64,000 bases of DNA from Prorocentrum cordatum (GCA_963575745.1 CAUYUJ010017821.1:159489-223488), one strand, 5' to 3'. Counted from the stretch's first letter, positions 1 through 64,000 are shown. Notes: generated by a model not told the origin, from the sequence alone. Made by a program: numbers and translations.

Positions 1-67
1 GACTGCAGTGTCCACTGCAGTGTTGTTGATGCGCACGCGCACGCAAACTAAGGCATTGCGGGCGTGC

Positions 68-3000
68 TCAGAGCGTCAGCGCCAACGCACGCACGTCCTC
101 GGATTGATCTACCCTGGTAACGAATCCTAGAATGAACAGCCAATGAACTCCGGCAGCGTGGACACACATACTGTTCCCCGCCTGCGCAAGCACGGCGTTG
201 CGATTCCTCCCGCTGCGGGGAATGGCGAAGCTGCACAACGACCTCCGCGAGCTGGAACGCGGAGTGGCAAGATCATCCCGCACTGGAAAGCCTTGGGCAA
301 CGAGAAGCTCCATGGGGGTCAGCCAGCGGTCGATTCCCGAAGCGTAGTGAATAGACGGCTTCGAAACGATCGCGTAGAGCACCTGGTCCGAGGGGGCCGT
401 CACGCCCCGGCTGCCCACCTGGACGTTCTGATGGAGGTTGTACACCAAGCCTGGCTGAGCGGCCCTCGACTCATACTGGGTAAGGTTCTCCCGCTCCCAC
501 GGCGAGAGGCTGTCGCGGAAAGCCCCTGGCTCGTTGGCAGCAGCGGCGGGCACCGGCTTGAGGTTGTGCGAGCTACTGCTAGGGCGGCGGCGGGCCCACT
601 CGAGCTCCTTCGCCTTCTCCTCGTCCGTAGCGATGAAGAACTCCGCGTAAGTACAGCGACGATGCCGGTGAAACAATCGCACGACATTCTGGAGGCTGCT
701 GCGAGTAGCACTCACGTGCGTCTTGTGGAGCATGACCGTCCAGCGTCGCTGCCGACGCACAGGCCATCCGAGGTCCGTGGGTTCCAGGATGTGGCTCAAG
801 ATGATGTACATGTGTCCTAGATTGCGCTCCAGCACATCCAAGGGGAACTTATGAGAATTTTCATGGATGATGCACGCCTCTTGTATCACCAGGCGCATCG
901 CCATCCAGATTGCCAGAACGATCGATGTCCTGCCCTCGTCTCGCTCCAAAGAGCCGCCTGGGCACCAATCGATGCAAGGCGTGCCGGCGGCGTGGACCTT
1001 GCCCGTGGGGTGGCGGCACCTTGCCTGGCACCGACGACACCCACCCACAATGCGTGCGTTGCCAATCTTCTTCAAGAGCGGCTCCAACTTGCTAAACTTG
1101 ATCTTCTGGCCCCTCGCCTGCGCGTCCTTGAACTGATCCAGTAAGTCGGGGTGCCAGAAGTCTGTGATATCTGTGTACATGTGCTCCGGCGCTGGCTTGG
1201 CGTACGTGTCCAGCTCGAGCTCGCGGTTGCACTCCTCCGAAGACTCGACCGACGCCAAATGGCGCATCGGGCCAAGAGGGCCAGCGACGTGGGCCACCAT
1301 GTCGTTGAGCGTAGCGCCGATGACATTCACGGCCGTCCCCGGTGCGTCGATGCCCGAAAACGCAGTTGTGTAAATGGTCTCGGCGTACGCCCTGTGGATG
1401 TCCAGCAGTACGTTTCTCCCACAAGCCCTCGCGAGGCTGCATAGGGAGTCGTGCGCCCAGCTCATGAGGTCCGCCAAGGAGCGCACCACTGGCTGCTCCG
1501 CCCACGACACGCCGACCTCGCTGAGGTCGTTCCAGGAAGGGCCCGTGACCAGACCGCCAGGGGCGCCGCGCGGCCCACCGACAGCGCCTGGCGGCAAAGT
1601 CAGCGGGGTCTGCGGTGCAGCCTGCGGGGCAGATCCCGACCCGCCGCCGCCTTCGACATGGTCCCATGAGTCCCATAACGAATCGTAAAGACGCTCCATC
1701 TCATCGTCGTCAGTGAGGGCCGCGGCGGCAGGGGCGGCCTGAGGCTGTGGTGGCGATGGCGTTGGCGCTGTGCCGCCTGCCGTTGCCTCGGCCGCCTCAG
1801 CCTCAGCCGCTGGCAACGCTGGCGACGGAATGACTGCGGTGGCCGCGGTGGTCGCGGACGTGGCAGACTGCAACGCTTCGGCCAGCGGCACCTGCGACGT
1901 GGCATCGGCTGCAGATGCCGAGGCCCCCGCCTCCGCTGCTGACGTGGCTGCCGCGGGCGCTGCGCGCGGCGGCCCGCGAGGCAGCTGCTCGGGCACCTGC
2001 GTGGGCGGCGCGGCAGCAGCCGCGGCGGCTGGCATGACTGACATGGCTGGAACAGTCTCCTCCCGTCCTGCGGCGACGGCCCCGGCGGGCGGCACAAGTG
2101 GGCCCGCGGCGCCGCCGTCGGCTGCGTCGGCCGCGACCTGCTCCTCATCGCCGCCTGCGGCGACGGCTGCTGGTGCTGCCGGCGCCAGCGGAGCCGCGCC
2201 GCTGTCGGCGGCCGTGGCTGGGGCAGCCCGGGCATCCCCGAGGGCGACCTCCCCCTCGCATCCTGCGGCGACGGCCGGCGGTGCAAGCGGTGCTTCCAGT
2301 GCTTCGGCTCTGGCGGCTGCGGCCGCAGCATCCTCCTCGCCGCCTGCCGCCGCGCCGCGCCCGGTGGCCGCGGCTGGGGCGACATCTCCGTCGCGCCCGG
2401 CGCATCCAGCAGCAGCGACGGCAGCGACGGCTGGCGACCCAAGTGGGGCGGCAGCCCACGAATGGCGGAGGCTGGCGGCCCAAGTGGCTGCCAACTCGGT
2501 TGCGTCCAGCGGAGTCGCCCCGCGGTCGGCGGCCACGGCTGGGACTGCTGCCGGGGCCGCTGGGACTTCCGCCGCGACATCTGGCAGCTCAGGATGGGTC
2601 GCGTCGCTCGCGGCGACCTCCTCGGACTCCTCGGCCTCTCCGCCGCCTGCGGCGACGGCTGCCGGCGCAGGCGGGGCCGGCGGAGCCGCGGCGCACGGGG
2701 CAGCCCCATCGCGCGCATCGCGCCCTGCTGGCGGCGACGCAGCTGCGTGGGCAGCGACCGCCGCGTCGCCAGTGGCGACGGCTGCCAGCGTCGACGGAGG
2801 CGCGCCGCTCTCGGCGGGAATGGCTGCCATAGCATCGCGATCCTCGTGCCCCTCGCATCCTCCGGCGACGGCTGGCAGCGCAAGTGGGATCGCGTGGGGG
2901 CCCACGGCCGACTCGCCGCCTGCGACAACGGCCGCCGGCGTCGGCGGGGACGCGCCGCTTCCGCCGGCATCACCGTGGGCATCACCGTCGCGCCCCTCGC

Positions 3001-3652
3001 GACCTGCAGCGACGGCTGGCGGCGCAAGTGGGGCCGCGTCGCCGTCGCCATCATCGCCGCGCCCCCCGCGGCCTGCAGCGATCAGCGGAGGCGCGCCGCT
3101 GAACATCTCGTCCCCAGCGACACCGGCCGCCGCCGCCGCTGAGGCAGCGCGGGCTGCGCTGCTCTCGCCGCTCTCGCCGGCGACGCCCGCGACGCTCAGG
3201 TCGCGCTCGGCGCCCATGGCGCGAGCTGCTGGCGTCGGCAGCTGCTCAGACGGCACCGGCGCTGCCAGCGGGGGCCCCGACCCAGCATCGAGCATGTGGC
3301 AGAGCGCGCCCTCGACGGTCGGCACGCCGGTGGCGGCGCCCTCCGCATCGCGCCTAGCGCGCTTGGCGCGCAGGCGGTCAAGCACTGACTCCGTCCTTGC
3401 AGCCAGGCGGGCCACCACCTCCCCGTCGGAGTCGGCGGCGTCGGCGGCGGTGCCAGCGTCGTCGCCGCCGCCCGACGGCGACGCGCGCAAGCGGCGACGC
3501 CCTCCACGAGCTCCACCGCCCGAGGCGCTAGCCGAGGCAGCACCTCGCCCTCGCCCTCGCGCGCGCCCACGCCCATCTCCTGGCGCCTGGGCATCTGGCG
3601 CCTGGGCGAGCGGCGTCGGCGGCTTCAGCTGCTGCTGCCCCTTCTTCGCCAT
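68..3652 (-). CDS. C5-cytosine DNA methyltransferase-like protein with long low-complexity N-terminus
   Basis: I start at the ATG giving MAKKGQQQ (3652), about 1194 residues; the frame stays open a little further upstream. Residues ~1-690 are Ala/Pro/Gly-rich, made of degenerate repeats of the type PPAVAAGREG. The C-terminal ~440 residues carry the C5-MTase motifs in order: I FSGIDAPG (~765), II ASVESSEECN, III YTDITDFW, IV TPCIDWCPGG with the candidate catalytic Cys (~893), VI HENS (~931), VIII LGWPVRRQRRW (~962), IX RWLTPMELLVAQGFP (~1105) and X QAGNSM (~1156). The family methylates cytosine in DNA using S-adenosylmethionine. Motif IV has TPC instead of the usual PPC. The gap between VIII and IX fits a target-recognition domain. 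No intron is needed. Assignment rests on motif order; activity is inferred. Confidence 0.75.
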   Translation of the reverse strand: MAKKGQQQLKPPTPLAQAPDAQAPGDGRGRARGRGRGAASASASGGGARGGRRRLRASPSGGGDDAGTAADAADSDGEVVARLAARTESVLDRLRAKRARRDAEGAATGVPTVEGALCHMLDAGSGPPLAAPVPSEQLPTPAARAMGAERDLSVAGVAGESGESSAARAASAAAAAGVAGDEMFSGAPPLIAAGRGGRGDDGDGDAAPLAPPAVAAGREGRDGDAHGDAGGSGASPPTPAAVVAGGESAVGPHAIPLALPAVAGGCEGHEDRDAMAAIPAESGAPPSTLAAVATGDAAVAAHAAASPPAGRDARDGAAPCAAAPPAPPAPAAVAAGGGEAEESEEVAASDATHPELPDVAAEVPAAPAAVPAVAADRGATPLDATELAATWAASLRHSWAAAPLGSPAVAAVAAAGCAGRDGDVAPAAATGRGAAAGGEEDAAAAAARAEALEAPLAPPAVAAGCEGEVALGDARAAPATAADSGAAPLAPAAPAAVAAGGDEEQVAADAADGGAAGPLVPPAGAVAAGREETVPAMSVMPAAAAAAAPPTQVPEQLPRGPPRAAPAAATSAAEAGASASAADATSQVPLAEALQSATSATTAATAVIPSPALPAAEAEAAEATAGGTAPTPSPPQPQAAPAAAALTDDDEMERLYDSLWDSWDHVEGGGGSGSAPQAAPQTPLTLPPGAVGGPRGAPGGLVTGPSWNDLSEVGVSWAEQPVVRSLADLMSWAHDSLCSLARACGRNVLLDIHRAYAETIYTTAFSGIDAPGTAVNVIGATLNDMVAHVAGPLGPMRHLASVESSEECNRELELDTYAKPAPEHMYTDITDFWHPDLLDQFKDAQARGQKIKFSKLEPLLKKIGNARIVGGCRRCQARCRHPTGKVHAAGTPCIDWCPGGSLERDEGRTSIVLAIWMAMRLVIQEACIIHENSHKFPLDVLERNLGHMYIILSHILEPTDLGWPVRRQRRWTVMLHKTHVSATRSSLQNVVRLFHRHRRCTYAEFFIATDEEKAKELEWARRRPSSSSHNLKPVPAAAANEPGAFRDSLSPWERENLTQYESRAAQPGLVYNLHQNVQVGSRGVTAPSDQVLYAIVSKPSIHYASGIDRWLTPMELLVAQGFPVRDDLATPRSSSRRSLCSFAIPRSGRNRNAVLAQAGNSMCVHAAGVHWLFILGFVTRVDQSEDVRALALTL

Positions 3653-3899
3653 GACACGACGCGGCGGCGCGCCGCAGGAGCGCGAGGAGTGGCAGGAGTG
3701 GCGCAATATCACGCAATCTCGCAATCTCTCTCGCTGAAACGGCAGCGGTGGGCGAGGTGGCGATGACGGCGTTGACGGGCAAGGAGAGGAAGGAGGATCG
3801 GCGGACTAGACGACTGGTAGAGCAACGGTGACCGGCGCGACCGATGGGCCGGAGGAGCGGAGGAGGCGAGGCTGAGAGGTGGGGGAAGGATACGGGGAG

Positions 3900-4510
3900 C
3901 ACGGTAGGACGAGGAGGAGGAGGAGGTAAAAGGTGCAAGGAGGAGGAGGAGGAGTAGGAGGAGGAGGAGGAGAGGAGCAGAAGGAGAAGGAGGAGGAGGA
4001 GGAGGAGAGGAGGAGAGGAGGAGAAGGAGGAGGAGGAGGAGGAGGAGGAGGGGGAGGAGGAGGAGAGTCGGAGAGGAGATGGAGGAGGAGGACAGGAGGA
4101 GGACAAGGAGTACGCCTCGAGTGCGACGAGGACGGCTGCCGATGACGACTCGACGACGACGACGACGACGACGACTCGACGACGACGACGACGACGACGG
4201 CGACGAGACGACGAGGGGGGGGGTGAGGAGGGGGCGGTGGCGACGAGAGCAGGCATATAGTACAATAGGGCGGCAGGGGTCGGGGTATGACGGGCGAACG
4301 GAGGTCGGAGGCGACGGTCGGAGGTCTGAGAAGTCTGAGGACGAGCGGGGGGGAGGAGCGGGGCCCGGGGTCTGATTCGCGGCGACCGGTGAGGAGGGAA
4401 GAGGAGAAGGAGGAGGAGGAGGAGGAGGAGGCTGAGGGAGGAGGATGAGGACGAGAAGGAGGTAAGGGGATAATGGGGGGGTAAGGGTGGGGGAGGAGGA
4501 GGAGGCGGAG
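3900..4510. repeat. GGA/GAG purine-rich low-complexity tract
   Basis: Imperfect GGA/GAG triplets dominate on the plus strand, densest at 3905-4110 and 4395-4510, with a short CGA run near 4145-4205. Long minus-strand Ser/Pro/Leu frames here are by-products of the repeat. It lies directly upstream of the methyltransferase gene and could include its promoter, but I see no defined motif. Confidence 0.85.
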
Positions 4511-4529
4511 GAGGGCCACCGAGCCGCCG

Positions 4530-4907
4530 ACGGCGGTGGCGACGACGGCGACGACGACGCGGCGGCGGCGACGACGTCGGGAACGACGACGCCGACCACA
4601 CGACCACGACCACGGCGACGACTCACGACGACCACGCCACGACGACCACGGCTAGCACGTCACGACGACCACGGTCACGACGGTCACGAGCTGAGTCACG
4701 ACCACACCGACGACGACTACCACGACGACGAGGGCGTCGTGACGACGGCGACGACGCCCGCGACGACCACGACGACACGACGACGACCGACGACGACCGA
4801 CAACGAACGACGACCACGACGACGAGGACGTCGTGATGACGGCGACGACGCCCACGACGACCACGACAACACGACGACGAACGACGACGGCCGGACGACC
4901 GACGACG

Positions 4908-4961
<54 letters not shown>

Positions 4962-4980
4962 TCGACGACGACGCACACTG
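4530..4980. repeat. (CGA)n/(GAC)n triplet tract
   Basis: Imperfect CGA/GAC triplets, nearly pure at 4910-4970. Open frames on both strands encode only homopolymer-like Arg, Asp or Val runs and are not credible genes. Confidence 0.9.
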
Positions 4981-5109
4981 GCGCGCGGCGCGCGGGCCGC
5001 GGCGACGGGCCTCCGCCAGGGCCGCCAGCGCCGCCAGCGCCGCCGCCGGCGCCAGCATCAGCACCGCCGCCAGCACCAGCAGGCGGCCTGTCGGGCGGGT
5101 GTAGGGGGG

Positions 5110-5185
5110 GGGGGGGGGGTATATAACATAAACATATCATATACATATATTGTATGTACTGACTGTATACACACAGCATCATAAA
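5110..5185. other. AT-rich island
   Basis: After a run of G the composition turns abruptly AT-rich (TATATAAC, CATATACATATATTG). It borders the hairpin satellite. No gene or clear promoter can be assigned. Confidence 0.6.
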
Positions 5186-5500
5186 CTGGTGAAGCACTTC
5201 ACCGTTTTAAGTTGAAATGGTGAAGTGCTTCACGAGAATCGTTGCATTATTATATACATAACATCAAAACGGTGAAGCAATTCACCGTTTCATATTAAAA
5301 CCGTGAAGTGCTTCACAAAAATCGTTGGTTTATAATATACATAACAACAAAACGGTGAAGCAATTCACCGTTTTATATTAAAACCGTGAAGTGCTTCACG
5401 AAAACCGTTGATTTATAATATACATAACAACAAAACGGTGAAGTACTTCACAGTTTTCATGTAAAACTGCGAAGTGCTTCACCGTTTTGGGTGGTGGATG
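5186..5500. repeat. 83-bp AT-rich tandem repeat with hairpins
   Basis: About four units with an 83-bp step (matching positions 5271, 5354, 5437). Units hold a 10-bp inverted repeat, AAACGGTGAA and TTCACCGTTT, around a GCAA loop, and a second palindrome GTGAAGTGCTTCAC. AT-rich spacers separate them. Confidence 0.85.
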
Positions 5501-6840
5501 GGGTCGATTTGGCGAAGTGCTTCGCGGTTTTGGGTGATGGGGGGGGGTCGGTTTTGCGAAGTGATTCGCGGTTTTGGGTGTTGGGGGTCAGTTTGGTGAA
5601 GTGCTTCACGGTTTGGGGTGATGGGGGGGTCGGTTTGGTGAAGTGCTTCGCGGTTTTGGGTGGCGGGGGGGGGGTCGGTATGGTGAAGTGTTTCGCGGTT
5701 TGGGGTGGTGGGGGTGGTCGGTCGGTTTGGCGAAGTGATTCGCGGTTTGGGCTGGGGGGGGGGGGGGTGGTTTGGTGAAGTGTTCGCGGTTTGAGCGGTG
5801 GGGGGGGTGGTTTGGTGAAGTGCTTCGCGGTTTTGGTGGTGGTGGGATCGGGTTGGCGAAGTTGCTTCGCGGTTTTGGCTGTCAGGGGGGGGTCGGTTTG
5901 GCGAAGTGATTCGCGGTGCTGGGTGGTGGGGGGGTCGGTTTGGTGAAGTGCTTCGCGGTTTTGGTTGCCAGGGGGTCGGTTTGGTGAAGTGCTTCGCGGT
6001 TTTGGGCGCGGGGGGGGTCAGTTTGGCGAAGTGATTCACTGTTTGGGGTGGTGGGGGTGCTTCACGGTTTTTGGTTGTCAGGGGGGTCGGTTTGGCGAAG
6101 TGCTTCGCGGTGTTGGGTGGTGGTGGGGGGGGTCGGTTTGGTGAAGTGCTTCGCGGTTTTGGTTGTCAGGGGGGGAGGGCGGGTCGGTGAAGTGCTTCGC
6201 GGTTTCGGGTGCGGGGGGGGGGGGTCAGTTTGGTGAAGTGACTCACTGTTTGGGGTGGTGGGGGGTCGGTTTGGCGAAGCGCTTCGCGGTTTTGGGTGCC
6301 GGGCGGGGGGGTTGGACGGGTCGGTTTGGTGAAGTGCTTCACGGTTTTGGGTGGTGGAGGGGTCGGGTTGGCGAAGTGCGTCGCGGCGTTGGGTGATGGG
6401 GTGGTCGGTTTGGTGAAGTGCTTCACGGTTTTGGGTGGCGGGACGGTTGGTTTGGGGACGTGCGTCGTGATTTTGGGTGCTGGGTGGGAGGAAGGGTCGG
6501 TTTGGCGAAGTGATTCGCGGTCTGGGGTGGTTGGGATGGGTGGGGGGGCGGGGTCGGGTTGGTGAAGTGCTTCGCGGTTTGGGGTGGTGGGAGGGTCGGT
6601 GTTGTGAAGCGGTTCGCTGTGTTGGGAGGTGGGAAGGGTCGGTTTGGTGAAATGCTTCGCGGTTTTGGGTGGTGGGGTGATCGGTTTGGTGAAGTGCTTC
6701 GCGGTTGTGGGTGGTTGTGGGGGCGGTTTGGTGAAGTGTTTCGCGGGTTTGGGTGCGGGGGTGGTCGATGTGGTGAAATGCTTCACAGTTTTGGGTGTCG
6801 GGAGAGTCGGTTTGGTGAAGTGAATCGCTGTTGTGGGTGG
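5500..6840. repeat. G-rich minisatellite with short palindromes
   Basis: About 25-30 variable units of roughly 40-60 bp, each with a palindromic core of the form GYGAAGTGMTTCRC followed by a G/T-rich spacer (GGTTTTGGGTGGTGGGGG). It continues the core of the preceding 83-bp repeat but with a different spacer. No coding evidence. Confidence 0.85.
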
Positions 6841-6867
6841 TGGGTTGGTATCAGTACCATCCGACCC

Positions 6868-6902
6868 AGCACCATCATCACCATCACCACCACCATCACC
6901 AC

Positions 6903-6935
<33 letters not shown>

Positions 6936-6936
6936 G
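6868..6936. repeat. (CAT)n microsatellite
   Basis: CACCAT/CATCAT triplets, becoming pure CAT at the right end. Confidence 0.95.
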
Positions 6937-7295
6937 TCATCCCTCCTCGTCTCGTCCCCGGCGTTTGCTGCGGGCGGGCGGCGGGCGGGCGGCTAGCGCG
7001 CGCCTGTCCGCAGGTTGTGTACATCATTAGCATGACAGCATGATCATCATGATGATCAGGGGGCCTGGCACCGTGCACCGGCGGCGCCGGCCGCCCGGCA
7101 GCCGGCGGGCAGGCGGGTGGCAGGCGGCGGGGCTGAGGTCGACGGAGCGACGGAGCAGCGGAGCCGATGCACGCCGGAGCGCCGGAGCAACAGGGACAGC
7201 CCAAGGACAGCGGAGCGGGTGAGCACGGTGAGTGGGTGAGTGTGGGGGTTGAGACACGTGGAGCACGAAGGACACGACGAGGCGTCGAGAGATAG

Positions 7296-7298
7296 AGA

Positions 7299-7347
<49 letters not shown>

Positions 7348-7450
7348 CACGAGAGAGAGAGAGAGAGAGGGCACGATAGAGAGAGAGAGAGAGAGGGCGA
7401 GAGACTAGAGAGCGAGCGAGGGATAGCGAGAGGGAGAGCGAGAGAGAGAT
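7296..7450. repeat. (GA)n microsatellite
   Basis: Nearly pure GA dinucleotides at 7296-7345 and interrupted GA to about 7450. Confidence 0.95.
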
Positions 7451-7695
7451 AGAGAGGGGGGAAGTCCCGAAGTCCGAAGTCCCGAGGAGGGAAGAGGGGG
7501 GGAGGGGAGGGACATGATTATGACACAAAATGCCTGGCTGCCCTGTCGTGCCTGTCGGAAGGGAAGCGAGGGTGGGCGGAAGGAGAGCGGAGGCATCGCT
7601 GAGCTGGCCCAGACCCTACCTGCAACCGGCCCGCCCACCTGTCCCCCTGTACCCCGTTCGCCGTCCCAAATACTGGCCTCGAGGGCCTCGGACGC

Positions 7696-8031
7696 TCACT
7701 CGTGGACGCGGCGGTCCGCGTACATCATATGCCTACACAGGTGGCAGAGTTGGACCCCGAGGGGGCCGACGTTCATCCAGTCGCAGAACCAGTTGTCAGC
7801 GTCCGGGGGGCGCCTCCCGTCCAGCGTTCCACTGATCTGCGTGGAGAGCAGCTGGCCACAGGAGTCGTGGAACGTGAGCAAGCACAGAGCGCACTCGCGG
7901 GCTGTCTCCTCTGAGTCTGACAGATCCGTCTCGCACAAGCAGCACGCATTGAGGGAGGCAGTGTCAGATTCGCCAACTGCGAATGCGAGCTCCGCCATCC
8001 GCTTCAACCTTCCAGGCGGCCAGGCGACCAT
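7696..8031 (-). CDS. Cys/His-rich (PHD/RING-like) exon, hypothetical
   Basis: A 111-codon frame beginning with ATG. It has a clustered metal-binding pattern: CCLC, then ECALC, then FHDSC, and near the end LCHLC. Spacing resembles PHD- or RING-type zinc folds, but I cannot assign the exact class. It ends in a basic, tyrosine-containing tail. It lies about 0.7 kb downstream of the exon at 8712-9533 on the same strand, so it may be the 3' exon of the same gene; the join is not visible. Function unknown. Confidence 0.45.
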   Translation of the reverse strand: MVAWPPGRLKRMAELAFAVGESDTASLNACCLCETDLSDSEETARECALCLLTFHDSCGQLLSTQISGTLDGRRPPDADNWFCDWMNVGPLGVQLCHLCRHMMYADRRVHE

Positions 8032-8711
8032 ACCCCCTCAACTCCTCAACTCCTCAACGCCCCTACCCCCCCCTGACTCCTCCACAGCTCACACGTCCTA
8101 TGAGGCCGCCTCATCCCCGTCCCTCCCCCCTCCCTCGGCCCCTCGGGCCCTCTTGCGTGCCCCCTGGGGTCCCGCCGCACTTGGTATCTTGGCACCCCCT
8201 CATCCTGGCCAGGTCCCTCCTTCCTCCGCCTCCTCAGGCCGCCTCCTCCCCATCGGGCCGCCGCTGGGCCTTCTGGCGGGTTTGCTGCTGGCTGGAGCCT
8301 AACGATGCTACGCATGCTATGCAGCCATGCCGCTCTGCCTATGCCATCTGCTGCTGATATGCTGAACGCCTCAACGCACTACCCGAAAGGACGCGGCCAA
8401 CCAGCCATCCAGCCAGTCCCACCCAACCACCAGCCAGCCTGCAAGCCGAACATATCATACTGTGGTGATCTGCGAGGACAGGGTGGTGGTGGTGGGTCCA
8501 GACAAACCCCCAAACCCCTGGGCGACGCCGCCATCGCTTGCTGGGGGGGGATGGGGCAAATAGTAAAGCACATGGCGCTATTAGGCTATTGGTGCAAGCA
8601 TCCAAACAAACCGATCCTATTGACTCTATTGACCCATACAATTTGGCAAAGCCTTTGGCGAGGTGGTGGAGGGGTGTGGGGGGGGCGGCGTCGGTGGGGG
8701 GGGGGCCGGGG

Positions 8712-9533
8712 TCAGGGGGTCAGCGGTTGGCGCGCCCCTGCGCTATAGGGCCCCGACCTCAACGCATGCGGCTGCACCACCGTATTTTCGTTGGTCCTGG
8801 CCTTCTCGACATAATACCCAATGTTGGGATGGATCATGCGGGCAGTTTCGAAGGAGCGCAGCGGCGACCATTGCTGCGTGGGCCACACTGCACGGGGAGG
8901 GTTTCGGGTGTGGTCAATTCGAACACGCCGCCCCGAGAAGGTCCTTGGTTCAATCCACTTTACCAGCACACAAGCCTGGACGCGCTCGCCAGCGGCATCG
9001 AGTTCGTCGAGCCACATCACCGACATCGGATAGGGACCTACGAGCAGACCGCCGCCGACTGGACCAACGCGTGCTCGCTCCCTCAATACTTGGGCCCCCT
9101 CCTGACTCTTCTGGCGCCACAATTCTAATGCCAATGCAATGCGCGGATCGTCCGCGACGGCCGCGACGTCGATGTCGTCGTCCTCGTCAGGCACATCGTC
9201 GGGATCGCCGGGGTCTCCCCCGTCGCCAGGGGCAGGAGGCGGAGGAGGTGGAGGTACAGGTAGCGGCGGGGCCGCTGGCGCCACCGCCGCCACCGGTGCT
9301 GCTGGTGCTGTCGATGCTGCTGATGCTGCATCTGCCTCTGCTGCTGCGGCTGCTGCCTCTTGCTCCTCTCGCTCTGCCCTGGCTGCTGCCGCTTTCGCGT
9401 CCAGGTCCAGGCTCTCAGTCTCTTTCCGAAGAAGTGCTGCCATTGCCGCCTCATGCTCAAGGTTGTCAGGGTGGACGCCCTCGCCTAACCCTGCTTCAGC
9501 AAGCACCTTACTCCAATCAAACCGGTTCTGGAA
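8712..9533 (-). CDS. Exon(s) of a host gene cut by the LINE insertion
   Basis: The frame starts at the LINE junction with TKAAFQNRFDWSKVLAEAG and runs through a helical stretch rich in Ala/Glu/Arg (AAAARAEREEQEAAAA), a Pro-rich linker, an acidic patch (DPDDVPDEDDD) and a more globular part (MSVMWLDELDAAGERVQACVLVKWIEP). The segment after YYVEKAR probably runs into an intron. Upstream sequence would lie beyond the LINE at 18491, where a pyrimidine-rich tract ending CACCAAG looks like an intron acceptor that the LINE struck. I recognise no domain. Coding status rests on composition and length. Confidence 0.5.
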   Translation of the reverse strand, partial: FQNRFDWSKVLAEAGLGEGVHPDNLEHEAAMAALLRKETESLDLDAKAAAARAEREEQEAAAAAAEADAASAASTAPAAPVAAVAPAAPPLPVPPPPPPPAPGDGGDPGDPDDVPDEDDDIDVAAVADDPRIALALELWRQKSQEGAQVLRERARVGPVGGGLLVGPYPMSVMWLDELDAAGERVQACVLVKWIEPRTFSGRRVRIDHTRNPPRAVWPTQQWSPLRSFETARMIHPNIGYYVEKARTNENTVVQPHALRSGPYSAGARQPLTP

Positions 9534-9546
9534 CGCTGCCTTGGTG
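9534..9546. repeat. LINE target-site duplication, left copy
   Basis: CGCTGCCTTGGTG, identical to 18478-18490. It immediately precedes the microsatellite tail of the LINE. Confidence 0.9.
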
Positions 9547-9568
9547 ATGATGATGATGATGATGATGA
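9547..9568 (-). repeat. (ATG)n / sense (CAT)n 3' tail of the LINE
   Basis: About seven triplets separate the target duplication from the conserved LINE 3' end AAGCGCCTTGAAAGG. The truncated copy at 49366 has the same kind of tail, so it is the element's own terminus. Confidence 0.85.
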
Positions 9569-10342
9569 AGCGCCTTGAAAGGTCGGTTCTCCCAAAACAC
9601 AAACCTGAGAAGCCACCAATACGCCAAATGCGCACGGTAGAGAAAGAGGGAAGCGGAAGGAGAGGCGGGAGAGGGAGGAAGCGGAGGAAAGGTGAAGCCC
9701 AGCCCAGGATTGAAACCCATGATGCTGAAAGAAATCATGAATGACAGACTGCCCGATGTCCCAAATGAATCCCACCACAAGGTCTCTCTTGCTTTGAATG
9801 AAGATGAGAAAAATGAGAAACGTAATGCAAGGTAATGGAGGATGCCCAAATCGATCAACCATATCTTGAGTGACTTGAGTAACTCTTGAAGCCAAACTTG
9901 AGGGCATATGGTCCCAAGGTCTGAAGTAAGTAAGAAGTGAAGAAATCTTCCATTAAGTCCCATGAAACCCATTGAACATAAGTAGCAACCAAGACGGATA
10001 TATGTACTGAAAGAGAGTCTGAAATAGAAACTGAATGTCCCAAGCACGCAATGAACCCAGAAGATACGGAGGCATACAAAATGGACTGTCAAAGCAGAGT
10101 GAGAACCCAACCGTGAGAACCCACCCCAGGCATATCAAGAAATATGGAATAAGGTTGAATTCAAACAGGTATGGAGGACGCAAGATGGCTGGGAATGTTT
10201 ATAACCTTTTGTATTTTGCCAACCAACAACGTTGAAGAACATGCAAGAGAGATTGAGGGAGACTGAGAGTCCTCCAAAAGCCGCAGGCCCATGCACCGCA
10301 GACACCAGGAGGTTCAGTCTGTCGGAGTCCCAGGAATGGCCT
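9569..10342 (-). other. LINE 3' untranslated region
   Basis: No sustained frame. The sequence is shared with 49385-50120, confirming that it belongs to the element. Nothing else is recognised. Confidence 0.7.
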
Positions 10343-11342
10343 TCACGGGTACTTCCAACGCCACTTTTCCACAAAGAAGTCTCCGTCCCACCAGTAGTCA
10401 GACAGGTACCATACAACTGGGTGAGGCCAGCCCGATTCGGGGTCGAACCACGTGTCATAGTACTCCGTATACCAGACTTTGGTGTAGACTTTGTCCTCTT
10501 CACAGTAGTTCCACATTCCTCCTGAGCCGTGTGTCCACTTGAGACGCTTCTTGGCGGCGAGCTTGACTGGAAGGCTGCGTTTGGCCATCCCCTGGAATTG
10601 GATATGGATGTTTCCCAGCCGTCTCGGACAAGAGTTCCCGCCAGGATTTGAGGCGAAACGGCTACTGACCAGCAGCCAGTTCTTTCCAAGGAACTCTCCG
10701 AACCCTTTCGTCGGGACCCCGAACGTTGACATACAGTCCATTAAAGCCGCTGTCCCGACAAGCTTTGAAAAGCGGGATTTTGCACCAGTCATATGTGAAA
10801 TGAGGACCACCAAGGTCCGATGGTATAAGAAACCGAGCCGGCAACTTGACCACCCTTTGGAATAGCAGCGTAGAGCAGTATGAGAGTGCCTCAAGATCTT
10901 GTTTAGACAGGAAGCAGACTTTGCGTTTAGACCTGCAAAGCTTCCCCTGAAAGATAACGTGAGGTTCCGAAGCCTTGGGAAGTAGCATACCGGAAGCTTG
11001 AGCCCGAGACTGCAGGAGCCGACAGGAGGCAAGGGTAGGGGAGGGGCCCATCCCCCCAAACCCCAAGAGAGACAAACAGACCCGAGTCCCAAAACACAGA
11101 GGCATCCTGAGGAAGGAGGGATTGTTGCGAAGCCACGGAGTCCCTAAGATCGCATGGACCAGGCGGGTCCCAGATAGAATCGCACAAGTGACATCTCCTG
11201 GTGTCAGCCAATCCCCTAGGTGGGAGGCAAGGAGGAGAGAGGAGAACACAAAGAGGTCTCGATACAGACCCAAATGCAAATTCCGTGGGGCGTCAAATAC
11301 CCCCGCTCCATTAGTATTGGAGCCTGTTCTCTGAGGCCGCAA
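10343..11342 (-). CDS. LINE distal ORF region (two overlapping frames), unknown
   Basis: Two frames overlap: 10662-11342 ends in VVKLPARFLIPSDLGG and GLYVNVRGPDERV, and 10343-11092 ends in a Trp/Tyr-rich tail with WPHPVVWYLSDYWWDG. Both have close counterparts in the copy at 49.4-50.95 kb (50444-50770 and 50131-50832), where differences such as F/Y, E/D and Y/F are conservative and both stops are kept. This suggests genuine coding sequence, possibly one product read through a frameshift near 10.7 kb. No family is recognised. Confidence 0.45.
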
Positions 11343-12180
11343 TTAGGTAAGATACCCAGACCTCTGAAGATTCCGTAACATTAAATTTGTGCACTTGCAT
11401 TCCGTGAAACATTGCCACGGCAAACTTCCGAGTGTGGGGTGCACATGGGCCGCGAAAAAGGCGACGGTCTTTCCCGGTCCTAGCAAAAGACCCATGTTGA
11501 TCAGCAAACGTCAAAATAGACCGAATGGAGCAGATGATGGGAGAAATCCCCTGAAGTATGTTCCAGAACCGATCTGGGTCAACATACCCCGCTCCCAACC
11601 CTAGCTCCATCAAATCTCCAATAAGCTCTAGCCATCGAGAAGTGTCGGGTTCCCTGTTCCACCGCTCTCGGACCATCCTCTGTACATCGGTGACACGACC
11701 AGCGACTGAGCGAAGCTCCTCCATGGACTTGGACGAGGCACTGGTAGGTTGTCGTCTTTGAAGATACCTGGCCATTTGACCCCAAATATTCCACCAGACA
11801 GTGTAAATGAAATTCCCAGGATCTGACCAGCGGTTGTCGTAGAACACTGCGCCCTTGTATGACATTGTCTTAATCTGTACAAAAGACATAGAGCGTACTG
11901 CAATTCCCACGATCCCAATAAGGTCCTTGCATGCCTTACTTGAGAAAAATTCCTCAAAGAGATTCCATAGCTGCCTGAGAGGTATCTCGAATTCGCGCCC
12001 CTTCTCATACATGTGGAGTGTGACGCATTTCCGTGGGTTGTATGATCCTGAATTTACAGGAACGATCTCGGAACTTTCGATTGCCAGTGCACGTGGGCAG
12101 GCGGATGCCCACGCCTCGAAGACGCAGCACTGGAGTGACTTTGAATTCCATGGCCTGACGACCTTCTGAGGGGCAAGCAT
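11311..12180 (-). CDS. LINE distal ORF, unknown protein (~290 aa)
   Basis: From the ATG giving MLAPQKVV (12180) the frame runs to 11311. It contains GREFEIPLRQLWNLFEEFF, WGQMARYLQRR and HTRKFAVAMFHGMQVHKFNV, an ordinary mixed composition unlike the flanking repeats. It lies wholly inside the LINE, downstream of RT and in the same orientation. I recognise no domain; whether it is expressed as part of the element cannot be told. Confidence 0.4.
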   Translation of the reverse strand: MLAPQKVVRPWNSKSLQCCVFEAWASACPRALAIESSEIVPVNSGSYNPRKCVTLHMYEKGREFEIPLRQLWNLFEEFFSSKACKDLIGIVGIAVRSMSFVQIKTMSYKGAVFYDNRWSDPGNFIYTVWWNIWGQMARYLQRRQPTSASSKSMEELRSVAGRVTDVQRMVRERWNREPDTSRWLELIGDLMELGLGAGYVDPDRFWNILQGISPIICSIRSILTFADQHGSFARTGKDRRLFRGPCAPHTRKFAVAMFHGMQVHKFNVTESSEVWVSYLIAASENRLQY

Positions 12181-12939
12181 GAGAGTGTGTTCCCAGATAA
12201 CTTGAGAAGAGGTTGGGGCAGAACGGGCAAAGCGAATTGAACCAAAATGACTACAGAAAGGCACCAGGACATCAGGACAACCGAAAGATGTGGATTCAAA
12301 AGATGGTGAGAGAGAGAAAAGAGATGCACTTTATCAGGGATCGGACGGCAGTCATCGTCCTGGCCAGCGAAGTGAGACTAACAATCCCAGGCCAAACCCA
12401 TTTGCACTGAGGTGAAGAAGCAAACTGATCGCCAAACTACCCCAAGAAGAAGCTTGAAACTTCGAGGCCTTGGGCAAAGAGTGAGAGACAACCCCACTTA
12501 ACCCCGTCAGCCGAATTGAGAAGAATATGAAGCAGTCCCAGCTCATGAGAAATGACCTGGAGGCCTAATGCCATGAGACACTTGTAATCCCAAGCATTCC
12601 CAGATTGAACCGAAAGCCATAATCCTGGCAAAGTGATGAAATTGGCAATCCCATCCAAGCCCGTTTTGAACTGAAGTGAAGGACCAAACTAAGAGCGAAG
12701 CAATCCCAAGTTAAGAAATGTCCCATCGAGGCTGTTGGCAAAGAGCAAGAATCGACCCCGCTACTTTGGCCCTGACGGACGTGTTGAGGAGAGCAGAACT
12801 TAATCCCTGCCTCAGAGAAATGGCCTGGGGTCCCACTGAAAGCCCTTGTAATCCCAGATTGATCCAGGGTTGAACCAAGAAGAGAGCCGAGGACCCGAGG
12901 GAAAGAAACACTTTAGCTGTATCTTCTGAACTGCCTCGG
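12181..12939 (-). other. LINE inter-ORF spacer
   Basis: About 760 bp between two distal ORFs with only short frames. Nothing recognised. Confidence 0.5.
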
Positions 12940-14013
12940 TCACATCAGGAAACGAGGTTTGCAAAGCAGATGGCACCTTACATTGGCACCGTTATTGCCA
13001 GACTCCACCGTGATAAGATCTCCAACATCTTCAAACATGTCCTTAACGTAGAGGAGTGCCACAATGCAGCTGCCAGCGAAGATCTGAGATTTGTCGTGTA
13101 GCCTCTCCTTCTTAGGGCAGACCTCTGGGCCAATGAACGCTTCTTTGGTATAAAACCGCGCATTGAACAAATGAATGTCCTTGGAACGAAACGTGTTGAG
13201 CCCAAAGTGCCAGAGAATCTTAGTGACGTCCCTGGTAGTGAGATAGCCGTGCTCTCCCAGAACTGGGATACTGTCTGAAACCAGTGGACCTTGATTGTCG
13301 ATGATGAAAGGCGTAAGCTCACGAACTGTGATGATTTGGAAGTGTTCCCCGACCTTGGCCTTGAAGGTGTTCAAACCTGTAAGCTGGGGAACGAAAGCCA
13401 TAATGTAACGCCTTGAGCTGGTGTGGTCTGTGCCGCCCTTCGGGGCGAAAATTGGGCATCCTGAGTGATCGTACTCCAACTGAGACTTCAGCACTGGAGG
13501 GCCCAACTTGCGGATCCAGGGCTTCTTATCCTGTTCCCAGCTCTTTGGAGCAGGCTGCGACCTTCGGTCAGGCGAGTCGACTTCCGCTTCAGAGCCAGAG
13601 GAGGAACTCCTGGAGTCTGGTGATCCCGAAGACGGTACTTCCCAGGTAGTGCCGCCCACAGGTTTGACAGGTGTTTCCCCACGGTAGTCCTGCGTCTCTG
13701 GCAAGGCATCATCCGACTCGGGCTTCGACCCCGACCCGCCACCCTGCAGTTGTTTCTTGAACCCACCTGAGTACTGCATCTTCCTGGCAATCGGTGAACG
13801 GCTCCGAGACGCAGAGTCTCCCCTGTGCGCAGGTGCTGGGGGCGGCGTGGGGAGTATCCTGGCTTCGCGAGGGTCAGCACTTGAAGATGCTTTGGCCTTG
13901 AGACCCTGATTCTTGAACTCGACTGTCCTTGCTTGGTCCTCCTTTTTCTGTTCGAGCTTCTTATGCAGCTTGACTTTCTTCTCATTCGAGGTAAGCACGG
14001 GCTTCGTTTCCAT
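12940..14013 (-). CDS. LINE ORF3, Lys/Ser-rich protein of unknown role (~357 aa)
   Basis: From METKPVLTSNEKKV (ATG at 14013). The N-terminal third is basic and charged (KKVKLHKKLEQKKEDQAR); the middle is Ser/Pro-rich with an SRSRSP motif; the C-terminal half looks folded (RRYIMAFVPQLTGLNTFKA, GEHFQIITVRELTPF, CIVALLYVKDMFED). It directly follows the RT frame in another frame, overlapping its end. Position and a basic/RS-like segment could suit a nucleic-acid-binding accessory protein, but that is a guess. Confidence 0.5.
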   Translation of the reverse strand: METKPVLTSNEKKVKLHKKLEQKKEDQARTVEFKNQGLKAKASSSADPREARILPTPPPAPAHRGDSASRSRSPIARKMQYSGGFKKQLQGGGSGSKPESDDALPETQDYRGETPVKPVGGTTWEVPSSGSPDSRSSSSGSEAEVDSPDRRSQPAPKSWEQDKKPWIRKLGPPVLKSQLEYDHSGCPIFAPKGGTDHTSSRRYIMAFVPQLTGLNTFKAKVGEHFQIITVRELTPFIIDNQGPLVSDSIPVLGEHGYLTTRDVTKILWHFGLNTFRSKDIHLFNARFYTKEAFIGPEVCPKKERLHDKSQIFAGSCIVALLYVKDMFEDVGDLITVESGNNGANVRCHLLCKPRFLM

Positions 14014-14103
14014 CTTAACCAGACGCTTCCGAGCCCAACGATCTAAGGCGTGGCGATCGAATCCAAAGAAAAGGGGGGATAGTCGGCTGAATCTGATTCC
14101 CAA

Positions 14104-16791
14104 TCAAATCCAGATCCTGAGAGTAACAGGTGTCCGTGGTGAAAGTAAAGGTAGCCCCGCTGGGCGCAGTACGATATCAAATGTGTGTCTGGGTTGCGCC
14201 AGACAAAGCCGATGGCTACTGAAGGCGAAGGTGGAGCGGTTGCCGAACCCAATCAAGCATTTCTTGAGCAAGACCCAAACGAAACTTTTGTCCCGGGAGC
14301 CCTGAGGAGAGAATAAGGTGGTCCAGGCATCCTTGTCATACCTGAAAACGTAACCCCTATGCGAGCGTGAGTGGGTACGGCTGCCACCAAAGTTGTCAAA
14401 GGAGCGATTCTGAATAACCCAATGCTTGCAATATTGAAACAGCCTCGACGAAAAATCTTCTGGATGTCTTTGCATGTGTGAAACCCAACTAATAGCTGAA
14501 TCCAAATGGAAAATAGCCCATGAGACCTCTTTGAACCCCTTGGTTTTGCGATTTCTGCGTAAGCTGAATTGTTCGGGAGATTCCCCCGGGAGCCTTCTGA
14601 GTTTCAACATGATCCTGATACATTGATTCTGAGCCTTGGTAATCAAATCCGCCGTCGTTTTACAAGGGACCCAGGCAGCACCTCTGGATCGGATAATCCC
14701 CCCCGCCATACAGTTAAGTTTAGAGAGACGTTTAGACATGGGGATTTGCTCGTTAATCAAGAACCTACTGTTAGCCCAAAAGGCTTTGTTGATCTGTGAA
14801 ATACCCTGCTTGACATCTTCGTGACAGGATCCAGTGGCGGAGAGAATTGGACCCAGCACCTTGGCCTCCGGTACTACAGACCAAGTTTTCCCAAAGGGAT
14901 CGGACCACTTGTATCCTTGAAAGAAGTAGGGGTAGGCCGGAAGGATTTCCCGATCGTCTTTGAGTTTGAGCCGATGTTCATTCCAGAGCTCCGACTCTAC
15001 CAGTGCGGTCAGAGTTGCAAGGTCTTGTTCCGAGGACGCCACCACGAAGATATTATCTGACCAGCTGAGAAGAGCAATCCTGAAATCGAAGCCCAACTGC
15101 TCGCAACGGATAGAGATTCCCAAAGAAGAATGGGTGATTTTCTCCAGGGTGGAGGCGAAACAATCTTCTACGGAAACGCGCGCCAGTATGCATGCCGTCC
15201 CAGCTCCTTGCATCAACCCACGGTCTCTTTGGATAATCCCAGTGTTTGAGTCCAAAAGTGAGATGGAAACTCGAGGGTTCCTATGCAACCTGATGCAGCC
15301 CACTGCTAAGAAAAGAGGGACTCCCCGTCCCAATAGACTCCGCAGGACTAATCCATAACGAATCTGATCGTGGTGAGCTTTGATATCAGTAATCCCAACC
15401 ATTCCTTTGTTAAAGTGATCTCGGCCATATTCTAAAATGTGATAGACACTCGTGTGAAGTTCCTGTAATTGTCCACCTTTGCTGAGCCCAAAAATAAGAC
15501 CCTTGAGACCTTTAGAATCAGTGTATGAATCCAGAACTGGCAGAATGGCCCTTGCCACATATGCGTGCCCAATCTTGGCAATTGCAGGCTGAGGAATGAC
15601 AACTCTAGTTTGAGAAGGGGTTCCAAAACCCTTGATCTTGTTACCCAGGTGGCCCCCGAATGTGACGTCGTTCCAAAATTCGGGATCGCCTAAGCAGGCC
15701 TGTATACACCCCGTGAGCCTTTGGGACCATCCCGAAGCTTTTACTACCGCCGTACAGGCGAACTCTGTGTCGATCTTTCGGGGGGCCTTGATGTTGTCCA
15801 GCGCGTCCTCCAGCAAGGAGGGAATGATGGGGTCGCTGTAGAAGTTGAAGAAACCCAGAGAGCGAAGCCAGGCGATGTCCTCCTGACGCTCCGATTCTGA
15901 GAGTCCCCACCTCTCGCTGTATTCTTCAGCAACCAGTGTGGTACAGCGGTCCACTTCAAAAATCTTGACTTGATCTACACAGAAACCCAATATGGGTAGG
16001 AGAGACTTGCGGGAGGCCCAGACCCGTTTTCCTTGAGAGGCGTTGAGCGCAACCTGAGCCAAATCGCGTTGAAGTTTAGTTATCTTAAGAGCTTTCAAGA
16101 GGAGCTGACCCAAGGCGACCCTCGTGGCTTCGTTAAGTTCGGAGTTGAACCGTGTCCTGAGACTCTTGACCCAAAATGGCTCTTCGGCAAATCTACTAAA
16201 ACTCCTTGGGAGAGCCTGAGTCGCTTCATAAACCTGGCCCAACATGTTTTCCCAGAAATCAAAGGAGAGGGTGAGGTCCCTTGGATCATGATACCTGGCC
16301 GCACATGAATCGGGCTGTTCTTCGTCATTTAGACGAATAAGTTCCGCTGATTCGGGAAACAGACCCTGGGCGATCTTCCTAACCTCCAAAATGTTTGTAG
16401 GAGTCCACAGGAGAGGTCTTCTCTTACGAAACTGCTGGTGAAAGGCCAGGACATCACAGCCAATAAGGGCATGGTCCCCTGGGACGCCCGCCCAGCAGGC
16501 GAAACAGTCAAAAGAGAGATCACTCCTGGCGAGAGCAATGTGATCGATCGTGCTGTTGGCTTGAGAGAGCGCCTGCTCACCATCGGGCTTCCTAGTGAAT
16601 TGCATGGAAGTCTCTTGGAACCTGAGAGGGCACCAATGGAGATCGAGATATGAACAAGCTTCGCAGAACAATCGGAATTTCTGGTCTCCGTTACCTTGAT
16701 CGGCATTCATGTCCCCCAACCAAGAGAGAGTAGACCCCACAGGGCGGGATCGACCGAGTTGGATGGCACAGTTTAGAGAATCATGGAAAAA
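14104..16791 (-). CDS. LINE ORF2: endonuclease C-terminal half and reverse transcriptase
   Basis: The frame opens at 16791 and is ~878 codons from a GTG at 16740. The first ~110 residues hold APE-type endonuclease motifs: SWLGDMNAD, STIDHIAL and GDHALIG. RT signatures follow: GLIFGLSKGGQLQELH, motif A GITDIKAHHDQI, QG-type motif GLMQGAGTACI, and motif C SWSDNIF, where the family normally has (F/Y)ADD. A thumb-like and Trp-rich C-terminal region ends in TLRIWI. The enzyme would nick target DNA and prime cDNA synthesis from the nick. The start depends on a frameshift from the preceding endonuclease frame. Confidence 0.8.
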   Translation of the reverse strand, partial: FFHDSLNCAIQLGRSRPVGSTLSWLGDMNADQGNGDQKFRLFCEACSYLDLHWCPLRFQETSMQFTRKPDGEQALSQANSTIDHIALARSDLSFDCFACWAGVPGDHALIGCDVLAFHQQFRKRRPLLWTPTNILEVRKIAQGLFPESAELIRLNDEEQPDSCAARYHDPRDLTLSFDFWENMLGQVYEATQALPRSFSRFAEEPFWVKSLRTRFNSELNEATRVALGQLLLKALKITKLQRDLAQVALNASQGKRVWASRKSLLPILGFCVDQVKIFEVDRCTTLVAEEYSERWGLSESERQEDIAWLRSLGFFNFYSDPIIPSLLEDALDNIKAPRKIDTEFACTAVVKASGWSQRLTGCIQACLGDPEFWNDVTFGGHLGNKIKGFGTPSQTRVVIPQPAIAKIGHAYVARAILPVLDSYTDSKGLKGLIFGLSKGGQLQELHTSVYHILEYGRDHFNKGMVGITDIKAHHDQIRYGLVLRSLLGRGVPLFLAVGCIRLHRNPRVSISLLDSNTGIIQRDRGLMQGAGTACILARVSVEDCFASTLEKITHSSLGISIRCEQLGFDFRIALLSWSDNIFVVASSEQDLATLTALVESELWNEHRLKLKDDREILPAYPYFFQGYKWSDPFGKTWSVVPEAKVLGPILSATGSCHEDVKQGISQINKAFWANSRFLINEQIPMSKRLSKLNCMAGGIIRSRGAAWVPCKTTADLITKAQNQCIRIMLKLRRLPGESPEQFSLRRNRKTKGFKEVSWAIFHLDSAISWVSHMQRHPEDFSSRLFQYCKHWVIQNRSFDNFGGSRTHSRSHRGYVFRYDKDAWTTLFSPQGSRDKSFVWVLLKKCLIGFGNRSTFAFSSHRLCLAQPRHTFDIVLRPAGLPLLSPRTPVTLRIWI

Positions 16792-17156
16792 TCATGGGCA
16801 AGATGAGAGAAGAGAAAGGATCTGGCATGATGGTGGCGTCCATCGAGACAGTCGGGACGAAGATCAACACGGATAGATCTCCAATCGCAGACAATGTCTT
16901 TCACACGTTTTCTCAGAGATTTGTGCACAAGCACGCCCATGGCCCTACGCCCGGGGCCAGAGTGATGGCGGTAGTAAGCGTGGCCATTGAAAACAGGGCG
17001 TAGTAGCCCATCGTTTTGAAGGCAGCCCTTGAAATCCGCCTCTAAGATGCAAATTAAGCCCCAGCACTTCAGCTCGAGCAAATCTAGGTTGGCTTGCATT
17101 TGAGTCTCGTCGGCCCACTTGCCCTGCACATTGAGTGCACAAACGAGACCCCTCAC
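16773..17156 (-). CDS. LINE ORF2: endonuclease N-terminal segment
   Basis: VCALNVQGKW and GLICILEADFKG match the N-terminal motifs of APE-like LINE endonucleases (the Asn and Glu that bind the metal). The frame overlaps the next one by about 19 nt at a GATTTTTCC run where a -1 slip would join them. It opens only 10 nt after the ORF1 stop and has no in-frame ATG, so ORF2 entry must be by reinitiation, frameshift or a lost start. The two endonuclease halves are read as one original domain. Confidence 0.65.
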   Translation of the reverse strand: MRGLVCALNVQGKWADETQMQANLDLLELKCWGLICILEADFKGCLQNDGLLRPVFNGHAYYRHHSGPGRRAMGVLVHKSLRKRVKDIVCDWRSIRVDLRPDCLDGRHHHARSFLFSHLAHDFSMIL

Positions 17157-17165
17157 GTAGGCATC

Positions 17166-18230
17166 TCAGAGAGAGAGTGCCTCGTCGATGGTGTCTTTCA
17201 GCGTCTTGCGGAGTGCTTCATCGGGGATCTCCTTGAGAGACTCGTGCCACTGAAATTCCCCATCCTTGATAACACCTATCTGATGGTCCAAGACGAAAAA
17301 TTTTCGAGTCCGAGAACAAATCACGTAACTGTCTGTGCGATCTCCCATTGCCTTTTCCAGTGCACCTGAAACTGTCTTGAACAATTTTGCTGGGCCCCGC
17401 TCCTCCTTAGTACTGATCTGTCCACACCAGATCAAATTTTCCAAGTACCCAGGGATCTTGAGATCACGGATCGTAGCTGCCGCTTGAAGTCCCACCGCAA
17501 TCGAACTCCATTTGATCTCAACACAACTCCCATGCCCAAATGGTGCAACAATATGCGTGGGCTGGGGGACGTCTGCTCGGCGAAGGATCGCCCTCGCCTT
17601 TTCCAGAGCCTCCTGCTTCTTGAGATTCCAGCCCAAGTTGGTGAGAATGAAGATGTCTCTATCTGCTCTTGGGGTGCTGGCCCATGGCGGACCCTTTTTC
17701 CTGGAGGGACCCTGGCTTGACTGGCTTTCTAGTTGTTTGGCTGCCATTTCCGCGCGCAGGGACTTCTGCTCCAGTTCGACAGCCAGAATCCTTTCGTTGA
17801 AGGCTTTCTGCACCTCGGTCTCACCTGCCTCAAGGTTGGCAAGCTTTACTTCGTGGTCATTGATCAAAGTGACCGCTACTGAGAATTCCTGAGCCAACGC
17901 CTTTTGAGTTCCCAATACGTCAAGTTGTAACGAATCGATACGGTCCTTGATGGGAGCGATCTTTTTATCTAGGAGCGACTCGAGTTGCACCAAAAATCCG
18001 TCAGCCCCTGTGGCTGTCGAGACAGCCCCTGAAGAAATTGAACCATTCTCTCCCAAGCCTGTACCCTTAGCAGAACCCTTGGCCGCCAGTGTTCTCATAG
18101 CCTTCGAGGCCTCTTGCTGATTTTCTTTGTCTTCGTCTACCATCCGAGCATCGTCTCTCAGTCTTTTCTGCTTGTCGATATCTAAAGACAAGAGCTTTTG
18201 CATGGTTTCTCCAATCTGCAAAGTCGGCAT
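17166..18230 (-). CDS. LINE ORF1, coiled-coil nucleic-acid-binding-like protein
   Basis: From MPTLQIGETM (ATG at 18230), about 354 residues ending DTIDEALSL. A predicted coiled coil lies in the middle (heptad-like GFLVQLESLLDKKIAPIKDRIDSLQ and VTLINDHEVKLANLEAGETEVQKAF), followed by a basic linker and a domain with DRDIFILTNLGWNLKKQEALEKARAIL, which resembles the RRM/C-terminal part of L1-type ORF1p. Such proteins coat the LINE RNA. It is the first ORF of the element, as expected. Confidence 0.6.
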   Translation of the reverse strand: MPTLQIGETMQKLLSLDIDKQKRLRDDARMVDEDKENQQEASKAMRTLAAKGSAKGTGLGENGSISSGAVSTATGADGFLVQLESLLDKKIAPIKDRIDSLQLDVLGTQKALAQEFSVAVTLINDHEVKLANLEAGETEVQKAFNERILAVELEQKSLRAEMAAKQLESQSSQGPSRKKGPPWASTPRADRDIFILTNLGWNLKKQEALEKARAILRRADVPQPTHIVAPFGHGSCVEIKWSSIAVGLQAAATIRDLKIPGYLENLIWCGQISTKEERGPAKLFKTVSGALEKAMGDRTDSYVICSRTRKFFVLDHQIGVIKDGEFQWHESLKEIPDEALRKTLKDTIDEALSL

Positions 18231-18477
18231 TGCCGAAAGTGTAAGAACGAGCCAATTGCCCAAAATTTTGAGATGAAAATGAAGCGCCGAATTGACAAAA
18301 CCCAACAAATTCGCGAGTTCGCCAAATTGAGTCGATATCCCACCAATGAAAGTAAAATCTCACTGATAAATCCCACTGATCAGACCCAAATTGAACCAAT
18401 CTCGCTGAACCCGAAGACGAAGGCAGCGATGGCCGCCGCGCCCCCCGCGGCCCCGCCGCGCCCCCTTAAGCCCGCCG

Positions 18478-18490
18478 CGCTGCCTTGGTG
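18478..18490. repeat. LINE target-site duplication, right copy
   Basis: CGCTGCCTTGGTG, identical to 9534-9546. Confidence 0.9.
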
Positions 18491-18794
18491 GACGAGGAGG
18501 AAGAGGAGGCGGAGGATGAGGAGGAGGAGGGAGTCTGGACTGGAGGTGGAGCGGAGGGAGGAGGAGGAAATGGACGAGGAAGGAGGAGGAGGAGAGGAGG
18601 AGAGGATAACCTTTGTCTCTGCCCCCTTCTCTGCACCACCCGCTGCAACGAACTCCCTGACACGGTCAGTCTCCACCCGCCGGGTGAGGTCCTCATCATC
18701 ATCATCAGCGCCAGCGCCAGCAGCTCCGTGGACACCTGGCTCATACTGACGGTCTTCGTGTACCAGGCCATCATAATGTTCCGAAGCCTGGCGG

Positions 18795-19225
18795 CGCCGG
18801 GGGAGGAAGGTGGTCGTCGTCACGACGCGTCGGGCTGCCGTCGCCGTCGCTGTCGCCGCTGTCGCCGTCGCAGTTGCCGGCGCCAACCCGGCGACGCCGT
18901 CGCCGCCGTCGCCGCGACGTCGCCGCGTCGCCGTCGCAGTCGCAGTCGCAGTCGCCAGCGCCGACCCGACGTCGCCGTTGTTGCCGTCGTCGACGCGACC
19001 GTCGCTGCGACGTCGTCGCCGCGTCGTCGTCGTCGTTGTGTCGTCGTCGCCGTATCGTCGTCGTCGTCACGTCGTCGTCGTCGGCCCGTCGGCAACGCCG
19101 TCCCGTCGTCCCGTCGCCGTCGCTGGCGTCGTCGAGTCTTCGCGACGTCGGCGTCGCCGTCGTGTCGTCGTCGAGTCGTCGGTCGGGTCGTCGAGTCGTC
19201 GTCGTCGTCGTCGTCGTCGATGTCG
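18795..19225. repeat. (GTC)n/(GAC)n-rich tract
   Basis: Imperfect GTC/GCC/GTT triplets dense in CpG. The long open frames on both strands are artefacts of triplet periodicity. Confidence 0.9.
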
Positions 19226-20318
19226 GCGGGCCAGCGGAGGGGCTGAAGGGCCTTGAAGGGGGGCCACGGGACCAGGCGGACAGGAGGGGGGGAGGAGAGG
19301 CGGAGCGGAGAGGATGGAGGGATGGGGGGAACCCGGGGACCTGAGCGGATAGGGGAGGCTGGAACTGAGAGAGTTGAAGAGTGGACGAGGGAACGAGGGG
19401 GCCGAGAGGAAGGAAAGCCCCCCCTGCCTGCGCTGTTGTTTTTTCTCTCATCACCAACTGGTCGTCTGATCTTCGATTCTTCGATGCTTCCTAGCACTAC
19501 GTCCACTCGTGGTTCACACGCCACGCCGCGACGGAGCCGCACCACGCACACCTGGCGATCAGCCAGGCTCGCGAGGCGACTCTAGCTTTGAAAGCTCAAA
19601 AGAGCTGCTCTGTCTGTCTGCTACACGCAGACGCAGCACCCTCAGTCCCGCCGAATTAATGCGAACGGATCGGGCGATCGCACGCACTCGCCGCGACCCC
19701 CCCGATCGCGTGGACTAGCGCCTCCAGATCCCCACACTCCTCTCAGAGGAGTATGTGAAGGATCTGACAGGCTAAAGTTCACGTGGTCAGGGGATGGGGA
19801 CGCGAGTTCACGCGATCGAGGGAGAAAGAGGCCTTGCACAGGATTGGTAGACGCCCCAAGTCCACAGGTGCTGCACGTGTCCACGTGTCGAGCATGTGTA
19901 ACGCTCCGGCGCGAAACGAGTCGTCGTCATTAATCGTTGGCGTCGTCGTCGTCGCCTCGTCATCGCCGTCGTCCAGTCCGAGTCTGTCCTGACACGTCGT
20001 CGAATCGCTGCTGGGCTCGATTGAATGCTCGACGGGCGGCTCGGGGGGGGGCGCACGCAAGGGGGGTGGCAGTGGCCGGGTGGCCGCAGGGGGGGGTGGG
20101 GGCCGCGCGTCTCTATGTCGCTGATGTTACGGTCACGCACTTCCCTGGCGCCCCGATGTCCCTCCACGAAGCCACCCCACCGTTGCGCCCCCCCAAGTTA
20201 TGGCAAGTGACTAACGAGCACGTCGAAGCCATGCTGCCAGGCCGCTGAGAAGACATTGCAACTTAACTAAAATTGTAAAATTGCCTGCCCTGATGCACCG
20301 AGTGCGGCCCGAATGCGC
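19226..20318. other. Intergenic, nothing recognised
   Basis: A purine-rich stretch (19250-19430) and mixed GC-rich sequence. No supported gene; a short GTC-rich run near 19925-19980. Confidence 0.5.
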
Positions 20319-21182
20319 CTAATACACGAAGTCACGCCCTGACCGCGGGAACTGCAGCTTCCGGAGCCTCCGTAGGTTGCGGAGGCCGCCCGCGTTGCAA
20401 ACGTAAGTACAGGGCCTCCAGAGCTTCGCAGGGATGAGTTCCTGGCCGAACGCCCCGCAGGCGGCGCAGAACACAACCGAGCGGTAGGTCTTCAGGCAGT
20501 GTGATTGCTCAACATCGGGCCAGACCGCTGGGCCCGCCTCGGCCCAGAGGGCCCAGGCGGGGCGCCTCGCGACCCAGACAATCCCGTCGTCGCTCTCGTC
20601 GTCGGCGTCGTCGGCGCCCTGTGGGCCGCCGTGCGGGGCGCAAGGGGCGATCGCGAGCGGGCCGGGCTGCTGGTCGGCGTGCGGGACAATCGCGAGGTCC
20701 GGCGCGGGCTGCTCCTGCTCCAGCTCCTCGGGCTCCTCGGGCGCGAACAACGGGGCCACCGCGGCCACCGCGGCGGCCCGCATCACCGCGGAGCGGTTCA
20801 ACTCCGGCAACTGCGGCCTGGCCCCGAGAAGCAACGCCGCCACCTGAGGCTGGTCGTCCAGCGGCACCTTCCCCCTCGCGTCGTACTCAAGATTCACGAA
20901 GCCATGCCCGTGGGCAGAGTCGAAGTGGACTTGGCGGTACGGCCGCGGCTGGCGGTCCTGGCGGCGCACCGCCACCGCCTGCGCAGCAGCGCGCGGCGAG
21001 CGGCTGCGCGCGTCCCGGGCGGCGCGCTGGGCGTCGATCTCGGCGAGGATCACTTCGGTGGGTCTGCCGCCCAGGAAGCGCCCGGGACCCCAGCCGATCG
21101 GGCCCCCGAAGTCAAGCGCCCCGCTCTCCACCTCCACGGTGCAGTCGCTGCTGCGCGCACGTCCACGCTGCGGGGCGGCCAT
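20319..21182 (-). CDS. Hypothetical Cys-containing protein from a probably retroposed gene
   Basis: 287 codons from MAAPQRGRARSS, with a good ATG context (GGCCATGGCC) and no intron. The N-terminal half is Ala/Arg-rich with VHFDSAHGHGFVNLEY; the middle is acidic and Pro-rich; the C-terminus has the pattern SHCLKTY, VVFCAACGAFG, LWRPCTYVCNAGG, LRNLRRLRKLQFPRSG, which looks like a small metal-binding fold followed by a basic tail. I cannot name the family. A near-perfect spliced-leader relic lies about 80 nt upstream in sense orientation, supporting origin by reverse transcription of a trans-spliced mRNA. Confidence 0.7.
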   Translation of the reverse strand: MAAPQRGRARSSDCTVEVESGALDFGGPIGWGPGRFLGGRPTEVILAEIDAQRAARDARSRSPRAAAQAVAVRRQDRQPRPYRQVHFDSAHGHGFVNLEYDARGKVPLDDQPQVAALLLGARPQLPELNRSAVMRAAAVAAVAPLFAPEEPEELEQEQPAPDLAIVPHADQQPGPLAIAPCAPHGGPQGADDADDESDDGIVWVARRPAWALWAEAGPAVWPDVEQSHCLKTYRSVVFCAACGAFGQELIPAKLWRPCTYVCNAGGLRNLRRLRKLQFPRSGRDFVY

Positions 21183-21263
21183 GGCCGGATGCCGAGGAGC
21201 CGATGGGCAGATGGGCCGTCGAGGAGTCGAGGCGGCGCGGGCAAGGCGCTGGGCACTGCAAAG

Positions 21264-21285
21264 CTTGAGCCCAAATAGCTACGGA
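21264..21285 (-). other. Relic dinoflagellate spliced-leader exon
   Basis: On the minus strand, TCCGTAGCTATTT followed by GGGCTCAAG matches 20 of 22 positions of the known dinoflagellate spliced leader (differences: one C to T, one T to G). It lies in the 5' leader of the 20319-21182 gene in sense orientation. Confidence 0.8.
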
Positions 21286-21354
21286 GACACGGAGACACAC
21301 GACGCGGCCCGACGGCCGCGGCGAGGCAACGAGAATCGCGACAGGGTCCAGGAG

Positions 21355-21565
21355 GTCAGTCCAGTCAGTCTGTCAGCTCTGTCAGCTCTGTAGCTCAGTT
21401 CAGTTCAGTCAGTCAGTCAATCAGTCAATCATCAATTTCATCAATCAGATAAATCATCAATCAGTCAGTCAGTCAGCAGCCAGACAGCCAGACAGCAGTC
21501 AGTCAGTCAGCCAGTCATTCAGTTAGTCAGACGACTCTCGGCCCCAGTTCAGTCTCAGTCAGTCA
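21355..21565. repeat. (CAGT)n-type tetranucleotide repeat
   Basis: Imperfect CAGT/CAAT repeats with minor CAGA/CAGC variants. Confidence 0.9.
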
Positions 21566-22116
21566 GCGTGTCAGTTCATCAACTCCGCCCGTTCTTGTGT
21601 TCCCCCCCTCGTGGCATCTCTTCTGTTATTCCACCATTTGCTAGCAGTCGGTCGGCCCGTCCGCCCGTCCGCCCATACGAGGTCGACGTCATGGGGATCA
21701 ACGGCGCAACGACCACGAGGTAGCCAGCGAGCCAGGCAGGGCGGGAGGGGAGGAGGGAAGGAGGGGAGGAGAGGAGGGGAGTCCGGGAGGAGGGGAGGGG
21801 GGGCGGCGGGGGGAGGGGGAAGGGAGGATGAAGGGATGAGACGAGACGGGAGGGAGGGGGGGGCGAGGACGCGATGACGTCGCTATTGCTGCCGCCGACG
21901 CGCCGACGCCACCGCTCCCGCCGCCCCCCCCCTTCCCGTCCCTCTCCATCTCTCCACCCCCTGCCAGCCGCCCATCCACCCTTCCCATCCACATCCACAC
22001 CCCTGCCCATGCCCATTCTGCCCACCCTTCCCCCTCTACCCCCTACCCACCCTCCCACTTATCATCTCCTCATCCCCTCCACATCATGTGGGACTCCACA
22101 TCCCCAAATTCATCAA
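21566..22116. other. Intergenic G-rich/C-rich low complexity
   Basis: GGGAGG-type purine runs to 21870 and CCCTCC/CATCC pyrimidine runs to 22080. No gene recognised. Confidence 0.5.
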
Positions 22117-22817
22117 TCAAATCCCCCCTCGGAGCGGCGGCAGGAAGGAAGGAGGCCAGCGAGCCTCGTCGATGCCGCCTGCCGCGCCGCCTGCCTTGAA
22201 CTCGTGCTCCAACTCGTGCATCATGTCGGCGTCGGACACGTCGCCGTCGGCCCAGAACGCAGCGCCGCCCGCGCCGCCCGGGGCAAGGGGGGGCCCAGCG
22301 CCGCCGCCGACAGGGCCGCCACCACCACCGCCGCCACCTTCTCCTCCTCCTCCACCACCTCCTCCACCGCCGCCTCCGCGTGGGGGTCGATCGTCCTTGT
22401 CCGCCGTGAGAACGACCTCCGATGCCTCCAGCACAAACTTCCCTAGCGGCCCATCATCGCCAGACTCGCCTGCATCATCCCACAACCACTGGACGACGTG
22501 CTTCACAACGTGGGCACGACCACCAAGCTTAGCATCGTCATGAAGCTCACAGAGAACGTCCCACGACATGTCAAAAGCAAGTGGGTCGTGGAATCTGAAG
22601 TATCTGTCACCACCGTCACCGACAGCAATCACGCTCGCGACTGCGAGCGTCGTTTCAGTGAAATTCTTATCGACCGGCAAGTACACGAAATAACGTTCTT
22701 TACACATCATGAGACCGCCTGCCAAGTCACCAAGCTCACGCGAGAAACACACCGTGCAATCAATGGCAGGGAAAGCTTTGTGCAACTGGCGCCTGTAGTG
22801 GCAGATCAACAACTGCA
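22117..22817 (-). CDS. Partial exon of an unrecognised host gene, next to the gap
   Basis: The frame enters from the assembly gap with LICHYRRQLHKAFPAIDCTVCFSRELGDLAG, then ERYFVYLPVDKNFTETTLAVASVI and HVVKHVVQWLWDDAG, before a poly-Gly region encoded by GGC/GGT triplets (about 22280-22400). The balanced composition before the Gly run supports real coding sequence. No domain recognised. It is on the same strand as the exons at 23-25 kb and is probably the 3' part of that gene. Confidence 0.45.
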
Positions 22818-22917
22818 NNNNNNNNNNNNNNNNNNNNNNNNNNNNNNNNNNNNNNNNNNNNNNNNNNNNNNNNNNNNNNNNNNNNNNNNNNNNNNNNNNN
22901 NNNNNNNNNNNNNNNNN
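22818..22917. other. Assembly gap (100 N)
   Basis: A run of exactly 100 N, the usual placeholder for a gap of unknown length. GA repeats at its right edge (22918-22947) probably caused the break. Confidence 1.
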
Positions 22918-22951
<34 letters not shown>

Positions 22952-23039
22952 GTGAGGGGATGGGGGACGGGGTTGCAAGGATATACAGAGGTGCATGTGA
23001 CTAGAGGATTGAAGGAGTGAGAGGAGAAGCAGGAAGCAC

Positions 23040-23327
23040 GCCTACGCCAGCGTGGTCTGTCACATGCACGGTATGCAACAAGCCGTTCTGCAGCTTCGCA
23101 CTGTTCCAGACTGCAGAGTTAGTCGCGTCTGCCCTCCAGAAATGACCTATAACATGATAGTGGAACCCTGAAGCAGGAGGCATTCGCAGAGGTGTGGTAA
23201 TGACGCGTTCACACTCGTGATGGAATAATCGGGACGCGCCCACCCACGCTCCCGAGAGCAACCGTTCATAACGAAGCACAGAGTTTTGGCTGATATCTTC
23301 CAACAGCGCTGCCCCAATATCACATGC
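23040..23327 (-). CDS. Host gene exon, hypothetical
   Basis: After an acceptor-like TTGCAG the frame reads CDIGAALLEDISQNSVLRYE, then GAWVGASRLFHHECERVI and HVIGHFWRADATNSAVWN. It joins in frame to the exon ending at 23516 if the shared G at the junction is counted once. The right-hand end near 23050 meets a possible GC donor. Function unknown. Confidence 0.5.
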
Positions 23328-23515
23328 TGCAACCGATGCCAGGCAGTACCAAGAGGGCCGCGCCACCAGGGGCCCCAGGACCAGGCCCCCAGGTCGGGCC
23401 CCAGGACCCCAAGGAACCGAAGAAACCCTAGAAACCTCGGGGGGGCAGAGCCCACGGACCCACTGGCCATCGGCCAAATGGAACCCCCGTGTGGCGCGAC
23501 CCCCTTTGGCACTGC

Positions 23516-23752
23516 CTGAGATGACATCGAACGGCGAAGTGCGACGGCGATCTTAGAACGAAATGTCAGATGCTTCTGCGCACGCACCGCCTCTCCAGGT
23601 CTCCTCTCAACAATAAACATGTCATTCTCATTCTCGCCGTCGCCGTCGCCAGCAACGATTGCGCCTTCGCCTGCCCATCTGGCCACATGCTTCTTTGCCA
23701 CGCGCAACCGCCGGGCGAGCTCCAGGATCTCCTGGTCGCGCTCGAGGGTCAC
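23516..23752 (-). CDS. Host gene exon, hypothetical
   Basis: Starts after CCTCGCAG at 23753 with VTLERDQEILELARRLRVA, continues through an acidic DGDGENEND patch and FRSKIAVALRRSMSSQ, and stops at CTCAG followed by GCAGTG, a GC-type donor. Upstream it joins the 24038 exon in phase 0 across a C-rich 285-bp intron. Confidence 0.55.
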
Positions 23753-24037
23753 CTGCGAGGGTGAGGGCGCCGCGCCGAGCGGCGCCGCGGCGCGTAGCGC
23801 AGGGGGGCGGGCGGGGCGAGGGGGGAGGGGGAGGGGCCCCGGGGAGGGGGGATGGAGGAGAGGGGGGCGGGAGGGGATGGGGAGGGGAGGGGGAGGGAGG
23901 GAGGGGGAAGGAGAGGGGAGGAGAGGGGGAGAGGGACAGGGAGGGGGAGGGAGGGGGGGGCGCCTCAGTCCAAGGTCCCAGGAAGCAAGGAAGCACAGCA
24001 GAGAGAGATAGAGAGAGCGATGGGGGGGCAAGCGGAC

Positions 24038-24098
24038 CTCGACCAGAAGCGCGTGGTCCATCATGGCGTAGTCCTCCCGGCGCATGATGGGGACGCGC
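24038..24098 (-). CDS. Short host gene exon, hypothetical
   Basis: Encodes MRREDYAMMDHALLVE and ends at GTCGAG followed by GTCCGC, a GT donor. The following intron (23753-24037) is largely polypyrimidine on the minus strand and ends in AG. The upstream exon may be the frame at 25036-25374. Confidence 0.5.
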
Positions 24099-24109
24099 CT
24101 CGCGGAGCG

Positions 24110-24593
24110 CGGAGGCGCACCACCTCCTCCTCCTCAGTATCCTCCCATCCTCTCATCCTCCCTCATCATAAAGATCCTCCTCGTCACCACATTCCTCCGC
24201 TACTCTGCCTCATCCCCTCCTCCACCACTCCACATCATCCTCATCCTCATCCACAACAACACTCATTCTCCGCCTCATCTCCTCATCGCATCATCTCCTC
24301 CTCCTCCTCCTCCTCAGCACCCCCCTCCTCATCATCCTATCCTCCTCATCCTCCGCCTCATCCGCCTCATCCTCCTCATCCGCCTTCTCCTCCTCCGCCT
24401 CCTCCTCCTCCGCATCCTCCTCATCCTCCTCCTCATTCTCCTCCTCATCATCCTCCCTCCTCCTCGCCCTCTGCCCCTCCCCCATCCTCATCCTCCGCAT
24501 CTCTCCTCTCATCGCATCCGCCACTCCGCCCTCCTCATCTCCTCCTGTTCCGCCCCCTCATCCTTCTCATCATCATCATCATCATCATCATCG

Positions 24594-24632
<39 letters not shown>

Positions 24633-24900
24633 CATCGTCATCATCATATCGTCATCAGCATCCCTACCCTCATCCCTCCTCACTCCTCCTCCTCCTCCTC
24701 CTCCTCGTCCTCCTCCTCCTCCTCCTCCTCCTCCTCTGCCGCCTCCCTCCTCTCCCTCGCCCTAATTAACTCATCATCCTCTCCCCCCTCCTCACTCATC
24801 CTTCATCCTCTTGGCGGCCCCCTAGCGGCGCCGCCGCCTCAGCCTTATCCTACTCCTCCTCCTCCTCCTCCTCCTCCTCCTCCTCCTCCACCTCAGCATC
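24110..24900. repeat. (TCC)n/(TCA)n pyrimidine-rich triplet tract
   Basis: TCC and ATC triplets, including pure ATC at 24560-24630 and TCC at 24685-24735 and 24850-24890. Ser/Pro/His/Ile frames here are repeat artefacts; it may be intronic to the flanking minus-strand gene. Confidence 0.9.
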
Positions 24901-24984
24901 ATCCCCCCCATGGGGGGGCCTCAACGTGTTGGTGCCCCCCACCAACGCCACGCCGGCAGCACGCGGCACCACCGCCGCCGAAGG

Positions 24985-25374
24985 CGGCTCCGATGCCACC
25001 AGCGCTGCTGGGGGGGCTGGCGGCGGCGCCGGCAGAGGCGGCCCAGACTGCACGCAGTTCCTAACGATGGCCTCCCACACGACGGCCTCGACATCGACGT
25101 TCACGAAATGCAGCGCGAGCGGCGCCATAATAAGTGCGCGCATGCCTGCCGGAGCGGGTGGCATAGTCGCGGCGACCGACGCGCGCCTGATGGCGGCCCG
25201 AGCCGCGGGGTACCCCACCCGCCCAAACGTGGAGACCAGCTCCTCTAAGGAAGCCTCCTGGATCACCAACTCGTTGGACGGGGGGGGGGCGCGGGCGGCT
25301 CGAGTCACGACGATGAGCTCGAGACGCCTGCTCTCCAGCGGGCCGAGCGAACGCCGATCCCGAAGGGCCGCCAT
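24985..25374 (-). CDS. Putative first exon of the host gene
   Basis: From MAALRDRRSLGP (ATG at 25374, context GCCATGGCGG) the frame reads through LELIVVTRAARA, NELVIQEASLEELVSTFGRVGYPAARAAIRRA and LALHFVNVDVEAVVWEAIVRNCVQSG before a Pro-rich end leading into an Asp/Glu-coding triplet repeat. Orientation and spacing fit the first exon of the gene at 22.1-24.1 kb; no splice link can be proven. No domain recognised. Confidence 0.45.
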
Positions 25375-25599
25375 GGCCGCCCCATGGCTGGCCCGCAACA
25401 GCGGCGCGCCGCAAAGGGACGGGGTGAGAGGCGGGCGTCGCCCCCCCCCCCTCCTTCCTAGACGGCCATTGCCGCTGCTCTCACTCGGCCCCCTTGCCGG
25501 CGCGCCGCCTCCCCGCCCGCTCGGGCGCAGGCCGCGGCCCCGCGCGATCCAGAGTGGCGGCGTCGCGGCACGGCGAAACCTCGCGCCCGCGCCCCCGCG

Positions 25600-25775
25600 C
25601 CCCCCTGGGGGGAGGGAGCGGGGGGAGGAGGGAAGGAGGTAGGAGGAGGAGGGAAGGAGAGGAGGAGGGAAGGAGAGGAGGAGAGACGAGGAGGGAAGTA
25701 GAGGAGGCGGACGCAGAGGAGGAGGGAAGGAGAGGAGGAGGGAAGGAGATAGGAGGAGGAGGGCAGGAGGTCATT
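25600..25775. repeat. GGA-rich purine tract
   Basis: GGAGGAGGGAAGGA-type repeats. Confidence 0.85.
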
Positions 25776-26095
25776 TCCTCCTCTTTGGTATATTTACCTG
25801 TCATCACGGCTCCCCCTCACATTCCCCATCGCCGCCATATACACACCAACGTCGTCATTTTCCTACCCATCCTCGCCCTTCCCCTACCGCTGTAAACCTC
25901 AAAATGCGATGCTGATGTGTGTGAGTTTGGTGCGATCGCAGTGTTGGTTTTGCTCTGAGCGTGAATGTACGGTGCTCAGTGTGCTTGGGTCGCGATTCGG
26001 CGATTGCTAGATTTTGCTATAACTGCGAAGGCGAAGGTGCCGTTTTCCACCATTCTCAAGTTGTGAAACTGCTAAGATCGTTGGTACTCACTATC

Positions 26096-27873
26096 TTAAC
26101 AAGCCCAACATGGGGAAGCTGTTTCGTTCACTTCGCAGGTCGTTCGGGTCAGTACATACAGGGGAATTGGAACTACCCAGTCGTTGCTTGTGCTCTGGGC
26201 GCCAGGCGCGTTTGGAGATCCCCTTTCCCCGTCGCCCTCGCCCCGGTGACGCAGCGGTTTCTTCCGCGCGCATTCATCGCAGCGCTTAGCGCCCGAATCC
26301 AGAGGAGCATCGCACGTGTGTTTCAGGCAACTCATGTATACATCAGACGATGGTCGCATACAAACGTGACATATCTGCTTCGAGGGGACAGATCGCGCAC
26401 CTGTTCTCAACGTACTTTTTTCTCGGATCAGGCCGAGCAACAGTTGGAGTGGGAGGCGGCTCAACGTGCGTCGGCTGTGCCGTTGTTGAGTTAACCTCTT
26501 TTCCATTCGTCGCTGCTCGAGGTCAGACTTCAACCTTCTGTGTTCTTCGCTCACGGCCCGATTTGCAGTGGCGCTGCTTCTTGCGTGCCCCTCTGCTTGC
26601 CCCTTCAAACGATCCAAGGCCTCGACCATATTATTCTGGTCCTCTGCCCTGGTCGCCTGGGTTTTCTGTTCCTGTTCTCCACGGTCTCGCAACGTTTCTG
26701 ATTTCGCCCTTTCGGCCGCCAGTCTCGCAGCTTCGCGCTGATTTCGGAGTTCCTGATTTTCTCGCGCCGCCTTTTCCCGTGCCTTTATTTCTCCTTCCCG
26801 CCTCGCAGCATCAGCCATCTCTCTATTAGCAGTAATTTCTCTTTCTGCTTCTGTTGAGAGTCGATCACCAGCTTTTTTTGCCATATTCTGAATCATTAAC
26901 TTCTCATTCTCCTCCTGAACAAGGCGCCTATTCGCTTCGTGCGCGACGCCTGCCGCATTGGCCTCAGCACGCCGCATCATCTCATGCGCGCATCTTCGAC
27001 AACGACGGTCTCCTCGAGCTCCGTCCTCTGCGCAATAATTTGTTTTTCGGCCTCAGAATTCGCAAGTCGACGTTGGGCCTCTTCGGCCGCCTGCCACTTG
27101 ACTTGCACCTCAGCAAGAATTTGTTGCATACGTGCACTCGCAGCCCAATTGCTCTCGATGTTGTCAATTCCTTTCGCTCCATTCCTGGATCGCAAAATGA
27201 TGGCAAGTATGCTCTTCCATCGTGATGCAATCGTTACAGAGCCACGCTAGGCTATACTTGATGCAAACATCCGAGCAATGAGAACACACTGGTCTTCGAC
27301 ATGAACCCCCTGTTTGTGCGCTTTCCCTGGACACCGATTCCCTATGCAGGAAGGGCACATTGGGCCGGCATCCCAGCAAACTTCCAGTGCCGAAAAACTG
27401 CTGGTGGTCCTATTTGTTGAGGTGCTTGGCGAATCAAAGACATTAAACCCTCTGGAGCTGGAACGCCCGGTCCTGGGGGCCTTGCTGGATCGTCCCCTCT
27501 CGCTATTGTGGGTAGGCGCGTGCTCTTCTCTTGTCCTCATACCCCTCTATGAGTTATCCACATCCATGTTCATTGCCCTTTCATCTCGCTGATCCTGAAC
27601 GACAAGCTCGTCAAGTTCTGGTACTCTATCTCTGCCCGTTCTGGGAAGCGAGAACTCGGGCGATACATTCAAGTCGTCGTTTTCACACTTTGACTTCTTC
27701 GTCAATGGATGAGGAGCCGTCCCTGTAGGCTCCCGCGCATCCCTTATTGTGCGTGCAGCGTCGGGGGAGTCTCTTATCGGCTGTGCCGATGAGCACCCAC
27801 CTTGGGTTAGCCTTTCTTCATCTCGTCTTTCATCGTCTGAATCAAGAATGGCTTTCTGACTTGCCTTATGCAT
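26096..27873 (-). pseudogene. Frameshifted Cys-rich / coiled-coil gene relic
   Basis: Consecutive minus-strand frames carry one apparent protein broken by frameshifts near 27300, 27180 and 26985 and a stop near 27547. Order: an acidic segment (27547-27873); CPSCIGNRCPGKAHKQG (27340); VCSHCSDVCIKYSLAWLCNDC (27270); a coiled coil with QQILAEVQVKWQAAEEAQRRL and the long EAEREITANREMADAARREG stretch (26600-27195); then CHVCMRPSSDVYMSCLKHTC and KRCDECARKK near 26330. CxxC pairs suggest zinc knuckles. No family recognised. Introns instead of frameshifts are possible but I see no clear borders. Confidence 0.5.
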
Positions 27874-28117
27874 TGCTTGATCATGAACAGGGTTGGCACA
27901 TCAATCAAGCAGAGGTTCAAGATGAAACGAAGGGCGGGGGAAAGTGTGAAATCGAGCATACCCCTCACTCGTTTCCATTGAGTGGGAACTATATTCTTCA
28001 GACTGCAGATCGATCACATATTCACCCTGTCCATGCAATGCGTATCGGACAGCATCCGCGGTACCCACACGTTCAACGCCCGATACCTCGAAGAGATCGG
28101 TATCCAGCTACGCTTCC

Positions 28118-28166
28118 ATCTCAATATACATATATATATACACATATATATATATATATATACACC
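28118..28166. repeat. (TA)n/(CATA)n microsatellite
   Basis: ATATACATATATATATAC-type sequence. Confidence 0.9.
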
Positions 28167-29338
28167 TATACGACCACCCTTCGGGTGATAGGGAGGTTCG
28201 GGGGGGGGAGGAACCAACGTCTCACTCGATCGGTCTCACTATCGATCTCAGCATCGGCCTCGCTCGATCAATCTCATCGATCGATCTCACAATCGATCTC
28301 ACTCGATCTATCTCATAATTGATACGAATATCGATCTCTCAATCGATCTCACAATCGATATCACATTCGGTCTCACTATCGATCTCACTATCAATATCAC
28401 AACCGCTATCACAATCAACGTCATCATCATCATCAACAACAACATCAACATCATCATCATCATCATCATCACCAACATCATCATAATCGGGATGCCGTCC
28501 TCATCATCAACACCAACATCATCATCACGGTAATCAGCATCATCGGGACACCACCATTATCATCATCGTCATCACCATCATCACAATCATCATCATCATC
28601 AACATCATCATCATCAGCAGCATCGGGACACAGTCATCGTCATCATCAGCAGCAGAATCATCATCGGGACACCATCATGGTCACCATCGTTATGATCATC
28701 ATCATCATCGGGACACCGTCCTCATCATCTCATCATCATCATCGACATCATCATCATCATCAACATCATCATCAGCATCATCACCATCATCGTCATCATC
28801 GGGGCACCATCATCATCATTACCAACATCAGCATCAACATCATCATCATCATCACCATCGGGACGCCATCATCATCAACATCATCATCATCACCATCAGA
28901 ATAATAATCATCATCGGGACGCCATAATCATCATCAACCTCATCATCATCCACATCATCATCATCGGGACAAAATCATAATCAGCATCATCAACATCAAC
29001 ATCATCATACTCATCATCATCATCGGGAAGCCATCATCTTCATCATCATGATCATCAACATAATCATCATGATCCTCATCATCCTCATCATCGGTACACC
29101 ATCAGCATCATCATCATCATCGTCATCATCATCATCATCGACATCATCATCGTCATCATCATCATCGATATCATCATCATCGGGACACCATCATCATATC
29201 ATCGTCATCATCATCGTCCTCATCGTCCTCATCATCATCAGCATCATTATCATCATCATCGTCATCATCATCATCAGCATCATCATCACCATCACCATCA
29301 CCATCACCACCATCATCATCAACATCATCATCATCATC

Positions 29339-29372
<34 letters not shown>

Positions 29373-29375
29373 GAC

Positions 29376-29433
<58 letters not shown>

Positions 29434-29809
29434 GCGGGACACCGCGGACCACCGGGAGACACCGCGGGGCACCGCGGGACACCGCGGGACACCGCGGGAC
29501 ACCGGCGGGACACCGGCGGGACACCGCGCGCCACCGGCCGCCCAGAAGAGACACATTTGGTCCGGCCGCGCCTCAGCCACAGGGACACCGACAGGACACC
29601 AGCGGGACACCGGCGGGACACCGCGCGCCACCTGCCGCTCGGCGGAGAATGATTTGGTCCAGCCGCGCCTCAGCCACAGGAGACTTTCCTCTCGCCCGCC
29701 CACGCAGCTTCGCCTCGCCCGCACGGCACGCACAAACACGAAACCGAAATCGATTTCCCGGTAGGGGGGCTCTCCGTTCCACTTCGATCTCACCCCCTCA
29801 CCTCCGATA
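28165..29809. repeat. Tandem large repeat, unit 1 (1645 bp)
   Basis: Begins with a header containing CCTATACGACCACCC and a hairpin CACCC-TTC-GGGTG, then CTCACTCGATCG-type 8-12-mers, ~1 kb of ATC triplets punctuated by CGGGACACC, a (CGCGGGACACC)n block, and a conserved tail with GGTCCGGCCGCGCCTCAGCC and GAAATCGATTTCCCGG. ORFs inside are repeat artefacts. Confidence 0.85.
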
Positions 29810-30853
29810 CCTATACGACCACCCTTCGGGTGATAAGGAGGTTCGGGGGGGGGAGGAACCAACGTCTCACTCGATCGGTCTCACTATCGGTCACAGTATC
29901 GGTCTCGCTCGATCGATCTCCCTCGATCGATCTCACAATCGATCTCACTCGATCTATCTCACAATTGATTTGACTATCGATCTCACAATCGATCTCACAA
30001 TCGATATCACATTCGGACTCACAATCGATTTAACTATCGATGTCACTATCGATATCACAACCGCTCTCACAATCAACGTCATCATCATCATCATCATCAA
30101 CAACAACATCGACATCAACATCATCATCACCAACATCATCATAGTCGGGACACCGTCCTCATCATCAACACCAATATCATCATCATCATCATCACGGTCA
30201 TCAACATCATCGGGACACCACCATCATCATCATCATCACCATCATGACAATCATCATCATCAACATCATCATCATCATCAGCATCGGGACACAGTCATCG
30301 TCATCATCATCATCAGCATCGTCATCGGGACACCATCATGATCACCATCGTTAGCATCATCATCATCATCATCACCATCACCACCATCATCATCGGAACA
30401 CCATCATCATCATCATCTCATCCTCATCATCGACATCATCATCATCAGCATCATCAACATCATCATCAGCATCATCATCATCGTCGTCATCATCGGGGCA
30501 CCATGATCATCATTAACAACATCAGCATCAACATCACCATCATCATCATCATCATCATCACCATCGGGACGCCATCATCATCAACATCATCACAATCACC
30601 ATCAGAATAATCATCATCACCCTGACGCCATAATCATCATCAACCTCATCATCATCAACATCATCATCATCGGGACACAATCATAATCAGCATCATCAAC
30701 ATCAACATCATCATACTCATCACCATCGGGACACCATCATCGTCATCATCATGATCATCAACATAATCATCATGATCATCATCATCCTCATCATCGGGAC
30801 ACCATCAGCATCATCATCATCATCATCGTCATCATCATCATCATCATCGACAT

Positions 30854-30889
<36 letters not shown>

Positions 30890-31018
30890 GGTACACCATC
30901 ATCATCATATCATCATCATCATCATCGTCCTCATCATCATCATCAGCAGCATCACCATCATCATCATCGACGTCATCATCATCAGCAGCATCATCATCAT
31001 CATCAGCATCACCATCAC

Positions 31019-31057
<39 letters not shown>

Positions 31058-31080
31058 TTCATCATCAGCATCATCAACAA

Positions 31081-31114
<34 letters not shown>

Positions 31115-31460
31115 GCGGGACACCGCGGGACACCGGCGGGACACCGCGGGGCACCGCGGGACACCGCGGGACTTTCGCGGGACACCGCGGGCCACCGGCC
31201 GCCCGGAAGGGAATCATTTGGTCCGGCCGCGCCTCAGCCACACGGGACTTTCGCGGGACGCCGGCGGGGCACCGCGGGCCACCGGCCGCCCGAAAGGGAA
31301 TCATTTGGTCCGGCCGCGCATCAGCCACGGGAGACTTTCTCTCGCCCGCCCGCGCAGTTTTGCCTCGCCCGCACGCACGGCACGCACGAACACGAAACCG
31401 AAATCGATTTTCCGGTAGGGGGGCTCTCCGTTCCACTTCGATCTCACCCCCTCACCTCCG
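29810..31460. repeat. Tandem large repeat, unit 2
   Basis: Same header, ATC-rich body, CGCGGGACACC block (duplicated here around 31110-31300) and tail as unit 1. Confidence 0.85.
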
Positions 31461-32171
31461 ATCGATATCACAACCGCTCTCACAATCAACGTCATCATCA
31501 TCATCATCAACAACAACAACAACATCAACATCATCATCGCCAACATCATCATAATCGGGACACCGTCCTCATCATCAACACCAAAATCATCATCATCATC
31601 ACGGTCATCAACATCATCGGGGCACCACCATCATCATCATCATCATCATCATCACAATCATCATCATCAGCATCGTCATCATCAGCAACATCGGGACACA
31701 GTCATCGTCATCATCATCATCATCAGCACCAGCATCATCATCGGGACACCATCGTGATCACCATCGTCATCATCATCATCATCATCATCATCGGGACACC
31801 ATCATCATCATCTTATCATGATCATCGACATCGTCATCATCAACATCATCACGAGTATCATCATCATCATCATCTTGGCACCATCATCATTACTAACATT
31901 AACATCAACATCATCATCATCATCATCACCATCATCGGGACGCCATCATCATCAACATCATCATCATCACCATAATAATGATCATCATCATCGGGACGCC
32001 ATAACCATCATCAACCTCATCATCATCAACATCATCATCATCGGGACACAATCATAATCAGCATCATCAACATAAACATCATCATGCCCATCATCATCGG
32101 GACACCACCGTCGTCATCATCATGATCATCAACATAATCATCATGATCATCATCATCCTCATCATCGGGAC

Positions 32172-32202
<31 letters not shown>

Positions 32203-32303
32203 GCAGCATCATCATCATCGTCATCATCATCATCGGGACACCATCATCCTCACATCATCACCATCATCGTCATCATCAGCAGCATCATCATCAGCAGCAT
32301 CAC

Positions 32304-32337
<34 letters not shown>

Positions 32338-32641
32338 GCGGAACACCGCGGGACACCGGCGGGACACCGCGGGCACCGCGGGACACCGCGGGACACCGCG
32401 GAACACCGACGGGACACCGACTGGACACCAGCGGGACACCGGCGGGACACCGCGCGCCACCGGCCGCCCAGCGGAAAATCATTTGGTCCGGCCGCGCCTC
32501 AGCCACAGGAGACTTTCCTCTCGCCCGCCCACGCAGCTTCGCTTCGCCCGCCCGCACGGCACGCACGAACACGAAACCGAAATCGATTTCCCGGCAGGGG
32601 GGCTCTCCGCTCCACTTCGATCTCACCCCCTCACCTCCGAT
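31461..32641. repeat. Tandem large repeat, unit 3 (header missing)
   Basis: Begins directly at the ATATCACAACCGCTCTCAC segment (compare 30046 in unit 2) and lacks the hairpin header; body and tail as in the other units. Confidence 0.85.
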
Positions 32642-33735
32642 ATCATCTTCTGAGAGCCAACGTGTGCCTTTCTGTTTCCGAGAATTTCGCCGTGGAAATT
32701 ATGATTTTGCCATCCCTTCTGTTAGAGGGTAACTCCTTGGGGCTTCTTTCTGAATAACCTAATGAATCTCCCTCTGTCATGTCAAACATGTTCTCTGATG
32801 CTTTCTTATCACTTATCAGGAAGTATATGAGATATATGTCGCCTATCCAAGGCACTCGTGCTTCCATCACGTTCGGAAGGCCCTCGATGATCTGTCCTCC
32901 CGAACATTCCTCCTCGAGGTCCCGCGCTCTGCGAAGCGAGCGGTTGTGCCGCCGGTTCGGCTGATAACCAATCTTTTGCCTGGATATTCGTTATCCCTGC
33001 AATATGACCCGATGATGTCCCATTGTCAATGGGTTTCATTGAAGACATGGGCAAGAAAGGATAATGCCGTTAAGCATGCAACATATGCAACCCTGAAGGG
33101 AGGAGGCCAACCCGCCGGCCGATGCGCGCGGCCGCGCTCCTTTTCTGTCACACCTGAGCCAAACAGCTTGAGCCAGCAATCAGGCCACAAGCAGCACAGT
33201 ACATGGCAGTGCAGAGAAGTGCGGGTGAGAAGGGCAGGAACCAGGTGGTGCGAAGGGGTGCATTGACTAGACCAAATCATCACCCCGCCCCGCTGAGATC
33301 CGACGTCGCGAAAAATGAAAGCATCGTCGAAAATCACGATCGGAGCCCCGAATCCCATCGTTCAGAACATTCCTCGAGCCGGATCGATCTGCGATAGTCC
33401 TGGGGCCCAAAACCTGGCGAACTCGCCCAGTGCGACATTGCCTGGAGACGTGCCCAACTCTTTCTAAAAACATGGCGACTACACCCGCCAAGGACCCGCA
33501 GTGCGCATGAACCCCCAGAAATAGCATCACAAAAGCACGGTAGCGGAAGCACGGGAAAACCCACCGGTCGGAAGAAGTAGGTAGAAACACGAAGTAGGAA
33601 GGCGGAAGAAGTAGATTGCATTCGGGGCCGCCCAGAAAAAACAACAGCAACAGCAATTACGAGAAGTAGATTACAAGTTTCCGGGCCCTGTCTTAGCGGC
33701 GCGCAGTAGCGCTAGGTCGCTCGGCTCCTCGGATG
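32642..33735. other. Unassigned sequence between repeat blocks
   Basis: Mixed composition, lower GC than its neighbours, only short frames on either strand (longest ~129 codons). I recognise neither gene nor element. Confidence 0.4.
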
Positions 33736-33739
33736 GCCC

Positions 33740-36125
33740 CATTCCTTGGCTGGTTTCGGTTGTTATGGCTTGTCTTCGTTTGTCCGTCGATCGCACTGGC
33801 AACCTTTCGGTCGCTCGGCCCCTCGGCTGGCCAAATGCGTTGGTTTTGTTTGTTTTTGTTTGTTTTCGCTTGTCCGTCGGCTGCGCTGGCCGCCCCAGGC
33901 CCGCCCGCCGCCGTTCGGTCGCTCGGCCCCTCGGCTGGCCCAATTCACTGGTTTTGTTCGTTTTTGTTTGTTTTCACTTGTCCGTCGGCTGCACAGGTCG
34001 CCCTGCGCGCGCCCGCCGCCTTTCGGTCGCTCGGCTCCTCGGCTGGCCCCATTCCCTTGCTTTCTTTGTCTCTGTTTGTTTTCGCTTGTCCGTCGGCTGC
34101 ACTGGTCGCCTCAGGCTCGCCCGCCGCCCCGCGGTCGCTCGGCCCCTCGGCTGGCCCAATCCACTGGTTTTGTTTGATTTTGTTTGTGTTCGCTTGTCCG
34201 TCGGCTGCACTGGTCGCCCCAGGCCCGCCCGCCGCCCCGCGGGCGCTCGGCCCCTCGGCTGGCTCCTTTCCACCGCTTAGTTTGTTTTCTTTGTTTTCGC
34301 CTGTCCGTCGGCTGCGCTGGTCGCCCCACGCTCGCCCGCCGCCCCGCGGTCGCTCGGCCCCTTGGCTGGCTCCTTTCCACAGTTTTGTTTGTTTTTGTTT
34401 GTTTTCGCCTGTCCGTCGGCTGCGCTGGTCGCTCCAGGCTCGCCCGCCGCCCCGCGGTCGCTCGGCCCCTCGGCTGGCCCCATTCCTTGGTTTTGTTTGA
34501 TTTTGTTTGTTTTCGCTTGTCCGTCGGCTGCGCTGGTCGCCCCAGGCCCGCCCGCCGCCCCGCGGTCGCTCGGCCCCTCGGCTGGCCCCGTTCCCTGGCT
34601 TTCTTTGTTTCTGTTTGTTTTCGCTTGTCCGTCGGCTGCACTGGTCGTCTCAGGCCCGCCCGCCGCCTCTCGGTCGCTCGGCGCCTCGGCTGGCCCAATT
34701 CACTGGTTTTGTTTGTTTTTGTTTGTTTTCGCTTGTCCGTCGGCTGCACTGGTCGCCCCAGGCTCGCCCGCCGCCTTTCGGTCGCTCGGCCCCTCGGCTG
34801 GCACGATTCCCTGGCTTTCTTTGTTTCTTATTGTTTTCGCTTGTCCGTCGGCTGCACTGGTCGTCTCAGGCTCGCCCGCCGCCCCGCGGTCGCTCAGCCC
34901 CTCGGCTGGCCAAATACATTGGTGTTGTTTGTCTCTGTTTGTTTTCGCTTGTCTGTCGGCTGCGCTGGCCGCCCCAATCTCGCCCGCCGCTGTTCGGTCG
35001 CTCGGCCCCCCGGCTGGCCCAACTCCCTGATTTTGTTTGTTGTTGTTCGTCTTCGCTTGTCCGTCGGCCGCGTTGGCCGCCCCAGGCTCGCCCGCCGCCC
35101 CGCGGTCGCTCGGCCCCTCGGCCGGCCCCTTTCCACCGCTTCGTTTGTTTTTGTTTGGTTTCGCTTGTCCGTCGGCTGCGCCGGTCGCCCCGGGCCCGCC
35201 CGCCGCCCCGCGGGCGCTCGGCCCCTCGGCTGGCCCAATTAACTGGTTTTGTTTGTTTTTGTTTGTTTTCGCATGTCCGTCGGCTGCGCTGGTCGCCCCA
35301 GGCTCGCCCGCCGCCCCGTGGGCGCTCGGCCCCTCGGCTGGCCCAATTTACTGGTTTGTTTGTTTTTGTTTCTTTTCGCTTGTCCGTCGGCTGCACCGGT
35401 CGCCCCGGGCCCGCCCGCCGCCCCGCGGTCGCTCGGCCCCTCGGCTGGCACCATTCATTGGTTTTGTTTGTTTTTGTTTGTTTTCGCTTGTCCGTCGGCT
35501 GCGCTGGCCGCCCCAGGCCCGCCCGCCGCCGTTCGGTCGCTCGGCCCCCCGGCTGGCCCAATTCACTGGTTTTGTTTGCTTCTGTTTGTTTTCGCTTGTC
35601 CGTCGGCTGCGCCGGCCGCCTCAAGCTCGCCCGCCGCCCCGCGGTCGCTCGCCCCTTCGGCTGAACAAATGCATTGGGTTCGTTTGTTTTCGTGTGTTTT
35701 CGCTTGTCCGTCGGCTGCGCTGGCCGCCCCGGGCCCGCCCGCCGCCGCTCGGTCGCTCGGCCCCTCGGCCGGCGCAATTCATTGTTCTTTTGCTTTGTTT
35801 GTTTTCGCTTGTCCGTCGGCTGCGCTGGCCGCCCCAGGCCCGCCCGCCGCCGTTCGGTCGCTCGGCCCCTCGGCTGGCCCAATCCACTGGTTTGTTTTTG
35901 TTTGTTTTCGCTTGTCCGTCGGCTGCGCCGGTCGCCCCAGGCTCGCCCGCCGCCCCGCGGTCGCTCGGCCCCTCGGCTGGCCAAATGCATTGGTTTTGTT
36001 TGTTATTGTTTGTTTTCGATTGTCCGTCGGCTGCGCCGGTCGCCCCAAGCCCGCCCGCCGCCGTTTGGTCGCTCGGCCCCTCGGCTGGCCCAATTCATTG
36101 GTTTCGTTTGTATTTGTTTGTTTTT
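33740..36125. repeat. ~108-bp satellite array, block 1
   Basis: About 22 monomers with 107-108-bp steps (e.g. 34083, 34191, 34298). Each monomer has a GC-rich half (CTTGTCCGTCGGCTGC, GCCCGCCGCC, CTCGGCCCCTCGGCTGG) and a T/G-rich half (TTTTGTTTGTTTTTGTTTG). At least three variants occur, ending CCCAATTCACTGG, CCAAATGCATTGG or CCCCATTCCCTGGC; their order is irregular here. Confidence 0.95.
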
Positions 36126-36206
36126 CCCCACATGTTTCGTGGGGCTATGGTTTTCTTCCCTGCCGCGGCGCACCCGCGTCTCCTCCCCCCCTCTCTCCCT
36201 TCTTAC

Positions 36207-36450
36207 ACAGCGCAGCACAGCTCAGCTCAGCTCAGCTCAGCACAGCTCAGCTCAGCTCAGCTCAGCGCAGCACAGCACAGCACAGCACTGCTCAGCATAG
36301 CTCAGCACAGCTCAGCTCAGCTCAGCTCAGCTCAGCACAGCACAGCACAGCTCAGCACAGCACAGCACAGCACAGTACAGCACAGCACAGCACAGCACTG
36401 CTCAGCACAGCTCAGCACAGCTCAGCTCAGCTCAGCACAGCACAGCTCAG
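36207..36450. repeat. (CAGCT/CAGCA)n pentanucleotide repeat
   Basis: Alternating CAGCT and CAGCA pentamers with rare CAGTA and CACTG variants. Confidence 0.95.
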
Positions 36451-36453
36451 CTC

Positions 36454-37290
36454 GGTCGTCCAGGCCGTAGCAGGCGTGGCACTTTCTCGATACCATAGGG
36501 GGTGCGCAGGGGGTGGTCCCCCTATCCGCGCCGGTCGTCCAGGCCGCAGCAGGCGTGGCAGTTTCTCGACGCCATAGTGGGTGCGCACGGGGTGGTCCCC
36601 CTATCCGCGCCGGTCGTGCAGGCCGCAGCAGGCGTGGCACTTTCTCGACACCATAGGGGGTGCGCACGGGGTGGTTCTCCTATCCGCGCCGGTCGTCCAG
36701 GCCGTAGCAGGCGTGGCACTTTCTCGATGCCATAGGGGGTGCGCAGGGGGTGGTCCCCCTATCCGCGCCGGTCGTCCAGGCCGTAGCAGGTCTGGCACTT
36801 TCTCGATGCCATAGAGGGTGCGCACGGGGTGGTCCCCCTATCCGCGCCGGTCGTCCAGGCCGTAGCAGGCGTGGCACTTTCTCGACACCATAGGGGGTGC
36901 GCAGGGGTGGTCCCCTATCGCGCCGGTCGTCAGGGCCGTAGGCAGGGGTGGCTGTTTCTCGACACCATAGGGGGTGCGCACGGGTGGTCCCCCTATTCGC
37001 GCCGGTCCGTCCAGGCCCTAGCAGGCGTGGCTGTTTCTCGACCCATGGGGGTGCGCACGGGGTGGTCCCCCTATCCGCGCCGGTCGTCCAGGCCGTAGCA
37101 GGCGTGGCACTTTCTCGACACCATAGGGGGTGCGCACGGGGTGGTCCCCCTATCCGCGCCGGTCGTCCAGGCCGTAGCAGCGTGGCAGTTTCTCGATGCC
37201 ATAGTGGGTGCGCACGGGGTGGTCCCCCTATCCGCGCCGGTCGTCCAGGCCGTAGCAGGCGCGGCAGCTTCTCGACAAAATGGGGGGTGC
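36454..37290. repeat. 79-bp minisatellite
   Basis: About 10-11 units; first steps are exactly 79 bp (36454, 36533, 36612, 36691, 36770), later units have small indels. Unit contains GGTCGTCCAGGCCGTAGCAG and GGTGGTCCCCCTATCCGCG. Confidence 0.95.
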
Positions 37291-37374
37291 GCAGGGAATG
37301 GCAACGCCACCAACATCATTCTTACATGCTTCACTGCAGCTATCATCACTCCAGCCATAATATAAATATGTGGG

Positions 37375-37910
37375 GTTCCTCGGCAGCGTAATCGCTTGTC
37401 TGTCGGCTGCACTGGTCGCCCTGCGCACGCCCGCTTCGGTCGCTCGGCTCCTCGGCTGGCCCCATTCCCTGGCTTTCTTTGTTTCTGTTTGTTTTCGCTT
37501 GTCCGTCGGCTGCACTGGTCGCCTCAGGCTCGCCCGCCGCCCCGCGGTCGCTCGACCCCTCGGCTGGCCAAATGCATTGGTTTTGTTTGTTTTTGCTGAT
37601 TTTCGCTTGTCCGTCGGCTGCGCTGGTCGCCCCAAGCCCGCCCGCCGCCGTTCGGTCGCTCGGCCCCTCGGCTGGCCCAATTCACTGGTTTTGTTTGTTT
37701 CTGTTTGTTTTCACTTGTCCGTCGGCTGCACCGGTCGCCCTGCGCACGCCCGCCGCCTTTCGGTCGCTCGGCTCCTCGGCTGGCCCCATTCCCTTGCTTT
37801 CTTTGTCTCTGTTTGTTTTCGCTTGTCCGTCGGCTGCACTGGTCGCCTCAGGCTCGCCCGCCGCCCCGCGGTCGCTCGGCCCCTCGGCTGGCCCAATCCA
37901 GTGGTATTGT
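37375..37910. repeat. ~108-bp satellite array, block 2
   Basis: About five monomers of the 33.7-kb satellite, ending abruptly at CAATCCAGTGG. Confidence 0.95.
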
Positions 37911-38047
37911 TACCTGACAGCGAAGACTGATAGGTTTCTAGTGGTGTCAAAAAAAAGCATCCGATGATTCAGAAGGGAGGTCTGGGCGGCGCCCGGACAG
38001 CGAAGGCCGGGCTCAGGGCCGGGCTCGTTTTAAGCAAACAGTCACAC

Positions 38048-38480
38048 ACTTCGTGCTCTTCGACCTCCCAGAACTCCATTCCCGGGCCACCTTTTGAATG
38101 CCCGAAGCCAACTGTAAGCCACTTCGTGCTCTACGACTTCCCAGAACTCCATTCCCAGGGCACATTTTGGATGCTCGGAGCCAACTGTGGGCCACTTCGT
38201 GGTCTTCGACTTCCCAGATCTCCATTCCCGGGCGACATTTTGAATGCCCAGAGCCAACTGTAGGCCACTTCGTGCTCTTCGACTTCCCAGAACTCCATTC
38301 CCGGGCCACATTGTTGATGCTCGGAGCCAACTGTAGGCCACTTCGTGCTCTTCGACTTCCCAGAACTCCATTCCCGGGCCGCATTTTTGATGCTCGAAGC
38401 CAACCGTAGGCCACTTCGTGCTCTTCGACTTCCCAGAACTCCATTCCCGGGCAGCCAACTGTAGGCCACTTCGTGTTCTT
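38048..38480. repeat. 73-bp satellite
   Basis: ACTTCGTGCTCTTCGACTTC recurs at 38048, 38121, 38194, 38267, 38340 and 38413 (73-bp step), then a shortened 55-bp unit. Confidence 0.95.
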
Positions 38481-38920
38481 CGGGCCACATTTTGCTTATT
38501 GGATGTCACCGTCATATCTCTCGCCACCCGATTGCCGTCTTGTTATGTTCGTCATCGTGCAGGGCAAGACGGCGGGCCCAGGCGTCATCGTGCACTGGGC
38601 GCTTCCGCCAGAATCTAATACTTGTAGTAGCAGTAGTAGGGGGGCAGGAGGAGCAGGAGGAGCAGGAGGGGCAGGACGAGGGAGGCCCCTTACTCTTTCC
38701 TCCCCCCCCTTCCCCCCTTCATTTCTGCACTGGGTACCCGACCCTTTTATGACGGCCTCCGCAGGCCTGGGTGGTCCACTCAGGCCGCGGGGGAGGATAG
38801 GGGGAGGTGGGGTCTTCTTCCCCCCCTAAACAGCTTGATCCTCGTCGCCAGTGCTGAGGAGGGGGGGGGTGCACCGTTCCCTCGGTTGGGTACACGCACC
38901 CCCTCCGGGAGCTCTCGATC

Positions 38921-39345
<425 letters not shown>

Positions 39346-39483
39346 GTCATCATCAAGCGTCTGTGGTCTCACAGCGTCACAGACTCATCATCTTCGCCAG
39401 CCCCCCCGCAGCCTTCTTGGCTACAGCCCTGCTTTCGAATATTCCCTTTCAAAGGAACTGCGCAGCGCCTACTGCGCACCTGA

Positions 39484-39804
39484 ATGCCAGGACATGCCGA
39501 TAGTTCTCGGTCTGGCGGCGGTGCTCCTGAGCCTGCTGCATTGAACAGCAGTGCTCCTCAGACTCCGGCAGTGAACAGCGCTGCTCCTCAGCGTGCTGCA
39601 TTGGGCAGTCCTCTGCAAACGCTCGTCGAGCACGTGAAGCAGTTCGGCCGGATACCGAAGCGAAATAAAGGAACGCCCGAACAAGAACGGGCCGAAAACA
39701 AGTTGGCCAAACGTTTCTCGGACCATCGCGACCGCATCCCCAAAAACATTTTGCATGAACTGCGGGCCCTGGGCTGCGCTGAGGTGGATCACGCTCTCTC
39801 CTAG
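39484..39804 (+). CDS. Small hypothetical protein (106 aa)
   Basis: ATG to TAG. The first ~42 residues are a short Ala/Pro/Ser repeat (SSAPQTPAVNSAAPQRAA). The rest looks like a compact helical domain: LQTLVEHVKQFGRIPKRNKG, then EQERAENKLAKRFSDHRDRIP and HELRALG. The hGRhP plus E..LA pattern is reminiscent of short helicase-associated-type repeats, but one copy is too little to assign. It lies alone between a CT tract and satellites; it may be one exon of a larger gene or a fragment. Confidence 0.45.
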   Translation: MPGHADSSRSGGGAPEPAALNSSAPQTPAVNSAAPQRAALGSPLQTLVEHVKQFGRIPKRNKGTPEQERAENKLAKRFSDHRDRIPKNILHELRALGCAEVDHALS

Positions 39805-39863
39805 ATCCAAGCCCTAAGTGATATTATATCGCGTTAAGAAGAATGATGGAGTTTTTTGCCGCC

Positions 39864-39894
39864 CCCCCCCCAAAAAAAAAAAAAAAAAAAAAAA
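39864..39894. repeat. Poly(C)-poly(A) run
   Basis: A run of C followed by ~23 A. It could be the end of a retroposed sequence, but I see no target duplication. Confidence 0.8.
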
Positions 39895-40249
39895 CAGCCC
39901 TTGCAGCGCGCAGTCGAAGCGCAAAAAAGACAACGTGCAGCATCCGGGCCGGTCGCGGGCTCAACCGCGCGACCAGCCGCGCAATAACATGGGCGATCAC
40001 GGGTGAGATCGCGCGACTACCCACAGATAATTAAGGATGGACGTCCAGCCAATAGCCGGGCGTTTAAACGTGCGACGCGTGAAAGTACCTGACGCGCCGC
40101 TGATGTTGCCACTGCGACTGCCACTGCGAATCCGAATGCGACTGCGAGAACACCCGAATTCTACAACAGCGCTCTTACATGAATACCACAGGCAATGTTT
40201 CCAGCTATGCTTCTACACATCGCTGTTAGGTTGCTTTGCCGGGATAATT

Positions 40250-43200
40250 TGTTTTTGTTTGTTTTCGCTTGTCCGTCGGCTGCACTGGTCGCCTCAGGCT
40301 CGCCCGCCGCCCCGCGGTCGCTCGGCCCCTCGGCTAGCCCGACTCATTGGTTTTGTTTGTTTTTGTTTGTTTTCGCTTGTCCGTCGGCTGCGCCGGTCGC
40401 CCTGCGCACGCCCGCCGCCTGTCGGTCGCTCGGCCCCTCGGCTGGCCAAATTCATTGGTTTTGTTTGTTCTTGTTTTGTTTTCGCTTGTCCGTCGGCTGC
40501 ACTGGTCGCCTCAGGCTCGCCCGCCGCCCCGCGGTCGCTCGGCCCCTCAGCTGGCCAAATGCATTGGTTTGGTTTGTTTGTGTTTGTTTTCGCTTGTCCG
40601 TCGGCTGCGCCGGTCGCCCCGCGCGCGCCCGCCGCCTGTCGGTCGCTCGGCCCCTCGGCTGGCCAAATTCATTGGTTTTGTTTGTTCTTGTTTTGCTTTC
40701 GCTTGTCCGTCGGCTGCACTGGTCGCCTCAGGCTCGCCCGCCGCCCCGCGGTCGCTCGGTCCCTCAGCTGGCCAAATGCATTGGTTTTGTTTGTTTTTGT
40801 TTGTTTTCGCTTGTCCGTCGGCTGCGCTGGTCGCCCCAGGCCCGCCCGCCGCCCCGCTGTCGCTCGCCCCCTCGGCTGGCCCAATGCTTTGGTTTTGTTT
40901 GTCTTTGTTTGTTTTCGCTTGTCCGTCGGCTGCACTGGTCGCCCTGCGCACGCCCGCCGCCCTTCGGTCGCTCGGCCTCTCGGCTGGCCCCATTCCCTTG
41001 CTTTCTTTGTTTCTGTTTGTTTTCGCTTGTCCGTCGGCTGCACTGGTCGCCTCACGCTCGCCCGCCGCCCCGCGGTCGCTCGGCCCCTCGGCTGGCCAAA
41101 TGCATTGGTTTTGTTTGTTTTTGTTTGTTTTCGCTTGTCCGCCGGCTGCGCTGGTCGCCCCGGGCCCGCCCGCCGCCGTTCGGTCGCTCGGCCCCTCGGC
41201 CGGCCCATTTCACTAGTTTCGTTTGTTTTTGTTTGTTTTCGCTTGTCCGCCGGCTGCGCTGGTCGCCCTGCGCACGCCCGCCGCCTTTCGGTCGCTCGGC
41301 CCCTCGGATGGCCACATTTCCTTGCTTTCTTTGTTTCTGTTTGTTTTCGCTTGTCCGTCGGCTGCGCTGGTCGCCTCACGCTCGCTCGCCTGGCTCGCCT
41401 CACGCTCGCCCGCTGCCCCGCTGTCGCTCGCCCTCGGCTGGCCCCAATGCTTTGGTTTTGTTTGTCTTTGTTTGTTTTCGCTTGTCCGTCGGCTGCGCTG
41501 GTCGCCCCAGGCCCGCCCGCCGCCGTCCGGTCGCTCGGCCCCTCGGCTGGCCCAATTCACTGGTTTTGTTTGTCTTTGTTTGTTTTCGCTTGTCCGTCGG
41601 CTGCACTGGTCGCCCTGCGCACGCCCGCCGCCTTTCGGTCGCTCGGCCCCATCGGCTGGCCCCATTCCTTGCTTTCTTTGTTTCTGTTTGTTTTCGCTTG
41701 TCCGTCGGCTGCACTGGTCGCCTCGGGCTCGCCCGCCGCCCCGCGGTCGCTCGGCCCCTCGGCTGGCCAAATGTATTGGATTTGTTTGCTTTTGTTTGTT
41801 TTCGCTTGTCCGTCGGCTGCACTGGTCGCCCCGGGCCCGCCCGCCGCCGTTCGGTCGCTCGGCCACTCGGCTGGCCCAAGTCACTGGTGTTGTTTGCCTT
41901 GTTTTGTTTTCGCCTGTCCGTCGGCTGCGCCGGTCGCCCTGCGCACGCCCGCCGCCTTTCGGTCGCTCGGCCCTTCGGCTGGCCCCATTCCCTGGCATTC
42001 CTTGTTTTTGTTTGTTTTCGCTTGTCCGTCGGCTGCGCTGGTCGCTTCAGGCCCGCCCGCCGCCCCGCGGTCGCTCGGCCCCTCGGCTGGCCAAATGCAT
42101 TGGTTTTGTCTGTTTTTGTCTGTTTTCGTTTGTCCGTCGGCTGCGCTGGCCGCCCCAGGCCCGCCCGCCGCCGTTCGGTCGCTCGGCCCCTCGGCTGGTC
42201 CAACTCAATGGTTTTGTATGTTTTTGTGCGTTTTCGCTTGTCCGTCGGCAGCGCTGGTCGCCCTGCGCGCGCCCGCCGCCTTTCGGTCGCTCTGCCCCTC
42301 GGCTGGCCCCATTCCATGGATTTCTGTGTTTCTGTTTGTTTTCGCTTGTCCGTCGGCTGCACGGGTCGCCTCGGGCTCGCCCTCCGCCCCGCGGTCGCTC
42401 GGCCCCTCGGCTGGCCAAATGCATTGGTGTTGTTTGTTTTTGTTTGTTGTCGCTTGTCCGTCGGCTGCACTGGTCGCCCCAGGCCCGCCCGCCGCCGTTC
42501 GGTCGCTCGGCCCCTCGGCTGGCCGAATTCACTGGTTTTGTGTGTGTTTTGTTTGTTTTCGCTTGTCCGTCGGCTGCACTGGTCGCCCTGCGCACGCCCG
42601 CCGCCTTTCGGTCGCTCGGCCCCACGGCTGGCCCCATTCCTTGGCTTTCTTTGTTTCTGTTTGTTTTTCGCTTGTCCGTCGGCTGCACTGGTCGCCTCGG
42701 GCCCGCCCGCCGCCCCGCGGTCGCTCGGCCCTCGCTGGCCAAATGCATTTGGTTTGGTTTTGCTATTTGTTTGTTTGTCGCTTGTCCGTCGGCTGCGTGG
42801 GTCGCCCAGGCTCGCCCGCCGCAGATCGTCGCTTTGCCCTCGGCCGGCCAAATTTCAATGGTTTTGTTTGTTTTTGTTCTAGTCTCGCTTGTCCGTCGGC
42901 TGCGCTGGTCGCCCTGCGCGCGCCCGCCGCCTTTCGGTCGCTCGGCCCCTCGGCTGGCCCCATTCCATGGATTTCTGTGTTTCTGTTTGTTTTCGCTTGT
43001 CCGTCGGCTGCACTGGCCGCCTCAGGCTCGCCCGCCGCCCCGCGGCCGCTCGGCCCCTCGGCGGGCCAAAAGCATTGGTTTTGTTTGTTTTTGTTTGTTT
43101 TCGCATGTCCGTCGGCTGCGCTAGTCGCCTCAGGCCCGCCCGCCGCCGTTCGGTCGCTCGGCCCTCGGCTGGTCCAATTCAATGGTCTTATTTGTTTTTG

Positions 43201-44185
43201 TTTGTTTTCGCTTGTCCGTCGGCTGCGCCGGCCGCCCTGCGCGCGCCCGCCGCCTTTCGGTCGCTCGGCCCCATCGGCTGGCCCCATTCCATGGCTTTCT
43301 TTGTTTCTGTTTGCTTTCGCTTGTCCGTCGGCCGCGCTGGTCGCCTCAAGCTCGCCCGCCGCCCCGCGGTCGCTCGGCCCCTCGGCTGGCCAAATGCATT
43401 GGTGTTGTTTGTTTTTGTTTGTTTTCGCTTGCCCGTCGGCTGCGCTGGCCGCCCCGGGCCCGCCCGCCGCCGTTCGGTCGCTCGGCCCCTCGGCTGGCCC
43501 AATTCACTGGTTTTGTTTGTTTTTGTTTGTTTTCGCTTGTCCGTCGGCTGCACCGGTCGCCCTGCGCACGCCCGCCGCCTCTCGGTCGCACTGCCCCTCG
43601 GCTGGGCCATTCCCTGGCTTCTTTGTCTCTGTTTGTTTTCGCTTGCCCGTCGGCTGCGCTGGTCGCATCAAGCTCGCCCGCCGCCCCGCGGTCGCTCGGC
43701 CCCTCGGCTGGCCAAATGCATTGGTTTTGTTTGTTTTTGCTTGTTTTCGCTTGTCCGTCGGCTGCACTGGTCGCCCCAGGCCCGCCCGCCGCCGTTCGGT
43801 CGCTCTGCCCCTCGGCTGGCCCAATTCACTGGTTTTGTGTGCTTTTGTTTGTTTTCGCCTGTCCGTCGGCTGCACTGGTCGCCCTGCGCGCGCCCGCCGC
43901 CTTTCGGTCGCTCGGCCTCTCGGCTGGCCCCATTCCCTGGCTTTCTTTGTTTCTGTTTGTTTTCGCTTGCCCGTCGGCTGCGCTGGTCGCCCCAGGCCCG
44001 CCCGCCGCCCCGCGGTCGCTCGGCCCCTCGGCGGGCCAAATGCATTGGTTTTGTTTGTTTTTGTTTGTTTTCGCTTGCCCGTCGGCTGCGCTGGTCGCCC
44101 CAGGCCCGCCCGCCGCCGTTCGGTCGCTCGGCCCCTCGGCTGGCCCAATTCATAGGTATTCATTGTTTTTGCTTGTCCGTCGGCT
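40250..44185. repeat. ~108-bp satellite array, block 3, with higher-order pattern
   Basis: About 36 monomers of the same satellite. From ~40.8 kb the three monomer types repeat in fixed order: A (CTGCGCACGCCCGCCGCC, ending CCCCATTCC..GC), B (CTCAGGCTCGCCC, ending CCAAATGCATTGG), C (CCCCAGGCCCGCCC, ending CCCAATTCACTGG). A-type monomers recur at about 40916, 41240, 41587, 41910, 42235, 42560, 42890, 43210, 43535 and 43850, i.e. roughly every 325 bp. Very long frames on both strands result from a period near a multiple of three. Confidence 0.93.
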
Positions 44186-44439
44186 GTAGGATGTCTGGTA
44201 AAACGGATGGATCTCCCCGCTTCCAGAACTGGCGCGGGCTTCCACTTGCGGTTCCCTTGCTCCTGCCCTTGCCTCTTTGCTTGCCCTTTCTCTCTCCCTC
44301 TCTCTTCACCGCCGCTTCGCGGCTCAAGCCTTTTCAAGGCCAAGCTGGGGGTCGGCCTCAGGTGGCCTAAGGCCGGGCCCCGAGACCGGGGCCGGAAGAC
44401 CTTCGCCCGAGTTCGGGCGCGAAGGGGGCGCCCGCGGCC

Positions 44440-45194
44440 ATGGAGCTGCGCCTGGCGCCGCGCGGCCGAGACGCGCAGCTGCGCAGCGGCGGAGAGCCCT
44501 GGTGCCGAGCGGCGCTGGCTCACGCTAGCCGCGGAGCACCCGGGGGCGGAGGGGCGGCACGCGTGACGTGGGCGCAGCCCGCCGCCGCCGAGCAGGCAGC
44601 CGGGCGCGCGTCAGCGCCGGCTCCAGCTCAGGCCCAGGCGAGGGCGGCGAAGCGTGCGCGCGCGCTGGGGCCCGCCTGGTTCGTCGTCTTCCTGGAGGTG
44701 GTGGGGGTGGCCAGCGCCGAGCTCGCGCGCGGGCAGGTGGCCCCCAACGCCGAGGTCTACTACGACGACGAGGTGAGCGTGGACATGAAGGGGTTCTGGC
44801 TCGACGGGCCCATGGACTCCTCCGCGCGCGTGGACGCGCTGCCGGTCGGGGTTCACTCCATCGGCGGGCGTGCTGCTCCAGCAGGGAGCGGTGGAGGGGG
44901 CCCGCCGCGCGCGCGCTCTGCGCCGCCGGCCGGCCCACCCCCCCAGGACACGGCCCACGCACCCCCCGACCCCCCCGATGGAGACCCATCGTCCTGGATC
45001 AAGGGTTGGGGTCTTTTCGGCATCAGCTGGAAAGACATCGGCAACCGCACGCACTGGTTTGCCGAGGGGATGGGTGGGGGTACCTTCCGGGCTGTGGGGA
45101 GTTTCAGGTCGGCCTTCTCGACCCGCGAGGCAGGAGGCTGGCTGAGCTCCGACGGCGGCTGGGTGCTGTACATGGCAGACCAGATGGGCCTCTC
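44440..45194 (+). CDS. 5' part of a membrane-protein gene split by the LTR element
   Basis: Frame from MELRLAPRGRD (44440) to the insertion point. N-terminus Ala/Arg-rich; a hydrophobic segment AWFVVFLEVVGVASA (~residues 82-96); then YYDDEVSVDMKGFWLDG, a Pro-rich linker, and WGLFGISWKDIGNRTHWFAEGMGGG ending QMGL. Counting the TCTC duplication once, the frame continues without break at 62809 into a strongly hydrophobic segment. I do not recognise the protein; a membrane or extracellular role is inferred from the hydrophobic segments. It might itself belong to another mobile-element family. Confidence 0.6.
45191..45194. repeat. LTR-element target-site duplication, left
   Basis: TCTC, repeated at 62805-62808. 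Removing one copy plus the element restores an open frame across the junction. Confidence 0.8.
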
Positions 45195-45462
45195 AGTCGA
45201 AAGTGAGCCTGGTAACTCAAATAGCATCCGCTCCCATGGGAATCGAATGGCAGATAGCGTCCATTCCTCTGCTGCGGTGGTTCAGTATGGGGAATGGGCG
45301 GGTATGATAGGATAAGATCGATGTATCGGCCTTTCCAGCACATAGCGAACACTAGGGTAAGTGTCCGGGCAAATAGGGCGCGCGTGCCTTGAGCCAAAGG
45401 CAACGGCGCGCGAGCTATGCTCCCGATACTATAACATCTCCCAAAGAGCTACCCTTAAAGTC
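45195..45462 (-). repeat. 3' LTR (268 bp)
   Basis: Direct repeat of 62537-62804 with two substitutions over 268 bp. On the sense strand it starts GACTTTAAGG and ends TTTCGACT, so it lacks the usual TG...CA ends. It contains a hairpin and a spliced-leader-like stretch at 45388-45406. Confidence 0.92.
45388..45406 (-). other. Spliced-leader-like sequence in 3' LTR
   Basis: Sense CCGTTGCCTTTGGCTCAAG: matches the dinoflagellate spliced leader with one substitution and a 2-nt deletion. It is embedded in a CGCGCG...CGCGCG hairpin with inner stem TGCCTT/AAGGCA and loop TGGCTC. Confidence 0.55.
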
Positions 45463-45485
45463 GGGAGGGGAGGAGACGGAGAGCA
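45463..45485 (-). other. Polypyrimidine tract where a polypurine tract is expected
   Basis: Sense strand just upstream of the 3' LTR reads CTCCGTCTCCTCCCCTCCC. Plus-strand priming in this class normally uses a purine run at this place, so the tract is on the opposite strand from expectation. Confidence 0.5.
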
Positions 45486-45841
45486 TAGCCGCGCAGCCGT
45501 TAGGCTCTTCAAAGGCCGCGCGCACGACTGTTTGCAAGAAAGAAAACAGTGCGTACAGTCTGGCCTAACACCAGACTGTAAGGCGAGTTTCCTCGCAAGG
45601 CATTTCACGCAAATACAAGATAGCCCCTTCGAACGATGAAGGGCTATCGGCTCAGTTAGAGGTAAGCCAAACAGGCCATACCTCACCGAGCAAATATGTA
45701 TTAAGGCAAAGAGCCTGAGTCATACAAAGCCGGCTCGTTGCCAGGCGTGAAATGTAAGGCTCGTTTCCGAGCAACTAGAAGGGCGCCTCTATAGTAGGCG
45801 CCCATGCTGGCAAATTGGACCGCGGGGGCAACAAGGACAGA
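45486..45841 (-). other. 3' untranslated region of the LTR element
   Basis: No frame after the RNase H end. It nevertheless contains two perfect hairpins (45583-45596 and 45759-45772) and one decayed copy (45733-45746), which is direct evidence that the hairpins occur outside coding sequence. Confidence 0.7.
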
Positions 45842-46249
45842 CTAAAATTGATTAGACTTGGGTTTGTCTCTGTCCTCGGGACCCCGAAAGGGAACAAACT
45901 GCTTCACGTCATACTTGAATGACTGAGTGCCTGACATCACTTCCAGAAGCAGCTCCCGATCGATGCTTCCCTTTGTATGCCCGTCTGCGGTCATATCCCT
46001 AGTATCACACCACTGCACGTTATGTACTATACCTATATCCATGAGCTCACGTATCCAACTGATGTGTCCAAGCAGAGTCCGCTCTGTCGGTATCTTAAGA
46101 TCCTTGCTTGATAATGATTTATAAACGGACTCAGCGTCTATGGTAAGAGATACTTTGATGGCTAGGCCTCCAACTTCACGCATATTAGTTGTCGTGGAGT
46201 CAGAGCTCCTGCCTTGAGCTCGTGGAGAGTGATGAGCGTAGGGTAACAC
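45842..46249 (-). CDS. Pol fragment: RNase H C-terminal part
   Basis: Contains REVGGLAIKVSLTIDAESVYKSL (an RNase H Asp) and WCDTRDMTADGHTKGS, the W..T..M.AD..TK ending typical of Ty1/copia RNase H. It cleaves the RNA strand of the RNA-DNA hybrid. The frame is displaced from the preceding fragment near 46195. The last residues end KPKSNQF, about 380 bp from the LTR. Confidence 0.75.
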   Translation of the reverse strand: MLPYAHHSPRAQGRSSDSTTTNMREVGGLAIKVSLTIDAESVYKSLSSKDLKIPTERTLLGHISWIRELMDIGIVHNVQWCDTRDMTADGHTKGSIDRELLLEVMSGTQSFKYDVKQFVPFRGPEDRDKPKSNQF

Positions 46250-46830
46250 TCATCGAGGTTATGCGCCGCTGCGAGTGCCTCCGCAGCATAGCTGGACCTC
46301 ACCTGCAGTCGGTGTGATTTGCATAGTCCGTCACAGAGGTGAGCGACGGACTTGCCTTGAGGCGAGTTTCCTCGCCGTAGTACATTTGCCCCGCGTATGC
46401 CGTAGCCCTTGGTCTCATCCTCCTCCTCCACGGTAAGCTTCCGATGCCCCGAATCGCTGTGGATGTCAACTTCATTCGTCGGCTTCACCCGAGGGGAGGT
46501 GATGCGTTTCGGGCTGCTGATCAGCTTTCGCGTCACAGCATTCAGGCGTCTGACTTGCAGATTGGTGGGCTCTTGGATTTTCTGGAGAGAGACCACATAT
46601 ACCATGAGCCAGATTTGAGTAAGAAGGGCATGGGCGAGGGCTCCTCGCAAGCTGACGAACATGTCGGTAATGAGTTTCGTGGCTTTGGCATCGGCCGCCG
46701 CTCCTGTAAGTTCTGGGTGTGTGATAGGACGTAGTTGTTTGATATACTCGTCCTGATCCATAATCACATCCCCTTGATCATTCTTAGTGTAGCGAACGGC
46801 GCAGTTCGTGCATGTGTGTTTAGCTTGCAT
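46162..46830 (-). CDS. Pol fragment: RT connection and RNase H N-terminal part
   Basis: NCAVRYTKNDQGDVIMDQDEYIKQL corresponds to the stretch after RT in copia elements (gIrY...i..DQ..Yi..L). VDIHSDSGHRK gives the first RNase H Asp and SYAAEALAAAHN the Glu; HELKAG follows. The frameshift from the RT fragment lies near 46845 and the one to the next fragment near 46195. Includes hairpin 46362 in the xGNxP frame. Confidence 0.75.
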   Translation of the reverse strand: MQAKHTCTNCAVRYTKNDQGDVIMDQDEYIKQLRPITHPELTGAAADAKATKLITDMFVSLRGALAHALLTQIWLMVYVVSLQKIQEPTNLQVRRLNAVTRKLISSPKRITSPRVKPTNEVDIHSDSGHRKLTVEEEDETKGYGIRGANVLRRGNSPQGKSVAHLCDGLCKSHRLQVRSSYAAEALAAAHNLDECYPTLITLHELKAGALTPRQLICVKLEA

Positions 46831-49352
46831 TTGCCAAACACCTTTTCGACACGCTGTACGTAGTCGTCTATATTTTTCTCTAGGCCAGTCATGTTAATAT
46901 CATCGACATGTTTTGCCGTTAGCAGATCTTGGCTGAATTCAAATACAGGGTCATAACTGGTCGGTGTAAGACCCATAGCTCGTGTGGTCGTACGGAGTTT
47001 GAGAGAGAACGCTCTTGGAGCATCCTTTGTACCCGTTCCTGGTTTGAGGCATCTGAGGCAGTGTCGGCTTTCGTCATAGGATGAGAAGCCGGGTAGTGTA
47101 CGAAGTACCTGGGCACTTCCCGGTGGAAGAGTGAAGCAGACCATGCGAGTTTCCTCGCCTGTGGCATGGGCAAGTTCCTCACAGGTCAAACCCTTGAGGA
47201 ACGCCTTGCCGATATCCATGGATGCTAAGATCCACTCTGGATGGCATGCCGCCTCACTTGCCAGGAGTCTTTGGGACTGCCTTCGGGCGGTTCCCGAGAA
47301 TGTTTCCACATCGAAAGCCTCAGTATCCATAAATCCGCGAAGGACAAGTCTGAGACGAATGGTTTTAACGTTCTCGGTACCCACCTTTACAAACTTCCAC
47401 TTGTATACATACCTGGATGTCATGATGTTGGAAGCTTTGGATAGATCATACATCTCAAAGCATCGGTTGTCAATCCAGATTTTGAGCTCAGTATACAAAG
47501 CTTCACTAACCTCCTTTGGGTGTGCTGCTACGTCGGCTTTGGTCAGTAGATCATCTTCTTTAACGACCACAGCACGTTTAGCAGCAGAGGATACATATAC
47601 TCTCATCGTTGCAACCATATCGGTGTCGAGCTGTGCAAGTTGAGTCTGATCTAACACTATTTTTGACATTTCTGATGTAAAACATAACTCAACGTAAGGA
47701 CCATATTCATCACTATCAAGAGAGTAGCTCTCGCCAGGTGTGGTTGAGCAGAGAGAGACTATACAGGACTCTCGTGGTTCAGGCTCGTCTCCGAGCGTGT
47801 CCGATGACATGGTATCTTCTTCCTCCACAAATGCTGAAACCAAAACACATTGGTCAGGCAGCATGGTTGTTGGGACGCAGTAAAGATAATCGTCGGTAGT
47901 CGTCGTAGGATGAAGGTCCATACGTAGCTCGTTGTACCACTCGTCCAGCATCATAGCTTCGATATTATGTTCCTCATTTTCCACATAGATTGTCGACAGA
48001 CGGCCTTCACTCGGCGATGAAGCACCCGGGGTGTCTGGAGGAGGCCTGTTTCCAGGCGAATCGTGTTCTCCAGACGTGTTGCTTGAATGCTGATGTTTAG
48101 CTAGGTCGTCGTGAAATCCTAAGGAAGGGACACGTGAAGTCAAGCATTGGATGAGTCTGGAATGAGTGCTACCAGTGATCTGAGAAATGTTTAGGCCGGT
48201 GCCCACACACTCGTAGTAGTGGAAAGCCGGGCTGATATCGTTGTCATAGTGGATCAGCGTAGACCCGGTGGCGTACTTTACTGCAGGTAGGCTTGACACA
48301 CTTTTGGCCAATCTAACTGCCACTACATGTTCTACTCGAAAATAGTTTCGTACGAGATACTGTAGTGCTAGATGTACGCGCGGGTGAAACTTGCTGTCGT
48401 CTGAAAGATTGAGGTTTCCCTTGTAATCGGGGATATAGCCGAAAACTTTGGCAGGTTTCCCTGCGCCGAGGTGTGCCACATATGTAAGGACGGTTTGCAT
48501 GGCCATATTATCCATGCCAAGTTCCCGTGTGAGGAGACATTCAATGTATAGTGTGTGACGAGCATCAGGATACATCGCAATTACCTCACGAGATCCTGCC
48601 TTGACAACAATATGTCCTCTTTCAGGCACATTACGGATCACCGGGAATGGGCCATTCCAGCCTCCATGGTCGTCCTTGGTGGCAGTGGGTCGGTGGTAAT
48701 CGACCAAATCCCCTGCAGAATAAAGGCGAGCACCATCAGGAGTCGTTTTAGCCCTAAGAGCCCGATTTGTCTTGGCCACAGCAGTGGCCTGAGTTATAGC
48801 TTCTAGGCTGGCTTCCCTTACGCGACGTTCTCGTTCGTGTCCTGAAGTCTCGGGTCCCTTGGGAAAGTCAAGGGTATCGAGATCAGGGAGGAAGGAGGGC
48901 TGACGTCCTGTGTGTGCTTGGCATGGCGATACTCCGTTATAAAACGTAAAAACATTAGTAACGAAGATGCCTTCCGCCAATACTCTAGTGAATACAACAG
49001 GGATGTTGTGTCTATTCAGTTCTTCCTCAATCATGTGGAGGACGCCTCTGAGAATGCCGTTTCGTGACTCAATTGAAGTCGCGTGTTGGCCAGGTGCTCG
49101 GATGCGAAGTTCCGTGCCCTTATTGGCCATCATGGCTTTAGCGGCATCGTTATTCAGGGCGCCTTCTCCGTCTGAGTATAAGACTGTGAAGGGTCCGTGA
49201 TAGGCAATCCAGCAGTAGTGGTAGGCGTCAATGATAGTGTCTCGTTCTCTGTCGGAAATTTCTAGGCCTGCTGCATGGCGAATACAACGATCCATGATAT
49301 GAAATATGGTCCGTTTTTTGTAGAACATGAGGTTCATTTCTCCTTCGTCGAG
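46764..49352 (-). CDS. Pol fragment: integrase core and reverse transcriptase
   Basis: Upstream of the LINE fragment this frame is the direct continuation of 50965-52529. Integrase core acidic residues: FHIMDRCIRHAAG (Asp), TVLYSDGEG (Asp) and ATSIESRNG (Glu); then WNGPFPVIRNVPERGHIVVK, the C-terminal domain. RT follows: RYVYKWKFVKVG, ILASMDIGKAFLKG (motif A), CLKPGTGTKDAP and AKHVDDINMTG (motif C, HVDD for the usual YVDD). These enzymes copy the RNA and insert the cDNA. The 5' 220 bp of the open frame are LINE sequence and excluded here. Confidence 0.88.
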   Translation of the reverse strand, partial: LDEGEMNLMFYKKRTIFHIMDRCIRHAAGLEISDRERDTIIDAYHYCWIAYHGPFTVLYSDGEGALNNDAAKAMMANKGTELRIRAPGQHATSIESRNGILRGVLHMIEEELNRHNIPVVFTRVLAEGIFVTNVFTFYNGVSPCQAHTGRQPSFLPDLDTLDFPKGPETSGHERERRVREASLEAITQATAVAKTNRALRAKTTPDGARLYSAGDLVDYHRPTATKDDHGGWNGPFPVIRNVPERGHIVVKAGSREVIAMYPDARHTLYIECLLTRELGMDNMAMQTVLTYVAHLGAGKPAKVFGYIPDYKGNLNLSDDSKFHPRVHLALQYLVRNYFRVEHVVAVRLAKSVSSLPAVKYATGSTLIHYDNDISPAFHYYECVGTGLNISQITGSTHSRLIQCLTSRVPSLGFHDDLAKHQHSSNTSGEHDSPGNRPPPDTPGASSPSEGRLSTIYVENEEHNIEAMMLDEWYNELRMDLHPTTTTDDYLYCVPTTMLPDQCVLVSAFVEEEDTMSSDTLGDEPEPRESCIVSLCSTTPGESYSLDSDEYGPYVELCFTSEMSKIVLDQTQLAQLDTDMVATMRVYVSSAAKRAVVVKEDDLLTKADVAAHPKEVSEALYTELKIWIDNRCFEMYDLSKASNIMTSRYVYKWKFVKVGTENVKTIRLRLVLRGFMDTEAFDVETFSGTARRQSQRLLASEAACHPEWILASMDIGKAFLKGLTCEELAHATGEETRMVCFTLPPGSAQVLRTLPGFSSYDESRHCLRCLKPGTGTKDAPRAFSLKLRTTTRAMGLTPTSYDPVFEFSQDLLTAKHVDDINMTGLEKNIDDYVQRVEKVFGKCKLNTHARTAPFATLRMIKGM

Positions 49353-49365
49353 CCAGTTACCAGGA
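49353..49365. repeat. Nested LINE target-site duplication, left
   Basis: CCAGTTACCAGGA, identical to 50952-50964. Confidence 0.95.
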
Positions 49366-50951
49366 TGATGATGATGATGAAGCGCCTTGAAAGGTCGGTC
49401 CTCCCATAACACAAACCTGAGAAGCCACCAATACGCCAAGTGCGTAAGGTAAAGAAAGAAAGAAAAGGGGGGAGAGGCAGGAGAGGAAAGAAGCGGAGAA
49501 TAGGTAAAGCCCAACCCAGGATTGAAACCCATGATACTGAAAGAAATCATGAATGAAAGACTGTCCAATATCCCAAATGAATCCCACCACTAGGTCCCTC
49601 TTGTGTTGAATGAAGATGAGAAACATAATGAAAGAGGTGCCCAAATTTGACTAACAAGATCTTGAGTGACAATTGGGTCCCAACCTTGGAAGCACATGGT
49701 CCCAAGGTCTAAAGTAAGAGGTGAAGAAAACTTCCATTAAGTCCCATGAAACCCATTGAACATGAGTAGTGGTCAAGGCTGATATATATGACTAAAAGAG
49801 AATCTGAATGATGAAACTGAATGTCCCAAGCACGCAATGAGCCCAGAAGATACGGAGGCACGCAAGATGAACTGTCAAAGCTGAATGAGATCCCAACCAT
49901 GAGAACCCACACCAGGCATGTCGAGGAATATGGAATATGGGTGAATTCAAACTAATATGGAGAACGCAAGGTGGCTGGAATTGTTTATAACCTTTTGTAT
50001 TTTGCAAACCACCATCGTAGAAATACATGCAAGAAAGACTGAGAGAGACTGAGAGTCCCCCAAGAAGCCGCAGGCCCACGCACCACGAACACCAGAAGAT
50101 TCCAGTCTGAGGGAGTCCCAGGAATGCTCTTCAGCCGTACCTCCAACGCCACTTCTCCACGAAGAAATCTCCATCCCACCAGTAATCGGACAAGTACCAC
50201 ACAACCGGGTGAGGCCAGCCCGAATCGGGATCGATCCACGTGTCAAAGTACTCCGTTTTCCACACTTTGGTGTAGACTTCGTCTACTTCGCAGTAGTTCC
50301 ACATTCCGCCCGAGCCATGGGTCCACTTGAGACGCTTCTTGGCAGCAAGCTTGACTGGAAGGCAGCGTTTAGCCATCCACTGGAGTTGGAGGTTTCCCAG
50401 CCGTCTCAGACAAGAGCTCCAGAAAGGATTTGAGGCAAAACGGCTACTGACCCGCAACAAATTCTGTCCAAGGAACTCTGCGAACCCTCTCATCGGGACC
50501 CCGAACGTTGACATACAGACCGTGATAGCCGCTGTCCCGGCAAGCTTTGAAGTATGGGATTTTGCACCAGTCATATGTGAAATGAGGACCACCAAGGCCC
50601 GTCGGTATAAGAAACCGAGCCGGCAACTTGACCACCCTTCGGAATAGTAGCGGGGAGCAGTGTGAAAGTGCCTCAAGATCACGTTTAGACAGGAAGCAGA
50701 CTTTGCGGTTAGACCTGCAAAGATTCCCCTGAAAGATAACGTAAGGATCCGAAACCGTGTGATGTAGCATACCGAAAGCTTGAGCCCGAGACTGCAGGAG
50801 CCGACAGGGGTCAGGGGAGAGAAGGGGCCCATCCCCCCAAACCTAGGGGAGGAAAACAGACGCCGAGGCCCAAGGACTCAGAGGCTACCTGAGGAAGAAA
50901 GGATTGTTGCGAAGCCACGGTATCCCTAAGATCGCATGAATCGAGCGGGTC
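49366..50951 (-). mobile_element. Nested 5'-truncated LINE copy (1586 bp)
   Basis: Aligns along its whole length to 9547-~11170, including the (CAT)n 3' tail, and is cut off at GGGTCCCA on the 5' side. Flanked by a perfect 13-bp duplication. With one duplication copy it adds 1599 bp (533 codons), so the pol frame resumes in register, although stops inside the insert still break it. Frames 50131-50832 and 50444-50770 correspond to the LINE distal ORFs. Confidence 0.95.
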
Positions 50952-50964
50952 CCAGTTACCAGGA
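50952..50964. repeat. Nested LINE target-site duplication, right
   Basis: CCAGTTACCAGGA, identical to 49353-49365. Confidence 0.95.
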
Positions 50965-52529
50965 AGGCTCACCGAGGGTAGTGTTGAGTTTCCTGGACGT
51001 TCCCATGCTCTGCATTCCCGACAGGCATCGCAAACTTCCTTGATCATGTTCAGTCGAACGTTATCAAGCCCCACTTTGTCGAGGATTAGCCTCACCTTTG
51101 GTTCCTTCGCATGATACCATCGCAGATGCAGTTTTCGGAGTTCCTTTTTCACGACATGAGGTTCGTGACTACGGAGACTCTGTAGACTGCGTTGGATGTC
51201 GAATCTCGTCCAATCGGGTAGTCGAGGAGCCCCAGAGCCGGTAGAGGCAAGAGGGTTCCTTGTAGCTCTCCGTAGTTGGTCCCCTGTATTGACAGCATCT
51301 GGAGGTGGTGGTACGCCTTGTAGGCGGCCGCGACGGGCCGCTACCTGTGGCGCTTCGCTAGAGGACGCAGAAGGCGTGTTTCCACGCTCGGGGGCGTCTC
51401 GTAGCATGTCGTAGCTGCTGGCACCAGATGTCGGATCGACGTTACCGAAGGATCGTGGTCGTGGTGGCCTGGCGTGTGCGCCTTGGCGGCCACCTGAAGC
51501 TGAAGCTTGGCCCTCACCAGGTTTAGGTAAGGGTTTCCACCAAGCTGGCACGGTTTTGCCTTCGGGGTCGTGGTCGTCTGGAAGTTTAAATGGTTCAGCA
51601 AAACGACATTTACCAGGTTCGGTATCGAGGTGGTTCTTAACACCCTTGCTTCTCGTAAGATCCCTCTGGCATGCGGGACATGGCCAATATACAGAGATGG
51701 AATCATGATATTTACACTGCGTAGGGTCTCTGTTATGGCTAGGACTGTCCTTTCGGACGTTGTCGATGCATGCCGGGCAAGTGGCCACCTTTGGGATGAT
51801 ACGATCACCGATGCGTCTCATACCTTCGCCTGGTTCAGCTTGATCGGGAAGGTCTGCAGGGTAAGCATGTGCGGTACTTATAGGCGCGTTTCCGCGCGTA
51901 GTGTCAATGGCTTTCGCCAGATAAACGGCTTCCACGAAGGCAGACTGCAGTCGTCGAGTGTGTTTTTGTGCCAGTGAAAGCTCTTTATTGCACGGTTGTG
52001 CGTGCACATGCTGACCGTTGCACTTGAGTCGCTCAAAGGGTTTAAGGATTGTCTCGTCGTTGCTGGTGATATTTGTCGGCTTCTTAATATAGTCACCAGC
52101 CGTATCTTTGAGTCCCGTAGCACATTGGTCAATGCGTACGGTTGTAATGTGTGGTCGGTTGGCAAGACTCTTCCATGGGGAAATAGCATCCACCCCTGTT
52201 CCTGTAGGTTGTTCGCGTATAAACCACCTCCGAGCGTCATCTTGGGTTACAGCAATTTTACCACAAAAGTTATGTGTGGTAAATCTTCTTTGTGGTGCTG
52301 TTCCCAAGTGTTGTAGTTGACTTTGTAGTTGTAGTAGGATGGTGGTCCTGTGGTGCGGCAACTGGGTTGTAGTATGGCAACTCGTACGTAGCATATAGCG
52401 AAGTAATGATCTATAACCCGCTGCACCGAGGGGTCTCCCAGGTCGACATATGTAGTCTTGTCTAGGTTGCCTCCTGAGGAGAGTCCCCTTGAGAAGGCAA
52501 GCTCTGAGATACCACCCTCGCCGCCACAA
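50965..52529 (-). CDS. Pol fragment: CxxC linker and integrase zinc-binding domain
   Basis: The open frame begins in register near 52265 with FCGKIAVTQDDARRWFIREQPTG, continues through CPACIDN and YWPCPACQRDL, a Pro/Ser-rich linker with two in-frame hairpins (51374, 51884), then LHLRWYHAKEP and CDACREC, the HHCC domain of integrase. The frame runs to the LINE junction. A 1-nt frameshift near 52265 separates it from the fragment at 52247-53020. Confidence 0.8.
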
Positions 52530-53020
52530 AGCTCCAACATATCCACGCAGTTGTTATGACCATAGCATAGTGTAGCAACTATGCTGTATATGTTAGCGTG
52601 TGTGTCGGGCATAGATGTGGGGAGGGTAAGGAACAGGTCATCGTCCTCATCGGAGCTTATCAGCTCAATAGGGACGTCAGTACTCCAGGTTGCCATAAGA
52701 TCCTGTCCGAGTCCTGACAAGTCGTCGCCGCAATCATCGTTTCCGTCTTCAACGTGCTTTTTAATGCGGCGAGGCTTGATGCCTGCTTCCTTTTCGGCTT
52801 TGAGCCTTTCCTTCTGCTTGATACGCGATTCTGTGGGTAAAACTTGCTCATCTTGTTCGCCGGTCTGTGTGCCCATTGTCGTGGTTGAGTGGGTACATGC
52901 GTCAATCGCCAGAGTCGGGAGGGGGAGAGAACAGTCATCTATGATGACGCGTCGAGGTTTCTGTGGTGATTGAGTAGGCTCGTTTCCGAGCAAGACCGGT
53001 TCCTCGGGTTGCCAATACAA
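52247..53020 (-). CDS. Pol fragment with methyltransferase-like segment
   Basis: After an acidic linker (GNDDCGDDLSGLGQDLM) comes VDMLELCGGEGGISELAFSRG, which resembles motif I of Rossmann-fold methyltransferases, TYVDLGDPSVQRVIDHYF, and VAILQPSCRTTG, which could correspond to a C5-MTase motif IV with a Cys. No motif IX/X is visible, so an intact enzyme is doubtful. Position between protease and integrase is unusual for copia elements. Includes hairpin 52978. Confidence 0.55.
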   Translation of the reverse strand: MYWQPEEPVLLGNEPTQSPQKPRRVIIDDCSLPLPTLAIDACTHSTTTMGTQTGEQDEQVLPTESRIKQKERLKAEKEAGIKPRRIKKHVEDGNDDCGDDLSGLGQDLMATWSTDVPIELISSDEDDDLFLTLPTSMPDTHANIYSIVATLCYGHNNCVDMLELCGGEGGISELAFSRGLSSGGNLDKTTYVDLGDPSVQRVIDHYFAICYVRVAILQPSCRTTGPPSYYNYKVNYNTWEQHHKEDLPHITFVVKLL

Positions 53021-53133
53021 CCGAGTGCTGATGTTGGCAACCCCTGCAGGTAGTGGTGCATGCCAATCATACCCTGTTGGTTGATCGGTAACTGAGATAT
53101 CCTGAATAACCGCATTGGTATCCAGGTTAATTG

Positions 53134-53752
53134 TTACACGTCGGATAACTTCAGGACCATTTCGGTCCTCCCTTGTTGGTCGTCACGTAGTGACGGATGT
53201 TGTGGCCCGTACGTGTATAAGTATTTAAATATACAGGCACGTTTCCGTGCGTGGTGGTGCTCCCCAGGATGTTGTCGTTCAGATGACGGATGAGTGTAGT
53301 ACGTGTCTGAGCTCGCCATTCAGCATGCCGTACTGTATGGCCGTACCAATCCATTCATGTTGTGGTATTGCCTGTTTGCATGTACACGCCCACAGCTTCG
53401 AGCTAATCGGTATTGATGACGCTACCTGCATATAAGTACCACTCGGTGTACTGTCTTGCATATTGAACCGAATACCGAAATGACACAAACGCATCCGTAT
53501 TACTGACAACTTAAGATCTTCTAGGGTATCACGTACTGGAGATAACTTCCAAACATATCCTGGTGGACCAAATATTATGATTTTCATACGGAGTTTCTTG
53601 GCTTTTATCAACAGGTTCTGGATACGTGACCAATGTGGGGCCACTCTCTTTCCTGGAGTTCGTACATACCAGTCACCCGGGGTACTAATCCATATGAGAG
53701 TGTAATCTCCACTGATCACCGCACCCAGGTAATCTGTGCCCACGCTTGTCAT
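53134..53752 (-). CDS. Pol fragment upstream of the methyltransferase-like segment
   Basis: 53279-53752 reads GDYTLIWISTPGDWYVRTPGK, LLIKAKKLRMKIIIFGPPGYVWKL and IRMRLCHFGIRFN; neighbouring frames continue WYGHTVRHAEWRAQTRTTLIRHL and THGNVPVYL with hairpin 53238. Frame changes near 53300 and 53150 indicate decay. The FGPPG motif and its location just before the motif-I-like segment suggest it belongs to the same domain, but I cannot name it. Confidence 0.5.
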
Positions 53753-53952
53753 AAGCTCATTGTGGGAAATACGATCACAGATATAACCTCGGGTGCGGAG
53801 GTCGGCGCAAGCCTCTCTCGTATCTTCAATGACAAAAGCCCTCTTACTAAGGCAGCCCTCTTACTAAGGCAGGTTACCCCGCTGTCCTTGTTACCCCCCG
53901 GCTTTTCGGCCAACAGGCAAGACGACGAGGGGGCGACGTCGCCCTGCCATCT
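53753..53952 (-). other. Gap between ORF4 and pol
   Basis: No useful frame. Contains a 17-bp direct duplication (CCCTCTTACTAAGGCAG at 53839 and 53855) and an imperfect hairpin (53869). Confidence 0.6.
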
Positions 53953-56900
53953 TCAAGATAAAGAAGATGTGCCTGCAATGTCTGCCAGCATCTGGGCTTC
54001 CCTCAGATGCTGGAGCTCAGCACTGCAGCGCGCCGTGGCCTCAGAGGCGGATTGCTCCGCAAATGCTGTCAGCATGGATGGATTATCCATCAGCTGTTTC
54101 AGCACGCCTTTGGACCTGGCGTCGCTGACCGTCTGCAGCTCACGGTTAGTGTATCCCATCACTATCTTCCGGCGGGACTGCACAGCGTCCATGGGTACAC
54201 TTCCACCATGCTGGGCCAGTGTCCTGGCAACGAAGCAATCGAACGTCTCAAGATCGTCGATGCTGTCGCCTCGCATAGTGGCCTTGGCGAGCGTCTCCAT
54301 CAACCCCTGAGGCAGGTTTCCCTGCAATTGCTCGCGCTCCTGCGCCGGGGTCGGCTCGCCTGTCAGCACTGTCTGGAATGACGTGCTGCTTGAGCTCGAG
54401 GCGGGTTGCCCCGCAGCTCCAAAACAATCACACCTGATCGACAGATGCCCTGACGGCAACTTCGTCGTCGGCATGATCTTGGAGCCCTCAGGGAGCTCCA
54501 TTTTGACCTGCCCCTTACCAGGGAATATCAGCTTCTCCTGGCCTCGCTCAAGCACGATGATCGTGCGTTTGTCCTGCATACTATCGAGGCCTAGGATGGC
54601 TGGCAGGTCCTTGCCACAGCCTGACGCAATGTTCGTCTTGTATGAGTCGAGCTGGGCCGATCCCTGGTACTCGCAGGCAATACTGAACGTGCCTACGGTT
54701 TCCGCTGGGGCCGACCCTTCTCCCACTCCGTTGATATTCAAACAAGAGCGGGGCTCGAACGTACAAGTACGGCCATGTGCCTCGGCAGCCTGGACGAACT
54801 TGCGGCTCGTGTTCTCGCCCATGATATAGATCTTCGAGCCGACATCGATGAGGATGGAATTTCCACCATCATCCAAGAACGTCTTACTCGGCTGCTTGAT
54901 GTGCACCGTTTCTGAAGTGTCGGCTGTGTTGTTAGGCGGGTTTCCCAGCAGCCCAGTCGTACTCCCTGGCGGGTTACCCCGCGTGACACTGGCATGCGAC
55001 CTGCTTTCGGCCATGCGCGCCAGGTCGATGTACTGGAAGTACGACACGTGCTGGGCGTGGTCGCCACGCTCCTCCCGCCAGTTGGCATACTCATCACGTA
55101 TGCTCTTATACTGCTCGCGGGTCGTGCGCCTCGTCAGCGTCCGGCACGAGTGAAGGGCAATGTCCTGCAGCCCCTCATTCGTGATGTGATCCCGGTATTG
55201 CAGCCACTCCTCGAACTCCTCGTTCGTCGCTGTGATGTTGACGGCCCTGGCTGCCGTTGCTGCTGTTGCCACTGAGGAGTCTGATATGTCAAGCGACAAA
55301 CTATCAGTCTCAGGATTGTCGGCATCAAGCATAAATGTTGTGTGCGCATTATCCATCTGATTCTGGAAATGTCGAACACGCAACTCACGCAGCTGGTCAG
55401 GGTCCAGTGCCATCTCAGCCCCGCCTCCACTCTGGGGAGACATCTGAGGAGTATTAGGCAGGTTTCCCTGCTGAGGCGCCGTCATCGGGATAAGCTGATC
55501 AAAATATCCCGTCTCCATCGGCGGCCTTACCTCCTCTGGCAGGTTTCCCTGCTGTTGGGGCTGAGCTGTCTGCATATCTAACATCCTAGCCGTCATCTCC
55601 TCCACCATGCTCCTCAACTCCCGCAGCTCCCTCGCTGCTTGCTCAGGAGTCTTTATGAAGGAGCCGGTCCACGGAAATGATGACGCTGTGATGCCAGGTG
55701 CTCGGCAGATAGCACATGGTGGCTGCTGAGGATCTCCCTCACGCTGATTTGTGACATGGCCCACCACATTTGAATTCCACCACCCCTCATGGAACAAGTG
55801 ATTACACCTCAAACGGCAAACACTTTCCCTGGGCTGAAATTCTTCGAGGCATACCGCACAGGTATCTTCCATCCCCGTGAAAACCTCTACATCTGCTGCT
55901 CTGGGATATACCCGCCGCTGTCTCTCCAGTACGGTCTCGGAGGGCATGAAGGCTGCTGGGGGAGCCCCCGTTGGATCCAGCACCTCCGGCACTCCGGCAT
56001 TTGGCATGGAGGTGGTAGGAGTCACAGCGGGCGAGTTCCCTCGCAAAGGTGAGCCCCTATTTCTCACAACCTCAAGTGCAGCTGCACGTGACTGATCTCG
56101 TACACTTTGCCCGGCCTGCCTTCTCCTGAAGCATGCCTGTTGAGTGTGGTAAGTCTGCCTGATGTAGTCAGGCACGCCCCTACTGCCAGACGATATTGAA
56201 TGGGCAGCGGGCTGGACAGCCACCTCTGGCGATGTCGGTGAAGGCATGAAGGCCATGTGCGGGTACATAGATTGGTCACTGCAGCGCACATTAGTGAGGC
56301 TATGCATCTGATCCGCCAATTCGCGAACAAATTTGTTCGGAACTCTTGACCCATCAGGGTATAATGGCGGGTTCATCTGCGCTGGTGGTGGCCTCTGGCC
56401 CTGGGACATGCTCGGATGAGCATTGAACGCCGGGATGAAGGCTCGTTGCCGAGCAGGATCCCTTGGGTTGGGACCCTCAGGCTCCCAGGACCAGGCCGGC
56501 CTCCACCTCTGCCCACTTGGGTGAGGCAGATTATGGCTCTGCACCTGCTGCACAGCGGCCGCCACTCTTGCACGGTAGTCATCAGGCACACCAGCCCGAT
56601 GGTGGCTTGGTGTGCCAGGCAGGTTTCCCTGCTGACTCGTTGGAGTGCCGGGCGGCATCATGTTCAGGAGAGCTGTGCCATGCTCAGCCCTAGCCGCAGC
56701 AATCCTCTCCATGAGGGTGCCGTTTGTGGCAGGGCGGCCAGGAGTCCCGAACGGAGACTGTGCAGGTGGTGTGGCCATTGGAGTCATGCCCCTCGGAGTG
56801 TGCATGCTCTGCGAGGGGCTTCCCTGCATTTGTTCAAACCGAGCAGGTCCGTTTATAGGCAGGTTTCCCTGCATGGCCTGACGGTTTCGCGTCGCCATGG

Positions 56901-58395
56901 CGGACATTGCTCCCTGGCCCGCGGCCCAGGGGTCCTGCTGATATAACCTGTCCGCCAGTTGCTCTACCTGGTCAGGGTTCAGCGCGGCCGCTATCTGGTC
57001 CAGGTCCGAGGTGCTGATGGCCTGCCAAGACACGGCACTGGGCCCTTGGCTTGGGGCACGGCTTGGAGCCGCGCTCCCGGCCTCACTCTCGGTGATCATG
57101 AAGATCCGGTGGATCTCAGGCTGGTTTCCCAGCTTGGTGGGACTATAGTGGTCCCCAACTTCCCTGTGGAGGTAGACCATGGGAGGGTCGACGCCCTCTT
57201 GGTCTCGGGACCATTGGTATTTAACGCTAGCACTGCCAACGTTAGCCCACCTGTCAGGGGCAGACATCATGGAAACGGGGACTCGCGCCCAGCGATTCCC
57301 CAGATACTCTGGATTACGCCAGTGCTTTCCCGTGGCAAGGTCCTCTACATGCGAGATGTAGTACGGTTCAATGATACCGTTGTTTCCCTCGGACAAGAGG
57401 ACTCCGTTGTCGGACCAACAGAACTTCATACCATCTTGTATGGCCTTGTGCCAATCTACGAAGATGATGATGTCTGAGTCTGGGTCCCACCCACTGTTCA
57501 CGGCACGGCGGCGGACCGTCGGCACGAAGTGGATGTGCGACCGACCTGTCCCCTGTTTCTTCGTATTGTGCTCAGGTCTACAGGACAGACCGTGCCACAT
57601 AATGCCTTCGAAGGCATGCCACCGAGTGCCATGCATGGCGACTTCGGGGTATGGGGCCGGTCTCCCGGCAGGTTGGTCGCACAGTACAATGTAGTTGTAC
57701 AGCGACCATGGAGCTTTCAGTGTCCATGAATGCCCCTGAGAGGCGCGGATGAAGATAGCGGGCTCACCGGAGTCCCGCATCAACACCTTGAACTGAAGGC
57801 GCTGTTTTTCTTCTCCGTCTGGTTCACGGACATGAACAACTTCCATCATGATGGCTGCCAGTTGGTCAACCGAGCGAGCAAATAGCTGCTCATTGATGAC
57901 TTTGGCCTCGTCAGATCTTGGATTATACCCATCGTGTCTCGATTTTCCTGTGTTCCACGGATACTCATTCACGAGCTCCACGAGGTTAACCCAACCATCA
58001 TGATCATCGAAGGAGTCCAGGCCCCACACGGGATTGTGTGGTTTGTCTGGCGCATGTCTGCATATCCTGCTGAGAGCTTTACTCAGCTGCTTGAGAGTGC
58101 GATTGGATGTAGGAAGGATTTTGGCTTGCCTGCACTTCTTCATGAATGCCTCATCCACCGAGCGTATCGGTGGGAGCTTCCGCAGAGCAAGTCTATCCCT
58201 GATCACACTCGGAGTCCCACTAGTGAAGGACGTGTCACCCGGGTGGTGCAGCTGATCCACGGGCGGGTTTCCCCGCATAGGAACCTCTGTCGCTGAAGAG
58301 GCTGCGGCTCCTGAAGAAGAGGAAGCTGCAGCGGCAGCGCCTGGCGGGTTTCCCCGCGGTGATCCGCGACTGGCGCTGCCCCTGATCGTCGGCAC
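53953..58395 (-). CDS. ORF4: Tpt1/KptA-like RNA 2'-phosphotransferase, RING finger and retropepsin-like polyprotein
   Basis: 1480 codons without a stop; first in-frame ATG at 58278 (MRGNPPVDQ), so entry may be from ORF3 by frameshift. Residues ~100-350: Tpt1/KptA domain with LSKALSRICRH (R113-H114), IRASQGHS (R217, H222), MHGTRWHAFEGIMWHGL, SHIHF, DWHKAIQDGMKFCWSDNGVLL. This family removes the 2'-phosphate left at RNA splice junctions, using NAD+. Residues ~846-901: RING-H2 type, CAVC, CNHLFH and CAIC. Residues ~1175-1300: protease-like ILIDVGSK with ILGLDSM downstream (DVG replaces D(S/T)G). Linkers are Pro/Gln-rich and carry many hairpins. The domain set is unusual for a retrotransposon. 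Confidence 0.88.
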   Translation of the reverse strand: MPTIRGSASRGSPRGNPPGAAAAASSSSGAAASSATEVPMRGNPPVDQLHHPGDTSFTSGTPSVIRDRLALRKLPPIRSVDEAFMKKCRQAKILPTSNRTLKQLSKALSRICRHAPDKPHNPVWGLDSFDDHDGWVNLVELVNEYPWNTGKSRHDGYNPRSDEAKVINEQLFARSVDQLAAIMMEVVHVREPDGEEKQRLQFKVLMRDSGEPAIFIRASQGHSWTLKAPWSLYNYIVLCDQPAGRPAPYPEVAMHGTRWHAFEGIMWHGLSCRPEHNTKKQGTGRSHIHFVPTVRRRAVNSGWDPDSDIIIFVDWHKAIQDGMKFCWSDNGVLLSEGNNGIIEPYYISHVEDLATGKHWRNPEYLGNRWARVPVSMMSAPDRWANVGSASVKYQWSRDQEGVDPPMVYLHREVGDHYSPTKLGNQPEIHRIFMITESEAGSAAPSRAPSQGPSAVSWQAISTSDLDQIAAALNPDQVEQLADRLYQQDPWAAGQGAMSAMATRNRQAMQGNLPINGPARFEQMQGSPSQSMHTPRGMTPMATPPAQSPFGTPGRPATNGTLMERIAAARAEHGTALLNMMPPGTPTSQQGNLPGTPSHHRAGVPDDYRARVAAAVQQVQSHNLPHPSGQRWRPAWSWEPEGPNPRDPARQRAFIPAFNAHPSMSQGQRPPPAQMNPPLYPDGSRVPNKFVRELADQMHSLTNVRCSDQSMYPHMAFMPSPTSPEVAVQPAAHSISSGSRGVPDYIRQTYHTQQACFRRRQAGQSVRDQSRAAALEVVRNRGSPLRGNSPAVTPTTSMPNAGVPEVLDPTGAPPAAFMPSETVLERQRRVYPRAADVEVFTGMEDTCAVCLEEFQPRESVCRLRCNHLFHEGWWNSNVVGHVTNQREGDPQQPPCAICRAPGITASSFPWTGSFIKTPEQAARELRELRSMVEEMTARMLDMQTAQPQQQGNLPEEVRPPMETGYFDQLIPMTAPQQGNLPNTPQMSPQSGGGAEMALDPDQLRELRVRHFQNQMDNAHTTFMLDADNPETDSLSLDISDSSVATAATAARAVNITATNEEFEEWLQYRDHITNEGLQDIALHSCRTLTRRTTREQYKSIRDEYANWREERGDHAQHVSYFQYIDLARMAESRSHASVTRGNPPGSTTGLLGNPPNNTADTSETVHIKQPSKTFLDDGGNSILIDVGSKIYIMGENTSRKFVQAAEAHGRTCTFEPRSCLNINGVGEGSAPAETVGTFSIACEYQGSAQLDSYKTNIASGCGKDLPAILGLDSMQDKRTIIVLERGQEKLIFPGKGQVKMELPEGSKIMPTTKLPSGHLSIRCDCFGAAGQPASSSSSTSFQTVLTGEPTPAQEREQLQGNLPQGLMETLAKATMRGDSIDDLETFDCFVARTLAQHGGSVPMDAVQSRRKIVMGYTNRELQTVSDARSKGVLKQLMDNPSMLTAFAEQSASEATARCSAELQHLREAQMLADIAGTSSLS

Positions 58396-59786
58396 CCAGG
58401 CGCCCCTAGACGCAGCACCTTCGTCGGACCTTTTGGAACGGGCCGCCGCCGGCGAAGCTGGCGCAGGGGCATACCCTGTGCGCTCGAAAGCTGCGGCCCT
58501 TTCGCAATGGAGCTGCTGCGACTAGGCGGACGTCTCCGTTCCTCCACAGGGTCCTGAGGTTGCTGCTTGGGCTCAGGCGCTTGTGCAGGAGTTGCGCCAA
58601 TCGGCGGCCTCGGAGTTGCAGACCGAGGCACCTCCATCTGCACATCTGGCCCAGGGTCCTGAGAGCGCGCCTTCGGTTTCGCCTCCGAGGACGACTTCGG
58701 TGCAGGGGTTTCACTCTTAGCCTTCGAAAGTAGTGGGAGTGGGGGTTTTCTAGCCCCCTTCATGTAAATCTTGTTGGAATCCTCCAACATCTGGCGAGTT
58801 GCCTCGCGTGCGCGTTCGTCTTCTATCCGCATGCGCTCCTCGTCCTCCGCCACACGTTGGGCCTTCTGTTCATCCTTGGATGTCAGTTCTGGTTGCTGGG
58901 ACTGACTCGAAACGCCGGGCGAGTTTCCTCGCATTCCAGGAAGACTAAAGAGCGCGTCTTTTTCTTCCTGGGTCATGGGCACCAGTCCCCTTGGAGCCGT
59001 AGGAGGTTCATCCTCTTCGTCTTTCGGATCCAAATGGCCCAAGATCCCGAGACGGCGATTCACTTCTGCGATCTCGTCCTGTGTCATCGGGATAAGTTGC
59101 GGATGGCCCTCTTTATGAAGGGTTTTGCCCCTGTTGGGGCTCAGGCCTTCATTGTTGCCAACGGGGCATCCCGGCCTGTGGTTCTGGAACGGCTCGGAAC
59201 AAGGTCCGCAAGCTGCTTGGGGCCTATACTGCTTGCGAGCCGCGATGATGTCTCGCAGCTGAGTCCGCGCTTCTTGAATTTCAGGGCGGCGGATGTTTGT
59301 TGCAAGCTGATATCCTCCGCGGATAGCTTTGCCCTCAGTGTCCCTATAGGCAGGGTTGCCCTTGCCGAAAGCCGAGTGTTCCCCTTTTCGGCGTCTTGGG
59401 TCATTATACGGAAGCAGCTGGCCACCTCTCCTAAGAGCGTGTTCTTTCGGGCCAGCCTGCCTCCACTCACGAGGAAGCCGAGCCTGTGGATGTGGCTCTC
59501 CTCTGACGCGCGTATGGGAACGAGACCTTCTGGTGTTCTCATCAGAAGAGGCTGCCGAAGCAGCCTGAGCGGCAACCGGTGGAGGCGCCTGCGGAGGCTC
59601 CTGTGCGATCCCAGGTGGATCGTCCGACAGAGGCAGGTTTCCCTGCTGGCTGGAGCTTGGCGCAAATGGCGCTTGTGCCGATGGTGATGATGATTCAGAC
59701 TCGTCAGGATCGAAGTCAACCTCTTCCTCACCATTAACTTCCATCATGAGGATTGTAACTTCATCCTCATCTAGTCCCGCAACCAT
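58203..59786 (-). CDS. ORF3: charged Pro/Ser-rich linker protein of the LTR element
   Basis: From MVAGLDEDEVT (ATG at 59786). Acidic start, then Pro/Ala-rich and Arg-rich segments with GNLP and GNSP hairpin-encoded peptides, LIPMTQDEIAEVNRRLGIL and LVPMTQEEKDALFSLPGM (two related short motifs), and a coiled-coil-like DEQKAQRVAEDEERMRIEDERARE. Genuine sequence probably ends near 58395 where ORF4 takes over in another frame; the tail beyond is a shadow of ORF4. A Gag-region structural or linker role is plausible; no domain recognised. Confidence 0.55.
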   Translation of the reverse strand: MVAGLDEDEVTILMMEVNGEEEVDFDPDESESSSPSAQAPFAPSSSQQGNLPLSDDPPGIAQEPPQAPPPVAAQAASAASSDENTRRSRSHTRVRGEPHPQARLPREWRQAGPKEHALRRGGQLLPYNDPRRRKGEHSAFGKGNPAYRDTEGKAIRGGYQLATNIRRPEIQEARTQLRDIIAARKQYRPQAACGPCSEPFQNHRPGCPVGNNEGLSPNRGKTLHKEGHPQLIPMTQDEIAEVNRRLGILGHLDPKDEEDEPPTAPRGLVPMTQEEKDALFSLPGMRGNSPGVSSQSQQPELTSKDEQKAQRVAEDEERMRIEDERAREATRQMLEDSNKIYMKGARKPPLPLLSKAKSETPAPKSSSEAKPKARSQDPGPDVQMEVPRSATPRPPIGATPAQAPEPKQQPQDPVEERRRPPSRSSSIAKGPQLSSAQGMPLRQLRRRRPVPKGPTKVLRLGAPGCRRSGAAPVADHRGETRQALPLQLPLLQEPQPLQRQRFLCGETRPWISCTTRVTRPSLVGLRV

Positions 59787-61420
59787 CGCCTTCTTCTTCT
59801 TCTGATGTAGAACTACCAATGATGATGGCCATTGGCGTATCCGGTACAGGCAGGTTTCCCTGCATAGCCGGCGTCTGTGCGTCGCTCGGCTGCCCCGGGG
59901 TAGGAGGCGCTGTTGTCGGCTCAGGCTCGTTGCCGAGCACAGGCTGCCCGGCAATGTTGCGCATGGCCGTATGGTTTGGCCACATTCCCACCGCCTGGAG
60001 ACCCCATCCTGGCGGAGGAAGATCATGACCGCGCATGGCGATAGCCATTTCCAGAGCATTGCGCCATCTACCACGGGAATATATCAGGTGTCTCTGCACG
60101 TCCTCAGGATGCACGCTGTCAATGAGAGTCAGAGCTGCCAACAACAACTCCGAGCGACCACAGGCGTCGGTATCCTGCAGTACCATGCTGTCAGCTTCGA
60201 TGTGCTCTTGACTCTCGGGATACGGTGTGATAAGTATTTCATGCATCCTCATGAGGGTCTGCAGGAGAGTGCGTGGTCCGTATTCACCTGGAGCAAGCGA
60301 ACCAGGGGGTATAAATGGGGTCTCTGGTTCACCTGCAATGAAAGCTTGAACGAACGCCTGAGACTCCATATCTATTAAGTCTTCAGTAGTTTGGGGATAG
60401 TCCCCCATCAGAGTAGGCCTGTTTCCAGGCGGGATTTCGGGGGGAGGTTGGAGGTTGCGTTCAACCTCGGAAGGCGAGGCCTCTACAGTGATGTCCTCGT
60501 CACTGCTTTCGTAAGCCATGATGTTACCTGGGTTCCCGAACATCCAGTCGAAGAAAGAAAGAGGCAGGTTTCCCAGCGTACCGTGATCCACGGGAGTGAG
60601 CTCGTTATTGCCAATAACGAACCGGCGGGCGTACTCGAGGTAGTACGCGTACAATCCATGACCATACGCCTCGAGCTCGTCGACGTTGTCCACGCAACTG
60701 ACCCAAGTGTAAAATATCTGCTCCATGGCTTCAAAATCCTGGAGGCTCAGATACTCAATGAATGGTTCACTTGAGCCAAAATGGACTTCGGTCGACCTGC
60801 CCTTTCCACTTCCCTTCGCTGGACAATCTCGCACAAGATGGTCGGTACTGTCACACTCATGGCATTTAAGAACCTGGCCGTCTCTACCTCGCGGGTTTCC
60901 CCGCCTACCCTTGCCTTTTCCTGAGGTCTCTCTACGGCCCTTGCCACGGCCCTTTCCCCCAAAGAAGATCTCATCATATTGTTCATCTGAGAGCCTCTGG
61001 AGAAATGCCGCGATGCCTCGTCCGTTCAACCTCCGACGACCACGCTTACCTTTACCTTTTCCCTTAAAGCTCCTCCGTATCCTCCTTCTAACACGACGCA
61101 CTGGTTTTCGTGTGAACCTCCTCCACCTTCGTTTGGCCTGTTGTAATAACCAGAACAAATGTTCAGCACGCTGATTGTCATTATCCATATTCATAATATC
61201 TGACCAATCTAAGGCTTCAACACCGTCTGATGATATAGTATCTGTGTCGGTGCCGGAGTCGAAATCCTCGTCTCCCAAGTAGGTGGATACACCGTCGGTT
61301 AGGGGGTTTGATTCACCCCATAAGGAACGGTGTGGTTGTGGCTCTCTGGAAGGAGGGCTGGTTGCCCAGCTTGGTTGTGATCGATCTCCTGCTAGTAGAG
61401 CAGTGGATTCTCCAGGATCA
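59767..61420 (-). CDS. ORF2: Gag-type zinc-knuckle protein
   Basis: The frame is open from about 61420, overlapping the end of the Gag ORF by ~28 nt, with no early ATG. Strongly basic region RRFTRKPVRRVRRRIRRSFK and GKG repeats, then CHECDSTDHLVRDC, a CCHC knuckle that binds RNA in Gag proteins. It then reads through a spliced-leader-like stretch (EVHFGSSE) into an acidic, helical C-terminal two thirds with LLLAALTLIDSVHPEDVQRHL. The last part carries GNEP and GNLP hairpin peptides. Likely the nucleocapsid portion plus an added domain. Confidence 0.7.
60770..60791 (-). other. Spliced-leader-like relic inside ORF2
   Basis: Sense strand CCGAAGT then CCATTTTGGCTCAAG. The last 15 nt match the 3' part of the dinoflagellate spliced leader exactly; the 5' part differs by one substitution and one inserted base. 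Confidence 0.6.
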
Positions 61421-62536
61421 TCAGCCCATATGCTTGAGGGCCCGTTCCCAGGCTGGGCTTAGTCAAGGTAGTGTAGAAATTTCCACTACCAGATCCCCTT
61501 CCCCTTCCAAATACAGATCCTATATTACCAGGAGACCGTTCGGATAGGTGGCCTATCGAACGCATCCTCTCCAGCAACTCATCATACTGTTGTTGTGTTC
61601 GGGGCATTTGGTGATTGAGTGGCTGTAAGAGTTGCATGGCTCGCTGGTTGCCGACGCCTAAGGCGCGGAACAAGATCGTGGTTAGTAGTTGGAAGTTGGG
61701 AAGGTCAAATCCCACCGACTGTGCCTCAAGTCGGGCCATTTCGAATCGGGTAAGGGTGACATCGATTCGTTCCCCGTGAGGCACGTGGAAGTCGATGAGT
61801 TGTGTGCCGGAAGTGAGCTGGCGCTCATCTTCCAGGCGCTCGAACTTCATGCTTAAGAGGAACATGATGTAGGTCACTGGGTCGGTGTGGACCCCATCGA
61901 TGTCAGCACCATAATTTATGATGTCAGGCGGTACCCTCATGGCGAGTGTCCTCGCTAGGCCACCTAGGCCGCGTTGTATGGCGGCCGCTTGGGCCTGTGG
62001 CGTCATACGTCCGCTTGTGACGTTGAGCCATGCGTTGACCTCATAAACGTACTCACGGAAAGGTACGTTGCCTTGAGGGTCCCAATATGGGCCATGTGTT
62101 TGCCCATCGGTGCTGTTGTCTCCACGACGCATGTGTCCGATTGCTGCCCCCAGCGCGAACCATATGATAGCGAAGATAACCAGCCCAAGGCTGTGTAGAT
62201 AAGGGCGGTTATTGGGCGCGTTGCCGCGCTGGGGTAGCGCCTTGTCGAGTCTTCGAGGCGCTCTATCTGGCGGATCTCTCCGCCCGTGCTTCAGGTATTG
62301 CGCTTTTGGCTCGTTGCCGAGCGGTTGGTGGTAGCGCAATGATGAAGCGTATATGGTACCAATGTCGTCGTCTAGACGTCGTACCTCTCGTGTCGCTTCT
62401 TGCTCTTGGGTAGATCCTCGTAAACGTACTGGGAGTGATAGCGCAGGGTGGTAGGTGGTCACGAAGATCGTGCCGAAGAGTATGAGGCTAAGAAGAGCAA
62501 GAGCTGACCACACGAGTGCGGCCAGCTCCGCTACCA
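61392..62536 (-). CDS. ORF1: Gag-like protein with two hydrophobic segments
   Basis: The frame starts at the primer-binding site (TTG) and is closed just inside the LTR; the first ATG is 62132. The region after that, MRRGDNSTDG to RTQQQYDELLERMRSIGHL, includes WLNVTSGRM, VPPDIINYGADIDG, FLLSMKFERLEDE and FHVPHGERIDVTLTRFEM, a helical capsid-like composition. Upstream, still open, are ALVWSALALLSLILFGTIFV and LGLVIFAIIWFALGAAIGH, two good membrane spans. If translated they would anchor Gag in membrane; without an ATG their use is uncertain. Two hairpins (62216, 62309) lie between them in frame. Confidence 0.65.
62521..62536 (-). promoter_or_regulatory. Primer-binding site, initiator tRNA-Met-like
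   Basis: Sense TGGTAGCGGAGCTGGC directly follows the 5' LTR. Its complement ends CUCCGCUACCA, like the 3' end of a tRNA with the A1-U72 pair typical of eukaryotic initiator tRNA-Met. Confidence 0.75.
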
Positions 62537-62804
62537 AGTCGAAAGTGAGCCTGGTAACTCAAATAGCATCCGCTCCCATGGGAATCGAATGGCAGATAGC
62601 GTCCATTCCTCTGCTGCGGTGGTTCAGTATGGGGAATGGGCGGGTATGATAGGATAAGATCGATGTATCGGTCTTTCCAGCACATAGCGAACACTAAGGT
62701 AAGTGTCCGGGCAAATAGGGCGCGCGTGCCTTGAGCCAAAGGCAACGGCGCGCGAGCTATGCTCCCGATACTATAACATCTCCCAAAGAGCTACCCTTAA
62801 AGTC
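62537..62804 (-). repeat. 5' LTR (268 bp)
   Basis: Pairs with 45195-45462; two substitutions. Sense order: GACTTTAAGG start, spliced-leader-like hairpin at nt 56-74 of the LTR, end at TTTCGACT, then the primer-binding site. It should hold the promoter. Confidence 0.92.
62731..62749 (-). other. Spliced-leader-like sequence in 5' LTR
   Basis: Identical to the copy in the 3' LTR; sense CCGTTGCCTTTGGCTCAAG. Confidence 0.55.
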
Positions 62805-62808
62805 TCTC
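62805..62808. repeat. LTR-element target-site duplication, right
   Basis: TCTC, as at 45191-45194. Confidence 0.8.
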
Positions 62809-64000
62809 CCTGTTCGGCTCCGCGTGGCCGCTGATCGCCGGGCTCGTGGTTGTCCTCGCCGGCACTGGTGTGGTCGCGCTCTTGGCCCACAGTCTGAGGA
62901 CGCTCCTCGCACCCTGCAGCTGGGCGGCCTGGACCTGTGGCCTGGTGCTGGCGTGCTGCCCCTGCCCGAGGCGCCGGACGCCTGGCGAGGCTAAGCTTGA
63001 CAAGCTGGTCCCGCCGGCAGCGCCACCGCTCGCCGACGCGGTGTGGCACGGGCCGACTACGGGTGCCGACCCGACGACCGACTGGTACCGCAAGAGCATC
63101 AAGGAGGGCCGGGGCTCCAAGCGCGGCCAGAACGACCTCATGATCAGGGTGGACTACCGGGTCGCCCGGCTCAAGCTCAACATGAAGTCTCCAGAGCGTA
63201 TCAATCGCCAAGGATTGTGGGTGGAGTATGACTCCGCGAAGGGTGCCAGCGACATGAGTTTCAGGCGCGAGCTGGAGCAGCGGGATCCTCGCTGGCTTCA
63301 CCTACGCCGTTCCACCAGCTGTACCGGGTGCAAGGGGCGCGAGAACGAGCTGCACTGCAAGGAGTACGCCGCTCTTGACAATGAAGCCATCGTGGACCTC
63401 GGTGACTACTCGAAGTTCACACCATGCCGAATTTTCGTTTGGCTCTGGAGGGGGATGGGCCTCGTTTACAAGTTGCTGCTGTACATCTTCTCGTGGCTCT
63501 CGCGTTGCGGGGCATGCCTCTGCCGCCGGCGCCGCCGCCGTCACAGGACTGGCGACGCGGAGCCTGGCGCGCAGGGGTCAGCGGCAAGGTTACTTGATCA
63601 GGAGTCCGAGTCCGAGGTGGACGCCGAGGACAACCCCTGCGAGGCGGCGAAGGTGGGGCTCATGATCAAGGGCAAGATGCGCCCACTAGCACCCGAGGGC
63701 TGTCGGGACGCCGCGCGCGGTGACCCTAGTGTGCTGTTGGTGGAAGATGGACGGGCTTCGGACCTCCCACTTCCAAGCGAAGGGAGCGCGACGGCTTGCC
63801 TCTGCGAGCATCACCGGCAAATCTACATGGTCCTGCGTTACGGCGAGAAGTGCTCTCAGGTGACGTGCTTCCGCGAAGCGGTAGGCATGGCCTCAGGGGT
63901 TCCGCTCTGCCTGCAGCACCTTGGGGGCGATGCAGCTCGTGCGATCCACGACAACCCTGCAGGAGTCGGGTTCTTCGCGGGACTGCGGCGCCGGGCTCGG
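62809..64000 (+). CDS. 3' part of the split membrane-protein gene (continues past the window)
   Basis: In frame with 44440-45194 after removal of the element. Starts LFGSAWPLIAGLVVVLAGTGVVALLA (membrane span), CSWAAWTCGLVLACCPC (second hydrophobic, Cys-rich), a soluble part with MIRVDYRVARLKLNMKS and CTGCKGRENELHC, a third span RGMGLVYKLLLYIFSW followed by a Cys/Arg-rich stop-transfer-like run, then CLCEHHRQIYMVLRYGEKCSQVTC. Still open at the window end. CxxC and CxH pairs suggest metal binding. No family is recognised. Confidence 0.65.

Follow-up and report, generated by a model that had tools for sequence, protein, structure and literature searches.

Why should one retrotransposon carry dozens of copies of the same small hairpin, all on one strand? 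The question is raised by a stretch of 64,000 nucleotides of Prorocentrum cordatum (the window), in which an initial annotation had placed 32 perfect hairpins with GNRA loops between positions 45583 and 62322. These limits are correct, being the start of the first hairpin and the end of the last.

The carrier element and its hairpins

The carrier has two 268-bp LTRs (99.25% identity) and a copia-type reverse transcriptase in ORF 46764-49568 (RVT_2 profile match, E 2e-8, above cut-off), and is therefore a Ty1/copia LTR retrotransposon, designated family 1. It scored at 97-100% at 40 places in its own genome, the copy in the window counted. ORF 61392-62537, for which a Pfam comparison gave no family, is called a putative gag from its position and its likeness to the related protein P0002. 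The main features, all on the minus strand, are:

45195..62804, minus: Ty1/copia-type LTR element, family 1, hairpin carrier (LTR pair and RVT_2)
62537..62804, minus: 5' LTR, without a hairpin of the GCNNG type
45195..45462, minus: 3' LTR, without a hairpin of the GCNNG type
49364..50958, minus: inserted repeat, 85% identical to 9552-11176, no family 1 hairpin inside; not present in any of 11 clade B loci
53953..58395, minus: ORF with domain matches to a KptA/Tpt1-type RNA 2'-phosphotransferase and a RING finger

The internal region contains 36 perfect GCNNG....CNNGC 14-mers, all on the sense strand, 34 of them with GNRA loops and two with GACA (61942, 54215). The dense array of perfect 14-mers is thus real, and the annotated count was slightly low. 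Only five such 14-mers, none with a GNRA loop, occur in the 45.2 kb left of the element, and none in the 1.2 kb to its right. A scan by sequence only (GC..GG.RAC..GC, pairing not demanded) returned 39 sites on the sense strand of the element, of which 34 are Watson-Crick paired (36 including G-U) against 2.4 expected from a chance rate of 1/16 (binomial P 5e-36). The same scan found no site on the antisense strand of the element, in agreement with the single orientation originally described, and gave 6 and 1 sites per strand in positions 1-45179 of the window, none of them paired.

With the core pattern GC..GG..AC..GC, the element has 41 sites, 39 of which have a GNRA loop. Stem length is sharply 5 bp, as GNRA loops close stems of 3, 4, 5 and 6 bp 5, 3, 34 and 2 times, respectively, when the inserted repeat is removed; 5-bp GNRA hairpins on other stems are rare (one on stem CTACT in the inserted repeat, another elsewhere in the window). 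The base directly 3' of the stem is C at 37 of 39 sites, five sites pair imperfectly, and the closing pair of a single site (54047-54060) is A-U, a compensated change. The family 1 sites are given below on the sense (minus) strand; fractions count the other copies in which the hairpin is identical (up to 7 in clade A, 11 in clade B), and L020 positions refer to family 2.

62309..62322: GCTCG-GCAA-CGAGC, last hairpin, ends at 62322; 7/7 clade A
62216..62229: GCGCG-GCAA-CGCGC; 7/7
61942..61955: GCGAG-GACA-CTCGC, non-GNRA, within conserved gag sequence, may be chance; 7/7
61440..61453: one U-G pair, kept in 7/7
61357..61370: GCTGG-GCAA-CCAGC; 7/7
60891..60904: GCGGG-GAAA-CCCGC, no 3' C, protein motif common to P0002; 6/7
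60564..60577: U-U mispair in window copy; paired in 7/7 others
60417..60430: GCCTG-GAAA-CAGGC; 7/7
59925..59938: GCTCG-GCAA-CGAGC; loop base 2 changed in 1/7
59850..59863: GCAGG-GAAA-CCTGC; 6/7, two stem bases changed in 1
59633..59646: GCAGG-GAAA-CCTGC; deletion runs through hairpin in 1/7
58919..58932: GCGAG-GAAA-CTCGC; 5/5
58794..58807: GCGAG-GCAA-CTCGC; 5/5
58344..58357: GCGGG-GAAA-CCCGC; 5/5
58263..58276: GCGGG-GAAA-CCCGC; 5/5
57656..57669: GCCGG-GAGA-CCGGC; 4/5
57120..57133: GCTGG-GAAA-CCAGC; 4/4
56859..56872: GCAGG-GAAA-CCTGC; 4/4
56619..56632: GCAGG-GAAA-CCTGC; 4/4
56441..56454: GCTCG-GCAA-CGAGC; 4/4
56031..56044: GCGAG-GGAA-CTCGC; loop GAAA in 4/4 others
55539..55552: GCAGG-GAAA-CCTGC; 4/4
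55458..55471: GCAGG-GAAA-CCTGC; 3/4, 1-nt gap in 1
54969..54982: GCGGG-GTAA-CCCGC; 3/4, last loop base changed in 1
54936..54949: U-C mispair in window copy; paired in 4/4 others
54401..54414: GCGGG-GCAA-CCCGC; 5/5
54312..54325: GCAGG-GAAA-CCTGC; 5/5
54215..54228: GCCAG-GACA-CTGGC, non-GNRA loop; 5/5
54047..54060: GCGGA-GCAA-TCCGC, A-U closing pair; stem kept at 5/5 loci, first loop base changed in one
53869..53882: one G-U pair; gap beginning inside hairpin in 4/5 aligned copies
53237..53250: GCACG-GAAA-CGTGC, not in listed ORFs; 4/5
52978..52991: GCTCG-GAAA-CGAGC; 2/2
51884..51897: GCGCG-GAAA-CGCGC; 11/11 clade B
51374..51387: GCGTG-GAAA-CACGC; 11/11 clade B
48451..48464: GCAGG-GAAA-CCTGC, ortholog of L020:2527 (GCGGG-GAAA-CCCGC); 11/11 clade B
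48044..48057: GCCTG-GAAA-CAGGC, family 2 counterpart absent; 10/11 clade B
47783..47796: GCTCG-GAGA-CGAGC, aligns with L020:3165 (GCAAG-GCCA-CTTGC); 11/11 clade B
47145..47158: GCGAG-GAAA-CTCGC, no 3' C, in conserved RT motif; 10/11 clade B
46362..46375: GCGAG-GAAA-CTCGC, ortholog of L020:4617 (GCGTG-GCCA-CACGC); 10/11 clade B
45759..45772: GCTCG-GAAA-CGAGC, 3' of listed ORFs; 11/11 clade B
45733..45746: near-hairpin (C-A and U-G), 3' of listed ORFs; identical in 11/11 clade B
45583..45596: GCGAG-GAAA-CTCGC, 3' of listed ORFs, first hairpin, starts at 45583; 11/11 clade B

Listed ORFs contain 35 of the 41 sites. All three codon phases are represented, and one phase is common to 26 of the 41 (4 of these 26 lie where two listed ORFs overlap). 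This common phase would fit repeats selected at the protein level (xGNyP and AGxPA linkers), the palindromic look being incidental to coding. However, base pairing persists between codons whose amino acids vary, all three phases occur, and the reading is contradicted by the same structure outside listed ORFs (45583, 45759, 53237); we consider it scarcely credible.

Introns of P. cordatum are rich in inverted repeats (introner elements), as described in PMC10666404. Introners are introns with an inverted repeat at each end, whereas the sites reported here are 14-nt hairpins in ORFs or untranslated stretches. An introner identity was rejected, since 35/41 sites lie in listed ORFs and the hairpins are not introns.

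Base pairing, conservation and related families

After removal of 11 of the 41 sites, which repeat the letters of others that were kept, covariation was computed on the remaining 30, of which 25 are distinct. In this set, 97.6% of cells pair compared with 76.9% (sd 2.7) after shuffling, and the covariation score of 0.511 (0.095 shuffled) was equalled in 0 of 500 shuffles. The compensatory stems that had been taken to indicate a structured RNA are thus borne out by both the pairing of 34/39 sites and their covariation. Throughout the genome, matches to the family 1 pattern with both sides of pair 3 changed numbered 26,520 against 3,490 for the control, and those with one side changed, which cannot pair, 3,230 against 1,983; for the family 3 pattern (see below), the corresponding figures were 269 against 72 and 77 against 67. 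Two-sided changes exceed the control far more than one-sided changes, thereby supporting pairing genome-wide. The letters of 98 listed matches among 48,759 were inspected; among these 98, clustered matches pair in 48 of 54 cases and isolated ones in 2 of 30, which is chance level. The proposed tie to retrotransposons is supported, and the equal density in ordinary sequence that would have spoken against it was not seen among the listed matches.

Families 1 and 2 together have six sites that depart from Watson-Crick pairing, and at three of them the departure consists purely of G-U in the sense strand. Besides its persistence in 7/7 copies, the U-G at 61440 occurs at the corresponding positions of C2 and C15 with different loop letters. 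The G-U of 53869..53882 likewise has its own counterparts in C2 and C15, there with another loop letter. These G-U pairs favor sense RNA over DNA. A palindrome acting as DNA, through cDNA hairpins during reverse transcription, recombination or integration, would agree with the palindromic stems and with the stability that GNNA loops can have in DNA as well; yet the loop and 3' C are strand-specific, sense-strand G-U pairs are tolerated and the LTRs lack the hairpin, and we regard this possibility as very unlikely.

The hairpins are conserved well above the surrounding sequence, in counts whose cells are not independent because copies share descent. In clade B (11 loci), 3/1430 cells changed in hairpin columns, loop base 2 excepted, compared with 4072/59202 (6.9%) outside, and in the region 3' of the ORFs 0/429 compared with 535/7073. 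Fixed differences were 0 in 140 hairpin columns and 217 in 5396 others, and mean divergence of the 10 hairpins (0.0019 vs 0.067) was below that of all 5000 random block sets. In clade A (7 copies), 17/2118 hairpin cells changed against 1356/49576 outside, or 6/1975 if the two sites that have decayed in the window copy are set aside; over all 29 sites, divergence was moderately lower than background (0.0117 vs 0.0287, 15/5000 random sets as low). Family 2 (20 loci, 19 copies) showed 0/1764 changed hairpin cells against 1759/100330 (1.75%) outside. The second loop base changed in 8/164 cells (4.9%) in clade A, where background is 2.7%, and in 0/110 in clade B; freedom at this base would be expected of GNRA loops. 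In family 2, loop bases 2-3 changed in 2/294 cells, lower than the 1.75% background.

Families 1 and 2 share 63-70% identity in their pol proteins. In family 2, 13.5 kb of which was read, 27 core-pattern sites occur on the same stem, with loops GCCA (13), GACA (4), GTCA (4), GAAA (3), GCAA (2) and GCTA (1). Family 3 (5.3 kb) has five sites of the form GCNNG-ATCGGMA-CNNGC, with a 7-nt loop on that stem. The stem is therefore shared and the loop family-specific, and the rule that only GNRA loops occur, valid in the family 1 element (39/41), fails in its relatives, with 5/27 in family 2 (the remainder mainly GNCA) and the 7-nt loop in family 3. Family 2 pol hairpins use all three codon phases, and local tandem copies spaced 18-36 nt indicate that some hairpins spread by duplication. 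For three family 1 sites (48451, 47783, 46362), family 2 has an ortholog, with pairing kept by compensatory changes; in the alignment of family 1 with L020, no family 2 counterpart was found for 48044 and 47145. In the relative P0020, a variable loop contains additional xGNx peptides.

Short palindromes are tolerated in frame inside proteins in the case of Rickettsia palindromic elements and mitochondrial GC-rich hairpins, both of which are mobile insertions. By analogy, each site could be a parasitic micro-element in the form of a mobile 15-nt hairpin, GCNNGGNAACNNGCC, inserting itself into linkers. A 15-nt unit with constant 3' C (37/39) would preserve the reading frame; the phase common to 26/41 sites (4 at ORF overlaps), the local repeats in family 2, the P0020 peptides and the family 1 sites without counterpart (48044, 47145) also fit. 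However, unlike those palindromes, these hairpins are much better conserved than their flanks and partly common to two families. No clean empty site was found at aligned family 1 hairpins: the gapped sites 59633 (1/7 copies) and 53869 (4/5) retain part of the hairpin, and 48451, 47145 and 46362 align with homologues without insertion. Isolated genome matches pair at chance (2/30 among the 98 listed). Given orthology with compensatory changes at three sites, the hairpins resemble cis-elements of some age that have been maintained, more than parasitic sequences inserted recently; the parasitic reading, which the initial annotation had offered, we now find unlikely.

A putative signal for recognition of the element's own RNA

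Retrotransposons must pick their own RNA from all cellular RNA, a selection that, to our knowledge, has been little studied outside yeast. We propose, with about even confidence, that the hairpins act in cis as signals of Ty1/copia genomic RNA, most likely bound by Gag for selection and packaging. The sequence itself establishes the architecture, pairing and strand of the hairpins, their family-specific loops, their conservation beyond background and their orthology in two families; from it we infer RNA as the acting molecule, its binding partner and the packaging purpose. Protein recognition would involve the loop as well as the outer GC and closing G-C pairs of the stem, while the middle two stem pairs would require pairing alone, their letters being free. 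The most likely reader would be the element's own Gag-type RNA-binding protein, in support of which ORF 59767-61278 contains a CCHC zinc knuckle scoring below its cut-off, and its most likely job would be to package the element's full-length RNA selectively and to compact it. Loop identity would keep co-resident families apart. Somewhat more tentatively, a GCNNG 5-bp stem, a family-private loop and a matching protein reader may form an RNA 'barcode' by which co-resident RNAs are sorted.

The middle ORFs, which change fast, have 23 hairpins in the 7.3 kb of 53953-61278, a higher density than that of pol, where 5 lie in 3.2 kb and 3 in 2.1 kb. Such a distribution could also come from tolerance of new sequence alone and to that extent counts against packaging.

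Conserved binding sites in sense RNA could also serve another step, such as translation control, stability, localization, binding of a host protein or KptA/Tpt1 RNA repair. The conservation in clades A, B and family 2 fits this equally, and the polyproteins of families 1 and 2, both hairpin-bearing, contain a KptA/Tpt1 domain and a RING finger. However, this co-occurrence amounts to two families, and the relatives P0002 and P0003, known as proteins only, have the RING with no KptA match. Many copies over the whole internal region, including 3' of the ORFs, would suit a stoichiometric, coat-like role better than a single switch, and codon phase is free, family 2 pol hairpins occurring in all three. 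We judge such a step possible, though appreciably less probable than the Gag-bound signal.

PMC6281560 describes many dispersed stem-loops with a shared recognition motif across RNA-virus genomes; the packaging signals of MS2, enterovirus and HBV pregenomic RNA are likewise many short stem-loops with a common motif. Family 1 has the same features, namely many copies, a shared loop motif and structure conserved beyond background. The proposed likeness has its differences: the family 1 hairpins have fixed outer and closing pairs on a stem of exactly 5 bp, and they are carried by an LTR retrotransposon. Ty1/Ty3 and retroviral packaging elements also concern LTR-element genomic RNA that needs selection by Gag. 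Viral packaging signals vary more in stem, and retroviral leaders are known to contain tetraloop hairpins rich in purines. Ty1 determinants are described near the 5' end in PMC4974528, whereas the 41 sites of family 1 extend along the whole internal region. In the literature searched, we found no description of such retrotransposon hairpins, nor of a multi-copy RNA identity code for any LTR retrotransposon.

Each element may use its hairpins as tags to recognize its own RNA. A countable, family-specific code read from the genome offers a testable handle, since a loop swap would be predicted to swap specificity. The sites also constitute a natural collection of many compensatory stems, and their stem and loop offer a marker by which elements of multi-gigabase dinoflagellate genomes can be classified.

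Paired hairpins on the sense strand of a copia-type element

The family 1 element encodes a copia-type reverse transcriptase on the minus strand. Its main features are as follows.

45195-45462 and 62537-62804, minus strand: LTR pair, 99.25% identical
53953-58395, minus strand: middle ORF, with a KptA/Tpt1-type RNA 2'-phosphotransferase domain and a RING finger in a retrotransposon polyprotein
49364-50958: inserted repeat, 85% identical to 9552-11176
54047-54060, read on the sense strand: hairpin with a compensated A-U closing pair

The internal region contains 36 perfect GCNNG....CNNGC 14-mers, 34 of which have a GNRA loop on the sense strand, versus five such 14-mers, none with a GNRA loop, in the 45.2 kb to the left of the element. 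When sites were picked by a sequence-only pattern that sets no pairing condition (GC..GG.RAC..GC), 34 of the 39 sense sites in the element proved to be Watson-Crick paired, for a chance expectation of 1/16, which confirms the compensatory stem changes reported by the initial annotation. The antisense strand of the element has no site of this pattern, in agreement with the single orientation claimed there. The two strands of positions 1-45179 together hold seven sites, none of them paired.

Stem length is sharply 5 bp, and all four Watson-Crick orientations occur at the two middle pairs. The covariation score, calculated from 30 of the 41 sites of the core pattern GC..GG..AC..GC, reached 0.511 versus 0.095 for shuffled sites. 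Furthermore, a C directly follows the stem in 37 of 39 sites, and all four letters are found at loop base 2. The sole two hairpins with a GACA loop (61942-61955 and 54215-54228) both encode ARTLA in their own ORF frame and are possibly protein-driven coincidences.

Conservation between copies and genome-wide abundance

We compared two groups of family 1 copies found elsewhere in the genome. Clade B comprises 11 loci, covered over the pol region and 1.5-kb flanks and roughly 91-96% identical outside the LTRs, all of which lack the repeat inserted at 49364-50958. Hairpin columns, loop base 2 excepted, changed in 3 of 1430 cells versus 4072 of 59202 for the rest, and 3' of the ORFs in 0/429 versus 535/7073. 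Ten hairpins jointly diverge by 0.0019, lower than all 5000 random sets of 14-mer blocks. In the seven clade A copies (about 95-98% identical), 17 of 2118 hairpin cells changed versus 1356 of 49576 elsewhere. Two sites, 60564 and 54936, are decayed in the window and remain paired in the other clade A copies (7/7 and 4/4, respectively); without them, the hairpin count drops to 6/1975. In the block test, all 29 sites diverged by 0.0117 versus 0.0287, and 15 of 5000 random sets were no higher than the sites; for 27 sites the divergence was 0.0059, a value reached by 0 of 5000. Since the copies share descent, the cells cannot be counted as independent. At loop base 2, changes number 8 in 164 cells of clade A and 0 in 110 of clade B, which bears out its freedom between copies only in part.

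In the 4.13-Gb genome, the exact variant GCAGGGAAACCTGCC has 5249 matches versus 3 for its reversed control, and the degenerate family 1 pattern 48,759 versus 8,775. Letters are known for 98 listed matches, the first in contig order. Of these 98, 54 have three or more neighbours on their strand within 6 kb, and 48 of the 54 are paired; all 54 belong to two groups resembling elements (C2 and C15). With one or two such neighbours, 5 of 14 are paired. Isolated matches among the 98 pair at chance level (2/30), and as far as these listed matches go, ordinary sequence does not show the same density. Counts by third-pair class, taken without letters, agree with the pairing seen among the 98 listed matches: both sides are changed from G-C in 26,520 matches versus 3,490 in the control, a class that takes in unpairable combinations, and the first side alone, which is unpairable, in 3,230 versus 1,983. 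The small excess of the latter fits decayed copies.

Other families, orthologous sites and other species

Family 2 (loci L020 and L044) shares 63-70% pol protein identity with family 1. Across about 13.5 kb, GC..GG..AC..GC matches 27 times on its sense strand, with 26 of these sites paired and the remaining one carrying a G-U pair; the antisense strand has one, unpaired. Its loops are chiefly GNCA, with GNRA in 5 of 27, and the position just after the stem varies (C 11, A 6, G 6, T 4). Eight pol-side hairpins were compared across 20 other loci (19 copies; for 18 of 19 pol loci, coverage is the pol region and 1.5-kb flanks): 0 of 1764 hairpin cells changed, counted without loop bases 2 and 3, versus 1759 of 100330 outside; for those two bases the count was 2 of 294. 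L046 and L047, at first taken for a fourth family, belong to family 2.

In family 3 (L045, partly masked), GNNA tetraloops are absent from stems of exactly 5 bp. The family carries five GCNNG-ATCGGMA-CNNGC hairpins, one with the compensatory stem GCAGG/CCTGC. Genome-wide, this pattern has 631 matches versus 177 for the control; both sides of the third pair are changed in 269 versus 72, counted without letters and including unpairable combinations, and one side in 77 versus 67. One specific paired variant has just 10 matches versus 3. Family 2 has mainly GNCA and family 3 ATCGGMA on the GCNNG stem, so that within the three families compared the loop is family-specific on a shared stem. The GNRA-only loop initially proposed thus holds for most family 1 hairpins and does not extend to families 2 and 3.

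Orthology was judged from the pol alignment of families 1 and 2, in which three fully paired hairpins occupy matching protein places.

Hairpins at matching places in the pol of families 1 and 2
48451 = L020:2527: AGKPA in both families; A-U to G-C
46362 = L020:4617: LRRGNSPQG / LRRGHTQAG; A-U to U-A, loop GAAA to GCCA
47783 = L020:3165, adjoining an alignment gap: both middle pairs differ, loop GAGA to GCCA

Family 2 pol has no hairpin at the places of 48044 and 47145; therefore, gain and loss occur.

In 36 proteins of relatives from other species, xG[ND]y followed by P/H/Q/L/R was pairable in 13 of 25 cases versus 7.0 when shuffled (10 of 5000 as high), and in 20 of 73 versus 15.1 when the next-residue condition was dropped (439 of 5000); in the latter test, the S/T control was raised as well (41/103 versus 27; 2 of 5000). 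A second set of 47 proteins gave 18/68 versus 13.6 for xG[NDHY]y (551 of 5000 as high), with S/T again high (19/53 versus 10.1; 7 of 5000). A scan for 7-bp stems in 83 proteins was not decisive (57/1104, 5.2%, versus 1.5-4.7% in control classes). Protein-level evidence for hairpins in other species is weak. Two such proteins, known from protein alone, carry scattered peptides, namely six DPG[ND]RI in P0047 and three DPG[NDH]RI plus one DPGDRV in P0048; back-translation of the DPG[NDH]RI peptides gives a perfectly paired 7-bp stem capped by a GNNA loop.

A candidate multiply bound RNA signal

G-U pairs are tolerated at 61440 (7/7 copies) and 53869, and loop letters differ at matching places in C2 and C15, which favours RNA over DNA as the acting molecule. 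Some family 1 hairpins lie downstream of the ORFs, and codon phase is not fixed across families. Being conserved, partly old, sense-only, present in many copies, partly 3' of the ORFs and without codon phase, the hairpins fit an RNA signal bound many times by a protein. The purpose may lie with the KptA domain, or else in translation or RNA stability. That domain occurs in both families, the family 2 polyprotein (L044:1-5514) likewise joining a KptA/Tpt1-type RNA 2'-phosphotransferase domain to a RING finger; in the polyproteins of two relatives (P0002, P0003), the RING is present and the KptA search gave no match.

The best candidate for the reader of such a signal would be the Gag-type protein of the element itself, and the best candidate for its purpose the packaging of the element's own RNA. 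The sense RNA would display many hairpins as repeated binding sites, the Gag-type protein of the same element would bind them, and binding would serve packaging, with the loop as a family tag. We liken this proposed mode of working to the multi-copy packaging signals described in RNA viruses (PMC6281560). The Ty1 determinants that have been described lie near the 5' end (PMC4974528).

No Rfam family reached the gathering score, and the literature covered, chiefly abstract beginnings with most subscription papers outside its scope, does not describe hairpins of this kind for LTR retrotransposons, whether from dinoflagellates or other organisms; to that extent, the absence of a described family still stands. 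The terms hairpin, palindrom-, LTR, retrotranspos- and copia are absent from the main text of the P. cordatum genome paper (PMC10666404). Searches of viral contig, genome contig and phage collections found no relatives, and the hairpin flanks, inspected by eye, show no constant target-site duplication.

One P. cordatum gene model (P0001) is a cysteine-rich repeat protein fused to a piece of the family 1 element, covering 6% of one ORF at 95% identity. In region 33733-44370, long open frames that carry repeated peptides overlap one another in several phases and on both strands; the region is probably a tandem repeat, not genes.
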